Positions 1 through 52,162 of a stretch of DNA of 52,162 nucleotides are shown here, in pieces. Source of the DNA: a virus. The stretch spans positions 1 to 52,162 of IMG/VR virus record IMGVR_UViG_3300043449_000682; one strand, given 5' to 3'. Under the pieces are notes generated by a model. That model saw only the letters and a program-made list of their open reading frames with translations, was not told the DNA's origin and ran no database searches. The position numbers were made by a program, and so were the translations under genes. Each line of letters opens with the position of its first letter. Positions within the stretch are counted from its first letter, which is position 1.

Positions 1-3
1 TTG

Positions 4-74
4 CAGAGTCTCTAGGAGTCGAACCTAGGCTTACCGCTTTGGAGACGGTAGTGCTTCCGTAACACTTAGACCCT
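4..74 (-). tRNA. tRNA-Trp (CCA)
   Basis: A 71-nt cloverleaf reads on the minus strand. The acceptor stem pairs 68-74 with 5-11, the T arm carries GGTTCGACTCC, and the stem ACCGT/GCGGT closes the loop CTCCAAA, giving anticodon CCA. No 3' CCA is encoded; the discriminator is G. It is the last tRNA of a leftward cluster and lies at the window edge. Confidence 0.93.
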
Positions 75-78
75 AAGT

Positions 79-204
79 GCCAGCCACGGCTTTGGCTCTT
101 AACCTAAACCACCTGCTGGCTGTTATACCTAGTCACGACCACAGAGCCTGTCCATGAGCCTGAACACCTTCTCAAGATGCAGGTGACGCCTATTCGGTAT
201 AACA
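79..204 (-). ncRNA. Candidate structured RNA inside the tRNA cluster
   Basis: Two stem-loop domains lie back to back between tRNA-Gly and tRNA-Trp. The first is closed by a perfect 9-bp stem (121-129 with 196-204) and contains an inner CACCT/AGGTG hairpin. The second is closed by GCCAGC/GCTGGC (115-120 with 79-84) and has a D-arm-like segment. Segments of the first (CACCTGC, GGCTCT) can pair with segments of the second (GCAGGTG, AGAGCC). No complete cloverleaf can be drawn and no coding frame fits. It may be a relic tRNA pair or an undescribed phage RNA; the function is unknown. Confidence 0.45.
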
Positions 205-240
205 GATCTCAGTATAGATTGTTCAGACCTATACTTCGAG

Positions 241-311
241 AGCGGATGATGAGAATCGAACTCACCCCTTCTGCTTGGAAGGCAGAGGCACTACCAATAT
301 GCAACATCCGC
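241..311 (-). tRNA. tRNA-Gly (TCC)
   Basis: A 71-nt minus-strand cloverleaf. Acceptor GCGGATG (305-311) pairs with CATCCGC (242-248). The stem TCTGC/GCAGA closes loop CTTCCAA, anticodon TCC, and the T arm contains GAGTTCGATTCTC. CCA is not encoded. Confidence 0.95.
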
Positions 312-333
312 AATACTCTATTTAATTGTTTAG

Positions 334-407
334 TACATCTGGAAGGACTTGAACCTTCGGCTCTCCGCATATAAGGCGGGTACTCTAACCAACTGAGTTA
401 CAGATGT
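334..407 (-). tRNA. tRNA-Ile (TAT)
   Basis: A 74-nt minus-strand cloverleaf. Acceptor ACATCTG (401-407) pairs with CAGATGT (335-341), and the T arm is GAAGGTTCAAGTCCTTC. The loop CTTATAT gives anticodon TAT, which reads the AUA codon; the outermost anticodon-stem pair is a C-A mismatch. AUA is rare in high-GC actinobacteria, so this tRNA may serve the A+T-rich phage genes. Confidence 0.92.
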
Positions 408-411
408 GTAG

Positions 412-485
412 TACACCAGGTAGGACTTGAACCTACGATAACCGAATTATGAGTTCGGGGCCTTGACCAACTTGGCTACTGGTGC
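412..485 (-). tRNA. tRNA-Met (CAT)
   Basis: A 74-nt minus-strand cloverleaf. Acceptor GCACCAG pairs with CTGGTGT and loop CTCATAA gives anticodon CAT. The first pair is G-U, not the C-A mismatch of an initiator, so an elongator Met or a lysidine-type Ile2 tRNA is more likely. It is the promoter-proximal tRNA of the cluster. Confidence 0.92.
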
Positions 486-491
486 TAGTCC

Positions 492-635
492 CTATTTAAT
501 TAATATTCCAAAAAATGTACCAATAAGAAAAGACATAATACCAACAGTCCAATAGTACTGCTTCTTTATGTGTTCTTTTATTATATACAACTTAATTTCT
601 TCTGGAATCTTTTTTAATTTATCATGATCAATCAT
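492..635 (-). CDS. Small single-pass membrane protein
   Basis: 47 aa. A Lys/Glu-rich N-terminal half is followed by one hydrophobic segment (YWTVGIMSFLIGTFFGILI) that reaches almost to the C-terminus. A good ribosome binding site (AGGGG) lies 7 nt before the ATG. It is the last protein gene before the tRNA cluster and probably shares its transcript. I do not recognise the family; small phage membrane proteins of this shape can be holin-like or superinfection-exclusion factors, but nothing here decides that. Confidence 0.6.
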   Translation of the reverse strand: MIDHDKLKKIPEEIKLYIIKEHIKKQYYWTVGIMSFLIGTFFGILIK

Positions 636-645
636 CTATAAGCCC

Positions 646-813
646 CTAAAGATTATTAGATGCTAAGAATAGAGACTGCTGAATGATCTGCTCTCTCAAG
701 AAAGCCTGCTTTCTTTCAAATTTAGAAAGTTGTGGCTTTGCTTGAATTCTTTTCTTGTTCTTGTTTGCTCGCTTAATCTTATGCTGCGATACTTTGTTGT
801 TAGACTGTTTCAT
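646..813 (-). CDS. Small basic protein of unknown function
   Basis: 55 aa, very rich in Lys, Arg, Gln and Asn, without membrane segments. The composition suggests a nucleic-acid-binding or disordered peptide. It sits between the zinc-ribbon gene upstream (stop 6 bp away) and the membrane-protein gene downstream in one leftward operon. No family recognised, and the ribosome binding site is weak, so expression depends on coupling to its neighbour. Confidence 0.5.
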   Translation of the reverse strand: MKQSNNKVSQHKIKRANKNKKRIQAKPQLSKFERKQAFLREQIIQQSLFLASNNL

Positions 814-818
814 TTATA

Positions 819-947
819 TCACTGGCTTTCTGCTACTTTGTCGCAAGGACAAATAATTGACTCTGGAAGTTCATGTACTTTTGTTACAATTGTAATCATG
901 GTGTTGCAATCAACACACTTATAGATTTTCTTAACTCGTTTGCTCAT
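819..947 (-). CDS. Small zinc-ribbon protein
   Basis: 42 aa with CVDC near residues 12-15 and CPC near residues 33-35, a zinc-knuckle pattern. No Shine-Dalgarno is visible; instead a TATGAT box ends 6 nt before the ATG, so a leaderless mRNA is likely. First gene of the operon that runs into the tRNAs. Role unknown; one of many tiny Cys-pair proteins in this genome. Confidence 0.6.
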   Translation of the reverse strand: MSKRVKKIYKCVDCNTMITIVTKVHELPESIICPCDKVAESQ

Positions 948-953
948 ATACTA

Positions 954-959
954 ATCATA
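954..959 (-). promoter_or_regulatory. -10 box TATGAT of a leaderless promoter
   Basis: TATGAT on the minus strand ends 6 nt before the ATG at 947, the spacing seen at many genes in this window. It probably starts the transcript that includes the tRNA cluster. Confidence 0.5.
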
Positions 960-978
960 CCATATGAAGTTTTGTGTG

Positions 979-1434
979 TCAAGATTTGTCGCCATCCCAG
1001 GTACCTATCTTTGTGGTTGTAATACCATTAGCACCCCAAAGAGTAATTATGCTTGGGTTATCATCAACTGCATGAACTACATCCCAATACTTCTTAATCT
1101 CATTTAGTATATCTGCTTTAACCTCGTAGTCAGCCCTAAAATCACCATCTTTACGCATATAGAGCGCATTATGACCAATATCATTTTTAGCAAGCCAGTA
1201 CGATGTTAGCCCACGCCACTTCTCCATTCTAGATGTAACGACAAGAACATCCATCTGATCAAAGAAAGCATTGTTAAGCATTTCTAAGACTTCGATATTT
1301 GGCAGGGCATCCACAGAAGCCTCATGAAAGGCGCTGTAGTCCTTATTAGAGCCACGAACAAGGTGGATATATGGATCTACATTAGCGAGAGTCCCATCTA
1401 CATCAAATATGTATGCTGGTCTTTTTTGACTAAT
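979..1434 (-). CDS. HAD-superfamily phosphatase, polynucleotide kinase 3'-phosphatase type, probable ATT start
   Basis: 151 aa if started at ATT 1434. Motif I is FDVDGTLAN (Asp11 and Asp13 from that start), motif II is VVTSR near residues 65-69, a Lys lies in EVKADI and the DD pair is in HAVDDNPS. This order matches the phosphatase domain of T4 Pnkp-like RNA/DNA repair enzymes, which remove 3'-phosphates or 2',3'-cyclic phosphates. The first ATG in frame (1314) would delete motif I, and no ATG, GTG or TTG occurs between the upstream stop and motif I. AAGGTGG lies 6 nt before the ATT, and the preceding gene's stop overlaps it, so translational coupling is plausible. No kinase domain is attached. 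Confidence 0.75.
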   Translation of the reverse strand: MSQKRPAYIFDVDGTLANVDPYIHLVRGSNKDYSAFHEASVDALPNIEVLEMLNNAFFDQMDVLVVTSRMEKWRGLTSYWLAKNDIGHNALYMRKDGDFRADYEVKADILNEIKKYWDVVHAVDDNPSIITLWGANGITTTKIGTWDGDKS

Positions 1435-1519
1435 TTTGATCCACCTTATATGTCATTGCAACATAGCAAGCAACATACCCCATAACGAATGCTGGGATTA
1501 AAAATAGTGCATGAATCAT
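1430..1519 (-). CDS. 29-aa membrane peptide
   Basis: Very short protein, nearly all hydrophobic from residue 2 to 24 (MIHALFLIPAFVMGYVACY), so a single membrane span. Its ATG overlaps the stop of the upstream gene (ATGA) and its own TAG overlaps the ATT start of the phosphatase gene, which supports real translation in a coupled chain. Function unknown. Confidence 0.5.
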   Translation of the reverse strand: MIHALFLIPAFVMGYVACYVAMTYKVDQN

Positions 1520-1665
1520 TCAGTATCCTCCAATACTTTATTAAATAGTTTATCATCTTTAGGAACCCAAACCTTCTTGCCATCTTTCCAGACAGGCCAA
1601 TAGCCAAGGCTACGCCAGTCCATTGCCATTATCTTAGGATCTTTTGGCACACCATACCACCCCAT
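1516..1665 (-). CDS. Small Trp-rich protein of unknown function
   Basis: 49 aa from ATG 1665 (a GTG at 1668 is also possible). It contains WYGVPKDPKIMAMDWRSLGYW and a KVWVPKD segment; no membrane span. It overlaps the upstream Cys-pair gene in another frame and ends in an ATGA overlap with the next gene. Family not recognised. Confidence 0.55.
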   Translation of the reverse strand: MGWYGVPKDPKIMAMDWRSLGYWPVWKDGKKVWVPKDDKLFNKVLEDTE

Positions 1666-1744
1666 CACTCATAGTTTGATGAATATCCCAGAATAGGGGG
1701 TCTTCTTTATAAGTTTTGCATTTTGAGCATTGATCAAGTTCCAT
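1634..1744 (-). CDS. Small CxxC protein
   Basis: 36 aa starting MELDQCSKCKTYKED, with one CxxC pair and a later single Cys. TATAAT ends exactly 6 nt before the ATG, so translation is probably leaderless. It overlaps the following gene by about 30 bp in another frame. Function unknown. Confidence 0.55.
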   Translation of the reverse strand: MELDQCSKCKTYKEDPLFWDIHQTMSDGVVWCAKRS

Positions 1745-1750
1745 ATATTA

Positions 1751-1756
1751 ATTATA
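1751..1756 (-). promoter_or_regulatory. -10 box TATAAT, leaderless promoter
   Basis: TATAAT on the minus strand, 6 nt before ATG 1744; heads the four-gene chain ending with the HAD phosphatase. Confidence 0.65.
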
Positions 1757-1775
1757 CTATGTGGAGTATATTAAG

Positions 1776-2774
1776 TCAAATGCTTTGATTTTGAAGGTTA
1801 TAGAAAAAGTCTGCAACATGATACTGCATATGAACTCCAGGATGAGCGCTAATATTGGTTTTTTTGCCATCTACAATAGAATAGTCAGAACCTCTAACCC
1901 ATTGTAAAGTATCCTTAAACTCAGAACCATGATCTAGGCTACAACTATCTTTTATAAAATGATTAACACCCTTGATATTATCTTTTGGGAAAAAAGGAGT
2001 ATATCTTTTTAATTGAAAATTGTTTAAGGCAGAAAGTTCTTGCATAATTTTAACTGTTGATATGTCCCAAGTTGTCCAGTATAGTTCTATGTTGTTTGTT
2101 AGACAAAACGCTTCTAGCATGTATATGGCATTCACAGCATTAAAAATTAGTTGATGTGGTGAAACTGCATCTTCTATGTATCTTTTATCTTTTATCTCCA
2201 TAAACATAGAACCTTCATGCATAGTAATTTTTGGATTACAAAATGTTACTATTAGTCCTTCATGATTTCCAAACTTATCTCTTTGTGTTTTCATTTGAGA
2301 AAAATCTGGATCAAACACAATCATACTTCTAAAAAAATCTGGAAACAAGCAAAAAATCTGTTTTGGCATCTTATTATTGACACAGTATTTTATAAGATTA
2401 AGACAAATACTTTCCACCGATGCTCCAGGGCTTCCTAAATTCATAACACTCTTATTCATCCTATTGCCTAAAAAGTTTGTCCATCTTCCTGATTCTGGAA
2501 CACCAAGGCCAAAAGTTATAGAGCATCCAGATGCAAGAACATCTGAGTTCTCATCAATTTCTCCACGAAATCCAAATCGATTGATTTTATAATCATTATG
2601 CTCATCAACTGTTCCAATAAACTTATAGTCTTTTGCATCTGAGACAACAGGCTCTTTTGCATTTGGCCCATAAAGTCCAAGATTGTCTGTGTTTGTAAAG
2701 TATTTTGTCAAATACCAACTAGTACTTGAACTTAGTTTGTAAAAACTTAGAATTTCTTTTGTTAAGGAGTCCAT
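1776..2774 (-). CDS. SGNH/GDSL-type hydrolase
   Basis: 332 aa. SGCSITFGLGVPESGRW near residue 82 resembles the SGNH block I with its nucleophile Ser, NLGSPGAS resembles the Asn-containing block, and ISAHPGVHMQYH near the C-terminus gives the catalytic His. Members are esterases or acyl-hydrolases acting on lipids, polysaccharide acetyl groups or cell-wall esters. There is no signal peptide, so it acts in the cytoplasm or is packaged in the virion. It heads the accessory island beside two sulfotransferase-like genes and has a TGGTATAAT box 5 nt before the ATG. Substrate cannot be read from the sequence. Confidence 0.7.
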   Translation of the reverse strand: MDSLTKEILSFYKLSSSTSWYLTKYFTNTDNLGLYGPNAKEPVVSDAKDYKFIGTVDEHNDYKINRFGFRGEIDENSDVLASGCSITFGLGVPESGRWTNFLGNRMNKSVMNLGSPGASVESICLNLIKYCVNNKMPKQIFCLFPDFFRSMIVFDPDFSQMKTQRDKFGNHEGLIVTFCNPKITMHEGSMFMEIKDKRYIEDAVSPHQLIFNAVNAIYMLEAFCLTNNIELYWTTWDISTVKIMQELSALNNFQLKRYTPFFPKDNIKGVNHFIKDSCSLDHGSEFKDTLQWVRGSDYSIVDGKKTNISAHPGVHMQYHVADFFYNLQNQSI

Positions 2775-2779
2775 AATTA

Positions 2780-2785
2780 ATTATA
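2780..2785 (-). promoter_or_regulatory. -10 box TATAAT (extended TGG), leaderless promoter
   Basis: TGGTATAAT on the minus strand, 5 nt before the ATG of the SGNH hydrolase gene. Confidence 0.6.
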
Positions 2786-2800
2786 CCACGAAGCCATAGT

Positions 2801-3352
2801 TTAATTAAACCTTATTGCTTTTGACAATAGTTTATTATAATAAAAGTAGCATAGGTCCATATTAAAATTGTCCAAATTTATTTTATTGTATCCTGGGATA
2901 ATTTTACTTGATCCTTTTGCCAATCCCCTAGCGTCGTAGTCTGTGTCATCAGGAAATTGTAGATATGATTTCTGGTCTATTTGAAGCAGTTCTAGTGCTT
3001 TCTCTATTACAGCATCTGGAATTGAAACTAAGTCTTTAAAGTCTATAACGTAGTCTGCCTCCTGAAACAAAAAATTATAAAACATGATATAGTTAGTTAT
3101 TATTTCATTTATCTTTGAGTCTGGAGTATCGAATCCTTGAATTCTTTGCAGGGCTATCAAAGAAGTTATTGTGTCTTTTGGATCTCTTGCTATGGTTATA
3201 ATTTTTCTTATTTTTTTATTGTCTTTATCAAATGAAATATTTATGCTATGAGATCTTTGAATGTTAAACATTGTTTTTTCATTTACAAGTTTAGCGAAGT
3301 AGTGAGAACCACTTCTAGGAAATGTTACTAAGTGAGGCAGCAGTGTATCCAT
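2801..3352 (-). CDS. Sulfotransferase-like protein (copy 1)
   Basis: 183 aa. HLVTFPRSGSHYF at residues 7-19 matches the 5'-phosphosulfate loop of PAPS-dependent sulfotransferases, and IARDPKDTITS (Arg56, Ser64) matches the 3'-phosphate binding motif. It is short for the family (usually 250-300 aa), so the acceptor-binding part is reduced. The start ATG overlaps the stop of its paralogue (TAATG), and the two end in similar NFNMDLCYFYYNKLL tails, so this is a tandem duplication. It would move sulfate from PAPS to a hydroxyl or amine; the acceptor (glycan, lipid or metabolite) is unknown. Confidence 0.75.
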   Translation of the reverse strand: MDTLLPHLVTFPRSGSHYFAKLVNEKTMFNIQRSHSINISFDKDNKKIRKIITIARDPKDTITSLIALQRIQGFDTPDSKINEIITNYIMFYNFLFQEADYVIDFKDLVSIPDAVIEKALELLQIDQKSYLQFPDDTDYDARGLAKGSSKIIPGYNKINLDNFNMDLCYFYYNKLLSKAIRFN

Positions 3353-3894
3353 TAGAGAATAATCTTTCTTTCTAAAAGTTTATTGTAATAAAAGTAACAT
3401 AACTCCATGTTAAATTCTTCCAGGTTATGTCTTTTATATCCATTTAAAGTTTTGCTTGACTCTACATACTGTGCATGCTTTGTGTTATATTCTCTACTAA
3501 AAAGTGAATAATCCTGTTCAGTTATACCTAACAGGCCTAAAATTTTTTTTACTACAATATGCGGAGACTCTATAAGGTCTTTAAAATCTAAAACATAGTC
3601 TGCGTGTTCATTTAAGAAATTATACATGAGAATATATTCTGTCATCATTTGATTTATTCTTGTTGAGTCGCTTGGCCCAAACTCTTTTTCTGATAGTGCT
3701 ATATAAGAAGCAATGGTGTCGATTGGATCTCTTACTATTGTTATTATTGCTCTTTGTTTGTTATTATTTTTATCAAATAGGTTAGTTACAGTGTGAGACT
3801 TTTCAATACTAATCTGTACCTCTTTGTATATTATATCGTCAAGATAGTGAGATCCGCTTCTAGGAAATGTTACAAGGTGTGGCAAATGCTTCAC
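3352..3894 (-). CDS. Sulfotransferase-like protein (copy 2)
   Basis: 180 aa with PHLVTFPRSGSHYLDD at residues 5-20 (PAPS loop) and VRDPIDTIASYIA (Arg55, Ser63). It is a clear paralogue of the next gene, with the same length and C-terminal FNMELCYFYYNKLL. The GTG start overlaps the stop of the upstream zinc-finger gene (GTGA), which supports that start; no ATG fits. The acceptor substrate is unknown, and it may form a heterodimer with copy 1. Confidence 0.75.
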   Translation of the reverse strand: MKHLPHLVTFPRSGSHYLDDIIYKEVQISIEKSHTVTNLFDKNNNKQRAIITIVRDPIDTIASYIALSEKEFGPSDSTRINQMMTEYILMYNFLNEHADYVLDFKDLIESPHIVVKKILGLLGITEQDYSLFSREYNTKHAQYVESSKTLNGYKRHNLEEFNMELCYFYYNKLLERKIIL

Positions 3895-4016
3895 GATATA
3901 AGGCCCATAGAAAGATGGTCTAAGCAGACATCTGCAATAATAAAGTCATCACGATTAACAACTACATCGTAATGTGTTGCATCTTTCTGACAAAAAAAGC
4001 ATTTGGATTTTTTCAT
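3891..4016 (-). CDS. Small zinc-finger-like protein
   Basis: 41 aa with CFFC at residues 6-9 and CLDH near residue 33, a possible CCCH zinc site. TGGTATAAT ends 6 nt before the ATG. It leads the two sulfotransferase genes and overlaps the first by 4 bp. Function unknown. Confidence 0.6.
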   Translation of the reverse strand: MKKSKCFFCQKDATHYDVVVNRDDFIIADVCLDHLSMGLIS

Positions 4017-4022
4017 AAAACA

Positions 4023-4028
4023 ATTATA
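4023..4028 (-). promoter_or_regulatory. -10 box TATAAT (extended TGG), leaderless promoter
   Basis: TGGTATAAT on the minus strand, 6 nt before ATG 4016; drives the zinc-finger and sulfotransferase pair. Confidence 0.65.
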
Positions 4029-4031
4029 CCA

Positions 4032-5459
4032 TTACACAAAGTCAAACCATAGTGGCATGATGTATCTTGAACCATTTGCTGATCCTACATGATACCAATA
4101 GTGAGCATTTCCAGGGAAGATAACCAAATCGCCAGCCTTTGGCTTAAACGATAAACTTTGATTAATAAAAGACAGTTCTCCACCATCATAATCATCATTT
4201 AGATATACCCATCCAGCCAAATGGTTTGAATCTTTACGACCCATATCATCTATTGCTACTGGGGCACTGTTCTTGTGCACCCACTGAGCGAATCTAGAAT
4301 TCCTTGGCTTGAGGTTTACACTAAACTCTTTTTCTAAAATAGATTTGATATCAGGTATATATTTTTCTGAATATGTAAGTGAGTCATAATATAGCAAAGA
4401 TAGAGCAGGCCACCCAGCATCATCGTTCTGAAGACGACGGTTATTGCTTGTCTCTGTACTATTAATCAACTCTATAATTTTTGTGCATTCATCTTTACTA
4501 AGGTAATCTCTGTATACCTTTACATTATCAGGATTACTTCCGATATTATTAAAGTTTTTTACTGTTAGGTCAGAGTATCCTATCACATTTCCTTCAGGAA
4601 TTACGATATCATTAAAGTTTTTTACCATATCCAACAACTTGCTGATGTCTTCTTGATCGGTATGAATCATAAAATCATAAACACCAAATTTTTCAGACAG
4701 GTTTCTTATTTGTGCAACAACATCTACCAATTTCCCTTTTATTAAATGATTTTGCTGTCTCACTGGGGCATTCTTATCATACTTAACATACTTTTCATCG
4801 TCTGGATGAGTAGTAATAAGTGGATCAATAATAACTATTGGCTTTACCTTATCTAGATCAATCTTATTAAACTGATCTCTAAACAAGAGGTTATCATCTA
4901 CATATATATACTCACAATGCTTATTTGCTATTTCAATTGTTGTGTCTGAAGACCCAACTACTGCCATATGCGTCTTATATTGATGCTTTTTCATCAAAGC
5001 CATGACCTTATCCATCCAGACTGCTGATACTGCAACCCTCTTTTCAAGAGTATCAATCAAAGATGAGTCATGCATGTAATGGTCTAATACTAGTTTTTCT
5101 GAAGGACCATTGCCTTCATCTCCCCATCTTCCAGCAACCATGTTTACTCCGATTCTTCCAGGAGCAAAACGATTTAATGTTTCACAAATTTTAGCAGCAT
5201 AGTCAGGGCTTACCCCATATGCTGGCAAAGCAATTGTCATAACTAACTGGTCTGTTTTTTGTAATGCTTCTTGGATAACCAAAGAAAAATCAATTCCACC
5301 TGGACCATATGGAAGCAAAACAGACTTTACGTTAGCACCATCTAATTCTTTTGCCATGCCAAGAATTCCATTAAGGTCTAGGTTCTCAATACTGTCATTG
5401 ATCTGCCAGTGCCTTCTCCACATCCAGTGAAATGTTATAGGCTTTTTTGTATTATCCAT
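4032..5459 (-). CDS. Luciferase-like monooxygenase fused to a 2OG-Fe(II) oxygenase fold
   Basis: 475 aa, two domains. Residues 1 to about 300 resemble flavin-dependent luciferase-like monooxygenases of the alkanesulfonate (SsuD) type: SVLLPYGPGGIDFSL, ALPAYGVSPDYAA and RFAPGRIGVNMVAGR. Residues about 315-475 are a prolyl-4-hydroxylase-like double-stranded beta helix with LNDDYDGGELSF, GDLVIFPGNAHYWYH and a late Arg465. Aligned with the neighbouring oxygenase (HVDD), the iron-binding His of HxD is Ala402 (AIDD), while Asp404 and a distal His remain. The C-terminal domain may therefore be inactive or bind metal differently. The ATG overlaps the upstream gene by 8 bp. A role in sulfur or peptide oxidation is inference. 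Confidence 0.72.
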   Translation of the reverse strand: MDNTKKPITFHWMWRRHWQINDSIENLDLNGILGMAKELDGANVKSVLLPYGPGGIDFSLVIQEALQKTDQLVMTIALPAYGVSPDYAAKICETLNRFAPGRIGVNMVAGRWGDEGNGPSEKLVLDHYMHDSSLIDTLEKRVAVSAVWMDKVMALMKKHQYKTHMAVVGSSDTTIEIANKHCEYIYVDDNLLFRDQFNKIDLDKVKPIVIIDPLITTHPDDEKYVKYDKNAPVRQQNHLIKGKLVDVVAQIRNLSEKFGVYDFMIHTDQEDISKLLDMVKNFNDIVIPEGNVIGYSDLTVKNFNNIGSNPDNVKVYRDYLSKDECTKIIELINSTETSNNRRLQNDDAGWPALSLLYYDSLTYSEKYIPDIKSILEKEFSVNLKPRNSRFAQWVHKNSAPVAIDDMGRKDSNHLAGWVYLNDDYDGGELSFINQSLSFKPKAGDLVIFPGNAHYWYHVGSANGSRYIMPLWFDFV

Positions 5460-5703
5460 TTTTTGCTACTCTTCCTTTTGTCTTAAACCAAGAACCTATC
5501 TTGGATTGTGCTACTTTACTTCTAAGAAGTTCACCAAAAGTATCGTGGGATATTTCTGAGCCAAGGTACTCTTGACCAGTTTCAAGGTCAATAAGTTTCC
5601 ATTTCCCTGGTGCTCTTGTGTGTAATATTAAGTCTATGGGGTAGTCGTAGTCATTTACTTCAGAACCATCCAAAAGCGTTCTCTTTTTAATATTATCTGT
5701 CAT
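5452..5703 (-). CDS. Hypothetical protein
   Basis: 83 aa, soluble, with a beta-rich middle (KWKLIDLETGQEYLGS) and a basic C-terminal tail (KIGSWFKTKGRVAKNG). It lies between two oxygenase genes and overlaps the downstream fusion gene by 8 bp, so the three are one operon. I do not recognise the family; co-transcription suggests an accessory role to the oxygenases. Confidence 0.65.
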   Translation of the reverse strand: MTDNIKKRTLLDGSEVNDYDYPIDLILHTRAPGKWKLIDLETGQEYLGSEISHDTFGELLRSKVAQSKIGSWFKTKGRVAKNG

Positions 5704-5704
5704 C

Positions 5705-6319
5705 TTAAACTATCGTAAACCAAATCGGTAGTGTATATCTGATTCCAGACAAAACTTCTTTAACTTCGTGCGGGTAGTGTAAATTGCCTGGGAATACAAC
5801 GAAGTCTCCAATATTAGGTTTAATAGAGACGCCGTGTAGTTCAAAACTAATCTCGCCACCTTCGTAGTCATTATTTAAATAAATCAGTACTGGTAAATGA
5901 TTATCTGTGACATATCCGAGATCATCAACATGTAGTTTTAGGTATGTTCCTTCTGTCCATTTAACAACGCTTAGGTGAGGCTCTTTTGCTCTAATTCTTT
6001 CTTTTTCAATACCATAAGATGTTGCTATCTGCTCTCTGCATCTTTCTATTATGTTGTTGATATCTTCTACACCGTTGTACTGGTGCATGTATGTTAAAGC
6101 ATTTCCATCGTGATCTTTTTGAGATACAAAACTAATTGAAGTCCTATTGTCTATATCTTTCATTAAATAGTCAATTTCTTCTTTTGTTAAGAAGTTAGGA
6201 ATGAGTTTAATATTTTCAGCAGAATTCCCGACTCTATGGAAAAATTCCATATACGATTCGTTTCTCGCTATGCTTGGTGGATCATTTCCAACTGGGATTC
6301 CGTTAACTATATAAGCCAT
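5705..6319 (-). CDS. 2OG-Fe(II) oxygenase (prolyl-4-hydroxylase-like)
   Basis: 204 aa from ATG 6319. The iron triad is complete: His130 and Asp132 in KLHVDDLG and His184 in HYPHEVKEV, with Arg194 (SGIRYTLPIW) to bind 2-oxoglutarate; NNDYEGGEISF is typical of P4H-like folds. These enzymes hydroxylate peptides or small molecules. An upstream in-frame GTG exists at 6334, but it lies in the TATAAT box that ends 6 nt before ATG 6319, so the leaderless ATG is preferred. First gene of a leftward operon, divergent from the GIY-YIG-like gene. Confidence 0.85.
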   Translation of the reverse strand: MAYIVNGIPVGNDPPSIARNESYMEFFHRVGNSAENIKLIPNFLTKEEIDYLMKDIDNRTSISFVSQKDHDGNALTYMHQYNGVEDINNIIERCREQIATSYGIEKERIRAKEPHLSVVKWTEGTYLKLHVDDLGYVTDNHLPVLIYLNNDYEGGEISFELHGVSIKPNIGDFVVFPGNLHYPHEVKEVLSGIRYTLPIWFTIV

Positions 6320-6325
6320 ATAACC

Positions 6326-6357
6326 ATTATACACTATGAGTAGATATGAAGTATAAT
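6326..6357. promoter_or_regulatory. Divergent pair of leaderless promoters
   Basis: A minus-strand TATAAT (6326-6331) lies 6 nt before ATG 6319 and a plus-strand TATAAT (6352-6357) lies 6 nt before ATG 6364. The two start codons are only about 45 bp apart, so polymerase binding to one should hinder the other. Confidence 0.65.
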
Positions 6358-6363
6358 TGATGA

Positions 6364-6678
6364 ATGACCCTACTGTATATATTGTATAGCCCCATACACC
6401 GTGCTATTAAAATTGGAATATCTGATGTGTCTGGAAGAAGGTTTGCAAGCCATAGGGCCAAGGGTTGGATATTAATCAAGTACTGGGCGTTTCCCGAACG
6501 GGATAAAGCAAGAGCAGTAGAATCCATATTAGTAAGAACACTTACCAATAAGCATGGACACTATCTAACTAAGGAAGATATGCCACAGGGAGGCTATACT
6601 GAGACATTTGATGCGTCTAAGATAACTCGAAAAGGCTTGATCCATATGGTTAATAAGGCTATAAAAGACCTATCCTGA
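6364..6678 (+). CDS. GIY-YIG-like (T5orf172/MUG113-type) nuclease domain protein
   Basis: 104 aa. YILYSPIHRAIKIGIS at residues 5-20, then an Arg (GRR, about residue 25) and a histidine region, give the compact GIY-YIG pattern seen in T5orf172-type domains. Such proteins are small nucleases or homing-like endonucleases. It is the only plus-strand gene in the first 21 kb and is inserted between two sulfotransferase/oxygenase operons with its own leaderless promoter, so it may be a recent mobile arrival. Confidence 0.65.
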   Translation: MTLLYILYSPIHRAIKIGISDVSGRRFASHRAKGWILIKYWAFPERDKARAVESILVRTLTNKHGHYLTKEDMPQGGYTETFDASKITRKGLIHMVNKAIKDLS

Positions 6679-6683
6679 TATCT

Positions 6684-7250
6684 TTATACTGGCTTTATAG
6701 ACACAGATAGGGCTTTGCTGTAAAACTCATAGAAAAATGATAGGTCAAGTTTTTCTACATATTCTCTTATCTCTTCATACTCATCAACCATTTTGCTAGA
6801 CACTAGGTGGCTAATTTCTGGAAGGTCTTTGATTGTGTTTTCTTGATACTCTTTACTAGTTATTGGCAAATTAATAATTTCTGCCACAGCCATAGTTGTT
6901 TCAAGAGGATGTGCCATTAAGTCTTTATAGTCTATCACAATATAAAAATCTTTGGTTATATCAACCTTCTTTGCTCCTTCAAGATATTCTTCTATGTCTT
7001 TTGTTATCTTGTTATTTCTGATATCATTAATAGTTTCATTGTTCTTATCATAAAATACGCTCATTGCCAACTTTGATGTTATTGCATCTGCTGGGTCTCT
7101 GGCTATTGTTATCATTTTGTTATCTTTAACTATGTGATATTTTTTTATATAAACACCAGTGTGCTGCAGAATTCTATCTTGAAGATAAAAAGATCCCGCT
7201 CTTGGTAGAGTAACTATAGAGTATTCAAGGTTTATCTTGTCGTATGTCAT
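6684..7250 (-). CDS. Sulfotransferase-like protein (copy 3)
   Basis: 188 aa. YSIVTLPRAGSFYLQD at residues 10-25 is the PAPS loop and ITIARDPADAITS (Arg51, Ser59) the 3'-phosphate motif. It is more diverged from copies 1 and 2 than they are from each other. The ATG overlaps the stop of the upstream zinc-ribbon gene (ATGA), so translation is coupled. The end lies 5 bp from the convergent GIY-YIG-like gene. Acceptor unknown. Confidence 0.72.
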   Translation of the reverse strand: MTYDKINLEYSIVTLPRAGSFYLQDRILQHTGVYIKKYHIVKDNKMITIARDPADAITSKLAMSVFYDKNNETINDIRNNKITKDIEEYLEGAKKVDITKDFYIVIDYKDLMAHPLETTMAVAEIINLPITSKEYQENTIKDLPEISHLVSSKMVDEYEEIREYVEKLDLSFFYEFYSKALSVSIKPV

Positions 7251-7345
7251 GGCTTATTACATTTCGGACATTGTTTTGTAATCTCTTTGGTGCCGTAAGG
7301 TACCTGATACATTCCACCACAGTCAAAGCACAGCACATCAAGCAT
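7247..7345 (-). CDS. Tiny zinc-ribbon protein
   Basis: 32 aa with CFDC near residues 6-9 and CPKC near residues 26-29, a full two-knuckle zinc ribbon. It overlaps the upstream zinc-ribbon gene by 8 bp and the downstream sulfotransferase start by 4 bp, which supports coding. Function unknown. Confidence 0.6.
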   Translation of the reverse strand: MLDVLCFDCGGMYQVPYGTKEITKQCPKCNKP

Positions 7346-7451
7346 TATTGCCCCTGTTGTACTTTGTGTAGCAGGAAACACAGTATGTTCCATTCGTAGT
7401 TACCTGTGTCGCATTGGGTTGTCCGCAAATAGAGCATGTTAGTCCAGTCAT
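7338..7451 (-). CDS. Tiny zinc-ribbon protein
   Basis: 37 aa with CSIC near residues 6-9 and CVSC near residues 24-27. TATACT ends 6 nt before the ATG (leaderless). It heads a three-gene operon with a second zinc ribbon and sulfotransferase copy 3. Function unknown. Confidence 0.6.
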   Translation of the reverse strand: MTGLTCSICGQPNATQVTTNGTYCVSCYTKYNRGNNA

Positions 7452-7457
7452 TGTATA

Positions 7458-7463
7458 AGTATA
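7458..7463 (-). promoter_or_regulatory. -10 box TATACT, leaderless promoter
   Basis: TATACT on the minus strand, 6 nt before ATG 7451. The direct repeat at 7474-7515 covers its -35 region. Confidence 0.6.
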
Positions 7464-7473
7464 TCATGTGGTC

Positions 7474-7515
7474 AAGTTCGGCGAAAAATAGTCTTTAAAG
7501 TTCGGCGACGAATAG
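7474..7515. repeat. Two 18-bp direct repeats, possible operator
   Basis: Units at 7474-7491 and 7498-7515 (AAGTTCGGCGA followed by two variable bases and AATAG) match at 16 of 18 positions with a 24-bp period. They lie just upstream of the -10 box of the zinc-ribbon/sulfotransferase operon, where a regulator would bind. Confidence 0.5.
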
Positions 7516-7537
7516 AGGTTAGAAACCTTTCAATGCC

Positions 7538-8035
7538 CTAGACGGGCAATATCGGTTGATATTCCTGATTTGCCCATTTCCTTAAATTACATAGTCCGTG
7601 TGCTGGTCTTACATTTTCTAGAGTATCTGAGCCACCCTTTGCAATAGGAACAAGATGATCGATATGCAAACCTTGCTCCCATCCATCAACCCCACATTTT
7701 CGGGGAGCCATAAAGTCAATGGCTAATCCACATAGGTAGCAATCAGTCCCATAAGAAGCAATAACCTGTAGTTCATTATAGTCGTTCGTAATCTTTGCTC
7801 TGCGTCGTCTGCTTTTAGATCGCTCTCGCTCTCTCACCTTATCAAGGTTTGAAGCACGATACTTGGCGGTTACATGAGCACGATTATTTTTGGCATATCG
7901 TAATCTATTATAGACACTTGATGCAGCCAAACACTCTATGCATGGTTTAGTCTTCTGGTTATGGTGTTTGCGATAGCCAGCATAGGTTCCACAGTTGGCA
8001 TATAGCCTATTGTCTATGTCGTTTTTTGTTTCCAT
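7538..8035 (-). CDS. HNH endonuclease
   Basis: 165 aa. The C-terminal half holds CYLCGL, then HIDHLVPIAKGGSDTLEN and HGLCNLRKW, a classic HNH motif with paired cysteines for structural zinc. The N-terminal part has another CIEC pair and an Arg/Lys-rich segment (ERERSKSRRRRAK) likely to bind DNA. It may be a free-standing homing endonuclease or a packaging-associated nuclease; distance from the terminase/head region favours the former. The start overlaps the previous gene in another frame. Confidence 0.85.
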   Translation of the reverse strand: METKNDIDNRLYANCGTYAGYRKHHNQKTKPCIECLAASSVYNRLRYAKNNRAHVTAKYRASNLDKVRERERSKSRRRRAKITNDYNELQVIASYGTDCYLCGLAIDFMAPRKCGVDGWEQGLHIDHLVPIAKGGSDTLENVRPAHGLCNLRKWANQEYQPILPV

Positions 8036-8129
8036 AGCGAGTCTTAACCTCAGCCTTAGCCTGATCTACAATAGCCTTTGTAATGTCTTCAACACTAAAC
8101 TCTTGGTCGAAGGTTTGTTCAGTATCCAT
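8007..8129 (-). CDS. Small hypothetical protein
   Basis: 40 aa, acidic N-terminal half (FDQEFSVEDITKAIVDQ) and basic C-terminus. It overlaps the 3' end of the upstream gene by 11 bp and the start of the HNH gene by 29 bp, a chained arrangement that suggests translation. Function unknown. Confidence 0.5.
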   Translation of the reverse strand: MDTEQTFDQEFSVEDITKAIVDQAKAEVKTRYGNKKRHRQ

Positions 8130-8325
8130 TTAGGCACTCATTTCTTGTATGATATAGTCGAATCTTGGTCATTGTCTTTTTGTTTGGGGCATACAATTCT
8201 TCACCACAACAGGCAGTCTTAAGATACCACTCCTTAGCAAAGAAGTCATATATAAGACCCTTAGCGTCAGAGTATTTCTTGGCTACAAAGGTTTGAAATG
8301 GGTCTGGTATTTCCATATTGATCAT
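8119..8325 (-). CDS. Hypothetical protein
   Basis: 68 aa, with a helical N-terminal part (PDPFQTFVAKKYSDAKGLIYD), a CC pair in the middle and basic C-terminal residues. The start ATG 8325 is set by a consensus promoter (TTGACA-N17-GATACT) whose -10 ends 6 nt upstream. Leads the small operon that ends with the HNH gene. Family not recognised. Confidence 0.62.
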   Translation of the reverse strand: MINMEIPDPFQTFVAKKYSDAKGLIYDFFAKEWYLKTACCGEELYAPNKKTMTKIRLYHTRNECLNGY

Positions 8326-8331
8326 AGATTA

Positions 8332-8360
8332 AGTATCCCACATTGGCCAAAGCATGTCAA
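8332..8360 (-). promoter_or_regulatory. Promoter TTGACA-N17-GATACT
   Basis: Minus-strand -35 TTGACA (8355-8360) and -10 GATACT (8332-8337) with 17-bp spacing, 6 nt before the ATG at 8325, so a leaderless start with a full consensus -35. Confidence 0.75.
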
Positions 8361-8458
8361 GTGGATAGTTTATACTCATATCCAGGAGTCTCAACCTTTA
8401 CTTTATACACGCTGTTGAGGTAGTCCGTGTCGGTTTTTCGTGGATAGTCACCTACCAA
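8357..8458 (-). CDS. Possible small protein with TTG start
   Basis: 33 aa (DYPRKTDTDYLNSVYKVKVE). The frame has no ATG or GTG; TTG 8458 is the only start. Its stop overlaps the -35 of the next promoter. A strong promoter lies 50 bp upstream, but an alternative 12-codon ATG frame occurs in the leader, so coding is uncertain. Confidence 0.35.
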   Translation of the reverse strand: MVGDYPRKTDTDYLNSVYKVKVETPGYEYKLST

Positions 8459-8507
8459 GAAAGGTTGTGAAGGTAATACTCACCATATGGCTTTCGGCTT
8501 CAATACA

Positions 8508-8536
8508 AGTATAGCGATTATTGCAGATAAAGTCAA
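8508..8536 (-). promoter_or_regulatory. Promoter TTGACT-N17-TATACT
   Basis: Minus-strand -35 TTGACT (8531-8536) and -10 TATACT (8508-8513), 17-bp spacing. The transcript would begin near 8500 and have a leader of roughly 40 nt. Confidence 0.7.
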
Positions 8537-8541
8537 TAGGG

Positions 8542-8643
8542 TTAGTCTTCAGGATTAAAATAAGCCATAGCAGACCAGATATCGTTGTAATTATCTAGTT
8601 TGGCTTCTGTTTGATGCTCTTCGATTGTATTATTGTGGGTCAT
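8542..8643 (-). CDS. Small acidic peptide
   Basis: 33 aa (starts MTHNNTIEEHQTEAK, ends YFNPED). TATAAT ends 6 nt before the ATG, so it is probably leaderless. No recognised domain. Confidence 0.5.
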   Translation of the reverse strand: MTHNNTIEEHQTEAKLDNYNDIWSAMAYFNPED

Positions 8644-8649
8644 ATAATA

Positions 8650-8655
8650 ATTATA
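8650..8655 (-). promoter_or_regulatory. -10 box TATAAT, leaderless promoter
   Basis: TGATATAAT on the minus strand, 6 nt before ATG 8643. Confidence 0.6.
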
Positions 8656-8780
8656 TCACACACATTAAATCGCTAAAATTTCGGGGGATTTAGAGTGATG
8701 ATCGTAATCCCTAGTATAAGATATAAACCACTATAGGAACATATGCTGGATATGGGGAAATATCCGATGTATCGTAATCT

Positions 8781-8981
8781 TTATTTGCCGTTGGGTTTTA
8801 TAGAGTGTCTGTACTTCCAAACCTTTACACTGAATAAGACCTTTCCTCTGATGACAAACTCAAGTAAGAGATATGTCTTTCGTAATGAACGATCTACTTG
8901 GTACATACGAAAGATACCAGTGCGCTTTAGATATTTAGCCAGATAGTTATATTCCTTTGGACTCAGGTCATCATATATCAT
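8781..8981 (-). CDS. Small basic protein of unknown function
   Basis: 66 aa from ATG 8981, with LSPKEYNYLAKYLKRTGIF and a basic beta-rich C-terminal half. TATACT ends 6 nt before ATG 8981, which argues against the longer frame starting at 9044 that would run into a DnaA box. Adjacent to the origin candidate, so a replication or DNA-binding role is possible but unproven. Confidence 0.6.
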   Translation of the reverse strand: MIYDDLSPKEYNYLAKYLKRTGIFRMYQVDRSLRKTYLLLEFVIRGKVLFSVKVWKYRHSIKPNGK

Positions 8982-8987
8982 GTACTT

Positions 8988-8993
8988 AGTATA
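8988..8993 (-). promoter_or_regulatory. -10 box TATACT, leaderless promoter
   Basis: TATACT on the minus strand, 6 nt before ATG 8981. Confidence 0.55.
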
Positions 8994-9001
8994 GCAGGAA
9001 G

Positions 9002-9303
9002 TTATCCACAGGGCAAGGTGCTTGGATACCTTAAAATGGATCAAAATAAGGTGTTAGGATACCTTGGTTTGTTAGGCTTTGAATTAAAGTAAATGGCGTT
9101 TTACTTTAAAATAGAGAAATCTTTTAAAGTTTTGGACATAGTTATCCACAGGCTAGTCTCTAAATAGTTCGATTATCCCCCAAGTTATCGCTATGGCTGA
9201 TATGCCAATCATAGCGTAAACCCAGTAGATATACATTGTTGCAAAGTCCATTTGGTCATGATATCATGGTTTTGAATCATAGTTATCCACAGGTTTATCC
9301 ACA
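9002..9303. other. Replication-origin candidate with four DnaA boxes
   Basis: Four exact TTATCCACA boxes on the plus strand (9002-9010, 9142-9150, 9283-9291, 9295-9303), the last two 12 bp apart. The surrounding 8990-9630 stretch has no convincing gene, is A+T-rich, and continues into AAACC-type repeats (9420-9505). This is the usual look of a DnaA-dependent origin. A plus-strand 74-codon frame here is low quality and not called. Confidence 0.6.
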
Positions 9304-9421
9304 GATTAATCTTACTGATTATATATTTAGACATTCTAGAAGTGGAGCGATGTGGAGGATAGTGGAGCATAGAGCATATCATAGAAGGGGCGTAATGTCA
9401 AGCGGGGTTTTGAGGACTCTA

Positions 9422-9503
9422 TCACAAACCTCAAACCTTGTCAAACCTCAAACCTCATAGCCCCGATTTGGATGATATCACAGTTATAGTGGTTTGTCAA
9501 ACC
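9422..9503. repeat. CAAACCT iterons and GGTTTGTCAAACC palindrome
   Basis: Four CAAACCT-type units occur in the stretch from about 9425 to 9458, followed by the near-perfect palindrome GGTTTGTCAAACC (9491-9503); the same palindrome recurs at 9873-9885. They look like binding sites for an initiator or repressor next to the DnaA boxes. Confidence 0.5.
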
Positions 9504-9514
9504 TTAAGACCCTA

Positions 9515-9545
9515 TAAAAAAATCCCCTAAAACTAGGGGAAAATT
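9515..9545 (-). terminator. Rho-independent terminator
   Basis: Minus-strand hairpin CCCCTA-loop-TAGGGG (9524-9539) followed by a T-rich run. It ends transcription of the gene at 9635-9856 before the origin region. Confidence 0.75.
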
Positions 9546-9634
9546 TGCTCATATCGTAATCTTTTTTAATAAAACTATTATGGTTTTTCTAGAAACCAAG
9601 AAGAAATGGTTTGTTATTCTATAGGGGGTAGAAG

Positions 9635-9856
9635 TTATATGGTTTGGTCTTGATCCCCTGGGATTTCGCCTGGGGCGAATCGGCCTTCGGCCTGATCAAG
9701 TTTAGGGCCCCTGTAAAAATCGGGGGTAAATGAAAAGAAAGGTGACAAACCTATAGCATGTGTAACAGTAACAAAGGTATTCCACATAGAGTCAGAGAAA
9801 GCCCTATATTCTTTTGGCTGTGCTTTTGCATATTGAGCAAAATGATCTCTTCCCAT
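9635..9856 (-). CDS. Hypothetical protein near the origin
   Basis: 73 aa, starting MGRDHFAQYAKAQPKEYRAF, aromatic middle and acidic tail. TATAAT ends 6 nt before the ATG, and a strong terminator follows, so it is a single-gene transcript. A GGTTTGACAAACC palindrome (9873-9885) overlaps the promoter and may be its operator. Family not recognised. Confidence 0.6.
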   Translation of the reverse strand: MGRDHFAQYAKAQPKEYRAFSDSMWNTFVTVTHAIGLSPFFSFTPDFYRGPKLDQAEGRFAPGEIPGDQDQTI

Positions 9857-9862
9857 ATTTAT

Positions 9863-9885
9863 ATTATAACATGGTTTGACAAACC
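9863..9885 (-). promoter_or_regulatory. Leaderless promoter with palindromic operator
   Basis: Minus-strand TATAAT (9863-9868) lies 6 nt before ATG 9856. The palindrome GGTTTGACAAACC at 9873-9885 occupies the spacer/-35 side and would let a bound protein block it. Confidence 0.55.
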
Positions 9886-9925
9886 TTGGTTTTCATGATA
9901 TAAGGTTTGGGGATATAAGGTTTGG

Positions 9926-10003
9926 ATCGTAATCTTCTGGAGGGGGAAGGTTTTGGAGGTTCGTAATGTCTGAGGTTGGGGATTTTTTGGATAGGATCGT
10001 AAT
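9926..10003. repeat. ATCGTAAT motif cluster
   Basis: TCGTAAT occurs at 9927, 9961 and 9997, and again at 8701, 8771, 8880, 9553 and 13415, mostly as ATCGTAAT and often next to GGTTTG. The gene-free stretch 9857-10078 holds little else. Confidence 0.45.
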
Positions 10004-10047
10004 GTCTTTTGGAAATGAGGTTTGTGGTTTGTTACAAAAGAGTTTCC

Positions 10048-10070
10048 GGCCCCCTCGTGAGAGGGGTAGA
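10048..10070 (-). terminator. Probable terminator hairpin
   Basis: Minus-strand CCCCTC-loop-GAGGGG (10051-10066) directly after the end of the 10079-10351 gene, followed by GGCCGGAAA. The U-tract is weak. Confidence 0.45.
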
Positions 10071-10078
10071 GACAGAGA

Positions 10079-10351
10079 TTACTCTGTTGCCTCTATCGCC
10101 TCAAACAAGTCCTGCAAGTCGTCAAACCCTGCATCCTCAAAGTTCAACGCTTCCAACAACAAGTCCCATGTCTCATTGATGTATTGCTCAACTGTTGGAG
10201 TCAGATTGATAATTCCTTCTGCATAGCAAAATGCAAGAGGAATCCCGATGTCGTTGTATGCAAAGAAATCTGCCATTTCGTCATCATCTTTATGGTGCAT
10301 CCATACCTGTCCAAGAATTAAAGCCTTGCTTTCAAATGTTGTTGTGGGCAT
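10079..10351 (-). CDS. Conserved-looking actinophage hypothetical protein
   Basis: 90 aa, acidic (YNDIGIPLAFCYAEGIINLT, then DDLQDLFEAIEATE). The pattern resembles small proteins often seen in actinophage early regions, but no function is known to me. Overlaps the 3' end of the upstream gene by about 20 bp; last gene of a leftward operon. Confidence 0.65.
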   Translation of the reverse strand: MPTTTFESKALILGQVWMHHKDDDEMADFFAYNDIGIPLAFCYAEGIINLTPTVEQYINETWDLLLEALNFEDAGFDDLQDLFEAIEATE

Positions 10352-10538
10352 AATTTGTACCTTCCTTAGTTTCTTTGGCTGATTCTGCTATTGTCTGTAA
10401 ACGATTATACACTACATAAGGTTGAGACTTGGCTAGGTATTCCCCGACCAATTCTAAATCTACACGAAGGTCAGAAATAATGTTACCCATTTTATTAGCA
10501 ACTTTTTCTTCCTCCGTGATTTGTCTGCTCATACGCAT
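10332..10538 (-). CDS. Hypothetical helical protein
   Basis: 68 aa, predicted mostly helical, charged (ISDLRVDLELVGEYLAKSQP). Ribosome binding site AAGGGAG lies 5 nt before ATG 10538. It overlaps the next gene. Family not recognised. Confidence 0.6.
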   Translation of the reverse strand: MRMSRQITEEEKVANKMGNIISDLRVDLELVGEYLAKSQPYVVYNRLQTIAESAKETKEGTNYAHNNI

Positions 10539-10632
10539 AGTTTCTCCCTTGTATCAATTGTATCAAAAAGTGGGGGAAAGAGCAAGCCCCACGCTTGCCC
10601 CCTCCACCCGATTAGCCTAGGTGACCCAATAC

Positions 10633-10980
10633 CTAGACTAGCGCTGGGCTATAAGCAGCCACAAATTTATCGAAAGCCACTGAAACATTATCAGTGATAG
10701 TATTGTTAGTGAAGTCAATGAGGATGGTTTGTTCGCCTAGGTCATAGCCATCATTATCAATAGCGTAGATTCCAAACCCTGTTTCCTCTAGAATGCTATC
10801 TTGAATAAGATAACTAATAATCATGCGGGTCCCATAGGATGAGTCTGATAGTCTAGGCTTAGCATGTTGAAGTGCCATTGCCAGGTCCCGCTGCCATTCC
10901 GTCTGGCCCCAGTGACTGTATAGAACTACCATTGGGCCCTGCTCACTGTCTTTAAATACAAAGTTGATCCGTGCTCCCAT
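10633..10980 (-). CDS. Hypothetical protein (actinophage type)
   Basis: 115 aa: NFVFKDSEQGPMVVLYSHWG, then YGTRMIISYLIQDSILEETG and FGIYAIDNDGYDL. The arrangement matches a family common in actinophage early regions, without known function. The ATG overlaps the stop of the DUF4241-like gene (ATTAG/CAT junction at 10980), so the two are coupled. Confidence 0.7.
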   Translation of the reverse strand: MGARINFVFKDSEQGPMVVLYSHWGQTEWQRDLAMALQHAKPRLSDSSYGTRMIISYLIQDSILEETGFGIYAIDNDGYDLGEQTILIDFTNNTITDNVSVAFDKFVAAYSPALV

Positions 10981-11318
10981 TAGTCTTGCTCCTCATTCAT
11001 GTCGCCCTCAAAGTCAATAACTACTTTAGTAACTCTGCCGTCCTCGTTCATCTGAACATAGACAGGGTAGTATCCGTCGCCATAGCCTGTGCTAAACACA
11101 ACAGCAGAACCCCTAGCGAGTTCGCCATAGGCGTTTTCAATTGTCGTGGCTGAAGCACCTTGATATGTGTAAGTGCCTACTTTACCTTCTAAGTTCCACT
11201 CGACGCCTTCGTCTGTTTTCCATTGGTCAAGATAGCAGGGGTCACCCACCATTGCTTGTCCTGAGTCTACCGAAAAGTATCCTGCGGTGATAAGATTATC
11301 TACTACATATTGGGTCAT
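10980..11318 (-). CDS. DUF4241-like protein
   Basis: 112 aa. The N-terminal VDSGQAMVGDPCYLD and the later FSTGYGDGYYPVYV are the signature strings of DUF4241-type beta proteins; their function is unknown. It overlaps both neighbours by one base at stop/start junctions (11318 and 10980) in one leftward operon. Confidence 0.7.
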   Translation of the reverse strand: MTQYVVDNLITAGYFSVDSGQAMVGDPCYLDQWKTDEGVEWNLEGKVGTYTYQGASATTIENAYGELARGSAVVFSTGYGDGYYPVYVQMNEDGRVTKVVIDFEGDMNEEQD

Positions 11319-11767
11319 TATTTTTCCGTTCCTGTTGGGGTAATTTCTTCTTGTTCTAATTTTAGCATTTCTTCCTCAGTAATGCAAATTGGGCAACGCT
11401 CATGCTCATAGTATCTTTCATTAATTAGTTGGCCATCATCTTCAATCTCAGCCCCGCAACCTTCGCAGTAGTACCAATATGAAGATACCTTAACTTGAAT
11501 AGTAGTATTATCAGGGAAAGGAACCTCAGTGATAAAGTATCCTATTCGATTAACAAATCCCCAGCCAGACCAGATGTAAGACCCACCATCGTCCCCATCG
11601 CCATACATCCAGATATGTTTTTCATTAGACTGTTTAACAAACTCATACTCATCGCCATAAGTTTCAAACATTAAACCATCGAATGAGGCATTAGTGTCTA
11701 TATGATTAGTGATTGGCTTGTAGGTCTTAACGAAGTCGTCAAAGTCCATCTCAATAAATGTATCCAT
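11318..11767 (-). CDS. Hypothetical protein with C-terminal zinc ribbon
   Basis: 149 aa. An acidic N-terminal domain (WMYGDGDDGGSYIWSGWG) is followed by CEGCGAE and CPIC near residues 101-128, a zinc ribbon. It is the first gene of its operon, with promoter TTGACA-N17-TATACT about 30 bp upstream. Family not recognised. Confidence 0.68.
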   Translation of the reverse strand: MDTFIEMDFDDFVKTYKPITNHIDTNASFDGLMFETYGDEYEFVKQSNEKHIWMYGDGDDGGSYIWSGWGFVNRIGYFITEVPFPDNTTIQVKVSSYWYYCEGCGAEIEDDGQLINERYYEHERCPICITEEEMLKLEQEEITPTGTEK

Positions 11768-11797
11768 GTGGGGTATCTTTCTATTAGGGTATATCTA

Positions 11798-11826
11798 AGT
11801 ATAACGGGTTGGGGCTAATCTGTCAA
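11798..11826 (-). promoter_or_regulatory. Promoter TTGACA-N17-TATACT
   Basis: Minus-strand -35 TTGACA at 11821-11826 and -10 TATACT at 11798-11803, 17-bp spacing; it overlaps the end of the 11815-11970 gene and drives 11767 leftward. Confidence 0.78.
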
Positions 11827-11970
11827 CTTCATACGGATAATGTCATAGGCATCGATGGCTCCCGCCGTATAGTCGTCCATCTCATAGTCACCCTCACCCT
11901 GATACTCATCACGCAGTAGGGTTAGTTCTTCAATACGCCCTTCAACAAACGCTAACAGATCGATACTCAT
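11815..11970 (-). CDS. Small acidic hypothetical protein
   Basis: 51 aa (IEELTLLRDEYQGEGDYE), helical and acidic. Its ATG overlaps the upstream stop (ATGA), and its 3' end carries the next operon's -35. Function unknown. Confidence 0.58.
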   Translation of the reverse strand: MSIDLLAFVEGRIEELTLLRDEYQGEGDYEMDDYTAGAIDAYDIIRMKLTD

Positions 11971-12248
11971 TCTCCTGCCTCCTTAGCACTAATAGCAAAC
12001 GATAGGTCATATGTTAGTTTATACATGTGTACATAAGCGTCTAGAATACCCTCTGCATACTTACGCTCTATAGATAGCATAGCGTCTGAGTAGTCGTCTG
12101 CTTCTTCTTGTTTAACTAATTCATCATACTCTTGCTCAGCAATGAGGATTTGATTCTTTAGTTCACCGTGCATGATATCAAGACCTGATACTCCTGCCTT
12201 GACCATACGCTCTAGGTGTGGGTCTATCTTGTCTGCTGATTCTTTCAT
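11967..12248 (-). CDS. Hypothetical coiled-coil protein
   Basis: 93 aa, long amphipathic helices (ELKNQILIAEQEYDELVKQE). AAAGGAG lies 6 nt before the ATG. It is the first gene after a TGTCAG-type promoter. Family not recognised. Confidence 0.65.
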   Translation of the reverse strand: MKESADKIDPHLERMVKAGVSGLDIMHGELKNQILIAEQEYDELVKQEEADDYSDAMLSIERKYAEGILDAYVHMYKLTYDLSFAISAKEAGE

Positions 12249-12261
12249 AGGGTCTCCTTTG

Positions 12262-12429
12262 TTATTTATTAAGTATATCTTGGGCTACTGACAAAATATG
12301 GCGGGATGTCTCAATCTCTGCCTGCTTAAGTCTATAGAAATGATAAGCATTAACATAGTCAATCTTCTCTAGGTCTTGATGAAGGCTAACGAGATGTATC
12401 TTTATATATTCAATTAACTCATCAAACAT
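12262..12429 (-). CDS. Small helical hypothetical protein
   Basis: 55 aa, predicted helical (IEYIKIHLVSLHQDLEKID). Starts in a TAATG overlap with the acidic-protein gene upstream; its end carries the next promoter. Function unknown. Confidence 0.58.
   Translation of the reverse strand: MFDELIEYIKIHLVSLHQDLEKIDYVNAYHFYRLKQAEIETSRHILSVAQDILNK
12272..12293 (-). promoter_or_regulatory. TGTCAG-N10-TATACT promoter
   Basis: Minus-strand TGTCAG (12288-12293) exactly 10 bp before TATACT (12272-12277). It sits inside the 3' end of the 12262-12429 gene and serves 12248. Confidence 0.65.
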
Positions 12430-12614
12430 TAGTCTTCTGTCTCCCCGTCTTCGTCCTCATCTTCTTCTGGTTGCTCATCAACTCTAATAGAATAAACCTC
12501 ACCTGAGTAGGAATAGTCTTCATAGTGCCAGCCTAGTTCTTCTGCTTCTTGTGCGTTCTCTGCTTCTACCTCGTAGTTATACTCTACGATTACTTTGATA
12601 TCATATGTTGGCAT
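12429..12614 (-). CDS. Small acidic protein
   Basis: 61 aa: beta-forming YDIKVIVEYNYEVEAENA followed by a poly-Asp/Glu tail (EEDEDEDGETED). The core resembles the small proteins at 20629 and 20756, so a family of beta plus acidic-tail proteins is repeated in the early region. Function unknown. Confidence 0.62.
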   Translation of the reverse strand: MPTYDIKVIVEYNYEVEAENAQEAEELGWHYEDYSYSGEVYSIRVDEQPEEDEDEDGETED

Positions 12615-12746
12615 TTATGCCACCACCTCTGTAATAGTTAGCCAAGTGGTGCAGTACTTACAGTGCTCCATTTTTAGCGGGGAAGTAACAGAATGAGTAC
12701 TATCTATAATATCCTCAATCTTATCTAATACATCATCTAGAGTCAT
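12615..12746 (-). CDS. Small protein with HCKYC motif
   Basis: 43 aa with an acidic N-terminal helix (LDDVLDKIEDIIDS) and HCKYC near residue 28. AAGGAG lies 8 nt before the ATG. Its stop is one base from the next gene's ATG. Function unknown. Confidence 0.58.
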   Translation of the reverse strand: MTLDDVLDKIEDIIDSTHSVTSPLKMEHCKYCTTWLTITEVVA

Positions 12747-12771
12747 TGATGAATCTCCTTTTCCTTATATA

Positions 12772-12984
12772 TTAATTATAGGGGTTGGTGTTGATTTTTA
12801 CAACTTCTGGGGATGTGATGTTAGTCACAGTCTCCTGGACAGTGGCATCTTCCCATCCTAACAGGATCAGTTCATTAGGATAATCACACACACAGGTAGG
12901 GGTGTTCTTAAAATCCTGGGTAGTGACCTCAAAGAGGGTATCGCAGTGGGTACAGATAAGATTATACTTAAGCCAGTTAGTCAT
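12772..12984 (-). CDS. Zinc-ribbon hypothetical protein
   Basis: 70 aa with CTHC (residues 11-14) and CVCDYPNEL (about 31-33), a zinc-ribbon arrangement. Starts in a TAATG overlap with the upstream gene. Function unknown. Confidence 0.6.
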   Translation of the reverse strand: MTNWLKYNLICTHCDTLFEVTTQDFKNTPTCVCDYPNELILLGWEDATVQETVTNITSPEVVKINTNPYN

Positions 12985-13163
12985 TAGAGCCTTCCTTCTA
13001 AATTAACAGATTCACATTCAGCACAAGTGCCATTGGATACATCATCATACCAGTCAGTCTCTACATCTAGCAAGTTGCCCTGATCATCATAAACACCCAA
13101 TTTATGAGATGTTTCGTCATACCAAAACTTACTGGTTTGACCACAGTCTAAACACTTAGGCAT
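12984..13163 (-). CDS. Zinc-ribbon hypothetical protein
   Basis: 59 aa from ATG 13163: CLDC at residues 4-7 and CAEC near the C-terminus. GGGGGA precedes this ATG, and the upstream gene overlaps it by 8 bp; the longer frame starting at 13229 lies inside that upstream gene and is rejected. Function unknown. Confidence 0.62.
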   Translation of the reverse strand: MPKCLDCGQTSKFWYDETSHKLGVYDDQGNLLDVETDWYDDVSNGTCAECESVNLEGRL

Positions 13164-13326
13164 TATTCCCCCAATGTAGCATAATAAGCCACATGGCTTG
13201 GTGCAGGGTACAGTCACATTCTCCACCATTCATGTTTTCCATGAAGTCAAAGTGAGAGTAGTTATCCTCATAGATAGAGGTTACGAGTTCGTCGATAGTA
13301 TAGGGTTTATATTTTGTTTGGGTCAT
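13156..13326 (-). CDS. Small hypothetical protein with CDC motif
   Basis: 56 aa (IDELVTSIYEDNYSHFDF, then GGECDCTLHQAMWL). TATAAT with TTGACA 18 bp upstream ends 6 nt before the ATG. It opens the operon down to 12262. The C-terminal His/Cys residues might bind a metal; family unknown. Confidence 0.6.
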   Translation of the reverse strand: MTQTKYKPYTIDELVTSIYEDNYSHFDFMENMNGGECDCTLHQAMWLIMLHWGNNA

Positions 13327-13332
13327 ATATCA

Positions 13333-13362
13333 ATTATACGCCCATAACCTGGGAAATGTCAA
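13333..13362 (-). promoter_or_regulatory. Promoter TTGACA-N18-TATAAT, leaderless
   Basis: Minus-strand -35 TTGACA (13357-13362) and -10 TATAAT (13333-13338), 6 nt before ATG 13326. Confidence 0.72.
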
Positions 13363-13471
13363 CTCTATCGTAAAGAATTTTTGGTTTGACATTTTTAGGG
13401 GAAAAGGTTTGTCTATCGTAATTTAATTTAACATTGACATTTTTATGTCCAAATTGCCCTATTTGTCCTGC

Positions 13472-13499
13472 CGGAAAAATTTTATGCATTGCAGTGCAT
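13472..13499 (-). terminator. Terminator after tRNA-Asp
   Basis: Minus-strand hairpin ATGCA-loop-TGCAT (13484-13499) followed by AAAATTTTTCCGG. Ends the DUF932/tRNA-Asp transcript. Confidence 0.65.
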
Positions 13500-13512
13500 A
13501 TTTATTTACTTG

Positions 13513-13586
13513 CGATCCGTACGGGACTTGAACCCGTGACCTCTACCGTGACAGGGTAGCGAACTAACCAACTATTCTAACGGACC
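13513..13586 (-). tRNA. tRNA-Asp (GTC)
   Basis: A 74-nt minus-strand cloverleaf. Acceptor GGTCCGT pairs with ACGGATC, stem CTACC/GGTAG closes loop CTGTCAC (anticodon GTC), and the T arm is CGGGTTCAAGTCCCG. It lies alone, far from the other tRNAs, downstream of the DUF932 gene and before a terminator. Confidence 0.95.
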
Positions 13587-13590
13587 ATGC

Positions 13591-13611
13591 GAGCAGTTTT
13601 AAATCGTGCTC
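13591..13611 (-). repeat. Intercistronic GAGCA/TGCTC hairpin (family member)
   Basis: GAGCAGTTTT...TGCTCAGGA hairpin between the DUF932 stop and tRNA-Asp. Near-identical hairpins occur at 14841-14865, 15562-15584, 16062-16084 and 19467-19489. Here it could be an RNA processing site that frees the tRNA. Confidence 0.5.
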
Positions 13612-13631
13612 AGGATTAATTGTATCAGATG

Positions 13632-14654
13632 CTATGCGAGTTGCATAACATTCTGCACAACTTTCAGCAAACGATTTTTTTCTGCGTTAATTGCAGGGTC
13701 AAATCCTGATGCTGATGCAAGGATAGATTCGTTAGAACCACCACGAGCAGAGCGGTACCAGTCAAGGCGTTCAGTAAGAGCGTTAAATGCACCCCAAGCA
13801 GAACCAGCAATCATGCCATTAAACTCACCTGTGTAGATGTCGTTAATGGTGTCGATTTTGTTTTCCCACTTCTTGAGTGCGCCCTTAGCATCTTTCTCAG
13901 GCTTTGGGTATGCAGCGAGAATGATGTCATTGAAAGACTTAGCATTGACTTCCTTCTCGAACATAGCCTTAGCCATGATGTCGAACTCGTCCATGTAAGC
14001 ATTAGCAAGACCAAGAGTCTCACGAGCAATCTGCACCTTGCCTGATGCAGTCTGAGTGTGGCGAATCTTGAAAGATTGCTTGATGCCCTTATTCTTCTTA
14101 CGACCTACGCCACCAAGAGCAAGGTTAAGAGTGTTAGCGCATACAACACGAACAGGGGTAATAGATGCCTGAATAGCAATAGAACCGTCGTGTGATGTGT
14201 TGATGAGCAAATAAGTTTTTACCTTATCTGCAACACCGCTAGGGTCAAGAACAGTTTCACGCTCTAGTGCAAGAGAGCCGAATACTACACGACCACCCTT
14301 GATTGAGCCAGCAGTTTCCCAACGACCTCCGCCGTCAAGAATGTTGTCACCGAATGAGAATAAATCTTCATTCTGCATTACATGGTAACGCTCACCAACG
14401 ACACCAAGAATGTCGGTCTGCGTGTTGTCAGTAGGATTGGTACGCAATACATACTGATAGTTTTTATCGCTTGTGAGATGTGAGGGGGTTTCCAAATCTT
14501 CCAGACGAACATTCCAACCATTAAGATTAGCAGCAGCCAACATTTCTGATGTGGTTTTTTCTTCTGTAAATACGGTACCCAATCCATGCCAAGCGGGTTC
14601 ACGGAATGATGCAAATGATGCAACGCCGTTTTGTGTTTCGAGGTCATGTGCCAT
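13632..14654 (-). CDS. DUF932 family protein (phage/plasmid-like protein)
   Basis: 340 aa from ATG 14654, which has AAAGGAG 8 nt upstream; a longer frame to 14714 runs through the promoter and is rejected. AWHGLGTVF near residue 25, FSFGDNILDGGGRWETAG, the VVCANTLNLAL segment and the RLDWYRSARGGS tail are characteristic of DUF932, a family of actinophage and plasmid proteins without proven function (a DNA-related early role is often assumed). It has its own TGTCAG-type promoter and is followed by tRNA-Asp. Confidence 0.85.
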   Translation of the reverse strand: MAHDLETQNGVASFASFREPAWHGLGTVFTEEKTTSEMLAAANLNGWNVRLEDLETPSHLTSDKNYQYVLRTNPTDNTQTDILGVVGERYHVMQNEDLFSFGDNILDGGGRWETAGSIKGGRVVFGSLALERETVLDPSGVADKVKTYLLINTSHDGSIAIQASITPVRVVCANTLNLALGGVGRKKNKGIKQSFKIRHTQTASGKVQIARETLGLANAYMDEFDIMAKAMFEKEVNAKSFNDIILAAYPKPEKDAKGALKKWENKIDTINDIYTGEFNGMIAGSAWGAFNALTERLDWYRSARGGSNESILASASGFDPAINAEKNRLLKVVQNVMQLA

Positions 14655-14685
14655 GAGTTTTCTCCTTTTTGTTGTTGATAATTTA

Positions 14686-14707
14686 AGTATACATGGGGGG
14701 TCTGACA
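14686..14707 (-). promoter_or_regulatory. TGTCAG-N10-TATACT promoter (DUF932 gene)
   Basis: Minus-strand TGTCAG (14702-14707), CCCCCC-containing spacer of 10 bp, and TATACT (14686-14691). The leader has a good ribosome binding site. Confidence 0.68.
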
Positions 14708-14813
14708 AATGCAAATCGGGATAGTTAGATATGGTATAAATCGGACATTTTTACGGGGTGTCGTAAATCACATCGTAAACATCAGCGTGTCCGCTTGACA
14801 AGATCAAAAAAGG

Positions 14814-14866
14814 GGCCGGAAAAATTTTGGGAATAAAAAGTGAGCAGTTTACATGGCCATGCTCAG
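14814..14866 (-). terminator. Terminator with TGAGCA/TGCTCA hairpin
   Basis: Minus-strand TGAGCA...TGCTCA hairpin (14841-14865) then CTTTTTATT and AAAATTTTTCCGGCC (14814-14828). Ends the 14917-15348 gene; part of a repeated inter-operon cassette. Confidence 0.55.
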
Positions 14867-14916
14867 GGCCCTCATCCAGTTTAAAGACATTTGACAGGTC
14901 TATTAGTAGCCCCCTA

Positions 14917-15348
14917 CTAAAAATCAATTCTGTCTACACTGGCGGTAAGCCAAGTGATGTTATCAGAATTATATGAAACTGATTCAAAGTCAACATCGTT
15001 AACAATTGATTCTACATCTTCATCGTATGGAACCTGAAGTGTTAGGTTATAGGTGACTGAGACTTCGACTTCAACTTCCTTAGTAAGTTCAAAGCCCATT
15101 ATCTCTGCAATGTCTGTTGCTTGACTTTCTGTAATTGCATCACGCTCTAGTTCTGCCAAGGTCCAGTGCTGCATTCCTTCAACCATACGGTTACGGTCCG
15201 CTGAATCTGAATATGAGCGCTGAGTTACTTTTTGAATCTGTTCTTCTAACTGAGCAATCCGCTGGTCCTTCTGCACAATCTGAGTCTTAAGAAATTCCTC
15301 TGTTGCGTTTACTACGCCTGCAAGTGTTGATAGGTTCTGCTGGTCCAT
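14917..15348 (-). CDS. Hypothetical protein, coiled coil plus beta domain
   Basis: 143 aa. Residues 15-48 form a coiled coil (EEFLKTQIVQKDQRIAQLEE); the C-terminal half is acidic beta structure (VEVEVSVTYNLTLQVPYDED). It has its own promoter with TTGACA, TGTCAG and TATAAT. The layout is familiar from actinophage early regions, but the function is unknown. Confidence 0.68.
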   Translation of the reverse strand: MDQQNLSTLAGVVNATEEFLKTQIVQKDQRIAQLEEQIQKVTQRSYSDSADRNRMVEGMQHWTLAELERDAITESQATDIAEIMGFELTKEVEVEVSVTYNLTLQVPYDEDVESIVNDVDFESVSYNSDNITWLTASVDRIDF

Positions 15349-15378
15349 GGGGGCCTCTTTCTGTTGTTGTTTATATTA

Positions 15379-15408
15379 ATTATACTCGTGGCCACTGACA
15401 ATTGTCAA
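15379..15408 (-). promoter_or_regulatory. Promoter with TTGACA, TGTCAG and TATAAT
   Basis: Minus-strand -35 TTGACA (15403-15408), TGTCAG (15395-15400) 10 bp before TATAAT (15379-15384). TTGACAATTGTCAG is nearly a perfect palindrome and may be an operator. Confidence 0.7.
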
Positions 15409-15610
15409 GGACCCTTGCGGGAGGCAGTTTTGGCTCTTACCTAGGAGGTCTGCTTCTTTGGGGCTGCAGTACCCCTGCTCTATAGTATTTCTGTGATCGC
15501 CCTAATCAGCCTGGCGAAGTCTCCACTCTATTTATTTAGCCACGCATTTCTGTGGTCGTGGTGAGCCTTTTCCCTTCATGCTCAGGAAGTATTATTCTCG
15601 TTATTGAGAA
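15409..15610. other. Gene-free stretch with a repeated hairpin
   Basis: About 200 bp with no start codon leading to a plausible frame. It holds one member of the GAGC hairpin family (15562-15584) and a CAGTACCCCTGCTC segment with short inverted pairs. It may be a leader or a small RNA; I see nothing decisive. Confidence 0.35.
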
Positions 15611-16027
15611 TTATAGGTATTGTGCGATAGACTTCATAGTTGAGGCATTTACTGTTTCCTCATCTGTCATTCGCAAAATAGATAGTGCGTTAGTGATTTC
15701 CTGCTTCATGTTCTTGTATTCCCACTCTGCAAGTCGCTCATGCTCACGCTGAGGCTCTTGTGGGAAGTCTGCGCCTGTTGTATCAACATCAAAGTCAATG
15801 TTGAGTGTGTTAGCCCATGTGCGGTGATTTGTGCGGAAGTTAGAAGCCTTCTTGATGTTAGCAATAGCGTAGTCAGTTAGAGCCTTACGATACTTCTCGT
15901 ATTCCTTCTGATACTTTGCTTCTACTTTTTCCTGATTTGCCATTTGTGTTTCAAGTGTAGCCAACTTAGTTTCAAGTGCCTTGATAACCTTTGGTGTTGC
16001 TACCTTAACTGTGATTGCTCTTGCCAT
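15611..16027 (-). CDS. Hypothetical coiled-coil protein
   Basis: 138 aa from ATG 16027 (AAAAGGAAA upstream; longer frame rejected). A helical coiled coil (LETKLATLETQMANQEKVE) is followed by NFRTNHRTWANTLNIDFDVD and a helical tail. A repeated hairpin (16062-16084) sits between this gene and the one upstream. Family not recognised. Confidence 0.65.
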   Translation of the reverse strand: MARAITVKVATPKVIKALETKLATLETQMANQEKVEAKYQKEYEKYRKALTDYAIANIKKASNFRTNHRTWANTLNIDFDVDTTGADFPQEPQREHERLAEWEYKNMKQEITNALSILRMTDEETVNASTMKSIAQYL

Positions 16028-16100
16028 GTGGGTCGTTTCCTTTTCTGTTAGGGGGTTAGGTTGAGCAGTTTTCATTCATGCTCAGGAATAACTATTTAGA

Positions 16101-16265
16101 CTACTTAGCCGTCCAAGTTGTGTAGCGTGATGAACCATTTACATCTAACTTAACACGAACATTACCATTAGCCTGTGGGTTAATCTCGGTAATGATACCT
16201 GTAACCTTTGACTTCTGTGTTGTGAAAGTGTCGCCTACCTTGTATGTTGCTGTTGCTACTGCCAT
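16101..16265 (-). CDS. Small beta protein, paralogue of 16389-16559
   Basis: 54 aa from ATG 16265. YKVGDTFTTQKSKVTGII, then RVKLDVNG, predicts a compact beta barrel. The same pattern (Y-x-x-G-D-x-F-T-T-x-K) occurs in the upstream gene, so the two are a tandem pair. Function unknown. Confidence 0.65.
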   Translation of the reverse strand: MAVATATYKVGDTFTTQKSKVTGIITEINPQANGNVRVKLDVNGSSRYTTWTAK

Positions 16266-16308
16266 TTGTTTATTTCCTTTTCTGTTAGGGGTTTTTCTGT
16301 ATGTATTA

Positions 16309-16329
16309 AGTGTAACATTTTTTCTGACA
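16309..16329 (-). promoter_or_regulatory. TGTCAG-N9-TACACT promoter
   Basis: Minus-strand TGTCAG (16324-16329) and TACACT (16309-16314), spacing 9; the only family member not at 10. Serves the 16101-16265 gene. Confidence 0.5.
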
Positions 16330-16377
16330 TTTTCCAAATCCATTTACTAATAATCTCAAAATGTGAGACATTATTAG

Positions 16378-16393
16378 TGTGATTTAGGTCACT
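16378..16393. promoter_or_regulatory. CRP/GlxR-like box, one mismatch
   Basis: TGTGA-TTTAGG-TCACT, one base from the perfect palindrome; overlaps the stop codon of the 16389-16559 gene. Confidence 0.45.
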
Positions 16394-16559
16394 TGCTTGT
16401 CTTGACCATAGCGAAGCGGTGTGCGCCATTTGCAAGTTGCAATGAAACTCTAGTTAGTTTAGAATTGATTGGTGTAAAGTTTTTAATTCGTCCTGTTACA
16501 CCTGTCTTGCTTGTTGTGAATAGGTCACCGATTTGGTAAGTGTATCCGTGAAGTGTCAT
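16389..16559 (-). CDS. Small beta protein, paralogue of 16101-16265
   Basis: 56 aa from ATG 16559: YQIGDLFTTSKTGVTGRI and TRVSLQLANG. AAAGGC precedes the ATG. A TATACT box lies 38 bp upstream (16598-16603). The longer frame to 16667 has no signal of its own. A CRP-like box separates it from its paralogue. Function unknown. Confidence 0.65.
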   Translation of the reverse strand: MTLHGYTYQIGDLFTTSKTGVTGRIKNFTPINSKLTRVSLQLANGAHRFAMVKTSK

Positions 16560-16652
16560 TTGGGTCTTGCCTTTCGTTGTGGGGGTTAATTGCTTATAGT
16601 ATAAGTCTAACAGAAAAATGTCAGAAATACCAATTCTAAGGGGGTTTTTGGG

Positions 16653-16668
16653 TGTGTCCTTAATCACA
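16653..16668. promoter_or_regulatory. CRP/GlxR-like box, one mismatch
   Basis: TGTGT-CCTTAA-TCACA, one base from the consensus, between the terminator of the Gp88-like gene and the promoter of the 16389-16559 gene. Confidence 0.4.
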
Positions 16669-16696
16669 TCTTAAAGGCGTGTCCAAACTTGACAAA

Positions 16697-16725
16697 TCAA
16701 AAAAAATCTCCGGCCCTTTCGGGAT
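16697..16725 (-). terminator. Terminator of the Gp88-like operon
   Basis: Minus-strand CCCGAAAGGG hairpin (16714-16723) with CCGG and a run of eight T downstream. Confidence 0.5.
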
Positions 16726-16793
16726 CATTGAATAAGAAATATAAAAAACAATAACCAAAATAAAAATATTATTTGAAGTGAATTCACTCTAAC

Positions 16794-17525
16794 TCATTTC
16801 TTAGTCGCAGAGAATACGACATCACTCTTAGAGTATACACAAAGTGAACAAGAAACGCAAGCAGAGCCTGCATTGCTAATTAATGGAATGCGTTTTGCAT
16901 TTTCAGGACACTTAGCGCCAGGTTTATTTGTTAACGCTTTCATGTCTGCCTGGCCCTCTGCAAAATTCTTAGCAAGGTATGCTAATTTAATTCCATGCTC
17001 AGTTTTTAGACCAATTCCAATTGCTTTGTTTTCACTATCAGTGGAATAATATAAAGATAGATTAGGCTGGTCCTTAAGCATAAGCGCTGCAGATTCTACA
17101 CGAGTGTATACCCAAAATTGTACAAAACGATAATCCATGATTACTTGCTTCCAGGCATATGCATATGTATCGCTAAAGAAATCTCCGTCCCAGTGGATAC
17201 GGAATAGCAATGGTGCGTCTTTCTTTGCACAATCTTTAATAAAATCTACGATCATTTCCTTAAGTAGGATGACCATAGTTTCATAGTCTGCGTCTTTGAG
17301 TAGGTCCCAGTTATGGAGTAGGTTAGTCTTTACTCCTGGGAATATCTTTTCCAATTTACCTGCATAGCAAACAGTCTCGCAGACAGTCGTTGCGCCAGGA
17401 CATGAATAGTTCTTTCCTGCGGGTAGTCCGAAAGTGTTTGCGATACTTGCTTGCTTTCCATTAGGTGTGACAAGGTTAGCCACCTTTCTATCTTTAGAGC
17501 GCAGTAGTTTAGCAGTCAAGGCCAA
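16794..17525 (-). CDS. Gp88-like Cys-rich protein
   Basis: 243 aa. KVANLVTPNGKQASIANTFG and AGKNYSCPGATTVCETVCYA (Cys42, Cys49, Cys53) match the Gp88 family of mycobacteriophages; a C-terminal group (Cys206, Cys223, Cys226, Cys229; ACVSCSLC) completes what looks like a metal or Fe-S site. The biochemical role is not known. TTG 17525 (or TTG 17519) is the start: no ATG/GTG exists and the upstream zinc-ribbon gene overlaps by 17 bp. A terminator follows. Confidence 0.78.
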   Translation of the reverse strand: MALTAKLLRSKDRKVANLVTPNGKQASIANTFGLPAGKNYSCPGATTVCETVCYAGKLEKIFPGVKTNLLHNWDLLKDADYETMVILLKEMIVDFIKDCAKKDAPLLFRIHWDGDFFSDTYAYAWKQVIMDYRFVQFWVYTRVESAALMLKDQPNLSLYYSTDSENKAIGIGLKTEHGIKLAYLAKNFAEGQADMKALTNKPGAKCPENAKRIPLISNAGSACVSCSLCVYSKSDVVFSATKK

Positions 17526-17685
17526 GGCTCATTTCTAACGCAATGTCTTCGTTGTATGTTGCAGACATTTCTTCCAATAGGCAATGGGTGCACATTTCTT
17601 CAACCTCATCGACAGAGTTTTCTTTGCATGAGGGGCAAGTAGTTTCATAGTATTCATCTAGGTATTCATCGTTTTCGAATGTCAT
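17509..17685 (-). CDS. Zinc-ribbon hypothetical protein
   Basis: 58 aa, acidic, with CPSC (residues 17-20) and CTHC (about 32-35). AAAGG lies about 10 nt before the ATG. It precedes and overlaps the Gp88-like gene, so the two are co-expressed and might act together. Function unknown. Confidence 0.62.
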   Translation of the reverse strand: MTFENDEYLDEYYETTCPSCKENSVDEVEEMCTHCLLEEMSATYNEDIALEMSLGLDC

Positions 17686-17701
17686 GGGGGCACGACCTTT
17701 C

Positions 17702-17848
17702 TTAGTTGTTGTTATATTTTAAGTGTAGCATTTCTGACTGACATTTTCTACCCTTGCGAGTATATTTCTTTTTAGAAGGCACGGCAGAGGCAGCGTTGCT
17801 ACGGCGTAGTTCCATAAGCCTGCGTAATTCCTCTGGTGTTTTCTTCAT
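17702..17848 (-). CDS. Small basic hypothetical protein
   Basis: 48 aa, strongly basic (PEELRRLMELRRSNAAS, KKKYTRKGRK). TTGATA-N17-TAAGAT ends 6 nt before ATG 17848 (leaderless). Its 3' end contains the TGTCAG promoter of the next gene. Probably nucleic-acid binding; family unknown. Confidence 0.55.
   Translation of the reverse strand: MKKTPEELRRLMELRRSNAASAVPSKKKYTRKGRKCQSEMLHLKYNNN
17722..17743 (-). promoter_or_regulatory. TGTCAG-N10-TACACT promoter
   Basis: Minus-strand TGTCAG (17738-17743) and TACACT (17722-17727) with 10-bp spacing; drives 17685 and the Gp88-like gene. Confidence 0.6.
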
Positions 17849-17854
17849 ATAATA

Positions 17855-17883
17855 ATCTTAGCACACTAGGGAAAAAATATCAA
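17855..17883 (-). promoter_or_regulatory. Promoter TTGATA-N17-TAAGAT, leaderless
   Basis: Minus-strand -35 TTGATA (17878-17883) and -10 TAAGAT (17855-17860), 6 nt before ATG 17848. Confidence 0.7.
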
Positions 17884-17892
17884 CTTCTTAAA

Positions 17893-17908
17893 TGTGACAA
17901 ATCTCACA
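17893..17908. promoter_or_regulatory. CRP/GlxR-like box (perfect)
   Basis: TGTGA-CAAATC-TCACA, exact consensus, centred about 20 bp upstream of the TTGATA -35 element, a classic activator position. Confidence 0.65.
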
Positions 17909-17935
17909 CTAATCACGACACGCCCGAACGAGCCG

Positions 17936-17966
17936 GAAATTTTTGTGCGGGGAAGCACACAAAAAC
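17936..17966 (-). terminator. Terminator after the 17975-19230 operon
   Basis: Minus-strand TGTGC-TTCCCC-GCACA hairpin (17944-17959) followed by AAATTTCCGGC; A-rich on the other side, so it may work both ways. Confidence 0.6.
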
Positions 17967-17974
17967 TTTTTAAA

Positions 17975-18220
17975 CTATTCTTCTTCTTCTTCAATAAAAA
18001 CATATAACGGAATTGAATCAGTGTAACTATACTGTGTGACTTCTCTTTCACCGAATTCGTTTTCTGTTTGTATGTCGTAGTTATCTCCTGTTGAATCACT
18101 TTCAATAAAAGTAACTTCAACTATGTCGTCACCAATTTTAATTAAATCACCAAGCATTAGTTGGTCTGGTGTTAAATCATCTGCGTGGATCAATTCCATA
18201 GTTTCCATTGTATCAGACAT
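17975..18220 (-). CDS. Acidic hypothetical protein
   Basis: 81 aa, acidic, beta-rich (DLIKIGDDIVEVTFIESDS) with a poly-Glu end (FIEEEEE). Last gene of a six-gene operon; its ATG abuts the preceding stop. Function unknown. Confidence 0.65.
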   Translation of the reverse strand: MSDTMETMELIHADDLTPDQLMLGDLIKIGDDIVEVTFIESDSTGDNYDIQTENEFGEREVTQYSYTDSIPLYVFIEEEEE

Positions 18221-18505
18221 TTAGTCCTCCCAATCAGGTAGCCAGAATGATAAGTGATGCTGTTCAACAATCGCACTTGCAGGGGCTTGAGTTTCTCCAC
18301 GATAGAGAATCTGAAAGTCACCAACCTTTGGCATATCAATCATGCGCTGATAGTCTTCGTCATAGTAGGCGTCGATGGCTTCGATGCATGGCGTTACCAT
18401 TTCTGCGGGGACTGGAGGATAGTGATTACCCTTTAAGTGATAAAGAATCTGAGTCTCAAGGTCCAATACTGTATCCTGAATTCCTAATGCTGTTACTGCT
18501 CCCAT
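18221..18505 (-). CDS. Hypothetical protein
   Basis: 94 aa from ATG 18505 (AAAGGTGG upstream; longer frame rejected). Contains YHLKGNHYPPVPAEMVTPCI and HHLSFWLPDWED. The first domain resembles small phage proteins with a PPVP loop whose function is unknown. TAATG overlap with the upstream gene. Confidence 0.65.
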   Translation of the reverse strand: MGAVTALGIQDTVLDLETQILYHLKGNHYPPVPAEMVTPCIEAIDAYYDEDYQRMIDMPKVGDFQILYRGETQAPASAIVEQHHLSFWLPDWED

Positions 18506-18720
18506 TATGCAACCACCTTTACTGTTCCGTTTCGATAAAATAACTTGGTGTAACACTTGCCTGTTGGCGTGTGCAGATTAACTGTGCGATATTCTTTAGC
18601 CATTCCCCAATCGGTGAATAGAAAGAAGTTCTCCCATGCGCCATATTCTTTTTCATAGCGTTGTGTCCAATGAGGGGCTTCGCCGTCATAGGCACTTGTG
18701 ATTACATATTCATAGTCCAT
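18505..18720 (-). CDS. Hypothetical protein
   Basis: 71 aa, aromatic-rich (YDGEAPHWTQRYEKEYGAWE, TVNLHTPTGKCYTKLFYRNG). TAATG overlaps at both ends place it firmly in the operon. Family not recognised. Confidence 0.65.
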   Translation of the reverse strand: MDYEYVITSAYDGEAPHWTQRYEKEYGAWENFFLFTDWGMAKEYRTVNLHTPTGKCYTKLFYRNGTVKVVA

Positions 18721-18863
18721 TAGTTAGCCTCTTTCGTTGTAAATAGTGCGCCTTCATTAAGTAAGCCTAACTCTAAATTAAATAATTCATCGCTATTGGC
18801 TTGTGCTAAGTCTATCCAACCTGCACCATCGTTGTCCATTCTAAAAATCTCAATGTATCCCAT
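18720..18863 (-). CDS. Small hypothetical protein
   Basis: 47 aa (FRMDNDGAGWIDLAQANSDE), soluble. TAATG overlap with both neighbours. Function unknown. Confidence 0.6.
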   Translation of the reverse strand: MGYIEIFRMDNDGAGWIDLAQANSDELFNLELGLLNEGALFTTKEAN

Positions 18864-19030
18864 TAGTGTTGTTCCTCGCAATCAGTAGAATAATCAAACT
18901 CACAATAGTAGCAACCCATTTGCTCGCCATGCTCTTTGCAGACATAGACAAACTGGCTTTCGTCACAACAAAATTTAATTTCATCTTTAACAAAATAAAA
19001 TTCGTTTTGATCAATGTATTCCTTTATCAT
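18863..19030 (-). CDS. Small Cys-rich protein
   Basis: 55 aa with CC (residues 21-22), CKEH (31-34) and CYYC (40-43) plus a late Cys, a likely zinc fold. TAATG overlap with both neighbours. Function unknown. Confidence 0.6.
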   Translation of the reverse strand: MIKEYIDQNEFYFVKDEIKFCCDESQFVYVCKEHGEQMGCYYCEFDYSTDCEEQH

Positions 19031-19230
19031 TATTCACCAACCTTTACTGCGAGATAGCGGTATGTATCTTTAATTGAATTGTAGGGGCGTACTTGAACGA
19101 AGTATGTATCGCAATCCTTGTACCATACATTATTATTTAATTCAGCGGAGATAATTTCTCCCTGAACAGAGTTAGAGCGATAGGACTTGCCCACTAAGAG
19201 GCTTTCGATAGTATAGACATTTGCTGACAT
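19030..19230 (-). CDS. Small beta protein
   Basis: 66 aa, beta-rich (YFVQVRPYNSIKDTYRYLAV). AAAGGTGAC precedes the ATG. First gene of the six-gene operon, driven by a TGTCAG-type promoter. Function unknown. Confidence 0.63.
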   Translation of the reverse strand: MSANVYTIESLLVGKSYRSNSVQGEIISAELNNNVWYKDCDTYFVQVRPYNSIKDTYRYLAVKVGE

Positions 19231-19262
19231 TAGTTGTCACCTTTCTTTTTCTTGATAATACT

Positions 19263-19284
19263 ATCCTAGCCTATGGGACTGACA
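19263..19284 (-). promoter_or_regulatory. TGTCAG-N10-TAGGAT promoter
   Basis: Minus-strand TGTCAG (19279-19284) and TAGGAT (19263-19268), 10-bp spacing; drives the 19230-17975 operon. Confidence 0.6.
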
Positions 19285-19333
19285 TTTCTCTACTTACTAG
19301 GCAGTAATTCCAAACTTTGAGACGCTCAGGCCA

Positions 19334-19349
19334 TGTGATAAGGGTCACA
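19334..19349. promoter_or_regulatory. CRP/GlxR-like box (perfect)
   Basis: TGTGA-TAAGGG-TCACA, exact consensus, about 70 bp upstream of the -10 of the 19230 operon. The gap 19231-19499 also holds a GGACAT motif, a DnaA box and a terminator but no gene. Confidence 0.65.
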
Positions 19350-19436
19350 CCAAAATGTCCGTTTTGTCTGTCAAATCGACACGCCGTAAACTGTGAAAAT
19401 TTTTCTTTGATCTTAAACATAGTGTTTCCCACACCC

Positions 19437-19445
19437 TGTGGATAA
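19437..19445 (-). other. DnaA box
   Basis: Exact TTATCCACA on the minus strand, beside GGCCGGAAAA in an inter-operon gap. Confidence 0.5.
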
Positions 19446-19452
19446 CTTTCAG

Positions 19453-19489
19453 GGCCGGAAAATTTTTGAGCAGTTTTGAATCTTGCTCA
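19453..19489 (-). terminator. Terminator, TGAGCA/TGCTCA hairpin
   Basis: Minus-strand TGAGCA-loop-TGCTCA (19467-19489) followed by AAAAATTTTCCGGCC. Ends the 20224-19500 operon. Confidence 0.65.
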
Positions 19490-19499
19490 GGATCACAAT

Positions 19500-19625
19500 T
19501 TACTTTTGCAAATCGTTTTTGATTTCTTGCCAATCTTCTTTTAGCATTGGCAACATCATGCGGAATAAAACAAAAACGCTACCAACTAAAAATAGTTGAA
19601 CGATTGTTGTGATTAGTCTATTCAT
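19500..19625 (-). CDS. Small single-pass membrane protein
   Basis: 41 aa from ATG 19625 (GGAGG 6 nt upstream). One span (TIVQLFLVGSVFVLFRM) then a charged tail (KEDWQEIKNDLQK). Overlaps the upstream gene by 8 bp. The type-II-like layout with a charged tail recalls small phage membrane regulators; function unknown. Confidence 0.6.
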   Translation of the reverse strand: MNRLITTIVQLFLVGSVFVLFRMMLPMLKEDWQEIKNDLQK

Positions 19626-19782
19626 TACAAGCCTCCATAAATTTTTCCATTTTGAAATTTGGGTTATCTTCTGCGAACCAAAACGCAAAGTCATCGATTA
19701 AAATATCTAATCGGCAAGTATCGCCTTTTGAGTGCTTTGAAATAATTTTAGCAACCTCTATGTAGTCTTTGCGAGTCATCAT
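19618..19782 (-). CDS. Small hypothetical protein
   Basis: 54 aa (MMTRKDYIEVAKIISKHS, then a FWFAEDNPNF segment). TAATG overlap with the upstream stop. This pattern is common among phage early proteins; function unknown. Confidence 0.62.
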   Translation of the reverse strand: MMTRKDYIEVAKIISKHSKGDTCRLDILIDDFAFWFAEDNPNFKMEKFMEACNE

Positions 19783-20039
19783 TATGCAACCCCCACCAAT
19801 TCTAGGAACATTTCAGTGCCCCCCTCATTGATTACATAGACTTGCTTTTCAATTGAAGCCCAAGACATATCTTCGATGTCTGGCATTAGTTCATCAATTG
19901 CGTCAGTGTTCATTTTGATAAACTGTTCTTTGATTGCAACAATTTGCGGTAGGTAGCGAGAAGTCTCGGCCACCTTTGAAATAAACTGATAGCCCTTATG
20001 TTCAAAAGGGAAGATAGCGAATGCAACTTTGTTAGTCAT
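19782..20039 (-). CDS. Hypothetical protein
   Basis: 85 aa from ATG 20039 (the longer frame to 20291 crosses another gene and the promoter). FAIFPFEHKGYQFISKVAET and IEDMSWASIEKQVYVINEGG are its main segments. TAATG overlap with the upstream gene. Family not recognised. Confidence 0.62.
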   Translation of the reverse strand: MTNKVAFAIFPFEHKGYQFISKVAETSRYLPQIVAIKEQFIKMNTDAIDELMPDIEDMSWASIEKQVYVINEGGTEMFLELVGVA

Positions 20040-20224
20040 TAGAGAGTAGCCTTTCCACGAAGTGTTCCAGAGATTGAGAGAGCGTCGCAAGACACTTTGA
20101 GAGCAACGCCTACTGGCAACTGCTGAGGATACTGCGAGATGAATTGAGCAACTGCACCCTTTGAAGGAAGTGCGATTGATTTTGTTGAGCCATTGAATGA
20201 CTCTAGTTTGATAATGTAGTTCAT
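20039..20224 (-). CDS. Small hypothetical protein, paralogue of 22182-22463
   Basis: 61 aa: IIKLESFNGSTKSI, FISQYPQQLPVGVALKV and a SGTLRGKA end. The C-terminal half of the plus-strand protein at 22182-22463 has the same pattern (GST, LP-x-G-x-A, SG), so the two are related. AAAGGTGG precedes the ATG. First gene of its operon. Confidence 0.62.
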   Translation of the reverse strand: MNYIIKLESFNGSTKSIALPSKGAVAQFISQYPQQLPVGVALKVSCDALSISGTLRGKATL

Positions 20225-20259
20225 GTTGAACCACCTTTCTTTGTTTGTTTGTATAATTA

Positions 20260-20281
20260 AGTATAGCAGGGGGGTCTGACA
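20260..20281 (-). promoter_or_regulatory. TGTCAG-N10-TATACT promoter
   Basis: Minus-strand TGTCAG (20276-20281), spacer ACCCCCCTGC, TATACT (20260-20265); identical over 22 bp to the copy at 21432. Confidence 0.7.
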
Positions 20282-20290
20282 AATTGGGCA

Positions 20291-20347
20291 CTTATTCGCT
20301 TAGGCTCACTGTGATACTAGTCACATTTATTTGCTAAGGCTCATTGC
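20291..20347. repeat. CRP-like box flanked by direct repeats
   Basis: The perfect box TGTGA-TACTAG-TCACA (20310-20325) lies between two 17-bp repeats (TTATT-GCT-AGGCTCA type) that differ at two positions. Confidence 0.55.
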
Positions 20348-20379
20348 TTTATTTAGACATTATTTAATTGTATAAGAGA

Positions 20380-20408
20380 ATCTTATCACAAAAATGTCAA
20401 AAAGTCAA
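20380..20408 (-). promoter_or_regulatory. Promoter TTGACT-N17-TAAGAT
   Basis: Minus-strand -35 (20403-20408) and -10 (20380-20385). No gene starts nearby, so it gives the 20224 operon a long leader or a small RNA. Confidence 0.62.
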
Positions 20409-20429
20409 GTCTAAACACGGCGTGTCGTA

Positions 20430-20445
20430 TGTGATTAATCTCACA
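20430..20445. promoter_or_regulatory. CRP/GlxR-like box (perfect)
   Basis: TGTGA-TTAATC-TCACA, exact consensus, about 20 bp upstream of the TTGACT -35, an activator position. Confidence 0.65.
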
Positions 20446-20461
20446 TTGGTTATACACAGCC

Positions 20462-20470
20462 TGTGGATAA
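20462..20470 (-). other. DnaA box
   Basis: Exact TTATCCACA on the minus strand, next to the CRP-like box and the terminator. Confidence 0.5.
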
Positions 20471-20480
20471 CTTTTTGGAG

Positions 20481-20516
20481 GCCGGAAAAATTTTGCAGAG
20501 TTTTATTTCTGCAAAA
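20481..20516 (-). terminator. Strong rho-independent terminator
   Basis: Minus-strand 9-bp perfect stem TTTTGCAGA/TCTGCAAAA (20491-20516, 8-base loop) followed by TTTTTCCGGCC. Ends the 21377-20526 operon. Confidence 0.78.
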
Positions 20517-20525
20517 CTATTTTCT

Positions 20526-20627
20526 TTATTTAAAATCTTTAAAAATTTCTTCTAAAGTTTTTATTTGCTCATCATTTAGATGATCGATGTTGATTGCATT
20601 TGCAAATCCAAATAAATCTTTTTCCAT
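20526..20627 (-). CDS. Small acidic peptide
   Basis: 33 aa, helical (DEQIKTLEEIFKDFK). AGGAAAAC precedes the ATG by a few bases. Last gene before a strong terminator. Function unknown. Confidence 0.55.
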   Translation of the reverse strand: MEKDLFGFANAINIDHLNDEQIKTLEEIFKDFK

Positions 20628-20628
20628 T

Positions 20629-20763
20629 TTAGTTTTCCTCAATTTCTATTTCTAAACAATTTGTTTCTAGATTTTTTAGCGGGGTATTGTAGATAAGGTA
20701 AGTTGCCTCATCTTGGTCAACGGCATCAACCTCAACGGCGATTGTATAAATAAACTTAGGCAT
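20629..20763 (-). CDS. Small beta/acidic protein
   Basis: 44 aa (FIYTIAVEVDAVDQDEATYL, acidic end). GGAGGTGG lies 6 nt before the ATG. Same general type as 20756-20908 and 12429-12614. Function unknown. Confidence 0.58.
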   Translation of the reverse strand: MPKFIYTIAVEVDAVDQDEATYLIYNTPLKNLETNCLEIEIEEN

Positions 20764-20908
20764 TAGCCACCTCCTCAATGTGGAAAGCGTCGAACTTAGC
20801 AATTTCATCTTCGCTAAGCGGGTAGAGTGATTTATTTAGAGCAAATACCGCTCTCATCTCATCTTCTGCCTCTACGACATAAGAAATTAGCACATTGTAT
20901 TTAGTCAT
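20756..20908 (-). CDS. Small beta/acidic protein
   Basis: 50 aa (YNVLISYVVEAEDEMRAVFA). AAGGAGG lies 8 nt before the ATG, and the gene overlaps both neighbours. Function unknown. Confidence 0.6.
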   Translation of the reverse strand: MTKYNVLISYVVEAEDEMRAVFALNKSLYPLSEDEIAKFDAFHIEEVANA

Positions 20909-21072
20909 TATTTGACCTCCTTATAGAGATAGTCCCATGCCTTACGGCACATCAAGATAGATTGGCAATTATCACAACAGATAACACCATGTGGGTTAAG
21001 GTCTACATCATAGACATCAACAGGGGCGGAAGATTTGCCACATACAGAGGCAAGGTTAATAAATGTGCTCAT
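20908..21072 (-). CDS. Small Cys-rich protein
   Basis: 54 aa with a Cys at residue 11 and ICCDNC near 31-36 plus C42, a likely zinc site. AAAGGAC precedes the ATG. TAATG overlap downstream. Function unknown. Confidence 0.6.
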   Translation of the reverse strand: MSTFINLASVCGKSSAPVDVYDVDLNPHGVICCDNCQSILMCRKAWDYLYKEVK

Positions 21073-21198
21073 TTATTTAAGTCCTTTCGTTCTTTTGATA
21101 ATTCTTTTATCATTGCATACAGCGCAGATAAGGTGGAAAGTATTTTTAAACCATCGCTCTTTCCATAGTAGCGAATTACATTTAGGACAGGCGCTCAT
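21073..21198 (-). CDS. Tiny zinc-ribbon protein
   Basis: 41 aa with CPKC (residues 4-7) and CAVC (25-28), basic tail (KRIIKRTKGLK). Two-knuckle zinc ribbon. ATGA overlap with the upstream gene. Possibly nucleic-acid binding. Confidence 0.62.
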   Translation of the reverse strand: MSACPKCNSLLWKERWFKNTFHLICAVCNDKRIIKRTKGLK

Positions 21199-21377
21199 TG
21201 AGACACCTTCCAATTTGTCCACATAGGTAGACGCTCTGGGTCGGTATCGTTATACCAACGCTCAATGTTTTGTTCACACACTTCGCAGAATGTGAATTGG
21301 TCATCTCCTACCATAGAGATAGCAGATTTATTAGGGGTGTGTGATTTACACACTTCGATTTTTGTTAGTGTTATCAT
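21195..21377 (-). CDS. Small Cys/His protein
   Basis: 60 aa with CKSH (residues 10-13) and CEVC (31-34), a CHCC-type zinc site. AAAGAAAGG precedes the ATG. First gene of the seven-gene leftward operon. Function unknown. Confidence 0.62.
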   Translation of the reverse strand: MITLTKIEVCKSHTPNKSAISMVGDDQFTFCEVCEQNIERWYNDTDPERLPMWTNWKVSQ

Positions 21378-21431
21378 TTTGATAACCTTTCTTTAAGGGG
21401 CTTACTTCTTTTTCAACCTTGTATACATACA

Positions 21432-21453
21432 AGTATAGCAGGGGGGTCTGACA
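21432..21453 (-). promoter_or_regulatory. TGTCAG-N10-TATACT promoter
   Basis: Minus-strand TGTCAG (21448-21453) and TATACT (21432-21437) with spacer ACCCCCCTGC. Drives the 21377 operon from the divergent region 21378-21724. Confidence 0.7.
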
Positions 21454-21493
21454 TTTTGAGGGGTACAAAACGGACATTTAGGAAATAAGGTAT

Positions 21494-21509
21494 TGTGAAT
21501 CACATCACA
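21494..21509. promoter_or_regulatory. CRP/GlxR-like box (perfect)
   Basis: TGTGA-ATCACA-TCACA, exact consensus, in the divergent control region; a second box with one mismatch (TGTGG-GCTAAA-TCACA) is at 21590-21605, nearer the rightward promoter. Confidence 0.62.
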
Positions 21510-21636
21510 TTTTTAGGGGAATGATAACAATAGCGTAACAATGCCAAGATCATCGGCGTGTTGACTTGACAAAAAGAGGCCGGAAAAAATGTGGGCTAAA
21601 TCACATTAAAAATGTCCGATTTGTCCGTGTCTAAAC

Positions 21637-21665
21637 TTGACTTTTTGACATTTCTATGCTATACT
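21637..21665 (+). promoter_or_regulatory. Rightward promoter TTGACT-N17-TATACT
   Basis: -35 TTGACT (21637-21642) and -10 TATACT (21660-21665), 17-bp spacing. Starts the short rightward operon 21725-22463 and has a leader of about 50 nt. Confidence 0.78.
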
Positions 21666-21724
21666 TACAGTATTAAGAAAAATTAAATAAGAACAAATAA
21701 CTACTAAAGAAAGGTGTTCATTAA

Positions 21725-21940
21725 ATGAATACACTAGATAAAAATACAATCAAACACTCTAAGTTCGGTCACCTTGACCTAGAACAGCGTATCCACCTCG
21801 CTGCAACTATGGTTGCTAATGGTGAGGTAGTATCTTTTAGAGGTGCTAGTGCTGAAACCTATCGCAAGGTAGAGGCTCTCGCTAACAAGATTAAGTTAGA
21901 GCGTGAGTTCCCACAGTGCCCATGTGGAGAGTGCGACTAA
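21725..21940 (+). CDS. Hypothetical protein with C-terminal CxCxxC
   Basis: 71 aa: HLDLEQRIHLAATMVANGEV, helical middle and CPCGEC at the end. GAAAGGTG lies 8 nt before the ATG. First gene of the rightward operon. Function unknown. Confidence 0.68.
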   Translation: MNTLDKNTIKHSKFGHLDLEQRIHLAATMVANGEVVSFRGASAETYRKVEALANKIKLEREFPQCPCGECD

Positions 21941-22044
21941 TGCACATCTACCTATGCGACTCATGCAATACACTCGCTACCGTTATCCAAGAGGGTAACA
22001 CAATAACATTAACCCCCTGCCTATGTACTAAGGAGAATAAATAA
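21940..22044 (+). CDS. Tiny zinc-ribbon protein
   Basis: 34 aa with CDSC (residues 6-9) and CLC (27-29). Starts in a TAATG overlap with the upstream gene. Function unknown. Confidence 0.58.
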   Translation: MHIYLCDSCNTLATVIQEGNTITLTPCLCTKENK

Positions 22045-22045
22045 C

Positions 22046-22192
22046 ATGGAATGCATTATTAGAAATTGCGAAAGCACACAGTTAGTTTATAGCGGAACAG
22101 ATGCGTTCATGCTAGGCATACCAACAGAAAAGGTTTGCTATGACCATGCCAACATCTATGCACAGGTAAGTAACCTAGTAGATGCTCAGTGA
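22046..22192 (+). CDS. Small hypothetical protein
   Basis: 48 aa with Cys at residues 3, 8 and 31 and a His at 34 (CYDHANIYAQ), possibly a CCCH metal site. AAGGAG lies 9 nt before the ATG. Overlaps the next gene by 11 bp. Function unknown. Confidence 0.6.
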   Translation: MECIIRNCESTQLVYSGTDAFMLGIPTEKVCYDHANIYAQVSNLVDAQ

Positions 22193-22463
22193 ATTAGATA
22201 GGCGCAGAGCGCACCTCGCAAGCGGGGGAACAATAAGCAATTATGACCGAAGCCATTACAAGAAAGAAGAAAAAATGATTAAAGCAACATTAACAACAAC
22301 ACAAGGCTCTACACGAGGAATGAATTTCGATACTAAGGAGCATCTCCTAGAGTTCATCGAATTGTTTGGTGCCACACTACCCATCGGCACAGCCGTTAAC
22401 ATTGACGCCCCACTAGTAGGGATACACAGTGGCTGGATACAGGGTAGCGCACCCAAAATGTAG
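22182..22463 (+). CDS. Hypothetical protein, paralogue of 20039-20224
   Basis: 93 aa from ATG 22182. The C-terminal 62 residues, beginning at the internal Met of MIKATLTTTQGSTRGM, share a GST, LP-x-G-x-A and SG pattern with the minus-strand protein at 20039. The N-terminal RRRAHLASGGTISNYDRSHY is extra, and a start at ATG 22275 is possible. Last gene before a terminator. Function unknown. Confidence 0.6.
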   Translation: MLSELDRRRAHLASGGTISNYDRSHYKKEEKMIKATLTTTQGSTRGMNFDTKEHLLEFIELFGATLPIGTAVNIDAPLVGIHSGWIQGSAPKM

Positions 22464-22518
22464 TGCGTAGTGTATGCAAGATCGATAGTGTGTCTATTAT
22501 GGGCGCACTATTTTTTTT
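22461..22518 (+). terminator. Rho-independent terminator
   Basis: Stem TAGTGCG (22461-22467) with CGCACTA (22504-22510) followed by eight T. Closes the rightward operon before the P450 gene. Confidence 0.75.
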
Positions 22519-22548
22519 GCATTGTTTTCTACATATCATGTATCATAC

Positions 22549-22604
22549 ATCTGAACAAAATATTCAGATTTTAGCCTATTTGGTTTTTGCCTCTGGTGTA
22601 TAAT
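22549..22604 (+). promoter_or_regulatory. P450 promoter with inverted-repeat operator
   Basis: TATAAT (22599-22604) ends 6 nt before ATG 22611. Upstream, ATCTGAA-N7-TTCAGAT (22549-22569) is a perfect 7-bp inverted repeat, a likely regulator site. The half-site TTCAGAT returns before the next gene (23784-23790). Confidence 0.62.
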
Positions 22605-22610
22605 AAAGTT

Positions 22611-23780
22611 ATGACACATAAAGAAGGTTTTGACTGGCCCTATTTCTTTAGACTATTAAAGAAAAGAATAGAGGGCAATCACATACCAAACCCAGACAAG
22701 AATAACTCATACTTTGTGGTCACTAGCAAAGCGGTAGAAGATGTTGCGCTAAACGAATATAACAGTTTTATAAAAGATGCTGGTTTTAAAAGATTGGGCT
22801 ATGCGGTTGGATCTGGTTTGTTCACTGCAGAAGAGCCAGGGCATATGAGAAATAAAAAAGAAGTGTCTCCAGCATTCGACAATGATCATATTAAAAAATA
22901 TGAGGGTCAAGCATCACCAATTGTAGACAAGATCATATCTGGCTGGTCTGGAGAGATCAATGTTCGAGAAGAAATGAAGTTTATTGTTTTTAAGAGCGTT
23001 ATGGAAATATTTTTTTCAGAAAACGCAGATGATGATTTTGAGAAAATAAAAAACAATATCGCAGTAGTCATGGATGAAGTTGCTTTTAACTTTAAGTACG
23101 ATGGTTCGGGGGAAGCAACAGAAAAAGTCCACGAAGTATGTAGAAACATAGTAGATAAAAGACTGGCATCTAAAGAAGTAAAAAATGATTTTCTGGATAT
23201 GATAATTAACTCATATAAAAATGGAAAAATAGATTTTGAAGACCTTTACGCAGAGACACTTTCTTTATTTGTGGGCAGTTATGAATCAACAGCACATACT
23301 CTAGAATGGGCAATGTACTATTTGGCGACAAACAAGGTTTGGCAAGAAAAGTTATCTGAAAGAGAAAATTTGGAGGCATTCATAAAAGAGGTTTTGAGAA
23401 TGTGTCCTGCTATCTGGAATAGCCAGAGAATTGCGACGGAAGACGTAGTTGTAGATGGAACCCTCCTTCCTGCTGGAACCAAAGTAACCATAAGTTCATA
23501 TGCAATGCACAGAGATGAAAAGGTTTTTGAAGATCCAGACTCATTCAAACCAGAGAGATGGCTAGAAAACCCTAAATTGGCAAAGGGAGAGTATTTCCCA
23601 TTTATGTTTGGCAAAAGGCAGTGTGTCGGTAAAGAATATGCCTTAATGCAGTTACGCCTAGTAATAGGGAAAGTTGCTGAAATGTTTGATCTCGAACTGC
23701 TAAACGATAAAGTCCATCACATTGGCTCATTGGCGCTTAGAACAGACACCCCAATAAGAATTAACGTAACAAAAAAATAA
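22611..23780 (+). CDS. Cytochrome P450
   Basis: 389 aa. All key P450 features are visible: I-helix GSYESTAHT (Glu225, Thr227), the ExxR pair in KEVLR (Glu260, Arg263), the FKPERW loop and the heme loop PFMFGKRQCVG with ligand Cys338. It would use two electrons from a redox partner, not encoded here, to hydroxylate or couple a substrate. The length is typical for a soluble bacterial P450. The longer TTG frame (22587) overlaps the TATAAT box and is rejected. A Cys-rich peptide gene follows 28 bp downstream; P450 enzymes in phages are rare. Confidence 0.93.
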   Translation: MTHKEGFDWPYFFRLLKKRIEGNHIPNPDKNNSYFVVTSKAVEDVALNEYNSFIKDAGFKRLGYAVGSGLFTAEEPGHMRNKKEVSPAFDNDHIKKYEGQASPIVDKIISGWSGEINVREEMKFIVFKSVMEIFFSENADDDFEKIKNNIAVVMDEVAFNFKYDGSGEATEKVHEVCRNIVDKRLASKEVKNDFLDMIINSYKNGKIDFEDLYAETLSLFVGSYESTAHTLEWAMYYLATNKVWQEKLSERENLEAFIKEVLRMCPAIWNSQRIATEDVVVDGTLLPAGTKVTISSYAMHRDEKVFEDPDSFKPERWLENPKLAKGEYFPFMFGKRQCVGKEYALMQLRLVIGKVAEMFDLELLNDKVHHIGSLALRTDTPIRINVTKK

Positions 23781-23784
23781 TTTT

Positions 23785-23801
23785 TCAGATTCTGATATAA
23801 T
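23785..23801 (+). promoter_or_regulatory. Leaderless promoter of the Cys-rich peptide
   Basis: TATAAT (23796-23801) ends 7 nt before ATG 23809. TCAGA-T-TCTGA (23785-23795) abuts it and shares the TTCAGAT half-site with the P450 control region. Confidence 0.6.
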
Positions 23802-23808
23802 GGACATT

Positions 23809-23997
23809 ATGGGCATATTAGACAATTTCGAAAACGCTTTAAATGACGACTTTGAGTTTGAATCAAAACCTATCGTAGAAACCGACGCTATGGGCAGAGA
23901 AGTCTTTTGGCAGGACATGGGCAGACCAGAAGAGCCAAATCTCGCTGTAAAATTATTTTCAGAAACCTGCTGTACTAACTGCAGTTGCGGAAACTAG
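23809..23997 (+). CDS. Cys-rich 62-aa peptide, RiPP-precursor-like
   Basis: 62 aa. The first 50 residues are acidic and leader-like (LDNFENALNDDFEFES), and the last 11 are ETCCTNCSCGN, four Cys with Thr, Ser and Asn, a shape typical of modified-peptide cores. ATG 23809 is preferred over ATG 23800, which lies in the -10 box. It directly follows the P450 gene. No cyclodehydratase, lanthionine synthetase, protease or transporter is nearby, so a RiPP is only a hypothesis; a metal-binding small protein is the alternative. Confidence 0.55.
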   Translation: MGILDNFENALNDDFEFESKPIVETDAMGREVFWQDMGRPEEPNLAVKLFSETCCTNCSCGN

Positions 23998-23998
23998 T

Positions 23999-24184
23999 TT
24001 ACTTAAAAACGTCTTTAACTTCTAGATCGTCATAGATCAAATTAAACATATAATGTAGCGCTGGATATTGCGAATCGATATTTTGCAGAATATCTGGCTG
24101 ATTCATTCCAGTTTGTCTCATTAGATTTGTATTATATACATTTACCGTATTAATCATTGTTTCAATAACTTCTTCTTTTGTCAT
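23999..24184 (-). CDS. Small hypothetical protein
   Basis: 61 aa from ATG 24184, helical (VIETMINTVNVYNTNLMRQT). AGGA precedes the start, which overlaps the upstream stop (ATGA). Translated with the DHH-like gene; may be its partner. Function unknown. Confidence 0.62.
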   Translation of the reverse strand: MTKEEVIETMINTVNVYNTNLMRQTGMNQPDILQNIDSQYPALHYMFNLIYDDLEVKDVFK

Positions 24185-24951
24185 ACCCATTCCTTTTCTT
24201 GGTCATATGTAACTGAATACTCTCCAGTGAATATCTCAGCATATGAAATGATATCTCTATTATACCTTATAACGGTTTCTATGCCTACTTTGTCACATAC
24301 ATACTTCGTACCCTGGACTAGTGGCTCAAAACTCATCTCCTGGGCTTCTAGGGCCTTATTAAGGGTATTCAGGTATCTTTCCTTGCCGTATCTTTTAGAA
24401 ACAAATGCTTGATCAACATAATCAAATCTTGCTTGTGCATCATTTCTTTTTGCAATGTCCGAATTGTCTATTATGTACTTTGTTGCAAGATGTTCCATCC
24501 GTGTAGACCAGTTTCGCATGTTGTCGCTGTATTTCTCCATGTTCTTGAGAGTTGAATCAGCGAAAGCCATGCGTATAAGGTCTTGCTCGGAGAGATCAGC
24601 CTCTGTTGCGAACGAAACCAAAAAAGCGGTTGCGAAAGGAAACTTGTCGCTATATGTCGAAACGCCGAAGTGCACATTCGGATTGAACGACTCAACTGAC
24701 ATATTATCTTTTAAGAGTCGCATATGGTTGCCAAGAGATACATACTCTTGTCGATTCATATCGCAGTCGACGAACAAGCATTCTTCTGGATTGATACCGT
24801 CGGCGAGACATAAAATATTTTTATCATATGAACCCACTATTTTCGAACCGTTAAAACGCTCTAATAATTTTGCGGTCATAAAACCATCCATGTCAGGGGA
24901 TATAATTAAATTCTTAGAATACTTCAATGTGTCTAGTATGTCTGTTTTCAT
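24181..24951 (-). CDS. DHH-like phosphoesterase-related protein
   Basis: 256 aa. IISPDMDGFMTAKLL (Asp20, Asp22) resembles the first metal motif of DHH phosphoesterases, though the usual His before the Asp is Pro; FVDCDMN (Asp62, Asp64) resembles motif II. A classic DHH triad is not visible, so activity is doubtful. DHH enzymes degrade cyclic dinucleotides, pAp or short oligonucleotides; a role against host nucleotide signalling is speculation. A TATTTT box lies 6 nt before the ATG. Confidence 0.6.
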   Translation of the reverse strand: MKTDILDTLKYSKNLIISPDMDGFMTAKLLERFNGSKIVGSYDKNILCLADGINPEECLFVDCDMNRQEYVSLGNHMRLLKDNMSVESFNPNVHFGVSTYSDKFPFATAFLVSFATEADLSEQDLIRMAFADSTLKNMEKYSDNMRNWSTRMEHLATKYIIDNSDIAKRNDAQARFDYVDQAFVSKRYGKERYLNTLNKALEAQEMSFEPLVQGTKYVCDKVGIETVIRYNRDIISYAEIFTGEYSVTYDQEKEWV

Positions 24952-24968
24952 TTTTGCAAAATACCCCT

Positions 24969-24974
24969 TATAAT
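24969..24974 (+). promoter_or_regulatory. -10 box TATAAT, leaderless
   Basis: TATAAT 7 nt before ATG 24982, divergent from the DHH-like gene start 30 bp away. Confidence 0.6.
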
Positions 24975-24981
24975 AACTTTT

Positions 24982-25266
24982 ATGGCGCTTAACGAATGGC
25001 TTGGTCTAATCCTCACAACTTTATCAATTGTAGCACTTTCCGCAGGGGCTGTCAAGAAGTATATTGATGCTAAGTTTCAGCCAATAGCACATGTTGTCGA
25101 AGAAATTCGGGCAGAGACTAAAACAAATGGTGGATCTTCAATGCGTGATGAAATTAAGTATATAAAGAAAGAACAAGAAGAAGCAAAACAAATTCGCCAA
25201 GAATCAAATGAAAAATTAAACCATATGTATGATATTCTATTAGAGTATATCGCTAAATCTAAGTAA
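24982..25266 (+). CDS. Small membrane protein with coiled coil, holin-like
   Basis: 94 aa. One membrane span (residues 6-24, GLILTTLSIVALSAGAV) then a cytoplasmic coiled coil (IKKEQEEAKQIRQESNEKLN). The layout resembles small phage holins or membrane anchors. It is not next to the lysin gene (32.8 kb), so holin is only a suggestion. Confidence 0.55.
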   Translation: MALNEWLGLILTTLSIVALSAGAVKKYIDAKFQPIAHVVEEIRAETKTNGGSSMRDEIKYIKKEQEEAKQIRQESNEKLNHMYDILLEYIAKSK

Positions 25267-25516
25267 CTATATATACTATATATAAGATAGTTTTAAAAAC
25301 TATAATGATACTCTTTTCTCTTATATATATTTAAGTATACACCATCCAAATACTGGCATTCTATTCCAAAAGTAACAAAACGGACATTGGCTATTATAAC
25401 AATTTGATAACTTTTAATATAATGTCCATTTTATCCCTATATGGTATAATTTATTATTGGCTAATACCTTGGTTTGTCCTATACCCACCAACCTTGGTAT
25501 TAGTCATTTTTTATGG
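25267..25516 (+). other. Gene-free stretch with tandem -10-like boxes
   Basis: The stretch 25267-25516 holds a palindrome ATAGTTTT-A-AAAACTAT (25287-25303), a possible weak terminator, and repeated TATGGTATAAT boxes, one near 25442 and one at 25515-25522. A hydrophobic in-frame extension of the next gene crosses this stretch but is not supported. Confidence 0.4.
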
Positions 25517-25522
25517 TATAAT
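25517..25522 (+). promoter_or_regulatory. -10 box TATAAT (extended TGG), leaderless
   Basis: TGGTATAAT, 7 nt before ATG 25530. Confidence 0.65.
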
Positions 25523-25529
25523 CAAGATT

Positions 25530-25910
25530 ATGACTATGTGTGGACCAGAAATATTTGGAGCAGATCCTGCTCACATTAAATGGAATGTTGTAAGAGGTGA
25601 TACCTCTCCACTCAGAATTGAATTTTTAGAAGATGATGAGATAACTCATTTTGACACTTCTGGCTGGACATACAAAGCAACTACATATGACTCAAAAACA
25701 GATTTCCTAGATGAACTAGAGGTAACCCCTGGAGAGGGATATGTCGACATTCTGGCACCATCATCAATTACAGAACTTTGGGGTACAGGATATAAGAGTA
25801 TGGTTGCTGAACTAGTTTTTGATCTACAGGTAACTATCGATGATGAAACAACATGGACACCAGTTATTGGAACAGTAGCAGTAATTGGCAATGTAACTGG
25901 GAGTCTCTAA
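25530..25910 (+). CDS. Virion-associated beta protein (VRGDT family)
   Basis: 126 aa from ATG 25530. WNVVRGDTSPLRIEF near residue 18 is repeated in the protein at 34045 and resembles N-terminal domains of phage baseplate and fibre-associated proteins. The chain is entirely beta-rich. Starting at 25404 would add a hydrophobic stretch and ignores the leaderless promoter. Begins the long fibre/decoration cluster. Confidence 0.62.
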   Translation: MTMCGPEIFGADPAHIKWNVVRGDTSPLRIEFLEDDEITHFDTSGWTYKATTYDSKTDFLDELEVTPGEGYVDILAPSSITELWGTGYKSMVAELVFDLQVTIDDETTWTPVIGTVAVIGNVTGSL

Positions 25911-25996
25911 TGGCAGTAGTTAAAATATCAAACCCAAGACCTGAGTTGCCTGCAATTATTAAAATTAAAAGCAAAACCTTTAAAGTAAATAAATGA
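25910..25996 (+). CDS. 28-aa basic peptide
   Basis: Starts in a TAATG overlap with the upstream gene (MAVVKISNPRPELPAIIKIK). Its TGA stop is the first base triplet of the next gene's TGATATAAT box. A longer relative is at 34455. Function unknown. Confidence 0.5.
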   Translation: MAVVKISNPRPELPAIIKIKSKTFKVNK

Positions 25997-26002
25997 TATA
26001 AT
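25994..26002 (+). promoter_or_regulatory. -10 box TATAAT with embedded stop codon
   Basis: TGATATAAT: the TGA ends the upstream peptide and the TATAAT (25997-26002) lies 7 nt before ATG 26010. Confidence 0.65.
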
Positions 26003-26009
26003 CATTTTT

Positions 26010-26282
26010 ATGACAACTCACTCAAACCCACAACTTAGCAACACAGAGGCCACACGCCTTACTCCAAATGGCATGCACTCTGGTATGGATATTACAGTTC
26101 AAAACCTAAGCGACACTTCTTATGTGTACCTTGGTGGAGAAGGAGTTAATCAAGAAGATTTTGGATACCGTCTAGCACCAGGTGCAGCATGGTCTGTTGA
26201 ACTACCTGGCCTAGATGCACTTTATGCAATTGCTGACACAAATGGGATATATGTTGCAGTTCTTAAGACAGGACTTGAATAA
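26010..26282 (+). CDS. Fibre-cluster beta protein
   Basis: 90 aa: ITVQNLSDTSYVYLGGEGV, FGYRLAPGAAWSVELPG. Such small Gly-rich beta proteins resemble head-decoration or fibre accessory proteins. Leaderless start; stop 2 bp before the next ATG. Exact role unknown. Confidence 0.6.
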   Translation: MTTHSNPQLSNTEATRLTPNGMHSGMDITVQNLSDTSYVYLGGEGVNQEDFGYRLAPGAAWSVELPGLDALYAIADTNGIYVAVLKTGLE

Positions 26283-26284
26283 TA

Positions 26285-27109
26285 ATGGCACGGTTTACTA
26301 CAGCAGGTGGAGAAGGATCTGGAGCACCAGGACCACAAGGTCCACAGGGTATTCAAGGTGAACCTGGAGAAACTCCAAACCTTTCATCATATGCAGGAGA
26401 TATTCTTCCATCATTAGATAACACATATGTTTTGGGTAATTCAGATAATAGATGGAAGTCTATATCTATTGGTGAAGGAACTATTTATATTACTGACGCT
26501 ACCCTTGGAACAGAGGTCGGTCTTACTATTGACAACGGTATATTTTTTATTGACGGTATTGCACAAGCACAGTTGACAGATCTTTCTGTTACCAATTTAA
26601 CTTTTGCAGATAACAGTGTGCAGACAACTGCTTATACAGGTGCTGCTGGAGTAAGCGGTAATGGAGAGGTCACAAGATGGTCTCCAAACTTTAGAGCAAC
26701 TGGTTTAACATTTACTGGAACAGGTGCTACATACCCAACATATAATTCACACTATGTTAAGAATGGTCGCTCTGTTACTTTTTTTATTGAGATTGATATG
26801 ACTACCGTTACAAATTTCGGTACTGGACAATACATTGCAGAACTTCCATTTATGCCATTGACAGGAACAATGAATCATTTTCAAGCATGGTCACTAGTTG
26901 ATCCAGCAGTAAATCCAGATATTTCAGGACATGTGGTTTTGCAAGCAGATCATTTAGCAAATACTAAAGATCTTGATTTGCATTACTTAAAGCAAGCAGG
27001 TGGTGCAAACTCTCCACTAATGGAGGCCCTATTTAAGCAGGGTACGCCAGCAACTTTAACCACATCAAGCAAGATTTATATTAATGGTACATATATAACT
27101 GCTGAATAA
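26285..27109 (+). CDS. Collagen-like tail-fibre protein
   Basis: 274 aa. Residues 8-28 are Gly-X-Y triplets (GAPGPQGPQGIQGEPG), then beta repeats (YVLGNSDNRWKSISIGEG) typical of trimeric fibres, and a C-terminal receptor-like domain. Collagen segments trimerise fibres. Co-transcribed with the small upstream gene. Confidence 0.75.
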   Translation: MARFTTAGGEGSGAPGPQGPQGIQGEPGETPNLSSYAGDILPSLDNTYVLGNSDNRWKSISIGEGTIYITDATLGTEVGLTIDNGIFFIDGIAQAQLTDLSVTNLTFADNSVQTTAYTGAAGVSGNGEVTRWSPNFRATGLTFTGTGATYPTYNSHYVKNGRSVTFFIEIDMTTVTNFGTGQYIAELPFMPLTGTMNHFQAWSLVDPAVNPDISGHVVLQADHLANTKDLDLHYLKQAGGANSPLMEALFKQGTPATLTTSSKIYINGTYITAE

Positions 27110-27117
27110 TATCGTGA

Positions 27118-27123
27118 GATAAT
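27118..27123 (+). promoter_or_regulatory. -10 box GATAAT, leaderless
   Basis: TGAGATAAT, 6 nt before ATG 27130. Confidence 0.55.
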
Positions 27124-27129
27124 ACAGTT

Positions 27130-27861
27130 ATGGCTGTTTCTAAATCAATGGATTTCCCAGGTGCAAAAAAATCTTCTTATGCTGCACAAGTAGAGCAAAG
27201 TCAATCAACGGGTCTGCCAGATAACACTTTGTCCTTTCTTCCTGTGCCAGGACCAGTAGGACCACAAGGACCATCAGGTAGAGACGGCAAGGATGGCAAG
27301 GAAGGTCCAGAGGGGCCAGAAGGAAAGCCAGGTACAAGAGGTGCCCAAGGACCAGCAGGTAAAGATGGAGCAAGTTCTTTATCATCTTCAGGACAGCAGG
27401 CAGGCTGGGCTTCTTATATAAATGCTTTTGATAAGCAAATAAAACTTGGCATATCTCAAGGAGATGATGGTTGGGTTACTCTTCTTCTAGACACAAAAGA
27501 CAAGTTCCAAAATGAGACATATCTTCCTAAAGGTTGTACTAGTCTTTGGAATAGCCATCAAAGAGCCCTAAACTTTCACGGTATAAAAGAAGGATCTCAG
27601 ATCTTTGTAACATACAACTTTGAACTAACAACCTATACTCCAAACACAGAGGTTTGGCTAAGGACATACTTTACAAAGAAAAATCAGGAATTTGTTCAAT
27701 TTGTTGGTTCTTTAAAGTATCAGAATGTCTACAATTTGTCAGTTACACAGAACATATTTATTGAAGACAGGGATATGTGGGCAAGTGGGGCAGTCCCACA
27801 AATTAGAACAGATTTTGATGCATCTGTAATTCTCAATTCTGTCTATGTCAGCGTGGTATAA
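27130..27861 (+). CDS. Collagen-like tail-fibre protein
   Basis: 243 aa. Gly-X-Y repeats at residues 40-78 (GRDGKDGKEGPEGPEGKPG), then a beta C-terminal domain with a SLWNSHQRALNFHGIKEG segment. Likely trimeric adhesin. The last codons GTG GTA TAA overlap the -10 box of the next gene. Confidence 0.75.
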   Translation: MAVSKSMDFPGAKKSSYAAQVEQSQSTGLPDNTLSFLPVPGPVGPQGPSGRDGKDGKEGPEGPEGKPGTRGAQGPAGKDGASSLSSSGQQAGWASYINAFDKQIKLGISQGDDGWVTLLLDTKDKFQNETYLPKGCTSLWNSHQRALNFHGIKEGSQIFVTYNFELTTYTPNTEVWLRTYFTKKNQEFVQFVGSLKYQNVYNLSVTQNIFIEDRDMWASGAVPQIRTDFDASVILNSVYVSVV

Positions 27862-27862
27862 T
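27857..27862 (+). promoter_or_regulatory. -10 box TATAAT overlapping a stop codon
   Basis: TGGTATAAT contains the TAA stop of the upstream gene and ends 6 nt before ATG 27869. Confidence 0.65.
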
Positions 27863-27868
27863 AAAAAC

Positions 27869-28309
27869 ATGGCATTTCCAGCGACCTATGACTTTAACTA
27901 CTATAAGGGTGATACCTATGAGTTTCGTATCTACCCAAAAAAGAACGACGGTACAGTTTTTAATCTGTCGTCCTACCAAATTGAGTCAAACACATCAAGC
28001 ACAATAGATAATGTTACAGACTCTATAGCCCCATACGATAGTGCAAGGTTTACAATTTCTACCGCAAGAGGTACTGCTGGAGTAGAAAACAAAGTTAACT
28101 GTTATGCAAGAATTTGGGATGATGGAACACATGTTCGTTGTGCAATTAGACCAGAAGATTCAGCAACTCTAGTTGCTGGGACAGAATATGTCTATGACGT
28201 AGAAGTTGTTAAGCCAGCAGGCACTGCAGGAAATCCAGAGTCATATTCTCTTGTTCACACACTTTTAACTGGCAAGATAACAATTACTGATCAGGTAACT
28301 GGAGCATAG
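27869..28309 (+). CDS. Baseplate/fibre-associated beta protein
   Basis: 146 aa from ATG 27869 (MAFPATYDFNYYKGDTYEFR). The KGDTYEFRIYPK string resembles the VRGDT-type domains of neighbours. All beta. The longer frame to 27845 crosses the promoter. Likely structural. Confidence 0.62.
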   Translation: MAFPATYDFNYYKGDTYEFRIYPKKNDGTVFNLSSYQIESNTSSTIDNVTDSIAPYDSARFTISTARGTAGVENKVNCYARIWDDGTHVRCAIRPEDSATLVAGTEYVYDVEVVKPAGTAGNPESYSLVHTLLTGKITITDQVTGA

Positions 28310-28311
28310 CC

Positions 28312-28908
28312 TTGGCAGACATACTTTTATCTAATGATGATTTAACAGTTTTTGGTGGACCAGAAACGATTAGTTTAGATTTAGATTTTGGACCAACTGG
28401 AGACCGTGGAAGCATTATCATTGGTGTTCAAGGTGATCCAAGAGAAGCAAGTGTCTCTAATGCAATTTCTCAAGATGTTCAAGCATTAGATGTTGCTATA
28501 GACTATAGTCCAAGTTCTGATACGTACAAAACAGTTTTCCAAAATGTTGCAACGCCAAGTGGAACTCAGTGGACTCCTCTTGTAAGTTTGAAGTCAAACT
28601 TTTATTCAGAAACTAAGGGACCATTAACTCCAGTAAATGGTAAGTTGACTATTTCTCCAATAAACCTTGCAAGCATATATGACATATCAGAAGGAACAGT
28701 TAGTTCTTTAAGGTTTTCTGTTCAATACTCAATATCATCACTAGAAAGCGCTGGACCACTGGCAACAAATTTAATTATAAAAGATGTAGATACTACACAG
28801 GGCTTTATTGCCCTACCGCTTGAAATAGAGGGAGTGGAATATTTAGATGGAGCATGGGTGCCTATGACTGGCGAAAAGTATGTTCATCTTTTTATTACGG
28901 TGGTATAA
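28312..28908 (+). CDS. Virion structural protein (TTG start)
   Basis: 198 aa starting at TTG 28312, 2 bp after the upstream stop, with no ATG nearby. Beta-rich (PETISLDLDFGPTGDRGS) with a short Gly-X-Y-like spot. Its end codons overlap the following -10 box. Likely fibre or decoration protein. Confidence 0.6.
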   Translation: MADILLSNDDLTVFGGPETISLDLDFGPTGDRGSIIIGVQGDPREASVSNAISQDVQALDVAIDYSPSSDTYKTVFQNVATPSGTQWTPLVSLKSNFYSETKGPLTPVNGKLTISPINLASIYDISEGTVSSLRFSVQYSISSLESAGPLATNLIIKDVDTTQGFIALPLEIEGVEYLDGAWVPMTGEKYVHLFITVV

Positions 28909-28909
28909 T
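28904..28909 (+). promoter_or_regulatory. -10 box TATAAT overlapping a stop codon
   Basis: TGGTATAAT carries the TAA of the upstream gene. The GTG start at 28928 is 18 nt away with AGGGTGAT between, so this one has a short leader. Confidence 0.5.
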
Positions 28910-28927
28910 GAAACAGGGTGATCTATA

Positions 28928-30919
28928 GTGGCAGCAGAAAATATTGACAATACCGTCGACGGTAGTGGTTTCTTTCCCACAAAAGTCCCAGGCCTTTCAG
29001 ATGCAGCAGATATTCAGGCAGCGCTAAGGCTTTACCACTATGGATCATATACATATGATGGTGCTAATACAAATAAGGTAAACCTTGTAAATCCTTCTAT
29101 TGCTAAGCATCTTCAAAACCTTGTAGATGCAGATGCAGCAGAGGTGGTAAATAGAAATTCTGCTATTTCAACACATAATGCAGATACCGCAGATGTCCAC
29201 GGGATAGCAGATACATCTCTTCTAGCAACAAAGTCTTATGTAGACACTGGAATTACTAGTGCAATTAACGGTGCAACTGGTGCATACTCAGATCTTGCTG
29301 GAAATGGCATTGACTGGAATTCCGTTGATGAAAGATTTGATATTGAGCCAAAGATTTTAAATTTTTCAACAGCAATAACAAAAAATACTTCATTTACTCT
29401 AGAAGAGGCAGATGTAAACAAGATTATCCTTTTAGACACATCCTCTTCAATGACTTTGACAATTCCGTCAAATGCTTCAGTGGCAATTCCAGTTGGATAC
29501 CAGTATAATTTTATTGAAATTGGAACAGGAAGAACAACATTTGCTCCAGACTCTGGTGTTGTCATTGGAAGCAAAAACTCTCAACTATTTTTAGATGGAA
29601 GATACAGTAAGGGAACAGTCGTAAAGGTTGCAACAGATACATGGGTTTTGTATGGAGACATATATGAAGGATCAAGTTCTGTAACCCCAGCAGTTACTCC
29701 TGCTGTAACACCAGCAGTAACACCAGCAGTAACACCAGAAGTTACTCCAGTTACTCCAGTTACTCCAGTTACTCCAGTTACTCCAGTTACTCCAGTTACT
29801 CCAGTTACTCCAGTTACTCCAGTTACTCCAGTTACTCCAGTTACTCCAGTTACTTGTGGAGCATGTGAATCGTACGAGGTTGTACAGCCAACATGTAATG
29901 GGGAGGATTCTTATGAAGGCATCTATGTTGGAACGAGAAAGACCTGCTCTGATGGTTCATACGAAATTTGTACACAGCCAACGTTTGACCGCTTTGGAAA
30001 CCTGTTAGAAGCAAATGCTGTAAGTTGTGGTGGTTCAGGAGCAGTAACTCCAGCAGCATCATATAAGATTTATGCCCTATGTAATGGCTTCTCTGATTCT
30101 TTGTCAATTAATTACACAGGAAATAATGGACAGGACAACTACCCAACACCTGGCTCTGGATATAGCATAACAACTGGTACTACTTCAAGCCTAGGTCTTA
30201 CAGATCAAGAAATTGTTGCAATTGTTGGTGTTCCTCCTGCATGTACTAACCCTTATGCATCTGTAACACCAGCAGTTACTCCTGCTGTAACACCAGCAGT
30301 TACCCCAGCAGTAACTCCTGCAGTTACTCCAGCAGTTACACCTTCTGTAACTCCTGCCACAACTTGGTATTGCACAACCAAATACTATATTAATGGACTT
30401 CCAGTAGAACAGTATGAATCTTCTACAAATGATACTGCAAACGTATGTGAAAATTATCACACAGAATGTTCTCAGTCAACTTATCCTGGAACACCATCTA
30501 GACCTCCAGCATGTAGTGTAACACCAGCAGTAACACCATCAGTAACACCAGCAGTAACACCATCAGTAACACCAGCAGTTACTCCTGTAGACTGTACACC
30601 AGTTTATTCATATAATGAATATCGTTCATCATGTGGAGGATCTGTAGCAATTTATGTAAATCCATGTACTGGGGCAGAGTCCTATACTTGTCCAGGAGTT
30701 ACCCCAGCAGTAACACCAGCCGTTACCCCAGCAGTAACACCAGCAGTAACACCAGCCGTAACCCCAGCCGTAACCCCAGCCGTAACACCAGCATGTACTC
30801 CAAACTGTCAACCAACAGGAAATTATGTCTGTGCTGGATGGGCAGCAATCTACTCATACTATGATGCCAATGGTTGTGGTGCATGTGCAAGCGTTACAGA
30901 TGACTACGGTTGTGCATAA
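28928..30919 (+). CDS. Giant VTP-repeat tail-fibre protein
   Basis: 663 aa, GTG start. The first 250 residues form a fibre-type domain ([39 protein letters not shown]). Then come four blocks of VTPA or VTP repeats (residues near 258-310, 443-476, 530-556, 590-622) alternating with Cys-rich modules ([14 protein letters not shown] and others). Pro/Thr repeats make stiff or extended linkers, and the Cys modules may be separate receptor-binding knobs. The repeat DNA is nearly identical, so copy number can change by recombination. Confidence 0.8.
29688..29852 (+). repeat. Tandem repeat coding VTP
   Basis: GTTACTCCA-type 9-bp units (VTP) in tandem after a few 12-bp GTAACACCAGCA-type units (VTPA). 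Further blocks lie at about 30258-30360, 30517-30590 and 30698-30792. Confidence 0.8.
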
Positions 30920-30957
30920 AAAATATTTTATGATATACTAATTTAAAGGAGAAAAAA

Positions 30958-31329
30958 ATGACACAATTTGTATTAAAAATAGACGAAGATTTAGTAGATT
31001 TTATTTATATAGAGACAGATAAAGACGGCAATACAGTTAATGATCAAGAATCAGAGTTGTTAACTGTTCTTAGTTCAGATCCTTCTGTGGTAGACATGAG
31101 CAATTTAACATATATCCCATACCTGGATTCAGAATGGGATGGAACAGACTTTATTGATACTGAAAATAGAGATGTTGTAGATATTCAGGAGTCTAAGGTG
31201 CAAGATAAGAAGTTTGCATTTTTAGTTGATGGTAAGTATAAGTTTTTTTACGGCGTAGTAGACTCAGAAGAGAATGCAATGACTATTGCTGCTCTTTCTA
31301 GCAGCCCACAAGTTCTAATAAAGGAATAG
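30958..31329 (+). CDS. Hypothetical protein
   Basis: 123 aa, acidic (FVLKIDEDLVDFIYIETDKD), alpha/beta. AAAGGAG lies 7 nt before the ATG, one of the few strong ribosome sites in the fibre cluster. Function unknown; perhaps a fibre chaperone given its place. Confidence 0.6.
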   Translation: MTQFVLKIDEDLVDFIYIETDKDGNTVNDQESELLTVLSSDPSVVDMSNLTYIPYLDSEWDGTDFIDTENRDVVDIQESKVQDKKFAFLVDGKYKFFYGVVDSEENAMTIAALSSSPQVLIKE

Positions 31330-31334
31330 TTCTA

Positions 31335-31574
31335 GTGTCAGAAAACCTGAGTGCTTGGGAAAAGTATAAGCAAAATCTTGGAGATACTAGACCATGGGAT
31401 TTAGTAAACCCAAAATCACAAAAAGTAGATTCAGAGCATGCTGAGGAAAGATATCAAATATGTCTGTCTTGCCCAGAATTAATAAATTTAACAAAGCAAT
31501 GCAAAAAGTGTGGATGTTTTATGTTTGCAAAAACTAAACTAGAATTGGCAACATGCCCGTTAGGAAAATGGTAA
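31335..31574 (+). CDS. Zinc-ribbon protein
   Basis: 79 aa, GTG start. RYQICLSCPELINLTKQCKK then CGCFMFAKTKLELATCPLGKW: four Cys pairs in the order of small zinc-ribbon proteins (DUF6171-like) often found beside 2OG oxygenases in large phages. Its TAA overlaps the next ATG. Role unknown. Confidence 0.68.
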   Translation: MSENLSAWEKYKQNLGDTRPWDLVNPKSQKVDSEHAEERYQICLSCPELINLTKQCKKCGCFMFAKTKLELATCPLGKW

Positions 31575-32170
31575 TGAATAGAAAAGAATTAGCGCCAGGT
31601 ATATTTGTTTATTCTGATGTTATTAAAAACTTTAGTACCTTTTGTGCTGATATCGAAGAGGGTATGGTTAGTGCACGTATGGAGTGGTCTCCATCTTCAA
31701 TTAAAAGTGGTGAGACAGTAAAAATAGATACGGACTACAGAGACACAATGGCTATAACTGTGCCATATAACGAAAATATTATTGAGAATTATTCAAATCT
31801 TGCTGAGGCATTTTACTTAAGTTTGTCAAACATTTTTCTTTCAGCCTTTTTGCCAGCAGAGTTTGACTATAAATCAGAGCATAATTTGGAAACAACCTGG
31901 CATGACGGCTATAGTATTTTAAAGTATGGGAAGGGTCAGAAGTTTACAAACCATGTTGACGATCACAAAGACTACCACCGAAGAATGTCCTTGGTATATT
32001 ATATAAACGATGACTATACTGGTGGAGAAATACGTTTTCCAAGGTTTGGAATAACCTACAAGCCAAAGGCAAATGAACTACTCATATTTCCATCAACATA
32101 TGTTTACAATCACTCAGTACTTCCAGTTACAGAAGGAATTCGATATGCTGTAGTTAGTTGGTTAAGATGA
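31574..32170 (+). CDS. 2OG-Fe(II) oxygenase
   Basis: 198 aa from ATG 31574 (TAATG overlap). Complete metal site: His127 and Asp129 in NHVDDHKD, distal His180, Arg190 (EGIRYAVVSW); NDDYTGGEIRF is the P4H-like signature. It would hydroxylate a peptide or small substrate with 2-oxoglutarate and O2. Its stop overlaps the next ATG, so it is translated with the cupin gene. Confidence 0.85.
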   Translation: MNRKELAPGIFVYSDVIKNFSTFCADIEEGMVSARMEWSPSSIKSGETVKIDTDYRDTMAITVPYNENIIENYSNLAEAFYLSLSNIFLSAFLPAEFDYKSEHNLETTWHDGYSILKYGKGQKFTNHVDDHKDYHRRMSLVYYINDDYTGGEIRFPRFGITYKPKANELLIFPSTYVYNHSVLPVTEGIRYAVVSWLR

Positions 32171-32742
32171 AGATAGATATGTCAATAGTACAGCAGGCTA
32201 TAGATGAAAATAGAATTCATATTTTTAAAGATGTCTTTACAGACCTTCCTTCATTAGACACAATAATGTCAGTAGTCTCTAAGTATGTTGATGAAGATTT
32301 GGCTGCTTTTCCAGAAAGATCTTATCTTTTAAATGATTTTGTTGAGGGAGAGTCTTCCGATATGAGACTTAAGTGTAGATTTTGGTCAAGAATGGCGTTT
32401 CAGTTGTTTGATCCAAAAGACTTATACATGTCAGCCATTCCAGAGTTGTCTCCAATAACAGAATGGGGTCTGTCAGAATACTCATCAAATATTTACCAGG
32501 GCAACTTCTGCCTAGTTTCTCTAATGAAAAATAGAGGGGTTGTTGGAAGCAAGCATAGAGACTATGTAGATCAGTTCCAATGGGTAGTTAAGGGTGAAAT
32601 GATCTGGCGTACTGGAGAAAATCTAGAAAATGAGTACCATGTTGTTGAGGGGGACTTTATATTTGTTCCAAAAAACCTTGCCCACGAGGTTGAAACTATC
32701 AAGGCTCCAAGAGCAGCAATAAATCTTATTTTAAGAAACTAA
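32167..32742 (+). CDS. Cupin-type (JmjC-like) oxygenase
   Basis: 191 aa from ATG 32167. SKHRDYVDQFQWVVKGEMIW gives His130 and Asp132, and FVPKNLAHEVETI gives His173, the metal triad of a cupin/JmjC-type enzyme. These hydroxylate protein side chains or nucleotides. Placement after the 2OG oxygenase suggests a two-step pathway; substrate unknown. A terminator follows. Confidence 0.68.
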   Translation: MKIDMSIVQQAIDENRIHIFKDVFTDLPSLDTIMSVVSKYVDEDLAAFPERSYLLNDFVEGESSDMRLKCRFWSRMAFQLFDPKDLYMSAIPELSPITEWGLSEYSSNIYQGNFCLVSLMKNRGVVGSKHRDYVDQFQWVVKGEMIWRTGENLENEYHVVEGDFIFVPKNLAHEVETIKAPRAAINLILRN

Positions 32743-32744
32743 AA

Positions 32745-32782
32745 AGCACCTACCAGGTTTCCCCAATAGGTGCCTTTAGTAT
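32745..32782. terminator. Bidirectional terminator
   Basis: GCACCT/AGGTGC stem between convergent genes, with A-rich sequence before and TTTAG after, so it can serve both strands. Confidence 0.7.
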
Positions 32783-32788
32783 TCATTA

Positions 32789-33352
32789 CTACTTAGGGAA
32801 TTTGCTCATCCACATTCTAGTCTTAGGGGTTATACCCTTCCAAGAAGACCAGTCGTCACCACCGCTTGTCATGTAGTATGCAATCTCTGCATTCTTTACG
32901 GGGTTGAACAGTTCGGCATTTGACTCAATGTCAAACTTGGTTCTACGATCAGGACCAAGGTCGTCAATCATATTGATTTGAAACATTCCATAAGATGAGT
33001 CACCTGTCTTATGGTTGCCGTTGTAGGCCAATGGTCGCCCATTAGACTCCTTTTTTGCTACTGCCCAAGCAACAACAAGGTCTTTACCATTGAAGCCAAC
33101 TAGGGATAGTAGTTCTTTTAGTTCTAGATCAGTAAGAGATGTTTTGTTTTCAAAACTCTCTAACTTTTTTGCCTTAGAAACCAAAAAAACCTCTTTCGAG
33201 GTGGTTTCCGATGTCTGAGCCTGTTCCAGGCTAAGATTGTTCTTAGTATCAAGACTTATAGCAGCATTGGCAGTATTAGAAAAAACACTGACAAGTGCCA
33301 CGATACTGAGTGTGCTAATGATCTCTTTGTTTCTTTCGATAAATTTAATCAT
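32789..33352 (-). CDS. Secreted lysozyme-like transglycosylase (lysin)
   Basis: 187 aa from ATG 33352, which has the perfect AAGGAGG site; the 33379 frame adds residues before it. Residues 1-30 are a signal peptide (STLSIVALVSVFSNTANA). The C-terminal domain AVAKKESNGRPLAYNGNHK (catalytic Glu102), then SSYGMFQIN, is a lysozyme-like SLT fold that cuts peptidoglycan. Export by the host pathway implies a SAR- or signal-type endolysin not needing a large holin. It is alone on the minus strand, with its own promoter. Confidence 0.82.
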   Translation of the reverse strand: MIKFIERNKEIISTLSIVALVSVFSNTANAAISLDTKNNLSLEQAQTSETTSKEVFLVSKAKKLESFENKTSLTDLELKELLSLVGFNGKDLVVAWAVAKKESNGRPLAYNGNHKTGDSSYGMFQINMIDDLGPDRRTKFDIESNAELFNPVKNAEIAYYMTSGGDDWSSWKGITPKTRMWMSKFPK

Positions 33353-33400
33353 AGTTTCCTCCTTAGAAAACAATAACACCCTGGTAGGTGTCTACTACCA

Positions 33401-33430
33401 AGTATAACACAAAATTTTATCAAAAGTCAA
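33401..33430 (-). promoter_or_regulatory. Promoter TTGACT-N18-TATACT (lysin)
   Basis: Minus-strand -35 (33425-33430) and -10 (33401-33406). The leader holds a CTACC-type hairpin before the AAGGAGG site and could tune expression. Confidence 0.68.
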
Positions 33431-33443
33431 CTTTAGATGGTGG

Positions 33444-33449
33444 TATAAT
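33444..33449 (+). promoter_or_regulatory. -10 box TATAAT (extended TGG), leaderless
   Basis: TGGTATAAT, 7 nt before ATG 33457; overlaps the lysin promoter region, so the two are divergent. Confidence 0.65.
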
Positions 33450-33456
33450 AAAGATT

Positions 33457-34032
33457 ATGCCTAATCAATCATCTAACTATCCTAGCATGAAGTATCCTAT
33501 TTCTTCTGATCCAGTCAATGTTCACGGAGACTTTAAGGCTTTAGTTGATGCTTTAAATGATATTTTGCCACCGCTAGGAATGACAAGCGTTGCATCTCCA
33601 GTAAGAAATGGAAGTTCTTCTGCTCCAATTTTAGCGGGGACTCCAGTATTTATTTCAGGTAGTGTCTCTAATAGTGGACAACTAAAAGCAACTGTAGAAA
33701 AATATGATCCATCAAGTTCTAGTCACAACCCAGATGTTCCTATTCTTGGATTAGTCCAAGCAGATATTCTCCCTGCAGGAGCAGGAAGCATTGGCGACGG
33801 AATTGTTGTTGTATCTGGAATAATACAGTTAAACACAACTTCTCTTGGGCCAGCAGGAACAAGGGTTTATGTAAATTCAAGTGGAGCCCTTAGTGGAACT
33901 AGACCATCTACTGGCCCAGCAAGATATATTGGAGTAGTTGGAATTCAAGCAACAAAGCCGAATGGTGGAATGATAATAGTTCAGGCAAAAGGAAACGGTA
34001 CTTGGGGTGCACTCAAAGACGGTTTGTCGTGA
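33457..34032 (+). CDS. Virion decoration-type protein
   Basis: 191 aa from ATG 33457 (the frame to 33388 is unsupported). LVDALNDILPPLGMTS and beta repeats with ASPVRNGSSSAPILAGTPV resemble phage head-decoration or fibre proteins. Its TGA stop is inside the next TGATATAAT box. Confidence 0.65.
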   Translation: MPNQSSNYPSMKYPISSDPVNVHGDFKALVDALNDILPPLGMTSVASPVRNGSSSAPILAGTPVFISGSVSNSGQLKATVEKYDPSSSSHNPDVPILGLVQADILPAGAGSIGDGIVVVSGIIQLNTTSLGPAGTRVYVNSSGALSGTRPSTGPARYIGVVGIQATKPNGGMIIVQAKGNGTWGALKDGLS

Positions 34033-34038
34033 TATAAT
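34033..34038 (+). promoter_or_regulatory. -10 box TATAAT with embedded stop codon
   Basis: TGATATAAT (stop TGA 34030-34032), 6 nt before ATG 34045. Confidence 0.65.
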
Positions 34039-34044
34039 AAAACT

Positions 34045-34455
34045 ATGGCAAATCTAAGAGGATCTCAAACATCATATGATATAGGAAATAAACCTCCTAC
34101 AGTTATTTGGACAGTCGTCCGTGGAGATACCTCTGGTTTTAAGGTTTATGTAACAGATGACGCAAAGCAGCCACTAGTCTTAAAAGGCGAAGGATCTGAA
34201 TGGGACATTGCCATGAAAATCAAAAGACCTAATACTACTCCAGGAATTATTACAGACGACGCAACACTTGTATTGACAATAACTCCAGTGGCAGATGAAG
34301 ATGATCTTGTTGGAGAGTTTACAGTTTGGCTTACATCAGAAGAATCAGCGCAACTTGAAACAGGAGACATCTTTGATATTCAGGTATCAGACCCAACAAG
34401 AGTATGGACAGTTTGCCAGGGTAGCATGAAGATTCTTGAAGATGTAACAGATTAA
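34045..34455 (+). CDS. Virion-associated beta protein (VRGDT family)
   Basis: 136 aa. VIWTVVRGDTSGFKVYV matches the paralogue at 25530; the C-terminal VWLTSEESAQLETGDIFDIQ is typical of baseplate upper-type domains. Stop overlaps the next ATG (TAATG). Confidence 0.65.
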   Translation: MANLRGSQTSYDIGNKPPTVIWTVVRGDTSGFKVYVTDDAKQPLVLKGEGSEWDIAMKIKRPNTTPGIITDDATLVLTITPVADEDDLVGEFTVWLTSEESAQLETGDIFDIQVSDPTRVWTVCQGSMKILEDVTD

Positions 34456-34679
34456 TGGCAACAGCAGTAATACTTGACAACTTAAAAGTTAAGACTGAAA
34501 GCATATTCCCAATAGACTATCCTGAAGTTCGGATAGAAGACTTTACAAGAAAAACAATAATTACTGAGGTTTTGCCATTTAGAGTTAAGTTTACAGCAAT
34601 TCAGATACAGGCTATTGGTTTGGGGAATACCCCAGCAATTCCTTTGCAGGTTATTGGATACAGCAACTATATTCTTTAA
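34455..34679 (+). CDS. Small structural-cluster protein
   Basis: 74 aa (FRVKFTAIQIQAIGLGNTPA, IPLQVIGYSNYIL). The C-terminal pattern recurs in many phage fibre clusters. TAATG overlap with upstream. Function unknown. Confidence 0.6.
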   Translation: MATAVILDNLKVKTESIFPIDYPEVRIEDFTRKTIITEVLPFRVKFTAIQIQAIGLGNTPAIPLQVIGYSNYIL

Positions 34680-34702
34680 TAATATTATTTTAAAAGAGGG
34701 GT

Positions 34703-34708
34703 TATAAT
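34703..34708 (+). promoter_or_regulatory. -10 box TATAAT, leaderless
   Basis: TATAAT, 6 nt before ATG 34715. Confidence 0.6.
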
Positions 34709-34714
34709 TACAAC

Positions 34715-35161
34715 ATGGCAAAGATATCAATCCCAGGAGTTAAGAGCCTATTCCAAACAGGAGATAGACCTACTCAAGAAAACTACGAAGACCTTATTGA
34801 TACCCTTTCATCCCAGTCAACAGACCTGGGTTCAGCGGGTAACAATGAGAACACAATCACAGGTATTGAGAACGTAACTGTTATTGATAACTTTGATGCA
34901 ACAGTTTGGCGTATGGTTAAGTATATTATTTCAATATCAAAGACCACAGCAGGGGACAACAAGTTCTACGCAACTGAAATGACAATTCTCGTTGACGGTA
35001 CAGATGTATCAGTCAGCGAATACGGAACAATCGACAATGATGGGAATATTGGCACCATTAATGTCTCTCGCACTGGAAATACCGTGGCCTTAACAGTCAC
35101 TCCAGATACTGCGATCAAGCCAGTCACTGTACGTTTTGCACGTATGGGACTTAAGGCATAA
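34715..35161 (+). CDS. Fibre-type structural protein
   Basis: 148 aa. The N-terminal part is helical (YEDLIDTLSSQSTDLGSAG); the C-terminal beta domain (VKYIISISKTTAGDNKFYAT) is homologous to the C-terminus of the next gene (VKYLVRVISGGNSHVTELL). Probably a free-standing copy of the fibre tip. Confidence 0.65.
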   Translation: MAKISIPGVKSLFQTGDRPTQENYEDLIDTLSSQSTDLGSAGNNENTITGIENVTVIDNFDATVWRMVKYIISISKTTAGDNKFYATEMTILVDGTDVSVSEYGTIDNDGNIGTINVSRTGNTVALTVTPDTAIKPVTVRFARMGLKA

Positions 35162-35178
35162 CTAAGGAGATATAAAAA

Positions 35179-36669
35179 ATGGCAACAGTAAATAAAGATT
35201 TTAAAATCAAGAGTGGGCTTATCGTTGAAGGTACAACAGCAACAGTTAACGGTCACAACATTCTTACAGAATCTACATCAGGTGATCAGTATATCCTCAA
35301 CCTTATTGGTGGAGAAACACTTGTAAAATCAGTTTCAAGCGAATTTGATGTTTCACAGGGTGGAGAACTTTCACTTGATCGTGGAGTAGTAGATGCTTAC
35401 TATGATGCAGCAGGAGATGCAGCAGCAGCACAGGCTGCAGCAGAAGCAACTGCCTCAGCAGATGCAACTTCAAAGGCTAATGCTGCACAGGCTGCAGCAG
35501 AGGCTACAGCATCAGCAGATGCTACATCTAAGGCCAACGCAGCCCAAGCAGCAGCAGAGGCAACCGCTTCAGCAGATGCAACTTCTAAGGCAAATGCTGC
35601 AGAGTCAAACGCTAATACATATACAGACAACAAGATTAACGATGCTTCAAATGCTACAGATAAGGTTTGGTCAGCATACAAGACAAGCACAGAGATTGGT
35701 CTTGCTCAGGCAGCAGCAGAAACTCATGCAGATGAAGCAATCGCTGCACTCGTCGGTGCTGCTCCACTTGTTCTTGACACACTTGAAGAGTTGGCAACAG
35801 CACTTGAGAACAATCCAGATATTATTGCTGACCTTGAGAATGTTGCAGCAGGAAAGCAGAATACATTAACTGCTGGAGCAAACATTGATATTACAGCAGA
35901 TACAATCTCTGTAACTGGTCTTGATACAGAAGATGTAGCAGAATCACCTGCTGGACCTCTTTACTTCACAAGCCAAAGAGCACTTGATGCTACAGCATCA
36001 GCATACGATGTAGCAGGAGCAGCAGCGACTGCAGAAGCAAATGCAATTGCTCATGCAGATGCGCTTACAACAGATGATGTTGCAGAAGGCATAAACAATC
36101 AGTACTTCACAAACCAAAGAGGACTTGATGCAGCAGCACAACTTTTGACTCAGGCAGAAACTACAAACATCACAATCAGTGGCACAGGCAATGGCCTTAC
36201 TATTACTGCTGAAAATGGTGTGGCAGATTCTACAACTGATGATTTAGCAGAAGGCTCTATAAACAAGTACTTCTCAGATTCCCTTGCTCTTGGTGCAATC
36301 TCTGGCTCAAATATTCAACCAGAATCAATTGACATCACATGGGTTCGTCGTGAAGAAGCAACTTGGACAGGTGTCGCAACTGCTTCAACAGCAACAGTCC
36401 ACTCATTTGGCACAAACGAGGGTAGCGTAAAGTACCTTGTTCGTGTAATTAGTGGAGGAAACTCTCATGTTACTGAACTTCTTGCAACAACAGACCAGAA
36501 CAATAACGTAGCAGTTGTTGAGTATGGAACAATCTATACCTCAGAAAATCCATTGGCAACAGCAACTATTGTCTGGGATGGACAGTCAGCGTATAACCTA
36601 AACGTAACAACAGCAAATAACAACTCAGAGGTCCTTGTAGCAGCAACATTGCTTGCTTACAATGACTAA
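35179..36669 (+). CDS. Tail fibre with Ala-rich repeats
   Basis: 496 aa. MATVNKDFKIKSGLIVEGT start is shared with the next gene. Residues near 75-137 carry about 3.5 copies of an 18-residue repeat (AQAAAEATASADATSKAN), likely a trimeric coiled coil. A beta C-terminal tip follows. AAGGAG precedes the ATG. Likely receptor-binding or long side fibre. Confidence 0.75.
   Translation: MATVNKDFKIKSGLIVEGTTATVNGHNILTESTSGDQYILNLIGGETLVKSVSSEFDVSQGGELSLDRGVVDAYYDAAGDAAAAQAAAEATASADATSKANAAQAAAEATASADATSKANAAQAAAEATASADATSKANAAESNANTYTDNKINDASNATDKVWSAYKTSTEIGLAQAAAETHADEAIAALVGAAPLVLDTLEELATALENNPDIIADLENVAAGKQNTLTAGANIDITADTISVTGLDTEDVAESPAGPLYFTSQRALDATASAYDVAGAAATAEANAIAHADALTTDDVAEGINNQYFTNQRGLDAAAQLLTQAETTNITISGTGNGLTITAENGVADSTTDDLAEGSINKYFSDSLALGAISGSNIQPESIDITWVRREEATWTGVATASTATVHSFGTNEGSVKYLVRVISGGNSHVTELLATTDQNNNVAVVEYGTIYTSENPLATATIVWDGQSAYNLNVTTANNNSEVLVAATLLAYND
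35403..35610 (+). repeat. 54-bp tandem repeat
   Basis: About 3.5 tandem copies of a 54-bp unit coding the 18-residue Ala-rich repeat; could change copy number. Confidence 0.7.
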
Positions 36670-36708
36670 GTTTTAAAAATAAAAAATAGTTAGAAGAAGG
36701 AGTAGTAA

Positions 36709-37158
36709 ATGGCAACAGTCGAAAAAGACTTTAAGGTCAAAAATGGACTAATCGTCGCAAACGGTGGTTCTTTTGGCGGGGCAGTTGAGGTAGGAGTACC
36801 TACTGAAAATGCTCACGCAGCAACTAAGGAGTATGTTGATTCAAGATCAATGGCCGTTGGCTCTACTGCTCCTTCTTCACCAACTAATGGTACACAGTGG
36901 TTAGACACTAGTACTAATAGGATCAATTTTTATTACAATGGAGCATGGTACACCCAGGCAACTATTGATGATACAAATAATCTTCCTCAGCACATTCACG
37001 ATACCGCAATTGATGGAACTGGTTTCATAGTATCTCAGTTCTACGAAGGCGGATCATTCAACAGCCCATTGGGTGCAGGGTTGGATGCAGGTGGGCCCTC
37101 TACAACAGAGTGGACAGTTGTGTTCGACGGCGGTAGTGTAGTAGATAACTTCAACTAA
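36709..37158 (+). CDS. Short fibre/tail protein
   Basis: 149 aa. Shares its MATVEKDFKVKNGLIV start with 35179, then AATKEYVDSRS, SPTNGTQWLDTSTNRINFYY and a C-terminal beta region. The GTQWLDT segment is typical of phage fibre attachment modules. AAGGAG before the ATG. Confidence 0.68.
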   Translation: MATVEKDFKVKNGLIVANGGSFGGAVEVGVPTENAHAATKEYVDSRSMAVGSTAPSSPTNGTQWLDTSTNRINFYYNGAWYTQATIDDTNNLPQHIHDTAIDGTGFIVSQFYEGGSFNSPLGAGLDAGGPSTTEWTVVFDGGSVVDNFN

Positions 37159-37214
37159 AATTGATGTTATAATAAGATAAGTAATTGGGCAGCCCCCATA
37201 AGGAGAAATAAAAT

Positions 37215-38846
37215 ATGGCAACAAGAATGCAACAGCGCAGAGGTACTGCAGCCCAATGGACGGCTGCAAATCCAGTTCTAGCAGCAGGAGAAATCGGCTT
37301 TGAGACCGACACAAATAAATTTAAGATGGGTAATGGAACATCAGCATGGAACTCTTTAGCATACTTTGCAAATGCCACTGAACTAGCAGCAGCGATAGAT
37401 GCAGTTGTTGGTATTGCTCCAGAAACACTAGACACATTGGCAGAAATCGCAGCATCACTTGGTGATGACCCAGACTTCTTGTCAGATCTAGCAACAAATG
37501 CAAGAGTTGATACAGTAGTCCTTAATGCTGAAGCAGCCCTAGTTTCAGCAAGAGAATATTCTGCAAACTCTCTTACAAGCCACCTAAATAACACAGAGAA
37601 TGTACACGGAATTCCAAATACTTCAATATTGGCAACATTGCCAGATGTAGCAACTGCTAAAACAGAAGCAATAGTCGCAGCAGCAGATGATGCTACAACT
37701 AAGGCTGCAACTGCTAAATCAGAGGCCATTGCTGAAATTACACCAGCCTCCCTAGGTCTTGGCTCAGTAGATAATACATCAGATGCAAGCAAGCCAGTTT
37801 CAGCAGCACAAGAATACGCAATCGCAGCAGCAAAGACTGAAGCAATTACAGATGCAGCATCAGCAGCAGACGACAAGATATCTGCTCACAACCTTGATGA
37901 TACCAATGTTCACGGTATTGCTGATACGTCAGTCTTAGTAACACAAACAGACCTTACAAACGCTATTAGCGGTGTTTCTGTAGATCAGTCAGCACTTGCT
38001 GGTACAGGCCTTGCATGGGATGGAGTTGCAGAGCAGTTTACTGTTGACACAACGATTGCAACCAAGACATATGCCGATAACGCTGTTTCAACACATGAAG
38101 CAGACACAACATCTGTTCATGGTATCTCAGATACAGCACAGTTAGCATACAAGAATGCAGCAAATCAGACATTTACAGGAAATCTAGAAGTTGACGGAAA
38201 CCTTGTTGTTGATGGAGACATCACAGTTAATGGTGGAAGTTTTAACGCTTCAGCAACATCTATTACAATTGAAGATAACCTCGTACAACTTGCTCACCAA
38301 AATACAGCAAATACAGTTGACCTTGGTATCGTAGTTGGATACAATGATGGTGCAGCAAAGCATGCAGGTTTTGTAAGAGACGTATCTGATGCTAAGTGGA
38401 AGTTGTTTAAGGGTGTAACAACAGAGCCTTCTACAACAGTAGACTTTACTCAGGGATCACTTGATGACCTCAAGGTTGCAGCATTTGAAGCAACAACAGT
38501 AACCCCTTCATCTGGAATCGTCTTCTCAGACGGAACACAGACAAAGGTTGGAGTACCATCTGTTACAACAATTGCAACAGCAATCTCATCATCTTCAACA
38601 CTTGCAGCGGGAGAAGCAGATAAGTTTGTTCCACTAACTGGAGCAGTTACAATTACTCTTCCTGCAACAGGATACTCAACTGGACAGTCAATTGACTTCT
38701 ATCAGGAATCAGGTACAGGAGCGCAGTTTGCATCAACAAATAGCGTTGTTGGAACACCAGGTTTGAAGTTTAGAACTACAAACTCAGTTGTAACAGCAAT
38801 GAAGACTTCAAGTGGATGGTTGGTCTTCGGAGACCTATCAGCATAA
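37215..38846 (+). CDS. Large tail fibre with tropism-determinant-type N-terminus
   Basis: 543 aa. MQQRRGTAAQWTAANPVLA then GEIGFETDTNKFKMGNGTSA is the N-terminal domain found in many phage tropism-determinant fibres. [24 protein letters not shown] segments recur and match the VTP fibre, showing module exchange. A C-terminal beta domain follows. AAGGAG before the ATG. Confidence 0.8.
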   Translation: MATRMQQRRGTAAQWTAANPVLAAGEIGFETDTNKFKMGNGTSAWNSLAYFANATELAAAIDAVVGIAPETLDTLAEIAASLGDDPDFLSDLATNARVDTVVLNAEAALVSAREYSANSLTSHLNNTENVHGIPNTSILATLPDVATAKTEAIVAAADDATTKAATAKSEAIAEITPASLGLGSVDNTSDASKPVSAAQEYAIAAAKTEAITDAASAADDKISAHNLDDTNVHGIADTSVLVTQTDLTNAISGVSVDQSALAGTGLAWDGVAEQFTVDTTIATKTYADNAVSTHEADTTSVHGISDTAQLAYKNAANQTFTGNLEVDGNLVVDGDITVNGGSFNASATSITIEDNLVQLAHQNTANTVDLGIVVGYNDGAAKHAGFVRDVSDAKWKLFKGVTTEPSTTVDFTQGSLDDLKVAAFEATTVTPSSGIVFSDGTQTKVGVPSVTTIATAISSSSTLAAGEADKFVPLTGAVTITLPATGYSTGQSIDFYQESGTGAQFASTNSVVGTPGLKFRTTNSVVTAMKTSSGWLVFGDLSA

Positions 38847-38870
38847 TACGAATTAAAGGGAGAATAACAT

Positions 38871-40103
38871 ATGTCAAAGCAAGCAGGTAGAATGAGTCAA
38901 GGAGCAAACGACTTCTTGGCTCCAGGAACACCAACAATAACATCAGTAACAGATGTTGGAACAAATAGACCATATAATAATGGTGCAGTAGATGTAGCAT
39001 TTAATGCAACAGGCGTTTACGCAGCATCATCTTATACTGTGCTATCCAGTAACGGACAAACGACTACTGGTTCTTCTTCTCCAATTCGTGTAGAGGGTCT
39101 TTCATCCGATACAGCGTATTCATTTACAGTAAAAGCAATCAATGCTGGTGGTGAATCTGCGTATTCTTCATCATCATCTAATGTGACTGTAACAACAGTA
39201 CCAGCAAAGCCATCAGCACCATCAGCATCTTCGCCATCAGCAGGAACAGACTCTGTTTCATGGTCTGCTCCAGCAAATGGTGGAAAGGCTATAACTAACT
39301 ATAGATGGGCATCTAATGATGGAAAGGCTGGAGATACTTCAGGAACATCTGTAAATGTCGGTCAAGAGCAAGGAACAGCACAGACTTATACTGTTTATGC
39401 AACTAATGCTAATGGTAACTCAGAAACATCTGATCCTTCAGGATCTGTTACTACTACATTTGCTGCTTTCGGTGCATTCGGTGCATTCGGTGCTTTCGGT
39501 GCATTCGGTGCATTCGGTGCTTTCGGTGCATTCGGTGCATTCGGTGCTTTCGGTGCTTTCGGTGCATTCGGTGCTTTCGGTGCATTCAATGCTTTTGGAG
39601 CATTTGGTGCTTACTTCAAGTCTATCAGTCTACACACCTTAGTTTTAACTACAGAAGGATATACACAGGCATCAAACCTTAAGGTTGGAGATCAACTTGT
39701 TTCTACAGAAATCCCTGGACTGGGAATGAACTTTACACTACAAGATGTTGCAAATTGGACGGGTAATCCATCAGAACTTACAATGGTTCCTGACAAGGTA
39801 ACAACAATTGTTGGATTAGGCTCATCACAGGCAACAGAGTCTGTATCTGTAAACGGAGAATTTTATTCAGGAAACCACACTATGCTTGTAACTAGAGATG
39901 GCATTGCTAAAATGGTAACAAGTAGAGACCTACTTGAAACAGATCAGTTATGGTCTACAGACACAAATACCTGGACACCTATAACAGAACTAGTTATTTC
40001 AAGTATTCCTCACGAGGTTATATCTATTAACTGTGAGCCTTACGATATGTTCTATACAGACCACTTCTTGGTTTATGACGGTTATCAAATAGAAAACCAG
40101 TAG
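38871..40103 (+). CDS. FN3 protein with GAF triplet repeat and Hint-like domain
   Basis: 410 aa. Two fibronectin-III-type domains (residues about 15-105 and 110-190), then a stretch of about 15 Gly-Ala-Phe-type triplets (199-243), then a Hint-fold domain: LHTLVLTTEGYTQASNLKVG, GNHTMLVTRDG and FYTDHFLVYDG. Hint domains self-splice or self-cleave, but here the first catalytic Cys is replaced (Ser-rich SISLHT) and the terminal HN is absent. It may cut its own N-side bond via Ser, or be a degenerate fold used for assembly. Confidence 0.75.
   Translation: MSKQAGRMSQGANDFLAPGTPTITSVTDVGTNRPYNNGAVDVAFNATGVYAASSYTVLSSNGQTTTGSSSPIRVEGLSSDTAYSFTVKAINAGGESAYSSSSSNVTVTTVPAKPSAPSASSPSAGTDSVSWSAPANGGKAITNYRWASNDGKAGDTSGTSVNVGQEQGTAQTYTVYATNANGNSETSDPSGSVTTTFAAFGAFGAFGAFGAFGAFGAFGAFGAFGAFGAFGAFGAFGAFNAFGAFGAYFKSISLHTLVLTTEGYTQASNLKVGDQLVSTEIPGLGMNFTLQDVANWTGNPSELTMVPDKVTTIVGLGSSQATESVSVNGEFYSGNHTMLVTRDGIAKMVTSRDLLETDQLWSTDTNTWTPITELVISSIPHEVISINCEPYDMFYTDHFLVYDGYQIENQ
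39468..39610 (+). repeat. 9-bp tandem repeat coding Gly-Ala-Phe
   Basis: About 15 units of GGTGCNTTC with A or T at the variable base. It gives a Phe-every-third-residue stretch of unusual hydrophobicity for a virion protein. Confidence 0.8.
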
Positions 40104-40105
40104 TC

Positions 40106-40624
40106 ATGGTTCGTGTTGTTGATACTTCAGGATTTAAAGAACTTGAATATCCAGAACAGTTGAGCGGTTCTTGGTTTTACTATGTGCTGTTTGAGAATCA
40201 TCCAAACCCAGATATAAGTGGAATATCTTGTATATACTTTAATGACAAATACCCTAGTGGTTCTGTGTGTATGGGAAGACATCTTTTAAATGATTATCCA
40301 GATGCATATTGCGTATTAGGAAAGTTTGATGATGAAGGAAATATGGCAACAGGAAGAATGTTTGTGGCACCACCACTAAGACAGCAGGGTGTTGCTTCAG
40401 CAGGAGTGGCCTACGGAGTAAGAATGATAGGATATCTGTTTAATAAAGAAGTTGTTCACTCGTATGGCTCAGAAATTGGAAATAAAACCTATGCTGCTGC
40501 TGCTGAAATTGGAAAACTTTCGTTTGACGGAGCAGAAATAGAAGAAGGCTTTCACATGAAAAAAGAATATTTTGATCAGCCTGTACATCCATATATTTTT
40601 TTTGGTAGAAGGTTCTCAACATGA
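40106..40624 (+). CDS. GNAT-like acetyltransferase
   Basis: 172 aa. ATGRMFVAPPLRQQGVASAG resembles the acetyl-CoA loop of GNAT enzymes (R-x-x-G-x-A), followed by a helix and GSEIGNKTYAAAAEIG. The start is 2 bp after the Hint gene. Possible role: acetylating a virion or host protein. The match is partial. Confidence 0.5.
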   Translation: MVRVVDTSGFKELEYPEQLSGSWFYYVLFENHPNPDISGISCIYFNDKYPSGSVCMGRHLLNDYPDAYCVLGKFDDEGNMATGRMFVAPPLRQQGVASAGVAYGVRMIGYLFNKEVVHSYGSEIGNKTYAAAAEIGKLSFDGAEIEEGFHMKKEYFDQPVHPYIFFGRRFST

Positions 40625-41037
40625 TAGATTATATAATTTCCAATGTAGAAGATAATGTTAATAACACAATAAGCACTTTAGTGCAAAGAATGTGTAAAGA
40701 AAATAAAATAAACTATATAAAGCAAGAATATAAAGTTTTATTTTCTAATGAAAAGATGCTTTTAAAATATAACAACATTAAATTTACATCTGGCTCAAAA
40801 AAAGATCTATCTTTTTATGGAAAGGTTTATAGAAATAAAAAGGGTAAAGTCGTTGAGAATATTTTTTTACATGATGATTTTATTGAATTTGAACCAAAAG
40901 AAACTGAACTGGTGGTGATCTCTGGAGGCATAGACAACTCAACAGTTGTAGATATTGATCAAGAGTTGTTGTACTTTTATGTTGCTCCAAGCCATTTGCT
41001 TGAGGTCCAAGACTCAAATTTGTGGCAAGCCCTTTAA
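40621..41037 (+). CDS. Hypothetical protein
   Basis: 138 aa, basic N-terminal half (KENKINYIKQEYKVLFSNEK), beta C-terminal half (ETELVVISGGIDNSTVVDID). ATGA overlap with the GNAT-like gene. I do not recognise the family. Confidence 0.6.
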   Translation: MIDYIISNVEDNVNNTISTLVQRMCKENKINYIKQEYKVLFSNEKMLLKYNNIKFTSGSKKDLSFYGKVYRNKKGKVVENIFLHDDFIEFEPKETELVVISGGIDNSTVVDIDQELLYFYVAPSHLLEVQDSNLWQAL

Positions 41038-41069
41038 TATGCTATAATTAATATAAATGAAAGGCTTGT

Positions 41070-41783
41070 ATGAATACTGTTAGATTTCTTCAGATGTATC
41101 CTCAGTTAACCAATATTGTTCCAGAGCCAGAACAGGCTACAAAGAATGTTCCTACATGGTATAAAGAGCAGCCAGCCATAGCGGGAAGCGATATACCAGA
41201 TAGAGGCGTCATGAGGCTTACTGTAAAAAAATGTCAAGCATTTTTTGATGCAATGGCAATGGGCTATATGCTAAAGGTTCCATGTGACATATATATAGAT
41301 ACAACTGATGGAAATGTCAACATTCAACTTCCTGCTGCTATGAACAAATACTTTTCATTACTTATAAGCGAACACTCTCAAGAACAGGTTTCTCATTTAC
41401 CAATAGACAAAGATGTATACTGTAATAAGATTCTAAGAATTCATCCTACATGGATGGTTCAGACTGATCCTGGATACAGCACATTATTTACAAGTCCAAT
41501 GCATCAAAGCCCATCACCATTAAAGGCCATAGATGCAGTCGTTGATACTGATAACTATTTTACTGATGGGCATCTATCATTCTTGGTAAAGAAGAATTTT
41601 AAAGGAACTATAAAACAGGGAACTCCAATGTCTCAAATTTTTCCATTTAAAAGAGAAGAATGGACAATGGAATTAGATAAAAACTTTTCAACAAAAAAGG
41701 TAGAAGAGCAAAGTAATAAAGTTAGATCTACTTTCCAAAATGGGTATAGACTCAAGTTTTGGCAAAAGAAGATATTTAAGTAA
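41070..41783 (+). CDS. Hypothetical protein, DUF6065-like
   Basis: 237 aa. PEPEQATKNVPTWYKEQPAI, KKCQAFFDAMAMGYMLKVP and PLKAIDAVVDTDNYF resemble a family common in large phages next to structural genes (DUF6065-like), without known function. TATAAT and a GAAAGG site precede it. A strong terminator follows. Confidence 0.62.
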   Translation: MNTVRFLQMYPQLTNIVPEPEQATKNVPTWYKEQPAIAGSDIPDRGVMRLTVKKCQAFFDAMAMGYMLKVPCDIYIDTTDGNVNIQLPAAMNKYFSLLISEHSQEQVSHLPIDKDVYCNKILRIHPTWMVQTDPGYSTLFTSPMHQSPSPLKAIDAVVDTDNYFTDGHLSFLVKKNFKGTIKQGTPMSQIFPFKREEWTMELDKNFSTKKVEEQSNKVRSTFQNGYRLKFWQKKIFK

Positions 41784-41785
41784 AA

Positions 41786-41823
41786 CTCTCAACAATACAT
41801 TTAGGTAGAGTTTTGCTTTTTCA
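41786..41823 (+). terminator. Rho-independent terminator
   Basis: AAAACTCT/AGAGTTTT stem with loop of about 20 nt followed by GCTTTTT; closes the fibre transcript before the reductase gene. Confidence 0.7.
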
Positions 41824-41833
41824 AAAACTCTGC

Positions 41834-41839
41834 TATAAT
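41834..41839 (+). promoter_or_regulatory. -10 box TATAAT of the reductase gene
   Basis: TATAAT with a 33-nt leader and GAAAGGA 8 nt before ATG 41873: here a led transcript, not a leaderless one. Confidence 0.6.
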
Positions 41840-41872
41840 TAAGACTATTCCGTTTTTGAAAGGACGATACAC

Positions 41873-43906
41873 ATGTCAGATTTTTTTAGTTTTAGACTTC
41901 CAGAAGATTTTGTAGAAAAGTACAAAAATACAGAAAGTCCATTTGGGTTTAAGGACGCAGCAGAAAACTCACTTGGAGAAATTACTTTTATTCGTACTTA
42001 TTCTCGCATGAAGGAGGATGGAACTAAGGAGCGCTGGCATGAAGTATGTCGTCGTGTAATCGAGGGGATGTACTCGGTACAGAAAAACCATGCCAAGGAA
42101 AATCGTCTACCATGGAATGACTATAAGGCTCAGAAATCAGCACAGGAGGCATTCCAGAGAATGTTTGAGTTGAAGTGGACACCACCAGGACGAGGCATGT
42201 GGGCATTTGGAACTCCTATGACTATGGAGAAGAAGAATTCAGCAGCACTACAAAACTGTGCAATGGTATCTACTAAGGACCTTGATAAGAATGATCCAGG
42301 AGCCCTATTTGCTTGGGTTATGGATGCGTTGATGCTTGGTATTGGTGTAGGGTTTGATACAGTTGGACAGGATAAGAATTTTGCAATCTACTCCCCAACA
42401 GAACCAGAACAGATCTTTGAAATTCCAGACACTCGTGAGGGCTGGGTAGAGTCGGTACGACTTCTGATTAACTCTTACCTAAGACCAAATCAAAGCATCC
42501 AAAAGTTTAACTATGATTTGATCAGACCTCTTGGAGCGCCTATTAAGGGCTTTGGAGGCGTTGCATCAGGGCCTGCACCTCTTATCAAGTTACATGACCA
42601 GATAGACCGTGTAATCGGCTCCAGAGGCGGAGAAACACTAGACTCTCGTGCTATCGTAGACCTGGTAAACCTAATTGGCACTTGCGTTGTTTCTGGTAAC
42701 GTTCGTCGATCAGCAACCCTTGCTTTGGGTACCGCAGGCGATGAAACATTTATGAACCTAAAGAATTCAGAGATGTTCCCAGAGCGTAACTCTTTTGATC
42801 CAGAAAACCCAGGATGGGCATGGATGTCTAACAATTCTATTTCAGCAGAAGTGGGAACAAAGTACGAAGACTATGTAGATTTAGTTACAGAAAATGGAGA
42901 GCCAGGGTTTATCTGGCTTGATGTTGCTCGTAATTATGGAAGACTGAAGGATGCGCCAGACGGTAAAGATTATCGTGTGATGGGATTTAACCCATGTGCG
43001 GAGCAGCCATTAGAGTCATACGAACTCTGTACGCTTGTAGAAGTGCACTTGAATCGTCATGAATCTAAGGAGGACTTCTTGCGTACCCTGAAGTTTGCAT
43101 ACCTTTACGGAAAGACTGTCACCCTTGTCCCAACACACTGGCCACAAACAAACGGGATCATGCAACGCAACCGTCGTATTGGTACATCACTTACAGGTAT
43201 TGCATCTTTTGCAGATCAAAAGGGATTGCCAGTTGTTCGTGAGTGGATGGATGAAGGATATAACAAGATTCGTCACTATGATCATCAGTATTCAGAATGG
43301 CTCTGTGTTCGTGAATCAATTCGTGTAACAACAGTTAAGCCATCAGGATCAGTTTCAATTCTTTCTGGCGCAACTCCTGGAGTTCACTGGGGACCTGGAG
43401 GAAACTTCTTCCTTCGTGCAGTTAGATTTGGAAACACAGATCCAATGATGCACTTGTTCAAAGCAGCAGGGTACACAATTGAAGATGACGTAGTGTCAGC
43501 AAACACATCAGTAGTTTACTTCCCAATTAAGTCAGGTCATCCAAGATCTGAAAAGGATGTAACATTGTTTGAGAAGATTGCTCTTGCTGCAACCGCTCAG
43601 AAATATTGGTCTGATAATGGTGTTTCTGTAACACTTTCATTTGACAAAGAAACAGAGTCAAAGCATGTCGTTCCAGCGCTCCACATGTACGAAGGACAAC
43701 TGAAGGCAGTCTCATTCCTTCCAATGGGAAATACTGTTTATCCTCAGCAGCCATATACTCAGATTACTGAAGAAGAATATGAGTCTTATATTGGCAAGTT
43801 GAAGCATATTGACTTTGGTGCAATTTATGATGGTGTTGATAATCTTGAGGCTCAGGGTGAAGCATACTGCACAACAGACTACTGTGAAATTAAAATAAAC
43901 AAGTAG
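41873..43906 (+). CDS. nrdJ: Class II ribonucleotide reductase (adenosylcobalamin-dependent)
   Basis: 677 aa, single chain. Active-site residues are present: Cys129 (LQNCAMVS), Cys375 and Glu377 (FNPCAEQP), Cys386 (YELCTLVE; 11 residues after Cys375 as in L. leichmannii RTPR), and the C-terminal reducing pair Cys666/Cys671 (CTTDYC). It reduces ribonucleoside triphosphates to deoxy forms for phage DNA synthesis and needs vitamin B12 coenzyme and thioredoxin. No B subunit is needed. It lies between fibre genes and a giant tail protein, likely expressed with them. Confidence 0.93.
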   Translation: MSDFFSFRLPEDFVEKYKNTESPFGFKDAAENSLGEITFIRTYSRMKEDGTKERWHEVCRRVIEGMYSVQKNHAKENRLPWNDYKAQKSAQEAFQRMFELKWTPPGRGMWAFGTPMTMEKKNSAALQNCAMVSTKDLDKNDPGALFAWVMDALMLGIGVGFDTVGQDKNFAIYSPTEPEQIFEIPDTREGWVESVRLLINSYLRPNQSIQKFNYDLIRPLGAPIKGFGGVASGPAPLIKLHDQIDRVIGSRGGETLDSRAIVDLVNLIGTCVVSGNVRRSATLALGTAGDETFMNLKNSEMFPERNSFDPENPGWAWMSNNSISAEVGTKYEDYVDLVTENGEPGFIWLDVARNYGRLKDAPDGKDYRVMGFNPCAEQPLESYELCTLVEVHLNRHESKEDFLRTLKFAYLYGKTVTLVPTHWPQTNGIMQRNRRIGTSLTGIASFADQKGLPVVREWMDEGYNKIRHYDHQYSEWLCVRESIRVTTVKPSGSVSILSGATPGVHWGPGGNFFLRAVRFGNTDPMMHLFKAAGYTIEDDVVSANTSVVYFPIKSGHPRSEKDVTLFEKIALAATAQKYWSDNGVSVTLSFDKETESKHVVPALHMYEGQLKAVSFLPMGNTVYPQQPYTQITEEEYESYIGKLKHIDFGAIYDGVDNLEAQGEAYCTTDYCEIKINK

Positions 43907-43931
43907 TCTTCTGTGGTAAAATAGACCTATA

Positions 43932-46900
43932 ATGTCTACTCCATCAAACCTATACGCAGAAAAGGTGTTTGCAGAACACCCAATAGGGTTATGGGCTCTT
44001 GATGATAATGCCGACTATATTTCGTTAATATCAGAACAGCAAAGAGATCTGTCTGCTTGGAGAATTTTTGGTGGTACGGCATCAGAGTATACGGATTCCA
44101 TAGGCGAACCATTTATTAATAGTTATGTGGGAAAAATTACCGCAAATCAAATTCCTACAAAAACTGCCTCTATAACTGCCATAAGTCCAGAGATCGTTAA
44201 TGTAAAAGACCTAAATGCATACCTAGGAACTTTTTCCGTTGGAGGATATTTTTATTCAGAAAGTTCTTATATTACTGGGTTTTCAATAGGTTATCAGTAC
44301 ACCGATAAAACCAGTGAAACAGAAATCCGTCATGTAAAGAATTTTGATACAGTGGTAAATAATAACTGGATATTTATAGCAGAAACATTTGATATCCCAG
44401 CGGATGACTCAGGTATTAGGATTGTTTTTAAAATTAACTTTGTTGGAGATGAAGAGGTTGAGCATGCATTTAGAATAAATGGTATAACTCTTGGTCAGTG
44501 GTCAGAAGAATTTTCTTCCACTTCTCTTGGAGTAAACACCATCAGCATTCCATCAAATATTTCTATTGCTCCACAGAGCGGAATTGTTGCAAAGTGCTAT
44601 GGACTACAAGAACTGAATGGGTATTACCTTTCTTCTGATAAAATGCTAAAGGCAAAAAATTCTGGTATCCCTTTAGTTTATGGAACTACTGGCCATACAA
44701 CCTTGTATGAAAATAACGGCCTACCATCGCTAATCGTTCCTGCATCTGGAATGCTAAACTCTTCTGGACAGTATAAACAGTATACTCTAGAGACATGGCT
44801 AAGGGTAAACTCGTATACAAATGATGTAAAAAGAATTATTGGGCCACTCGGCTCCTCAGATGGAATTTATGTTGATGGCCCAGCAATTGGTTTAAAAATT
44901 GGAAATGAGTATAGGACAAACTACGTGGGCGAATGGACTAGGCCCATGCTTGTTCACCTAAAGGTTGGAAAGGATACTGCATCTCTCTTGATAAATGGAG
45001 ATGAAGTAATATCTATACCATACTCACAAGAGTTAGCAAATCTTCCATCAAAATTAGACGGTAACGATAAAGATCAAGATTGGATTGGCTTTTATGCTTA
45101 TGACGATGTATCTCCAGTAGATATAGACTGTGTTGGCATTTATCCTTATTTGGTTGCTAACCAGGTTGCAAAAAGAAGGTATGTCTTTGGCCAAGGAGTT
45201 GAAGTTCCAGAGAACATCAATACCTCATATAGCGGAACATCTGTTGCAATAGACTATTCATTTGCTGACTATACAGCAAACTATTCCTATCCAAAAACAG
45301 GATCTTGGAGTCAGGGTTTCAGCGATAATATATCAACAGCAAATAGATCTATATCTGTAATCTCTCACCCACTTCCAGAACTAGTTCTTTCTTCTAAAAC
45401 AAGTTCAGAACTATTCGAAGATAACAAAGTTGCAAATGCTACAGAGAACACAAATAACTTTTTTTATGATGAAAGAGAATATTTTTCACTTAGGCCCAAT
45501 GACTCATGGAATAGCGTTTCTGGGTATTTGTTTTTTGAAAACTTTGATATTTTAAAAACTCCGATTTCTGCATTCTACGGGTGCTTTCAGTTAAAGGCTA
45601 ATGTTTCAACACCGCAAATACTTTTTAAAATTGAAAAAGAAAACACGTCAAACTACTTTAAAATACAAGTAGAAAATAATACTTTAAAGTATATTATAAG
45701 CACAAATGGACAATCAGAAACCCTATATAGTTCTGAAATTTTAAATAGCAATGAATTTTTTGAGGCAGGTATTAATATTCCGAAGTTTGTAGAAATCTTT
45801 GGAAATCCTGCATCAGACTTTTTTGGTTCTTTTGCAGACCTAAGAATGTATGTTGGTGGAGATAAAACAAATACAGGAACATTTGCTGGCAAGATTTATA
45901 ATGTTGGGTTTGCAACAAAGTACAATTTCCAAAAAATTAAAAATCTTTTTAATGAGGTAGGAGTTCCAAAACTTAATGAGGATCTATTTTTTGTTTACCA
46001 AAATAACGAAATAGTTGATATTGATGCAGGTATAGACACAACATCTTTACCACCTTATGGAGGCTCAACAGACACATACCCAGGAGCAATATCTGGCGGA
46101 GGAGTGGTTCTTTTAGAAGAAGACTTCTTAATTGAACATACAGCAAGTTATACTCTTGTCCCAGATATTTTGTTTGATACATATACTCTTGCCGTTGCAG
46201 CAAATGCTTACTGGGAAGATAATCTTCCTTTGACATATTTTGCAGAGTCTGTTTTTGATAAGAGGGGGGATCAATATTTTGACCTTGACTTTATCCAGTT
46301 TAACATTAACTATCCTATACCAACAAAGACGGTTGCAATAGAAACAGATCCTATTGACTGGACATACGGAGACCTTGCTAACCAGTACGGCGCACCAGTT
46401 CAAAGAACTTACGAATCATTAGATAACTATCTATTTACTGGATACAACGATTATGAAGACCTAAAGAATAAAGTTTCAAAAGATTATAGATACGATACTG
46501 ATGGATCAATTGTAAAGACGTATATAACATTTCAATATACTGAACTTGGAGCAAACGCAACATCTGCTTACTTTACTAAAATTGAGAGACCTTCAAGAAA
46601 TGGAGTGCTGATCCCAGGTTCTGACTGGATGACAACTAAATACGAAGTTGTTGATAATATGATTATCTATCCACCTTCTGGTGTTGACTTTAATGATTTA
46701 TCAATAGTTACTCATATAGATATCAATGTAAAAAATTCTCAGATAAATAATGTAAGTATTAAGAATATGTCTTATGCGTCTCAAGCACTAAACGAATCAG
46801 ATGCAAGCCCTATTGGTACGAGATTTGGAACACCTATATATCCATATACAAAAACTGGAATTTACTATAACTTTAAAAAGAATAACCCATTTTCAATTTA

Positions 46901-47672
46901 CAACTCTTCTTCTCCGTATCTTTATTTGACAAAGACAAGCGGTATTCAATTAAAGGGGGAATATGATCCTCTAGTAAATAGAGGGCTTATGGTTCCAGTT
47001 AATGCAAGCAGGGCAGAAGGATTTAGAGTTATTGCAATGCAACTTGCAATTAGATTTGATGGAGACTACTTCCCATATGCTCCAACACAGATTTTTGAAA
47101 TAGAGAGTAAAGGTTCATACATTAAGTTCTATCTTGTAGCATGTGATCCAAGTGGGAGACGAGCAAAAATTTATGCAATTGATACAAAGACTGGGCTTGT
47201 TCAAAATGGAATAGGATTTTACTGGAATGGTAAAATTGTAAAAGAGCCAGTTGTGACTCTACAGGACTGGGGATTCCTTGGTATTAGTTTCTCAGATAGT
47301 CTAGACTTCTCATATTTCGAGGGGGCTATTAGATTAACTGGCCCACTTCTATTTAATAACATATCTTTCTATCAGTCGACAAACCTTCAAGAGGTTCAGA
47401 ACGTGTCTGAGCGACCTTGGTTTAGGGTCAAGGTCCTAAATTCAACAGATTTAGACTGGAAATTCTGGAATACTGGATCATTTAACTGGAATAAGGTACT
47501 TGTTTTGTCTGAAACTAGTTATTATGGTGTAAACCCATCAGAGGTTTATAAGAGTTATACGGGCACCAACAAGATTATAGTGGATGATGACAAGGTTCTA
47601 AGGTTTGGAAACTACAAATATACAGGGTATTCGGATATTGGCTGGAACCAAATAGTCGTTGATCCAGTTTAA
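43932..47672 (+). CDS. Large tail protein with LamG-like domain
   Basis: 1246 aa. A concanavalin/LamG-like module lies around residues 280-370 (YTLETWLRVNSYTNDVKRII, KDTASLLINGDEVISIPYSQ), with repeated beta segments throughout, typical of tail-tip or minor tail proteins that bind glycans. A TAAAAT box lies 9 nt before the ATG. No tape measure is visible in this window, so this may be a tip or baseplate hub. Confidence 0.7.
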   Translation: MSTPSNLYAEKVFAEHPIGLWALDDNADYISLISEQQRDLSAWRIFGGTASEYTDSIGEPFINSYVGKITANQIPTKTASITAISPEIVNVKDLNAYLGTFSVGGYFYSESSYITGFSIGYQYTDKTSETEIRHVKNFDTVVNNNWIFIAETFDIPADDSGIRIVFKINFVGDEEVEHAFRINGITLGQWSEEFSSTSLGVNTISIPSNISIAPQSGIVAKCYGLQELNGYYLSSDKMLKAKNSGIPLVYGTTGHTTLYENNGLPSLIVPASGMLNSSGQYKQYTLETWLRVNSYTNDVKRIIGPLGSSDGIYVDGPAIGLKIGNEYRTNYVGEWTRPMLVHLKVGKDTASLLINGDEVISIPYSQELANLPSKLDGNDKDQDWIGFYAYDDVSPVDIDCVGIYPYLVANQVAKRRYVFGQGVEVPENINTSYSGTSVAIDYSFADYTANYSYPKTGSWSQGFSDNISTANRSISVISHPLPELVLSSKTSSELFEDNKVANATENTNNFFYDEREYFSLRPNDSWNSVSGYLFFENFDILKTPISAFYGCFQLKANVSTPQILFKIEKENTSNYFKIQVENNTLKYIISTNGQSETLYSSEILNSNEFFEAGINIPKFVEIFGNPASDFFGSFADLRMYVGGDKTNTGTFAGKIYNVGFATKYNFQKIKNLFNEVGVPKLNEDLFFVYQNNEIVDIDAGIDTTSLPPYGGSTDTYPGAISGGGVVLLEEDFLIEHTASYTLVPDILFDTYTLAVAANAYWEDNLPLTYFAESVFDKRGDQYFDLDFIQFNINYPIPTKTVAIETDPIDWTYGDLANQYGAPVQRTYESLDNYLFTGYNDYEDLKNKVSKDYRYDTDGSIVKTYITFQYTELGANATSAYFTKIERPSRNGVLIPGSDWMTTKYEVVDNMIIYPPSGVDFNDLSIVTHIDINVKNSQINNVSIKNMSYASQALNESDASPIGTRFGTPIYPYTKTGIYYNFKKNNPFSIYNSSSPYLYLTKTSGIQLKGEYDPLVNRGLMVPVNASRAEGFRVIAMQLAIRFDGDYFPYAPTQIFEIESKGSYIKFYLVACDPSGRRAKIYAIDTKTGLVQNGIGFYWNGKIVKEPVVTLQDWGFLGISFSDSLDFSYFEGAIRLTGPLLFNNISFYQSTNLQEVQNVSERPWFRVKVLNSTDLDWKFWNTGSFNWNKVLVLSETSYYGVNPSEVYKSYTGTNKIIVDDDKVLRFGNYKYTGYSDIGWNQIVVDPV

Positions 47673-47677
47673 TATGG

Positions 47678-47683
47678 TATACT
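47678..47683 (+). promoter_or_regulatory. -10 box TATACT, leaderless
   Basis: TGGTATACT, 7 nt before ATG 47691; first promoter of the head-gene cluster. Confidence 0.6.
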
Positions 47684-47690
47684 TATAGTT

Positions 47691-48077
47691 ATGGATTCAC
47701 TAATAGACCCAAAAACTGGTCAACCAATTGTAAAGAATGTCAGACGTCAGGTAATTGAAAAGAATTACGACTGGGGTCTTTATGTGTATAAAAAAGCAAA
47801 TGGAAAATGGTTTACAGACGGCAATGGGTCTGTCCTAAATATTCCTTCAGATAAAAACGATATTTCAAGAATGGCAGAACTAAAAAAGACTGCTATGCAT
47901 TATGGAGACCCAGGAGATGGAACATGCGTATTTGTCCCAGGGCTAACAAGAGTAAGCGAAGAAGAATATTCAGAGCAGGTTGATCGTCTAAAGGCTGGGC
48001 TTATCCCTTCACTAAATGACCTTGGTGCTGTACAGGCAGCAAAGGACACAATTGCTAAGTATGGGGACGAGGGCTAA
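47691..48077 (+). CDS. Hypothetical head-cluster protein
   Basis: 128 aa (NVRRQVIEKNYDWGLYVYKK, GDGTCVFVPGLTRVSEEEYS). Directly upstream of the portal gene (2 bp gap); a head-completion or adaptor role is possible but not shown. Family not recognised. Confidence 0.65.
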   Translation: MDSLIDPKTGQPIVKNVRRQVIEKNYDWGLYVYKKANGKWFTDGNGSVLNIPSDKNDISRMAELKKTAMHYGDPGDGTCVFVPGLTRVSEEEYSEQVDRLKAGLIPSLNDLGAVQAAKDTIAKYGDEG

Positions 48078-48079
48078 TC

Positions 48080-49672
48080 ATGCAAGATGATGAGTATGAG
48101 ATTGGTGCAAGAATTGACGATGCTCCAAAAAAGGATGACACATTTTCTAAGTCAGACCCATTTAATGGTAATTGGGAAACACTAAAAACCTTAGACGGTC
48201 TAGATTCAAACTTTAAAAGACGAACAAGCAGAATGTCAACCAAGATGGTTGAGCCAACTACGCAATACACAACAGCAGCACTTGCTGGAAAAAGCGGTAT
48301 TGATGGAGCACAGTCAAAAGAAATAAACCCAGGCCTAGTCTATGTAAACGGCTACGGAATGTTTGATGTAATCACACCTCCGTGGAATCTTTATGAATTA
48401 GCAAACTACTACGATACATCGTTTGCAAACCACGCAGCAATTGATGCAAAGGTTGAGAACATCGTTGGTCTTGGGTACGAGTTCAAGGTTTCTCCAAGAA
48501 CCATGCTTAGGCTTGAGGCATCAGAAGATAATAGTGCTACACAAAAAGCACGTAAAAGAATTGAAAGAGCAAAGATTGAAATGCGTGACTGGCTAGAGTC
48601 TCTCAATGATGATGACTCATTCACAGCCACAATGGAAAAGGTTTATACAGATTTACAGTCAACAGGAAATGGCTACCTAGAAATTGGTAGAACAACTCGT
48701 GGAGAAATAGGATACGTTGGACATATACCAGCAACAACGATGCGAGTAAGAAGAATAAGAGACGGATATGTTCAGATCATTGGAAACAAAATTGTTTATT
48801 TCCGTAACTTTGGAGCAAAGAATCAGAACCCACTAACAACAGATGCTAGACCAAATGAGATTATTCACTTTAAGCAATACTCACCTCTAAATACATTTTA
48901 TGGAGTGCCAGATATTATGTCGGCAATTAACTCACTACATGGAGACTCTCTTGCTTCACAATATAATATCGACTATTTTGCAAATAAAGCAGTCCCAAGA
49001 TATGTTGTAACATTAAAGGGTGCGAAACTTTCTGGAGATGCAGAAGACAAGATGTTTAGATTCTTGCAGACAAGTCTCAGAGGGCAGTCTCACAGAACGC
49101 TATATATTCCACTTCCAGGTGATAGCGAAAATAATAAAGTTGAATTTAAGATGGAGCCCATCGAAGACGGTATACAGGACGGCTCATTTAAAGAGTATCG
49201 TAAACAAAACCGTGATGATATCCTGGTAGCACATCAAGTGCCACTGTCTAAACTTGGAGGTGGCGATTCTGGTTCTATTGCAGCAGCACTTGCACAGGAT
49301 CGCACCTTTAAGGAGCAGGTTGCAAGACCAGCACAGAGACAACTTGAAAAGATGATCAACAAGATAATTCGTGAAAAGACAGACATCATTGAGTTTGTGT
49401 TTAACGAGTTGACGCTAACAGATGAGATTGCACAGTCTCAGATCCTTGAAAGATATGTTAAGAATCAGATCATGACTCCTAACGAAGCAAGAGTTGTTTT
49501 GGATATGCCACAAAGAGATGGTGGAGATGATGTGTTAGACCTGAGTCCAGCAGCATCAGCAGAAGCAAGAACAATAAGATCAAGAGACGCAGAAAGAACA
49601 AACAACAATTCTGATAGTCCATCAACTGTTGCAGGCCGAAATCCAAAAGGAGAAGGGCGCTCTGCTCAATAA
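48080..49672 (+). CDS. Portal protein (PBSX/HK97-like)
   Basis: 530 aa. IIHFKQYSPLNTFYGVPDIM and SQYNIDYFANKAVPRYVV are the conserved portal strings, with an Asp/Asn-rich acidic N-terminus and a C-terminal charged tail. The portal forms the dodecameric DNA gate in the head. Length is usual. Followed by an oxygenase-like gene and the prohead protease. Confidence 0.9.
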   Translation: MQDDEYEIGARIDDAPKKDDTFSKSDPFNGNWETLKTLDGLDSNFKRRTSRMSTKMVEPTTQYTTAALAGKSGIDGAQSKEINPGLVYVNGYGMFDVITPPWNLYELANYYDTSFANHAAIDAKVENIVGLGYEFKVSPRTMLRLEASEDNSATQKARKRIERAKIEMRDWLESLNDDDSFTATMEKVYTDLQSTGNGYLEIGRTTRGEIGYVGHIPATTMRVRRIRDGYVQIIGNKIVYFRNFGAKNQNPLTTDARPNEIIHFKQYSPLNTFYGVPDIMSAINSLHGDSLASQYNIDYFANKAVPRYVVTLKGAKLSGDAEDKMFRFLQTSLRGQSHRTLYIPLPGDSENNKVEFKMEPIEDGIQDGSFKEYRKQNRDDILVAHQVPLSKLGGGDSGSIAAALAQDRTFKEQVARPAQRQLEKMINKIIREKTDIIEFVFNELTLTDEIAQSQILERYVKNQIMTPNEARVVLDMPQRDGGDDVLDLSPAASAEARTIRSRDAERTNNNSDSPSTVAGRNPKGEGRSAQ

Positions 49673-50265
49673 TGAAATCTATACATAAGTCTAATTTCTT
49701 TAACGATAGTGATTTTGATAAAATAAAAGAAAGCGTATACGCAAAAATAAATGACGAGTTTGGTCTTGCTTATGCAGAAGACTGTACAAGAAGTTACAGA
49801 ATAACCTTTTTACCAATCAATGTTCAGGATCTTTTGCTAGATAGAGCAAAGCAAGAAACTGGAGATGACTCAATCCAAATCCTATACAACCAGATCGTCA
49901 AGTATCAGATTAAAGATGGCGTATCTCCAAAACTGAAAAGGCACAAAGATGTTGCAGTTGGAGAGTGGGTAATGGACATAGTTCTTGATTCTACTATAGA
50001 CTGGCCTATCGTTATTGAGGACCAGAGTTTTTCAAATACTACAAACTCCGTGACTTTTATTCGTGGCGAAGAAGAGCCTCACTGGAGACCAGACTTCCCA
50101 TCTGAGGATCAAGAGGATTTTGTCCTACTCCTTTTTGTTCATCTAGCAAACAAAGGTAGCAACCATGCAAAGATTTCTAGGCAGGTGCTTGAGATGGGGG
50201 AAGCAAAAGCAGATTCTTTCTTGAGGTCGGTAGTCCCATCATGGGGCAAAAAGTATAACGTATAG
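49672..50265 (+). CDS. Possible 2OG oxygenase-fold protein
   Basis: 197 aa, starting in an overlap with the portal stop (TAATG). KLKRHKDVAVGEWVMDIVL gives a possible H-x-D pair; HWRPDFPSEDQEDFVLLLFV gives a distal His and a beta strand. This is a weak P4H-like pattern. Position between portal and protease suggests a conserved head-cluster role. Confidence 0.5.
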   Translation: MKSIHKSNFFNDSDFDKIKESVYAKINDEFGLAYAEDCTRSYRITFLPINVQDLLLDRAKQETGDDSIQILYNQIVKYQIKDGVSPKLKRHKDVAVGEWVMDIVLDSTIDWPIVIEDQSFSNTTNSVTFIRGEEEPHWRPDFPSEDQEDFVLLLFVHLANKGSNHAKISRQVLEMGEAKADSFLRSVVPSWGKKYNV

Positions 50266-50305
50266 GATTTAGGTCTCAATATTCAAGATATAAAAAAAGG
50301 TGGTA

Positions 50306-50317
50306 TATAATATAATG
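50306..50317 (+). promoter_or_regulatory. -10 box TATAAT before the prohead protease
   Basis: TGGTATATAAT; TATAAT (50306-50311) lies 3 nt before ATG 50315 and 6 nt before GTG 50318, so GTG 50318 may be the true leaderless start. Confidence 0.5.
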
Positions 50318-51652
50318 GTGAGCAATATATCAAAGGCCCATTGGAATTCAGATGGGGAAAATCTTCGTCTTTCGATGCCTTTTAATAAGGTAGACAAAGA
50401 GAGACGTATCGTTTCAGGTTTTGCATCTCTTGACAATCTTGACAAGCAGATGGATATTGTAACATCTGAAGCATCTATGAATGCGTTTGCAAAGTTTCGT
50501 GGTAACATTAGAGAAATGCATCAGCCACTAGCAGTAGGCAAGATGGTAAACTTTAAAGAAGATAAATACTTCGATCCAGAATCAAAGAAGTTCTATAAGG
50601 GTGTTTTTGTATCAGCATATGTTTCAAAGGGCGCACAGGACACTTGGGAAAAGGTTCTTGATGGAACACTTACTGGTTTTTCAATTGGCGGAAGAATGAA
50701 TAAGTGGGATGACGCATATGATGAGAAGTCAGACTCACAGATTAGAATTATTAAGGAATATGATTTGGTAGAGTTGAGTCTTGTTGATTCACCAGCAAAT
50801 CAGTTTGCAAACATTGTTTCAGTTGAAAAGGTTGATGGCGTAGATGTTATCAAAGCAGACTCAACAGTGTTAGAAAATGTTTTTTATGATAAAGAAAATG
50901 GAATTGTTATTGCATCTGAAAACGAGTCAGAACTTAGCCCAGTTACTGGAGAGCAGATGGAGAACATAGGATTCGTTGAAAAAACGGATGATGAAAAAAC
51001 AAACATGATAAAATTCTTAGTTGATAGTGCTAAAGGCATTAATACTTCTAAGATTAACAAGGAGGTACAACCTATGACAAAATCAAAAACACAAGTTGAA
51101 AAAACAGATGTAGTTGAAGATGTTGTGGTCGCTCCAGAGGCAGATGCCGTGGTTGAAGAAGTTACCGAAGAAGTTGCAAAGGCAGAAGAGACAGAGACAG
51201 CAGATGTTGTCAAGTCAGACGAAGCACCAGCAGCAGAAACTGAAGAAGCACCAGTTGCTGAAGCAGTTGAAAAAGTAGCAGACGCAGACGCAAATGTATC
51301 TAAGTCAGATGATGTAGTTGTTGAAGCAATTGCAGAAATCAAGAATAATCTAACATCAGCCTTTAGCGATCTATTATCAACAGTAAAGTCTTTGCAAGCA
51401 GAAGTAGAACTTCTTAAGTCTTCAAAGGTAGATGTTGATACAGTAAAGGATTCATTTGCAGCAGTTGCAAAAGATATTGCAGCAGTATCAAGTGAGTTTA
51501 ATGAATTTGGAAAACGAGTAGACGCTGTGGAAGCAGACACCGCATTCCGAAAGTCTGGAGATATCGGCGATATCTTCCAGTCTCAGCCTGAAATGGTTGA
51601 AAAATCCCTATGGGGCGGTAGTTTCCTCAAAACAGCCGATCTATTCAAATGA
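50315..51652 (+). CDS. Prohead protease with C-terminal scaffold
   Basis: 445 aa. Residues 1-180 are the HK97 prohead protease (U35/S78): IVSGFASLDNLDKQMDIV, catalytic His69 (REMHQPL) and Ser123 (LTGFSIGG). The C-terminal part is an acidic helical scaffold (VVEEVTEEVAKAEETETADV, coiled coil to the end). The protease removes scaffold and capsid N-termini during maturation. An internal start (51074) can make the scaffold alone. Confidence 0.88.
   Translation: MVSNISKAHWNSDGENLRLSMPFNKVDKERRIVSGFASLDNLDKQMDIVTSEASMNAFAKFRGNIREMHQPLAVGKMVNFKEDKYFDPESKKFYKGVFVSAYVSKGAQDTWEKVLDGTLTGFSIGGRMNKWDDAYDEKSDSQIRIIKEYDLVELSLVDSPANQFANIVSVEKVDGVDVIKADSTVLENVFYDKENGIVIASENESELSPVTGEQMENIGFVEKTDDEKTNMIKFLVDSAKGINTSKINKEVQPMTKSKTQVEKTDVVEDVVVAPEADAVVEEVTEEVAKAEETETADVVKSDEAPAAETEEAPVAEAVEKVADADANVSKSDDVVVEAIAEIKNNLTSAFSDLLSTVKSLQAEVELLKSSKVDVDTVKDSFAAVAKDIAAVSSEFNEFGKRVDAVEADTAFRKSGDIGDIFQSQPEMVEKSLWGGSFLKTADLFK
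51074..51652 (+). CDS. Internal scaffold product of the protease gene
   Basis: 192 aa, in frame with the protease and beginning at Met254. AAGGAGGT lies 7 nt before this ATG, the best ribosome site in the window, so a separate scaffold protein is expected. Composition: acidic repeats with EEAP/AVEK then a coiled coil. This is the same trick as lambda C/Nu3. Confidence 0.7.
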   Translation: MTKSKTQVEKTDVVEDVVVAPEADAVVEEVTEEVAKAEETETADVVKSDEAPAAETEEAPVAEAVEKVADADANVSKSDDVVVEAIAEIKNNLTSAFSDLLSTVKSLQAEVELLKSSKVDVDTVKDSFAAVAKDIAAVSSEFNEFGKRVDAVEADTAFRKSGDIGDIFQSQPEMVEKSLWGGSFLKTADLFK

Positions 51653-51675
51653 ACAAATCACTAGGAGGTGACAAT

Positions 51676-52162
51676 ATGTCAGAAGAAATAATCAAAAACC
51701 AGCCAGGCGCTAGTGGAGATCTAGGTGGAACTGCACCAGGACTTTACCAGGGTCAAGGTGCTTTCGCATCAGGTGGAATTGGTGGAGTAGAAAACCCAGG
51801 TGCAAATACACTTGGTAACATTCCAACAGCAACTCTTGGATCTACAAGCGGAGCAAACGCTGTTAACCCTAGTGGTTCAGCGGCTTCTGGAATTTTGCGC
51901 CCTGAGCAGGCACGTCGTTTTATCGACTATGTTTGGGATGCAACAGTATTAGCAAAGGATGGCCGTCGTGTAACAATGAAGGCTAATTCTATGGAACTTG
52001 AGAAGGTAAACGTCGGTGAGCGTGTAATTCGTGCAGCAGCGCAAGCAGTTGGATCATACACAAACACAGGTGCAACATTCTCTAAGGTCGAACTTACTAC
52101 CAAGAAGATTCGTCTTGATTGGGAAGTAACAGCAGAATCATTGGAAGATGGTGTAGAAGGTG
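51676..52162 (+). CDS. Major capsid protein, N-terminal part (runs off the window)
   Basis: 162 residues visible. ILRPEQARRFIDYVWDATVL and VNVGERVIRAAAQAVGS are HK97-fold N-arm and E-loop-type strings. The first 70 residues are Gly/Ala/Ser-rich and may be a delta domain cut by the protease. GGAGGTG lies 5 nt before the ATG. Truncated at the window edge. Confidence 0.85.
   Translation, partial: MSEEIIKNQPGASGDLGGTAPGLYQGQGAFASGGIGGVENPGANTLGNIPTATLGSTSGANAVNPSGSAASGILRPEQARRFIDYVWDATVLAKDGRRVTMKANSMELEKVNVGERVIRAAAQAVGSYTNTGATFSKVELTTKKIRLDWEVTAESLEDGVEG

Follow-up and report, generated by a model that had tools for sequence, protein, structure and literature searches.

Predicted leaderless promoters at about a quarter of the genes of an uncultured freshwater actinophage

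In the DNA under study, about one gene in four very probably has its own host sigma-A promoter yielding leaderless mRNA. The window (the whole analysed stretch of 52,162 nucleotides) covers 52 kb of the genome of a freshwater actinophage, the relatives of which measure about 119 kb. In the arrangement that we propose, each of these promoters would have a -10 element ending 6 nt before the start codon, with the sequence TATAAT, often extended to TGNTATAAT and occasionally accompanied by TTGACA 17 bp upstream. RNA polymerase would begin close to the A of the ATG, so that the mRNA has little or no leader, and the ribosome would initiate on the 5'-terminal AUG (a GUG in the head protease gene) with no need of a Shine-Dalgarno (SD) site, a mode often seen in actinobacteria. 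The other genes are SD-led or translationally coupled downstream. Transcript 5' ends, host sigma-A use and leaderless translation are what we infer from the sequence features described below.

The original prediction placed TATAAT-like boxes ahead of more than 20 genes on both strands, and indeed all 22 cited boxes are present, each before an ORF-opening ATG: 16 are exact TATAAT, four have one mismatch (TATACT three times, GATAAT once) and two have two mismatches (GATACT at 8332 and TAAGAT at 17855), these weak boxes matching TTGACA at -35 in 6/6 and 5/6 positions, respectively. The predicted distance of 5–7 nt to the start holds as well, being 6 nt at 16 sites and 7 nt at six, and the boxes said to be usually extended carry TGN at 15/22. 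As had been proposed, such boxes are placed as promoter -10 elements would be for transcription starting at or within about 1 nt of the start codon. Four further sites were found beyond those cited (starts 947, 2774, 43932 and 50318), and all are given here along with two contrasting blocks.

954..959, minus strand: TATGAT, 6 nt before ATG 947 (42 aa); TTGACA at 977-982, spacing 17
1751..1756, minus strand: TATAAT, 6 nt before ATG 1744 (36 aa); -35 match 5/6
2780..2785, minus strand: TGG-TATAAT, 5 nt before ATG 2774 (332 aa)
4023..4028, minus strand: TGG-TATAAT, 6 nt before ATG 4016 (41 aa); kept in 4/4 distinct orthologue upstreams
6326..6331, minus strand: TATAAT, 6 nt before ATG 6319 (2OG-Fe(II) oxygenase, 204 aa); left half of a divergent pair
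7458..7463, minus strand: TGA-TATACT, 6 nt before ATG 7451 (37 aa)
8332..8337, minus strand: weak TGG-GATACT, 6 nt before ATG 8325 (68 aa); perfect TTGACA, spacing 17
8650..8655, minus strand: TGA-TATAAT, 6 nt before ATG 8643 (33 aa)
8988..8993, minus strand: TGC-TATACT, 6 nt before ATG 8981 (66 aa)
9863..9868, minus strand: TGT-TATAAT, 6 nt before ATG 9856 (73 aa); palindrome GGTTTGTCAAACC immediately upstream
13333..13338, minus strand: TATAAT, 6 nt before ATG 13326 (56 aa); TTGACA, spacing 18
17855..17860, minus strand: weak TGC-TAAGAT, 6 nt before ATG 17848 (48 aa); -35 match 5/6
10079..20763, minus strand: contrasting block of SD-led or coupled genes; 25/32 SD-led, one leaderless-type
6352..6357, plus strand: TATAAT, 6 nt before ATG 6364 (104 aa); right half of the divergent pair
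22599..22604, plus strand: TATAAT, 6 nt before ATG 22611 (cytochrome P450, 389 aa)
23796..23801, plus strand: TGA-TATAAT, 7 nt before ATG 23809 (62 aa)
24969..24974, plus strand: TATAAT, 7 nt before ATG 24982 (94 aa); kept in 7/7 orthologue upstreams
25517..25522, plus strand: TGG-TATAAT, 7 nt before ATG 25530 (phrog_1084, 126 aa)
25997..26002, plus strand: TGA-TATAAT, 7 nt before ATG 26010 (90 aa)
27118..27123, plus strand: TGA-GATAAT, 6 nt before ATG 27130 (collagen-like tail fibre type, 243 aa); box in 17/20 upstreams, upstream identity 0.42
27857..27862, plus strand: TGG-TATAAT, 6 nt before ATG 27869 (phrog_1084, 146 aa); box in 21/22
33444..33449, plus strand: TGG-TATAAT, 7 nt before ATG 33457 (191 aa); box in 23/23
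34033..34038, plus strand: TGA-TATAAT, 6 nt before ATG 34045 (phrog_1084, 136 aa); box in 29/29
34703..34708, plus strand: TATAAT, 6 nt before ATG 34715 (baseplate/tail-fibre-connector-like, 148 aa); box in 46/46, all at 6 nt
43917..43922, plus strand: TGG-TAAAAT, 9 nt before ATG 43932 (1246 aa); box in 26/29
47678..47683, plus strand: TGG-TATACT, 7 nt before ATG 47691 (128 aa, gene preceding portal); box in 44/44
50306..50311, plus strand: TATAAT, 6 nt before GTG 50318 (head maturation protease); box in 38/38; alternative start ATG at 50315
35179..41037, plus strand: contrasting block of SD-led or coupled tail-fibre genes; for example, AAGGAG before 35179, 36709 and 37215

The start codons of the divergent pair (6319/6364) are 44 bp apart. 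The box at 17855 is the lowest-confidence site, being without conservation in four orthologue upstreams. At the sites with 7 and 9 nt, predicted leaders of 1–3 nt cannot be told from none, a leader of 2–3 nt being expected for the 43932 gene. Start codons are corrected at 22611, 25530, 27869 and 33457; the box at 22599 implies that the cytochrome P450 gene does not begin at the TTG further upstream (22587).

A count of TATAAT spacing against shuffled controls, put forward with the original prediction, reveals a real excess, so the spacing is not random. In the whole window 25 ATGs lie 4–9 nt past an exact TATAAT, against 7.1±2.7 in second-order Markov shuffles (n=300, highest count 15) and at most 13 for any other A3T3 hexamer. 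A gene-free count (ORFs of at least 40 aa, expectation from distances of 12–39 nt) gives 16 ORF-opening ATGs 5–7 nt past an exact TATAAT against 0.9 expected, the same count being 0 against 2.1 in T4 and 0 against 1.1 in cyanophage S-PM2. An exact box is found 4–9 nt before the start in 18/81 curated genes versus 0.6 on average when the windows are shifted, and in 25/81 versus 7.2 when one mismatch is allowed, the curated start choice being partly steered by the boxes and the gene-free tests being free of such steering. Since about 7 hits in 81 genes are expected by chance with one mismatch, a few individual leaderless assignments will be wrong. The looser TANNNT was discarded as a box, being too degenerate at the GC of the window and giving a weak excess at most.

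The 5–7 nt register, sharpest at exactly 6 nt, is common to nine other genomes of the phage group, and the excess includes G009, whose portal is only 49% identical. In ten genomes taken together (the window, G001-G004 and G006-G010), 122 ATGs that open an ORF stand exactly 6 nt past the box, where the background is about 11 per position. Comparison of orthologues evidences an identity of 0.99–1.00 within the -10 box versus 0.42–0.69 upstream and 0.37–0.90 in the spacer, and the box is in register in every distinct upstream of the 34715, 47691, 34045 and 33457 genes (46/46, 44/44, 29/29 and 23/23).

Protein comparisons make the virus a distant relative of the Stanwilliamsviridae, phages of soil Streptomyces, with identities of only 27–49%: portal, protease, capsid, major tail protein and tape measure are orthologous and syntenic, the window covering this order up to the capsid start and G001-G004 the remaining genes. 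As WhiB is encoded in 9/9 relatives of at least 98 kb and the nearest named relatives are Streptomyces phages or an 'Actinomycetia' phage, these observations indicate an actinobacterial host. A ribonucleotide reductase search of bacterial genomes was discarded as a route to the host, matching only a distant Sericytochromatia gene and a phage-like contig of 3.2 kb assigned to a Chitinophagaceae MAG. The promoter reader might also have been a sigma factor or RNA polymerase encoded by the phage, but none was found: in the nine relatives searched, Sigma70_r2 (phage sigma region 2) gave 0/9, Sigma70_r4 one weak sub-threshold match (G009), and single-subunit RNA polymerase 0/9, with a control search likewise silent. 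An Rfam search returned tRNAs only.

The 82 curated genes comprise 25 leaderless-type, 40 SD-led, 7 coupled and 10 others. An SD-like match is present in 4/25 leaderless-type genes versus 40/57 of the other genes, which agrees with the original remark that only some genes keep a ribosome site. The share of leaderless-type genes reaches 10/18 on the minus strand (1–9.9 kb) and 10/18 on the plus strand (22–35 kb), but only 1/32 in 10–21 kb and 3/13 in 35–52 kb. Two aspects of the original prediction have to be abandoned: the promoters are not distributed gene by gene, as most genes are SD-led or coupled and leaderless use is regional, and they do not define single-gene units, as coupled genes often come directly after leaderless genes. 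Units bounded by terminators were rejected too, as terminator-like hairpins are without excess in the window (15 versus 12.2 expected). Several boxes lie only 7–35 nt past the end of the preceding gene, and therefore read-through transcripts must also exist.

It is worth weighing a reading to which we give perhaps one chance in a few, in which the boxes are genuine but mostly secondary internal promoters, the main mRNAs being long, polycistronic and read through, and leaderless starts merely boosting individual genes. The short intergenic gaps ahead of many leaderless genes, the lack of a terminator excess and the coupled genes downstream are compatible with it, but on a read-through mRNA the 21/25 genes without SD would have no obvious entry for translation. 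Also, 24/25 gaps exceed 10 nt, most leaderless genes not being overlapped by the preceding gene, and a booster promoter would not need the strict 6–7 nt register.

Over 61 gene clusters, the two positions of the TG extension are T in 52% and G in 62%, and a TTGACA matching in 6/6 positions accompanies 8% of leaderless promoters versus 0.1% of random positions. Several virion genes have a TGN that is 83–100% conserved without a conserved -35, and in a post hoc comparison within the window a -35 matching TTGACA in at least 5/6 positions is found at 5/12 minus-strand leaderless promoters (1–21 kb) versus 0/13 in the plus-strand virion region. Together with the WhiB genes of all nine large relatives and the precedent of gp39 of Thermus phage P23-45 (PMC7403470), this would suit two temporal classes, early promoters with -10 and -35 and virion promoters with an extended -10 and no -35, a phage factor, perhaps a WhiB-like protein acting on sigma-A region 4, switching between them as gp39 does. 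We regard this as improbable: over ten genomes the -35 contrast is a trend only (6/26 versus 1/20 gene clusters, p=0.12), TG is equally frequent in both, and a division into early and late classes by the -35 was rejected. More speculative still is the idea that the promoters of the virion genes, leaderless and with an extended -10, make up a late class selected by a phage WhiB-like protein occupying sigma-A region 4, an independently arisen counterpart of the Thermus P23-45/phiYS40 programme; if true, one WhiB-like regulator would switch both promoter firing and which mRNAs (leaderless) dominate translation. In our literature search, no paper dealt with leaderless transcripts of Streptomyces phages, and none with phage WhiB and region 4 of sigma.

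It is most improbable that the hexamer is a translation signal or a mere AT-rich unstructured stretch before starts and no promoter, for although it sits where ribosome sites lie and AT-rich phages commonly have AT-rich start regions, TATAAT alone stands out among the A3T3 permutations, a TG extension and a TTGACA 17 bp away are characteristic of promoters, weak boxes are paired with strong -35s, the box-to-start register equals the -10 to +1 distance, and a similarly placed motif in Deinococcus is experimentally a -10 and not a ribosome-binding site (PMC12340547).

This genome-scale and strongly conserved sequence evidence points to a widespread group of uncultured freshwater actinophages expressing about a quarter of its genes from leaderless promoters, the set taking in tail and head genes, and part of the architecture appears to trace to an ancestor shared with Streptomyces phages. 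For annotating such phages, -10 boxes should be sought rather than SD sites. The promoter-plus-start modules, natural and shorter than 45 bp, could serve in tests of leaderless translation in actinobacteria.

The architecture is the one general among actinobacteria (PMC3160421) and has phage precedents in phiYS40 and the cluster O mycobacteriophages; its description as unusual for a phage therefore needs qualifying. By sequence, about 19% of actinobacterial genes are leaderless (PMC3160421), and Zheng et al. (2011) note in that study TG before the box and a complete TATAAT in genomes of low GC. These TA-led genes resemble ours in lacking an SD, in having TANNNT/TATAAT some 12 bp ahead of the start and in making up about a fifth of genes, but they are cellular, whereas the window belongs to a phage, where such starts cluster in two regions. 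Most middle and late transcripts of Thermus thermophilus phage phiYS40 are reported to be leaderless (PMC3594737), its genome having the same 6-nt register as the window, and P23-45 has extended -10 middle/late promoters (PMC7403470); phage-wide leaderless expression, register and extended -10 class are alike, but the host phylum is unrelated, and leaderless transcripts are reported there for the middle/late classes while temporal classes are hypothetical here. Leaderless promoters are predicted in cluster O mycobacteriophages such as Corndog (PMC4351075). Like Adephagia gene 90 (PMC11373665), these actinophages have predicted sigma-A-like promoters whose +1 falls on the start codon, among them a leaderless pair arranged divergently (PL1/PR2), though few per genome against about 25 in half a genome here. 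Actinomycetia phage DSL-LC01 (OQ999401) is likewise a freshwater actinophage, with a class II ribonucleotide reductase 62% identical and WhiB genes, but has 54% GC, different virion genes and only 4 boxes at 5–7 nt versus 1.8 expected. Streptomyces phage Bordeaux (MN369757, Stanwilliamsviridae) differs in its 48% GC, far fewer TATAAT boxes and other tail-fibre and small-gene regions, but shares the order ribonucleotide reductase, gene 45, gene 46, portal, membrane protein, protease and capsid (identity to the window: portal 49%, protease 38%, gene 46 35%) and has leaderless-type starts at genes 45, 46, 52 and 62, gene 46 being the orthologue of the 47691 gene and gene 45 its neighbour, both leaderless-type.

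All 22 TATAAT-like boxes cited in the original prediction are present in the window, each ending 6 or 7 nt ahead of an ATG (exact TATAAT in 16, one mismatch in 4, two mismatches in 2), and the predicted extension, a TG one base upstream, is found in 15 of them; the two weakest boxes have TTGACA matches of 6/6 and 5/6. Further boxes precede 947, 2774, 43932 and 50318. The proposed comparison with shuffled controls (300 second-order Markov shuffles) bears out the register, as an ATG lies 4–9 nt past an exact TATAAT 25 times, against 7.1 ± 2.7 expected, and other A3T3 hexamers reach at most 13. Indeed, ATGs opening ORFs of at least 40 aa are found 5–7 nt after an exact TATAAT 16 times, with 0.9 expected; T4 and S-PM2 have no such ATGs (0 vs 2.1 and 0 vs 1.1 expected). 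Considering curated starts, an exact box lies 4–9 nt ahead in 18 of 81 genes, the mean over twelve shifted windows being 0.6. Allowing one mismatch yields 25 genes, and since 7.2 are then expected, a few of these assignments (e.g. 7250) are likely due to chance.

The same register is evident in nine relatives, genomes of the same phage group (portals 96% down to 49% identical), whose ORF-opening ATGs peak at exactly 6 nt; over the ten genomes, window included, this distance accounts for 122 of them, against about 11 per background position. In the ten window genes examined, the box is kept in orthologous upstreams almost without exception, and its identity among orthologues (0.99–1.00, raised by the requirement of a TATAAT match within one base, which nearly all orthologues pass) compares with 0.42–0.69 upstream and 0.37–0.90 in the spacer. 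Over 61 gene clusters the extension positions are T in 52% and G in 62%, and a perfect TTGACA at 16–18 bp is found in 8% of leaderless promoters versus 0.1% of random positions.

Box kept in orthologous upstreams, by window start
34715: 46/46
47691: 44/44
34045: 29/29
33457: 23/23

In the leaderless-type genes the box, its register, its conservation and the absence of a Shine-Dalgarno (SD) site are directly observed; sigma-A RNA polymerase would initiate about 7 nt past the box, on the start codon's first nucleotide, and the 5'-terminal AUG or GUG would be where ribosomes load. In Deinococcus, experiments showed the ORF-adjoining -10 to be a promoter element, not a ribosome site (PMC12340547). 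The boxes also lead us to favour starts 22611, 25530, 27869 and 33457 over the longest-ORF starts (22587, 25404, 27845 and 33388), which lie upstream of the -10 box; orthologue alignments also support 25530, 27869 and 33457. The head maturation protease could alternatively start at the ATG at 50315, where the alignment with the protease of Streptomyces phage Bordeaux begins and which has a GG-rich stretch 11 nt upstream, but the 6-nt register belongs to the GTG at 50318, holding in 38 of 38 upstreams.

The 82 curated genes comprise 25 leaderless-type, 40 SD-led, 7 translationally coupled and 10 other genes, and it is correct that only some keep a ribosome site, with SD-like matches in 4/25 leaderless genes versus 40/57 others. 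The description of these promoters as gene-by-gene was too broad, since 25 of 82 genes are leaderless-type and their use is clustered by region, the 10–21 kb block being SD-led nearly throughout. Isolated single-gene transcription units are unsupported, because terminator-like hairpins are not in excess within 21.5–41.4 kb (15 vs 12.2 expected).

Distribution of leaderless-type genes
1–9.9 kb, minus strand: cluster of small genes and an oxygenase
22–35 kb, plus strand: cluster with P450 and tail-fibre region
43932, 47691, 50318: three more starts, ahead of large virion genes

The tail-fibre region holds three paralogues of phrog_1084 (unknown function; 25530, 27869, 34045), each with its own leaderless promoter, this family being the group's largest leaderless cluster (25 members). 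A tail fibre bearing an Mtd_N domain (major tropism determinant N-terminus) lies at 37215–38846. A cytochrome P450 gene with a leaderless start lies at 22611–23780 (Pfam E 5e-52). Modification of surfaces or small molecules is suggested by several 2OG-Fe(II) oxygenases (4032, 5705, 31568) together with a pair of sulfotransferase-like genes (3352, 6684). Divergent leaderless pairs are also found; as only 35–60 bp separate their start codons, and each start has its own TATAAT, the promoters of a pair overlap and are probably mutually exclusive. A palindrome before small genes, orthologous or similar, is a candidate operator.

Divergent pairs and palindromes
Window 6319–6364: back-to-back start codons, own TATAAT each
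Pairs in relatives: G002 58839/58896; G003 6808/6844; G001 21261/21304; G006 45660/45696; G008 94432/94493
Window 9863–9900, minus strand: palindrome GGTTTGTCAAACC (or TTTGTCAAA core), directly upstream of an extended -10
Palindrome in relatives: G001 4463; G002 66539; G003 5628; G010 68642

At its right end the 52,162-base IMG/VR contig carries a class II ribonucleotide reductase (RNR), portal, head maturation protease and the beginning of the major capsid gene, in the order of Bordeaux genes 43–50 (portal 49%, protease 38% identical); IMG/VR relatives reach 112–119 kb. As each of the nine relatives sized 98 kb or more has a WhiB gene, and the closest named phages have Streptomyces hosts or are assigned to Actinomycetia, the host is very probably an actinobacterium; the 'freshwater' label rests on the lake phage DSL-LC01 and on the type of records that matched. 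In a Chitinophagaceae MAG, a 3.2 kb contig (JAFMJX010000223.1) whose RNR stretch shares 85% identity with that of the phage probably comes from a phage and was misbinned. Nine relatives encode no sigma region 2 domain, and sigma region 4 gave one weak, sub-threshold match (G009); host sigma-A would be the simplest reader of the boxes.

Within the window, TTGACA is found in 5/12 minus-strand and 0/13 virion-region promoters, a split resembling the division between -10/-35 and extended -10 promoters exploited by gp39 of Thermus phage P23-45 (PMC7403470). Across ten genomes the difference is not significant (6/26 vs 1/20 clusters, p=0.12; rank test p=0.07), and a promoter switch between the two classes is put forward as a hypothesis. 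In Bordeaux, 4/24 TATAAT boxes lie exactly 6 nt ahead of annotated starts (genes 45, 52, 62, 154), the remaining distances from 0 to 29 giving 4 in total, and TATGAT stands at 6 nt in gene 46, a 35%-identical orthologue of window 47691. Actinobacteria commonly have leaderless genes (PMC3160421), and reports or predictions of them exist for Thermus phages and certain mycobacteriophages (PMC3594737, PMC4351075, PMC11373665); our literature search, covering few subscription papers, found no account of freshwater actinophages or Stanwilliamsviridae, the family of Bordeaux, using leaderless expression on a genome scale. As positive control we used Thermus phage phiYS40, whose middle and late mRNAs are reported to be mostly without leaders (PMC3594737), and in which TANNNT lies at 6 nt ahead of 9/59 annotated starts, versus 0–4 at each other distance (2 to 21 nt). 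The 6-nt register is common to phiYS40 and to the phage group of the window, where the predicted leaderless expression is a well-conserved new case of an already known phenomenon.

Follow-up and report, generated by a model that had tools for sequence, protein, structure and literature searches.

In the window, i.e. the complete 52,162-nt stretch of a virus record that was analysed here, one gene joins an LLM (SsuD-like) domain to a second domain that has the fold of a 2OG oxygenase and its 2OG-anchoring Arg, while its iron triad is gone. Alignments with related genes show that this C-terminal half is, as far as can be read from the protein sequence, a pseudo-oxygenase. We lean towards the view that it acts as a dead partner or scaffold in a hetero-complex with an intact oxygenase and that it tethers the LLM enzyme to the latter. 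The first-pass annotation of this DNA had already suggested a non-catalytic module serving an active neighbour. The family-wide loss of the triad, the intact neighbour, purifying selection and the kinship of both domains agree with this suggestion, the role itself being a predicted one.

The fusion is encoded by a single open frame of 475 aa (4032-5459, minus strand), which was recognized by its ORF, a PF13640 and an NCBIfam match and its relatives on other contigs. Its LLM domain comprises residues 1-289 (4593-5459, minus strand) according to profile and structure matches, and the stand-alone LLM proteins of the split loci (283-295 aa) described below stop at the same place. This half matches NCBIfam TIGR03565 (alkanesulfonate monooxygenase, E=1e-6) and the sequence of MsuD 7jv3 (E=1e-4), and its predicted fold, a TIM barrel of the Bac_luciferase type, matches MsuD/SsuD with a Foldseek E of about 1e-11; the mean pLDDT of the fusion model is 76.7. 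With 27.8 bits versus a cut-off of 518 it remains below the threshold of the SsuD/MsuD family profile, and the sequence match to Bac_luciferase is partial and under the Pfam cut-off. By sequence similarity and predicted fold the N-terminal half is a member of the LLM superfamily with a putative use of FMN or F420. The pseudo-oxygenase (DSBH) domain, residues 297-475 (4035-4571, minus strand), was delimited by PF13640 and alignments and reaches the DSBH profile with 30.3 bits at a cut-off of 27, which is in line with the initial description of an SsuD-like luciferase-type domain joined to a 2OG-Fe(II) oxygenase fold.

When the fused domain is aligned with the upstream oxygenase gene, the place of the first iron-binding His (His135 of the neighbour) is occupied by Ala402, encoded by GCA (4254-4256, minus strand), and AIDD replaces the HxD motif, as had been noticed from the window alone together with the retention of Asp404 (4248-4250, minus strand). 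The accompanying claim that a distal His persists did not hold. The joint alignment matches Val458 to Val191 of the neighbour, which puts His189 opposite Tyr456 (TAT, 4092-4094, minus strand) and Glu190 opposite His457; the true distal position is thus Tyr456, and the window copy retains only one of the three iron ligands, Asp404. The 2OG-anchoring Arg465 (4065-4067, minus strand) is conserved in all 80 complete pseudo-domain copies.

Judged from sequence comparisons, the loss of the iron triad is fixed throughout the fusion family. At position 402, the 81 aligned fusions have Pro (63), Ser (9), Arg (5) or Ala (4) and in no case His, while Asp404 is found in 73 and replaced by Asn in 8. The set of 81 distinct pseudo-domains, which comprises 71 fused ones and 10 encoded by a separate gene after the LLM gene and includes clade B and the split form, contains the first-ligand motifs PxD (46), SxD (11), HxN (7), PxN (6), RxD (5), AxD (4), QxD (1) and LxD (1). 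The distal column holds Tyr in 69 and His in 11 of the 80 complete copies, and in some clade A members, e.g. L044 with its WHDV, the His stands exactly at position 456. The complete HxD...H triad occurs in 0 of these 80 copies, and no fusion possessing it turned up when the 81 distinct copies were searched. The first His is absent from 74 of the 81 domains. The original emphasis on the lost His was too narrow, because at least eight patterns of disruption are seen, some of which lack the Asp (HxN, PxN), and the distal His is lost as well. Likewise, the comparison with Fe/2OG halogenases is of little help, since these enzymes retain both His and lose the Asp alone; the halogenase pattern HxG or HxA with both His was not found in the family, where Asp losses take only the forms HxN and PxN. 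A misassembled or misread base at codon 402, which had been named beforehand as one of two findings that would overturn the reading, has practically no probability left, since Ala or other non-His residues at this position are common to independent contigs carrying the relatives.

The degenerate ligand positions could also mean that the domain is an active enzyme which holds a metal via other residues, for example His395 and Asp404 or, in clade B, His/Asn/His. Indeed, His395 and His413 are invariant in the 81 clade A fusions, and the clade B domains often have both His plus an Asn (HxN...H). However, no ligand set is shared by the family, because clade B has Lys in place of His395 and some copies have none of the three ligands (PxN...Tyr). 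Furthermore, His413 is not a new ligand, since the active partners possess it too (His146). We regard such an alternative metal site as improbable.

The upstream gene (5705-6334, minus strand) encodes a stand-alone P4H/PHD-like 2OG oxygenase whose triad is intact (His135, Asp137, His189, Arg199), as supported by PF13640, alignments and structure matches (model pLDDT 89). The HxD...H...R pattern is intact in 81/81 copies of the first set and in 75/75 complete copies of the wider set, and the difference from the pseudo-domains, none of which kept the triad, argues for a partnership of a dead and an active oxygenase. The same holds for their arrangement, because each of the first 82 fusion loci has the active partner upstream, at a distance of 214-277 nt from the fusion frame. 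Clade B, in which the partner is 0.9-1.9 kb off and not adjacent, keeps it in the neighbourhood, but the larger distance weakens the argument. The first-pass annotation had placed the neighbour 250 bp upstream; the distance of about 245 bp is close to this, yet the gap is not empty and contains a conserved gene for an 83-aa protein (5452-5703, minus strand). The stop of this gene overlaps the start of the LLM gene by 8 nt in the window and by 11 nt in many other copies, i.e. the overlap is conserved. It adjoins the LLM gene in 245 of 246 copies, some of which come from loci overlapping on the same contigs, the remaining copy being situated at a contig end. Over its first ~50 residues the 83-aa protein is similar to the C-terminus of phrog_4098, a large protein of T4-type phages. 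On the other side of the fusion lie a sulfotransferase-like gene recognized by Pfam (PF00685; 3352-3894, minus strand) and a second one below the Pfam cut-off (2801-3352, minus strand). Of 93 distinct loci, 76 contain sulfotransferase-like genes at a distance of up to about 6 kb, and 50 have a GDSL-like gene nearby. The conserved cassette consists of the active oxygenase, the 83-aa protein and the LLM-pseudo-oxygenase, often with sulfotransferases.

Relatives of the fusion are encoded on 129 viral contigs in the first scan and on 132 in each later scan, largely the same contigs, while two scans of genome contigs from bacteria and archaea revealed no relatives. The LLM domain had no match in 50,697 cultured-phage records even at E=1. 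One copy (L097:3366-4741) is disrupted by what looks like a change of frame. A split form exists in 10 distinct loci, where the LLM protein stops at about residue 283 and a gene of its own encodes the oxygenase-like domain; in 9 of the 10 this gene starts just past the LLM stop. The split copies are scattered among fused ones in the tree, which implies that fission or repeated fusion occurred. Since the separate domain is degenerate as well, the loss of the iron site is independent of being fused, and its persistence directly after the LLM gene is consistent with a function as partner. Moreover, six loci of similar phages (L315-L320; e.g. L318:2826-4777) carry a second module, in which an oxygenase gene is immediately followed by a diverged LLM-like gene (about 251 aa) and, where the upstream sequence is present, two adjacent oxygenases with intact triads are found. 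The LLM assignment in this module is based on a weak profile match of 18.4 bits, and this LLM did not match the cultured-phage records either. If the assignment is right, LLM plus two oxygenases is a recurrent arrangement in which one oxygenase was silenced in the main family, and this pairing speaks in favour of the partner role, too.

In the tree, all pseudo-domains form one clade (support 1.0) that adjoins the active partners of clade B (0.925). This placement fits a duplication of a partner-type oxygenase, and the close kinship of dead and active domains is in agreement with their proposed joint action. In pairs with a pseudo-domain dS of 0.3-1.5, the pseudo-domain has a median pairwise dN/dS of 0.16-0.18, compared with 0.17-0.20 in the active partner and 0.09-0.10 in the LLM domain. 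The ligands lost differ from copy to copy, as would be expected for a decaying remnant without function. However, the constraint close to that of the active neighbour, the many invariant residues and the retention of the domain in the 71 fused and 10 split distinct copies make such a remnant very improbable, and neutral decay is ruled out by the dN/dS values. The similar constraint on both oxygenase types points to a preserved role beside the active enzyme. Between clades A and B, LLM and the small protein remained 79% and 73% identical, respectively, whereas the pseudo-domain (36%) and the active partner (39%) diverged together. It appears that both oxygenase types changed in step while the core of LLM and 83-aa protein stayed conserved, which would favour a hetero-complex but is only suggestive, since it represents a single event. 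A partial distance correlation with the partner, calculated for clade A, is not specific for the pseudo-domain (0.25 versus 0.28 for the LLM domain), which also weakens the partner interpretation.

Another explanation is that the pseudo-domain works solely in cis, binding a substrate or sensing a dicarboxylate for the LLM enzyme, and plays no direct part in the action of the upstream oxygenase. This would account for the finding that the domain is fused to or immediately follows the LLM in all copies examined, for the intermixed fused and split forms and for the universal Arg465. However, the pseudo-domain groups with the family of the upstream partner and diverges along with it between the clades, and in the 2OG-oxygenase family binding of 2OG in the absence of a metal is expected to be weak. 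A function restricted to the LLM thus seems unlikely to us, although it has the best prospects among the alternatives.

We prefer the hetero-complex, and its evolution and function may be envisaged as follows. A duplicated prolyl-hydroxylase-type domain lost its iron triad and retained the fold. It would then pair with the intact oxygenase of the same cassette and supply a binding face for a substrate or partner, while the fusion or the adjacent gene would bring the LLM enzyme to the substrate of the active oxygenase. The 83-aa protein is probably a further subunit or adaptor, and the cassette as a whole may oxidatively modify a peptide or protein while the phage infects an actinobacterium. 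A more detailed version, i.e. a phage-made oxidative modification complex in which the dead paralogue builds the substrate site of an active hydroxylase-like enzyme and carries a flavin/F420 enzyme, coupled to the 83-aa protein as adaptor or substrate, is a tentative and rather doubtful proposal.

The hosts are probably actinobacteria, presumably in freshwater, because whiB, which serves as an actinophage marker in freshwater metagenomes (PMC6802176), occurs in 12/12 related longer records. The window, a fragment, does not contain whiB; its capsid protease resembles that of Streptomyces phages. The related longer records have 4-7 PF13640 matches each. Among its tail genes the window harbours a third 2OG oxygenase, whose HVD motif looks intact (31553-32170, plus strand). 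Collagen-like Gly-X-Y stretches (GPQGPQGIQGEPGE) occur in two putative virion proteins (26285-27109 and 27130-27861, plus strand), which are possible prolyl hydroxylase substrates. Further genes include five for tRNAs (Trp, Gly, Ile, Met, Asp; 3-485 and 13512-13586, minus strand) and one for a ribonucleotide reductase (phrog_367; 41873-43906, plus strand) amid structural genes.

Compared with known systems, the kinds of part are familiar and their combination is new. The upstream oxygenase has its nearest solved relatives in B. anthracis P4H, chlorovirus vCPH and PHD2, whose defining triad the fused domain lacks. The LLM half resembles the FMNH2-dependent alkanesulfonate monooxygenases SsuD/MsuD in sequence and predicted fold, but these proteins have 345-404 aa instead of about 285 aa, and the phage domain scores far under the family cut-offs, begins with the invariant HWMWRRHWQ and is fused to a pseudo-oxygenase. 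The nearest viral LLM folds, annotated as 'Luciferase-like domain containing protein' of uncultured Caudovirales phages (BFVD A0A6J7WN64, A0A6J7WQ01), are stand-alone proteins of 249-251 aa, unlike the 475-aa fusion, which has no counterpart among the top 50 BFVD matches; in the literature on phage LLM plus oxygenase we found no description of the cassette. The closest parallel for the dead domain is provided by the tandem DSBH prolyl hydroxylases OGFOD1/Tpa1/Ofd1, which combine an active P4H-type domain with a second DSBH devoid of a metal site; for the C-terminal DSBH of OGFOD1 an origin by duplication, a loss of catalysis and a role in substrate or partner recognition have been proposed (PMC4396695), a precedent that supports the partner role suggested here. 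However, OGFOD1/Tpa1, the clearest-documented non-catalytic 2OG-oxygenase domain that we found, is eukaryotic and carries both domains in one chain, whereas the phage cassette encodes them in separate genes, the dead domain being fused to or located beside the LLM. The conserved phage cassette offers a natural active/dead pair, the dead oxygenase being attached to another kind of redox enzyme and its intact paralogue lying next door, and its fused, split and differently broken versions make this pair directly testable.
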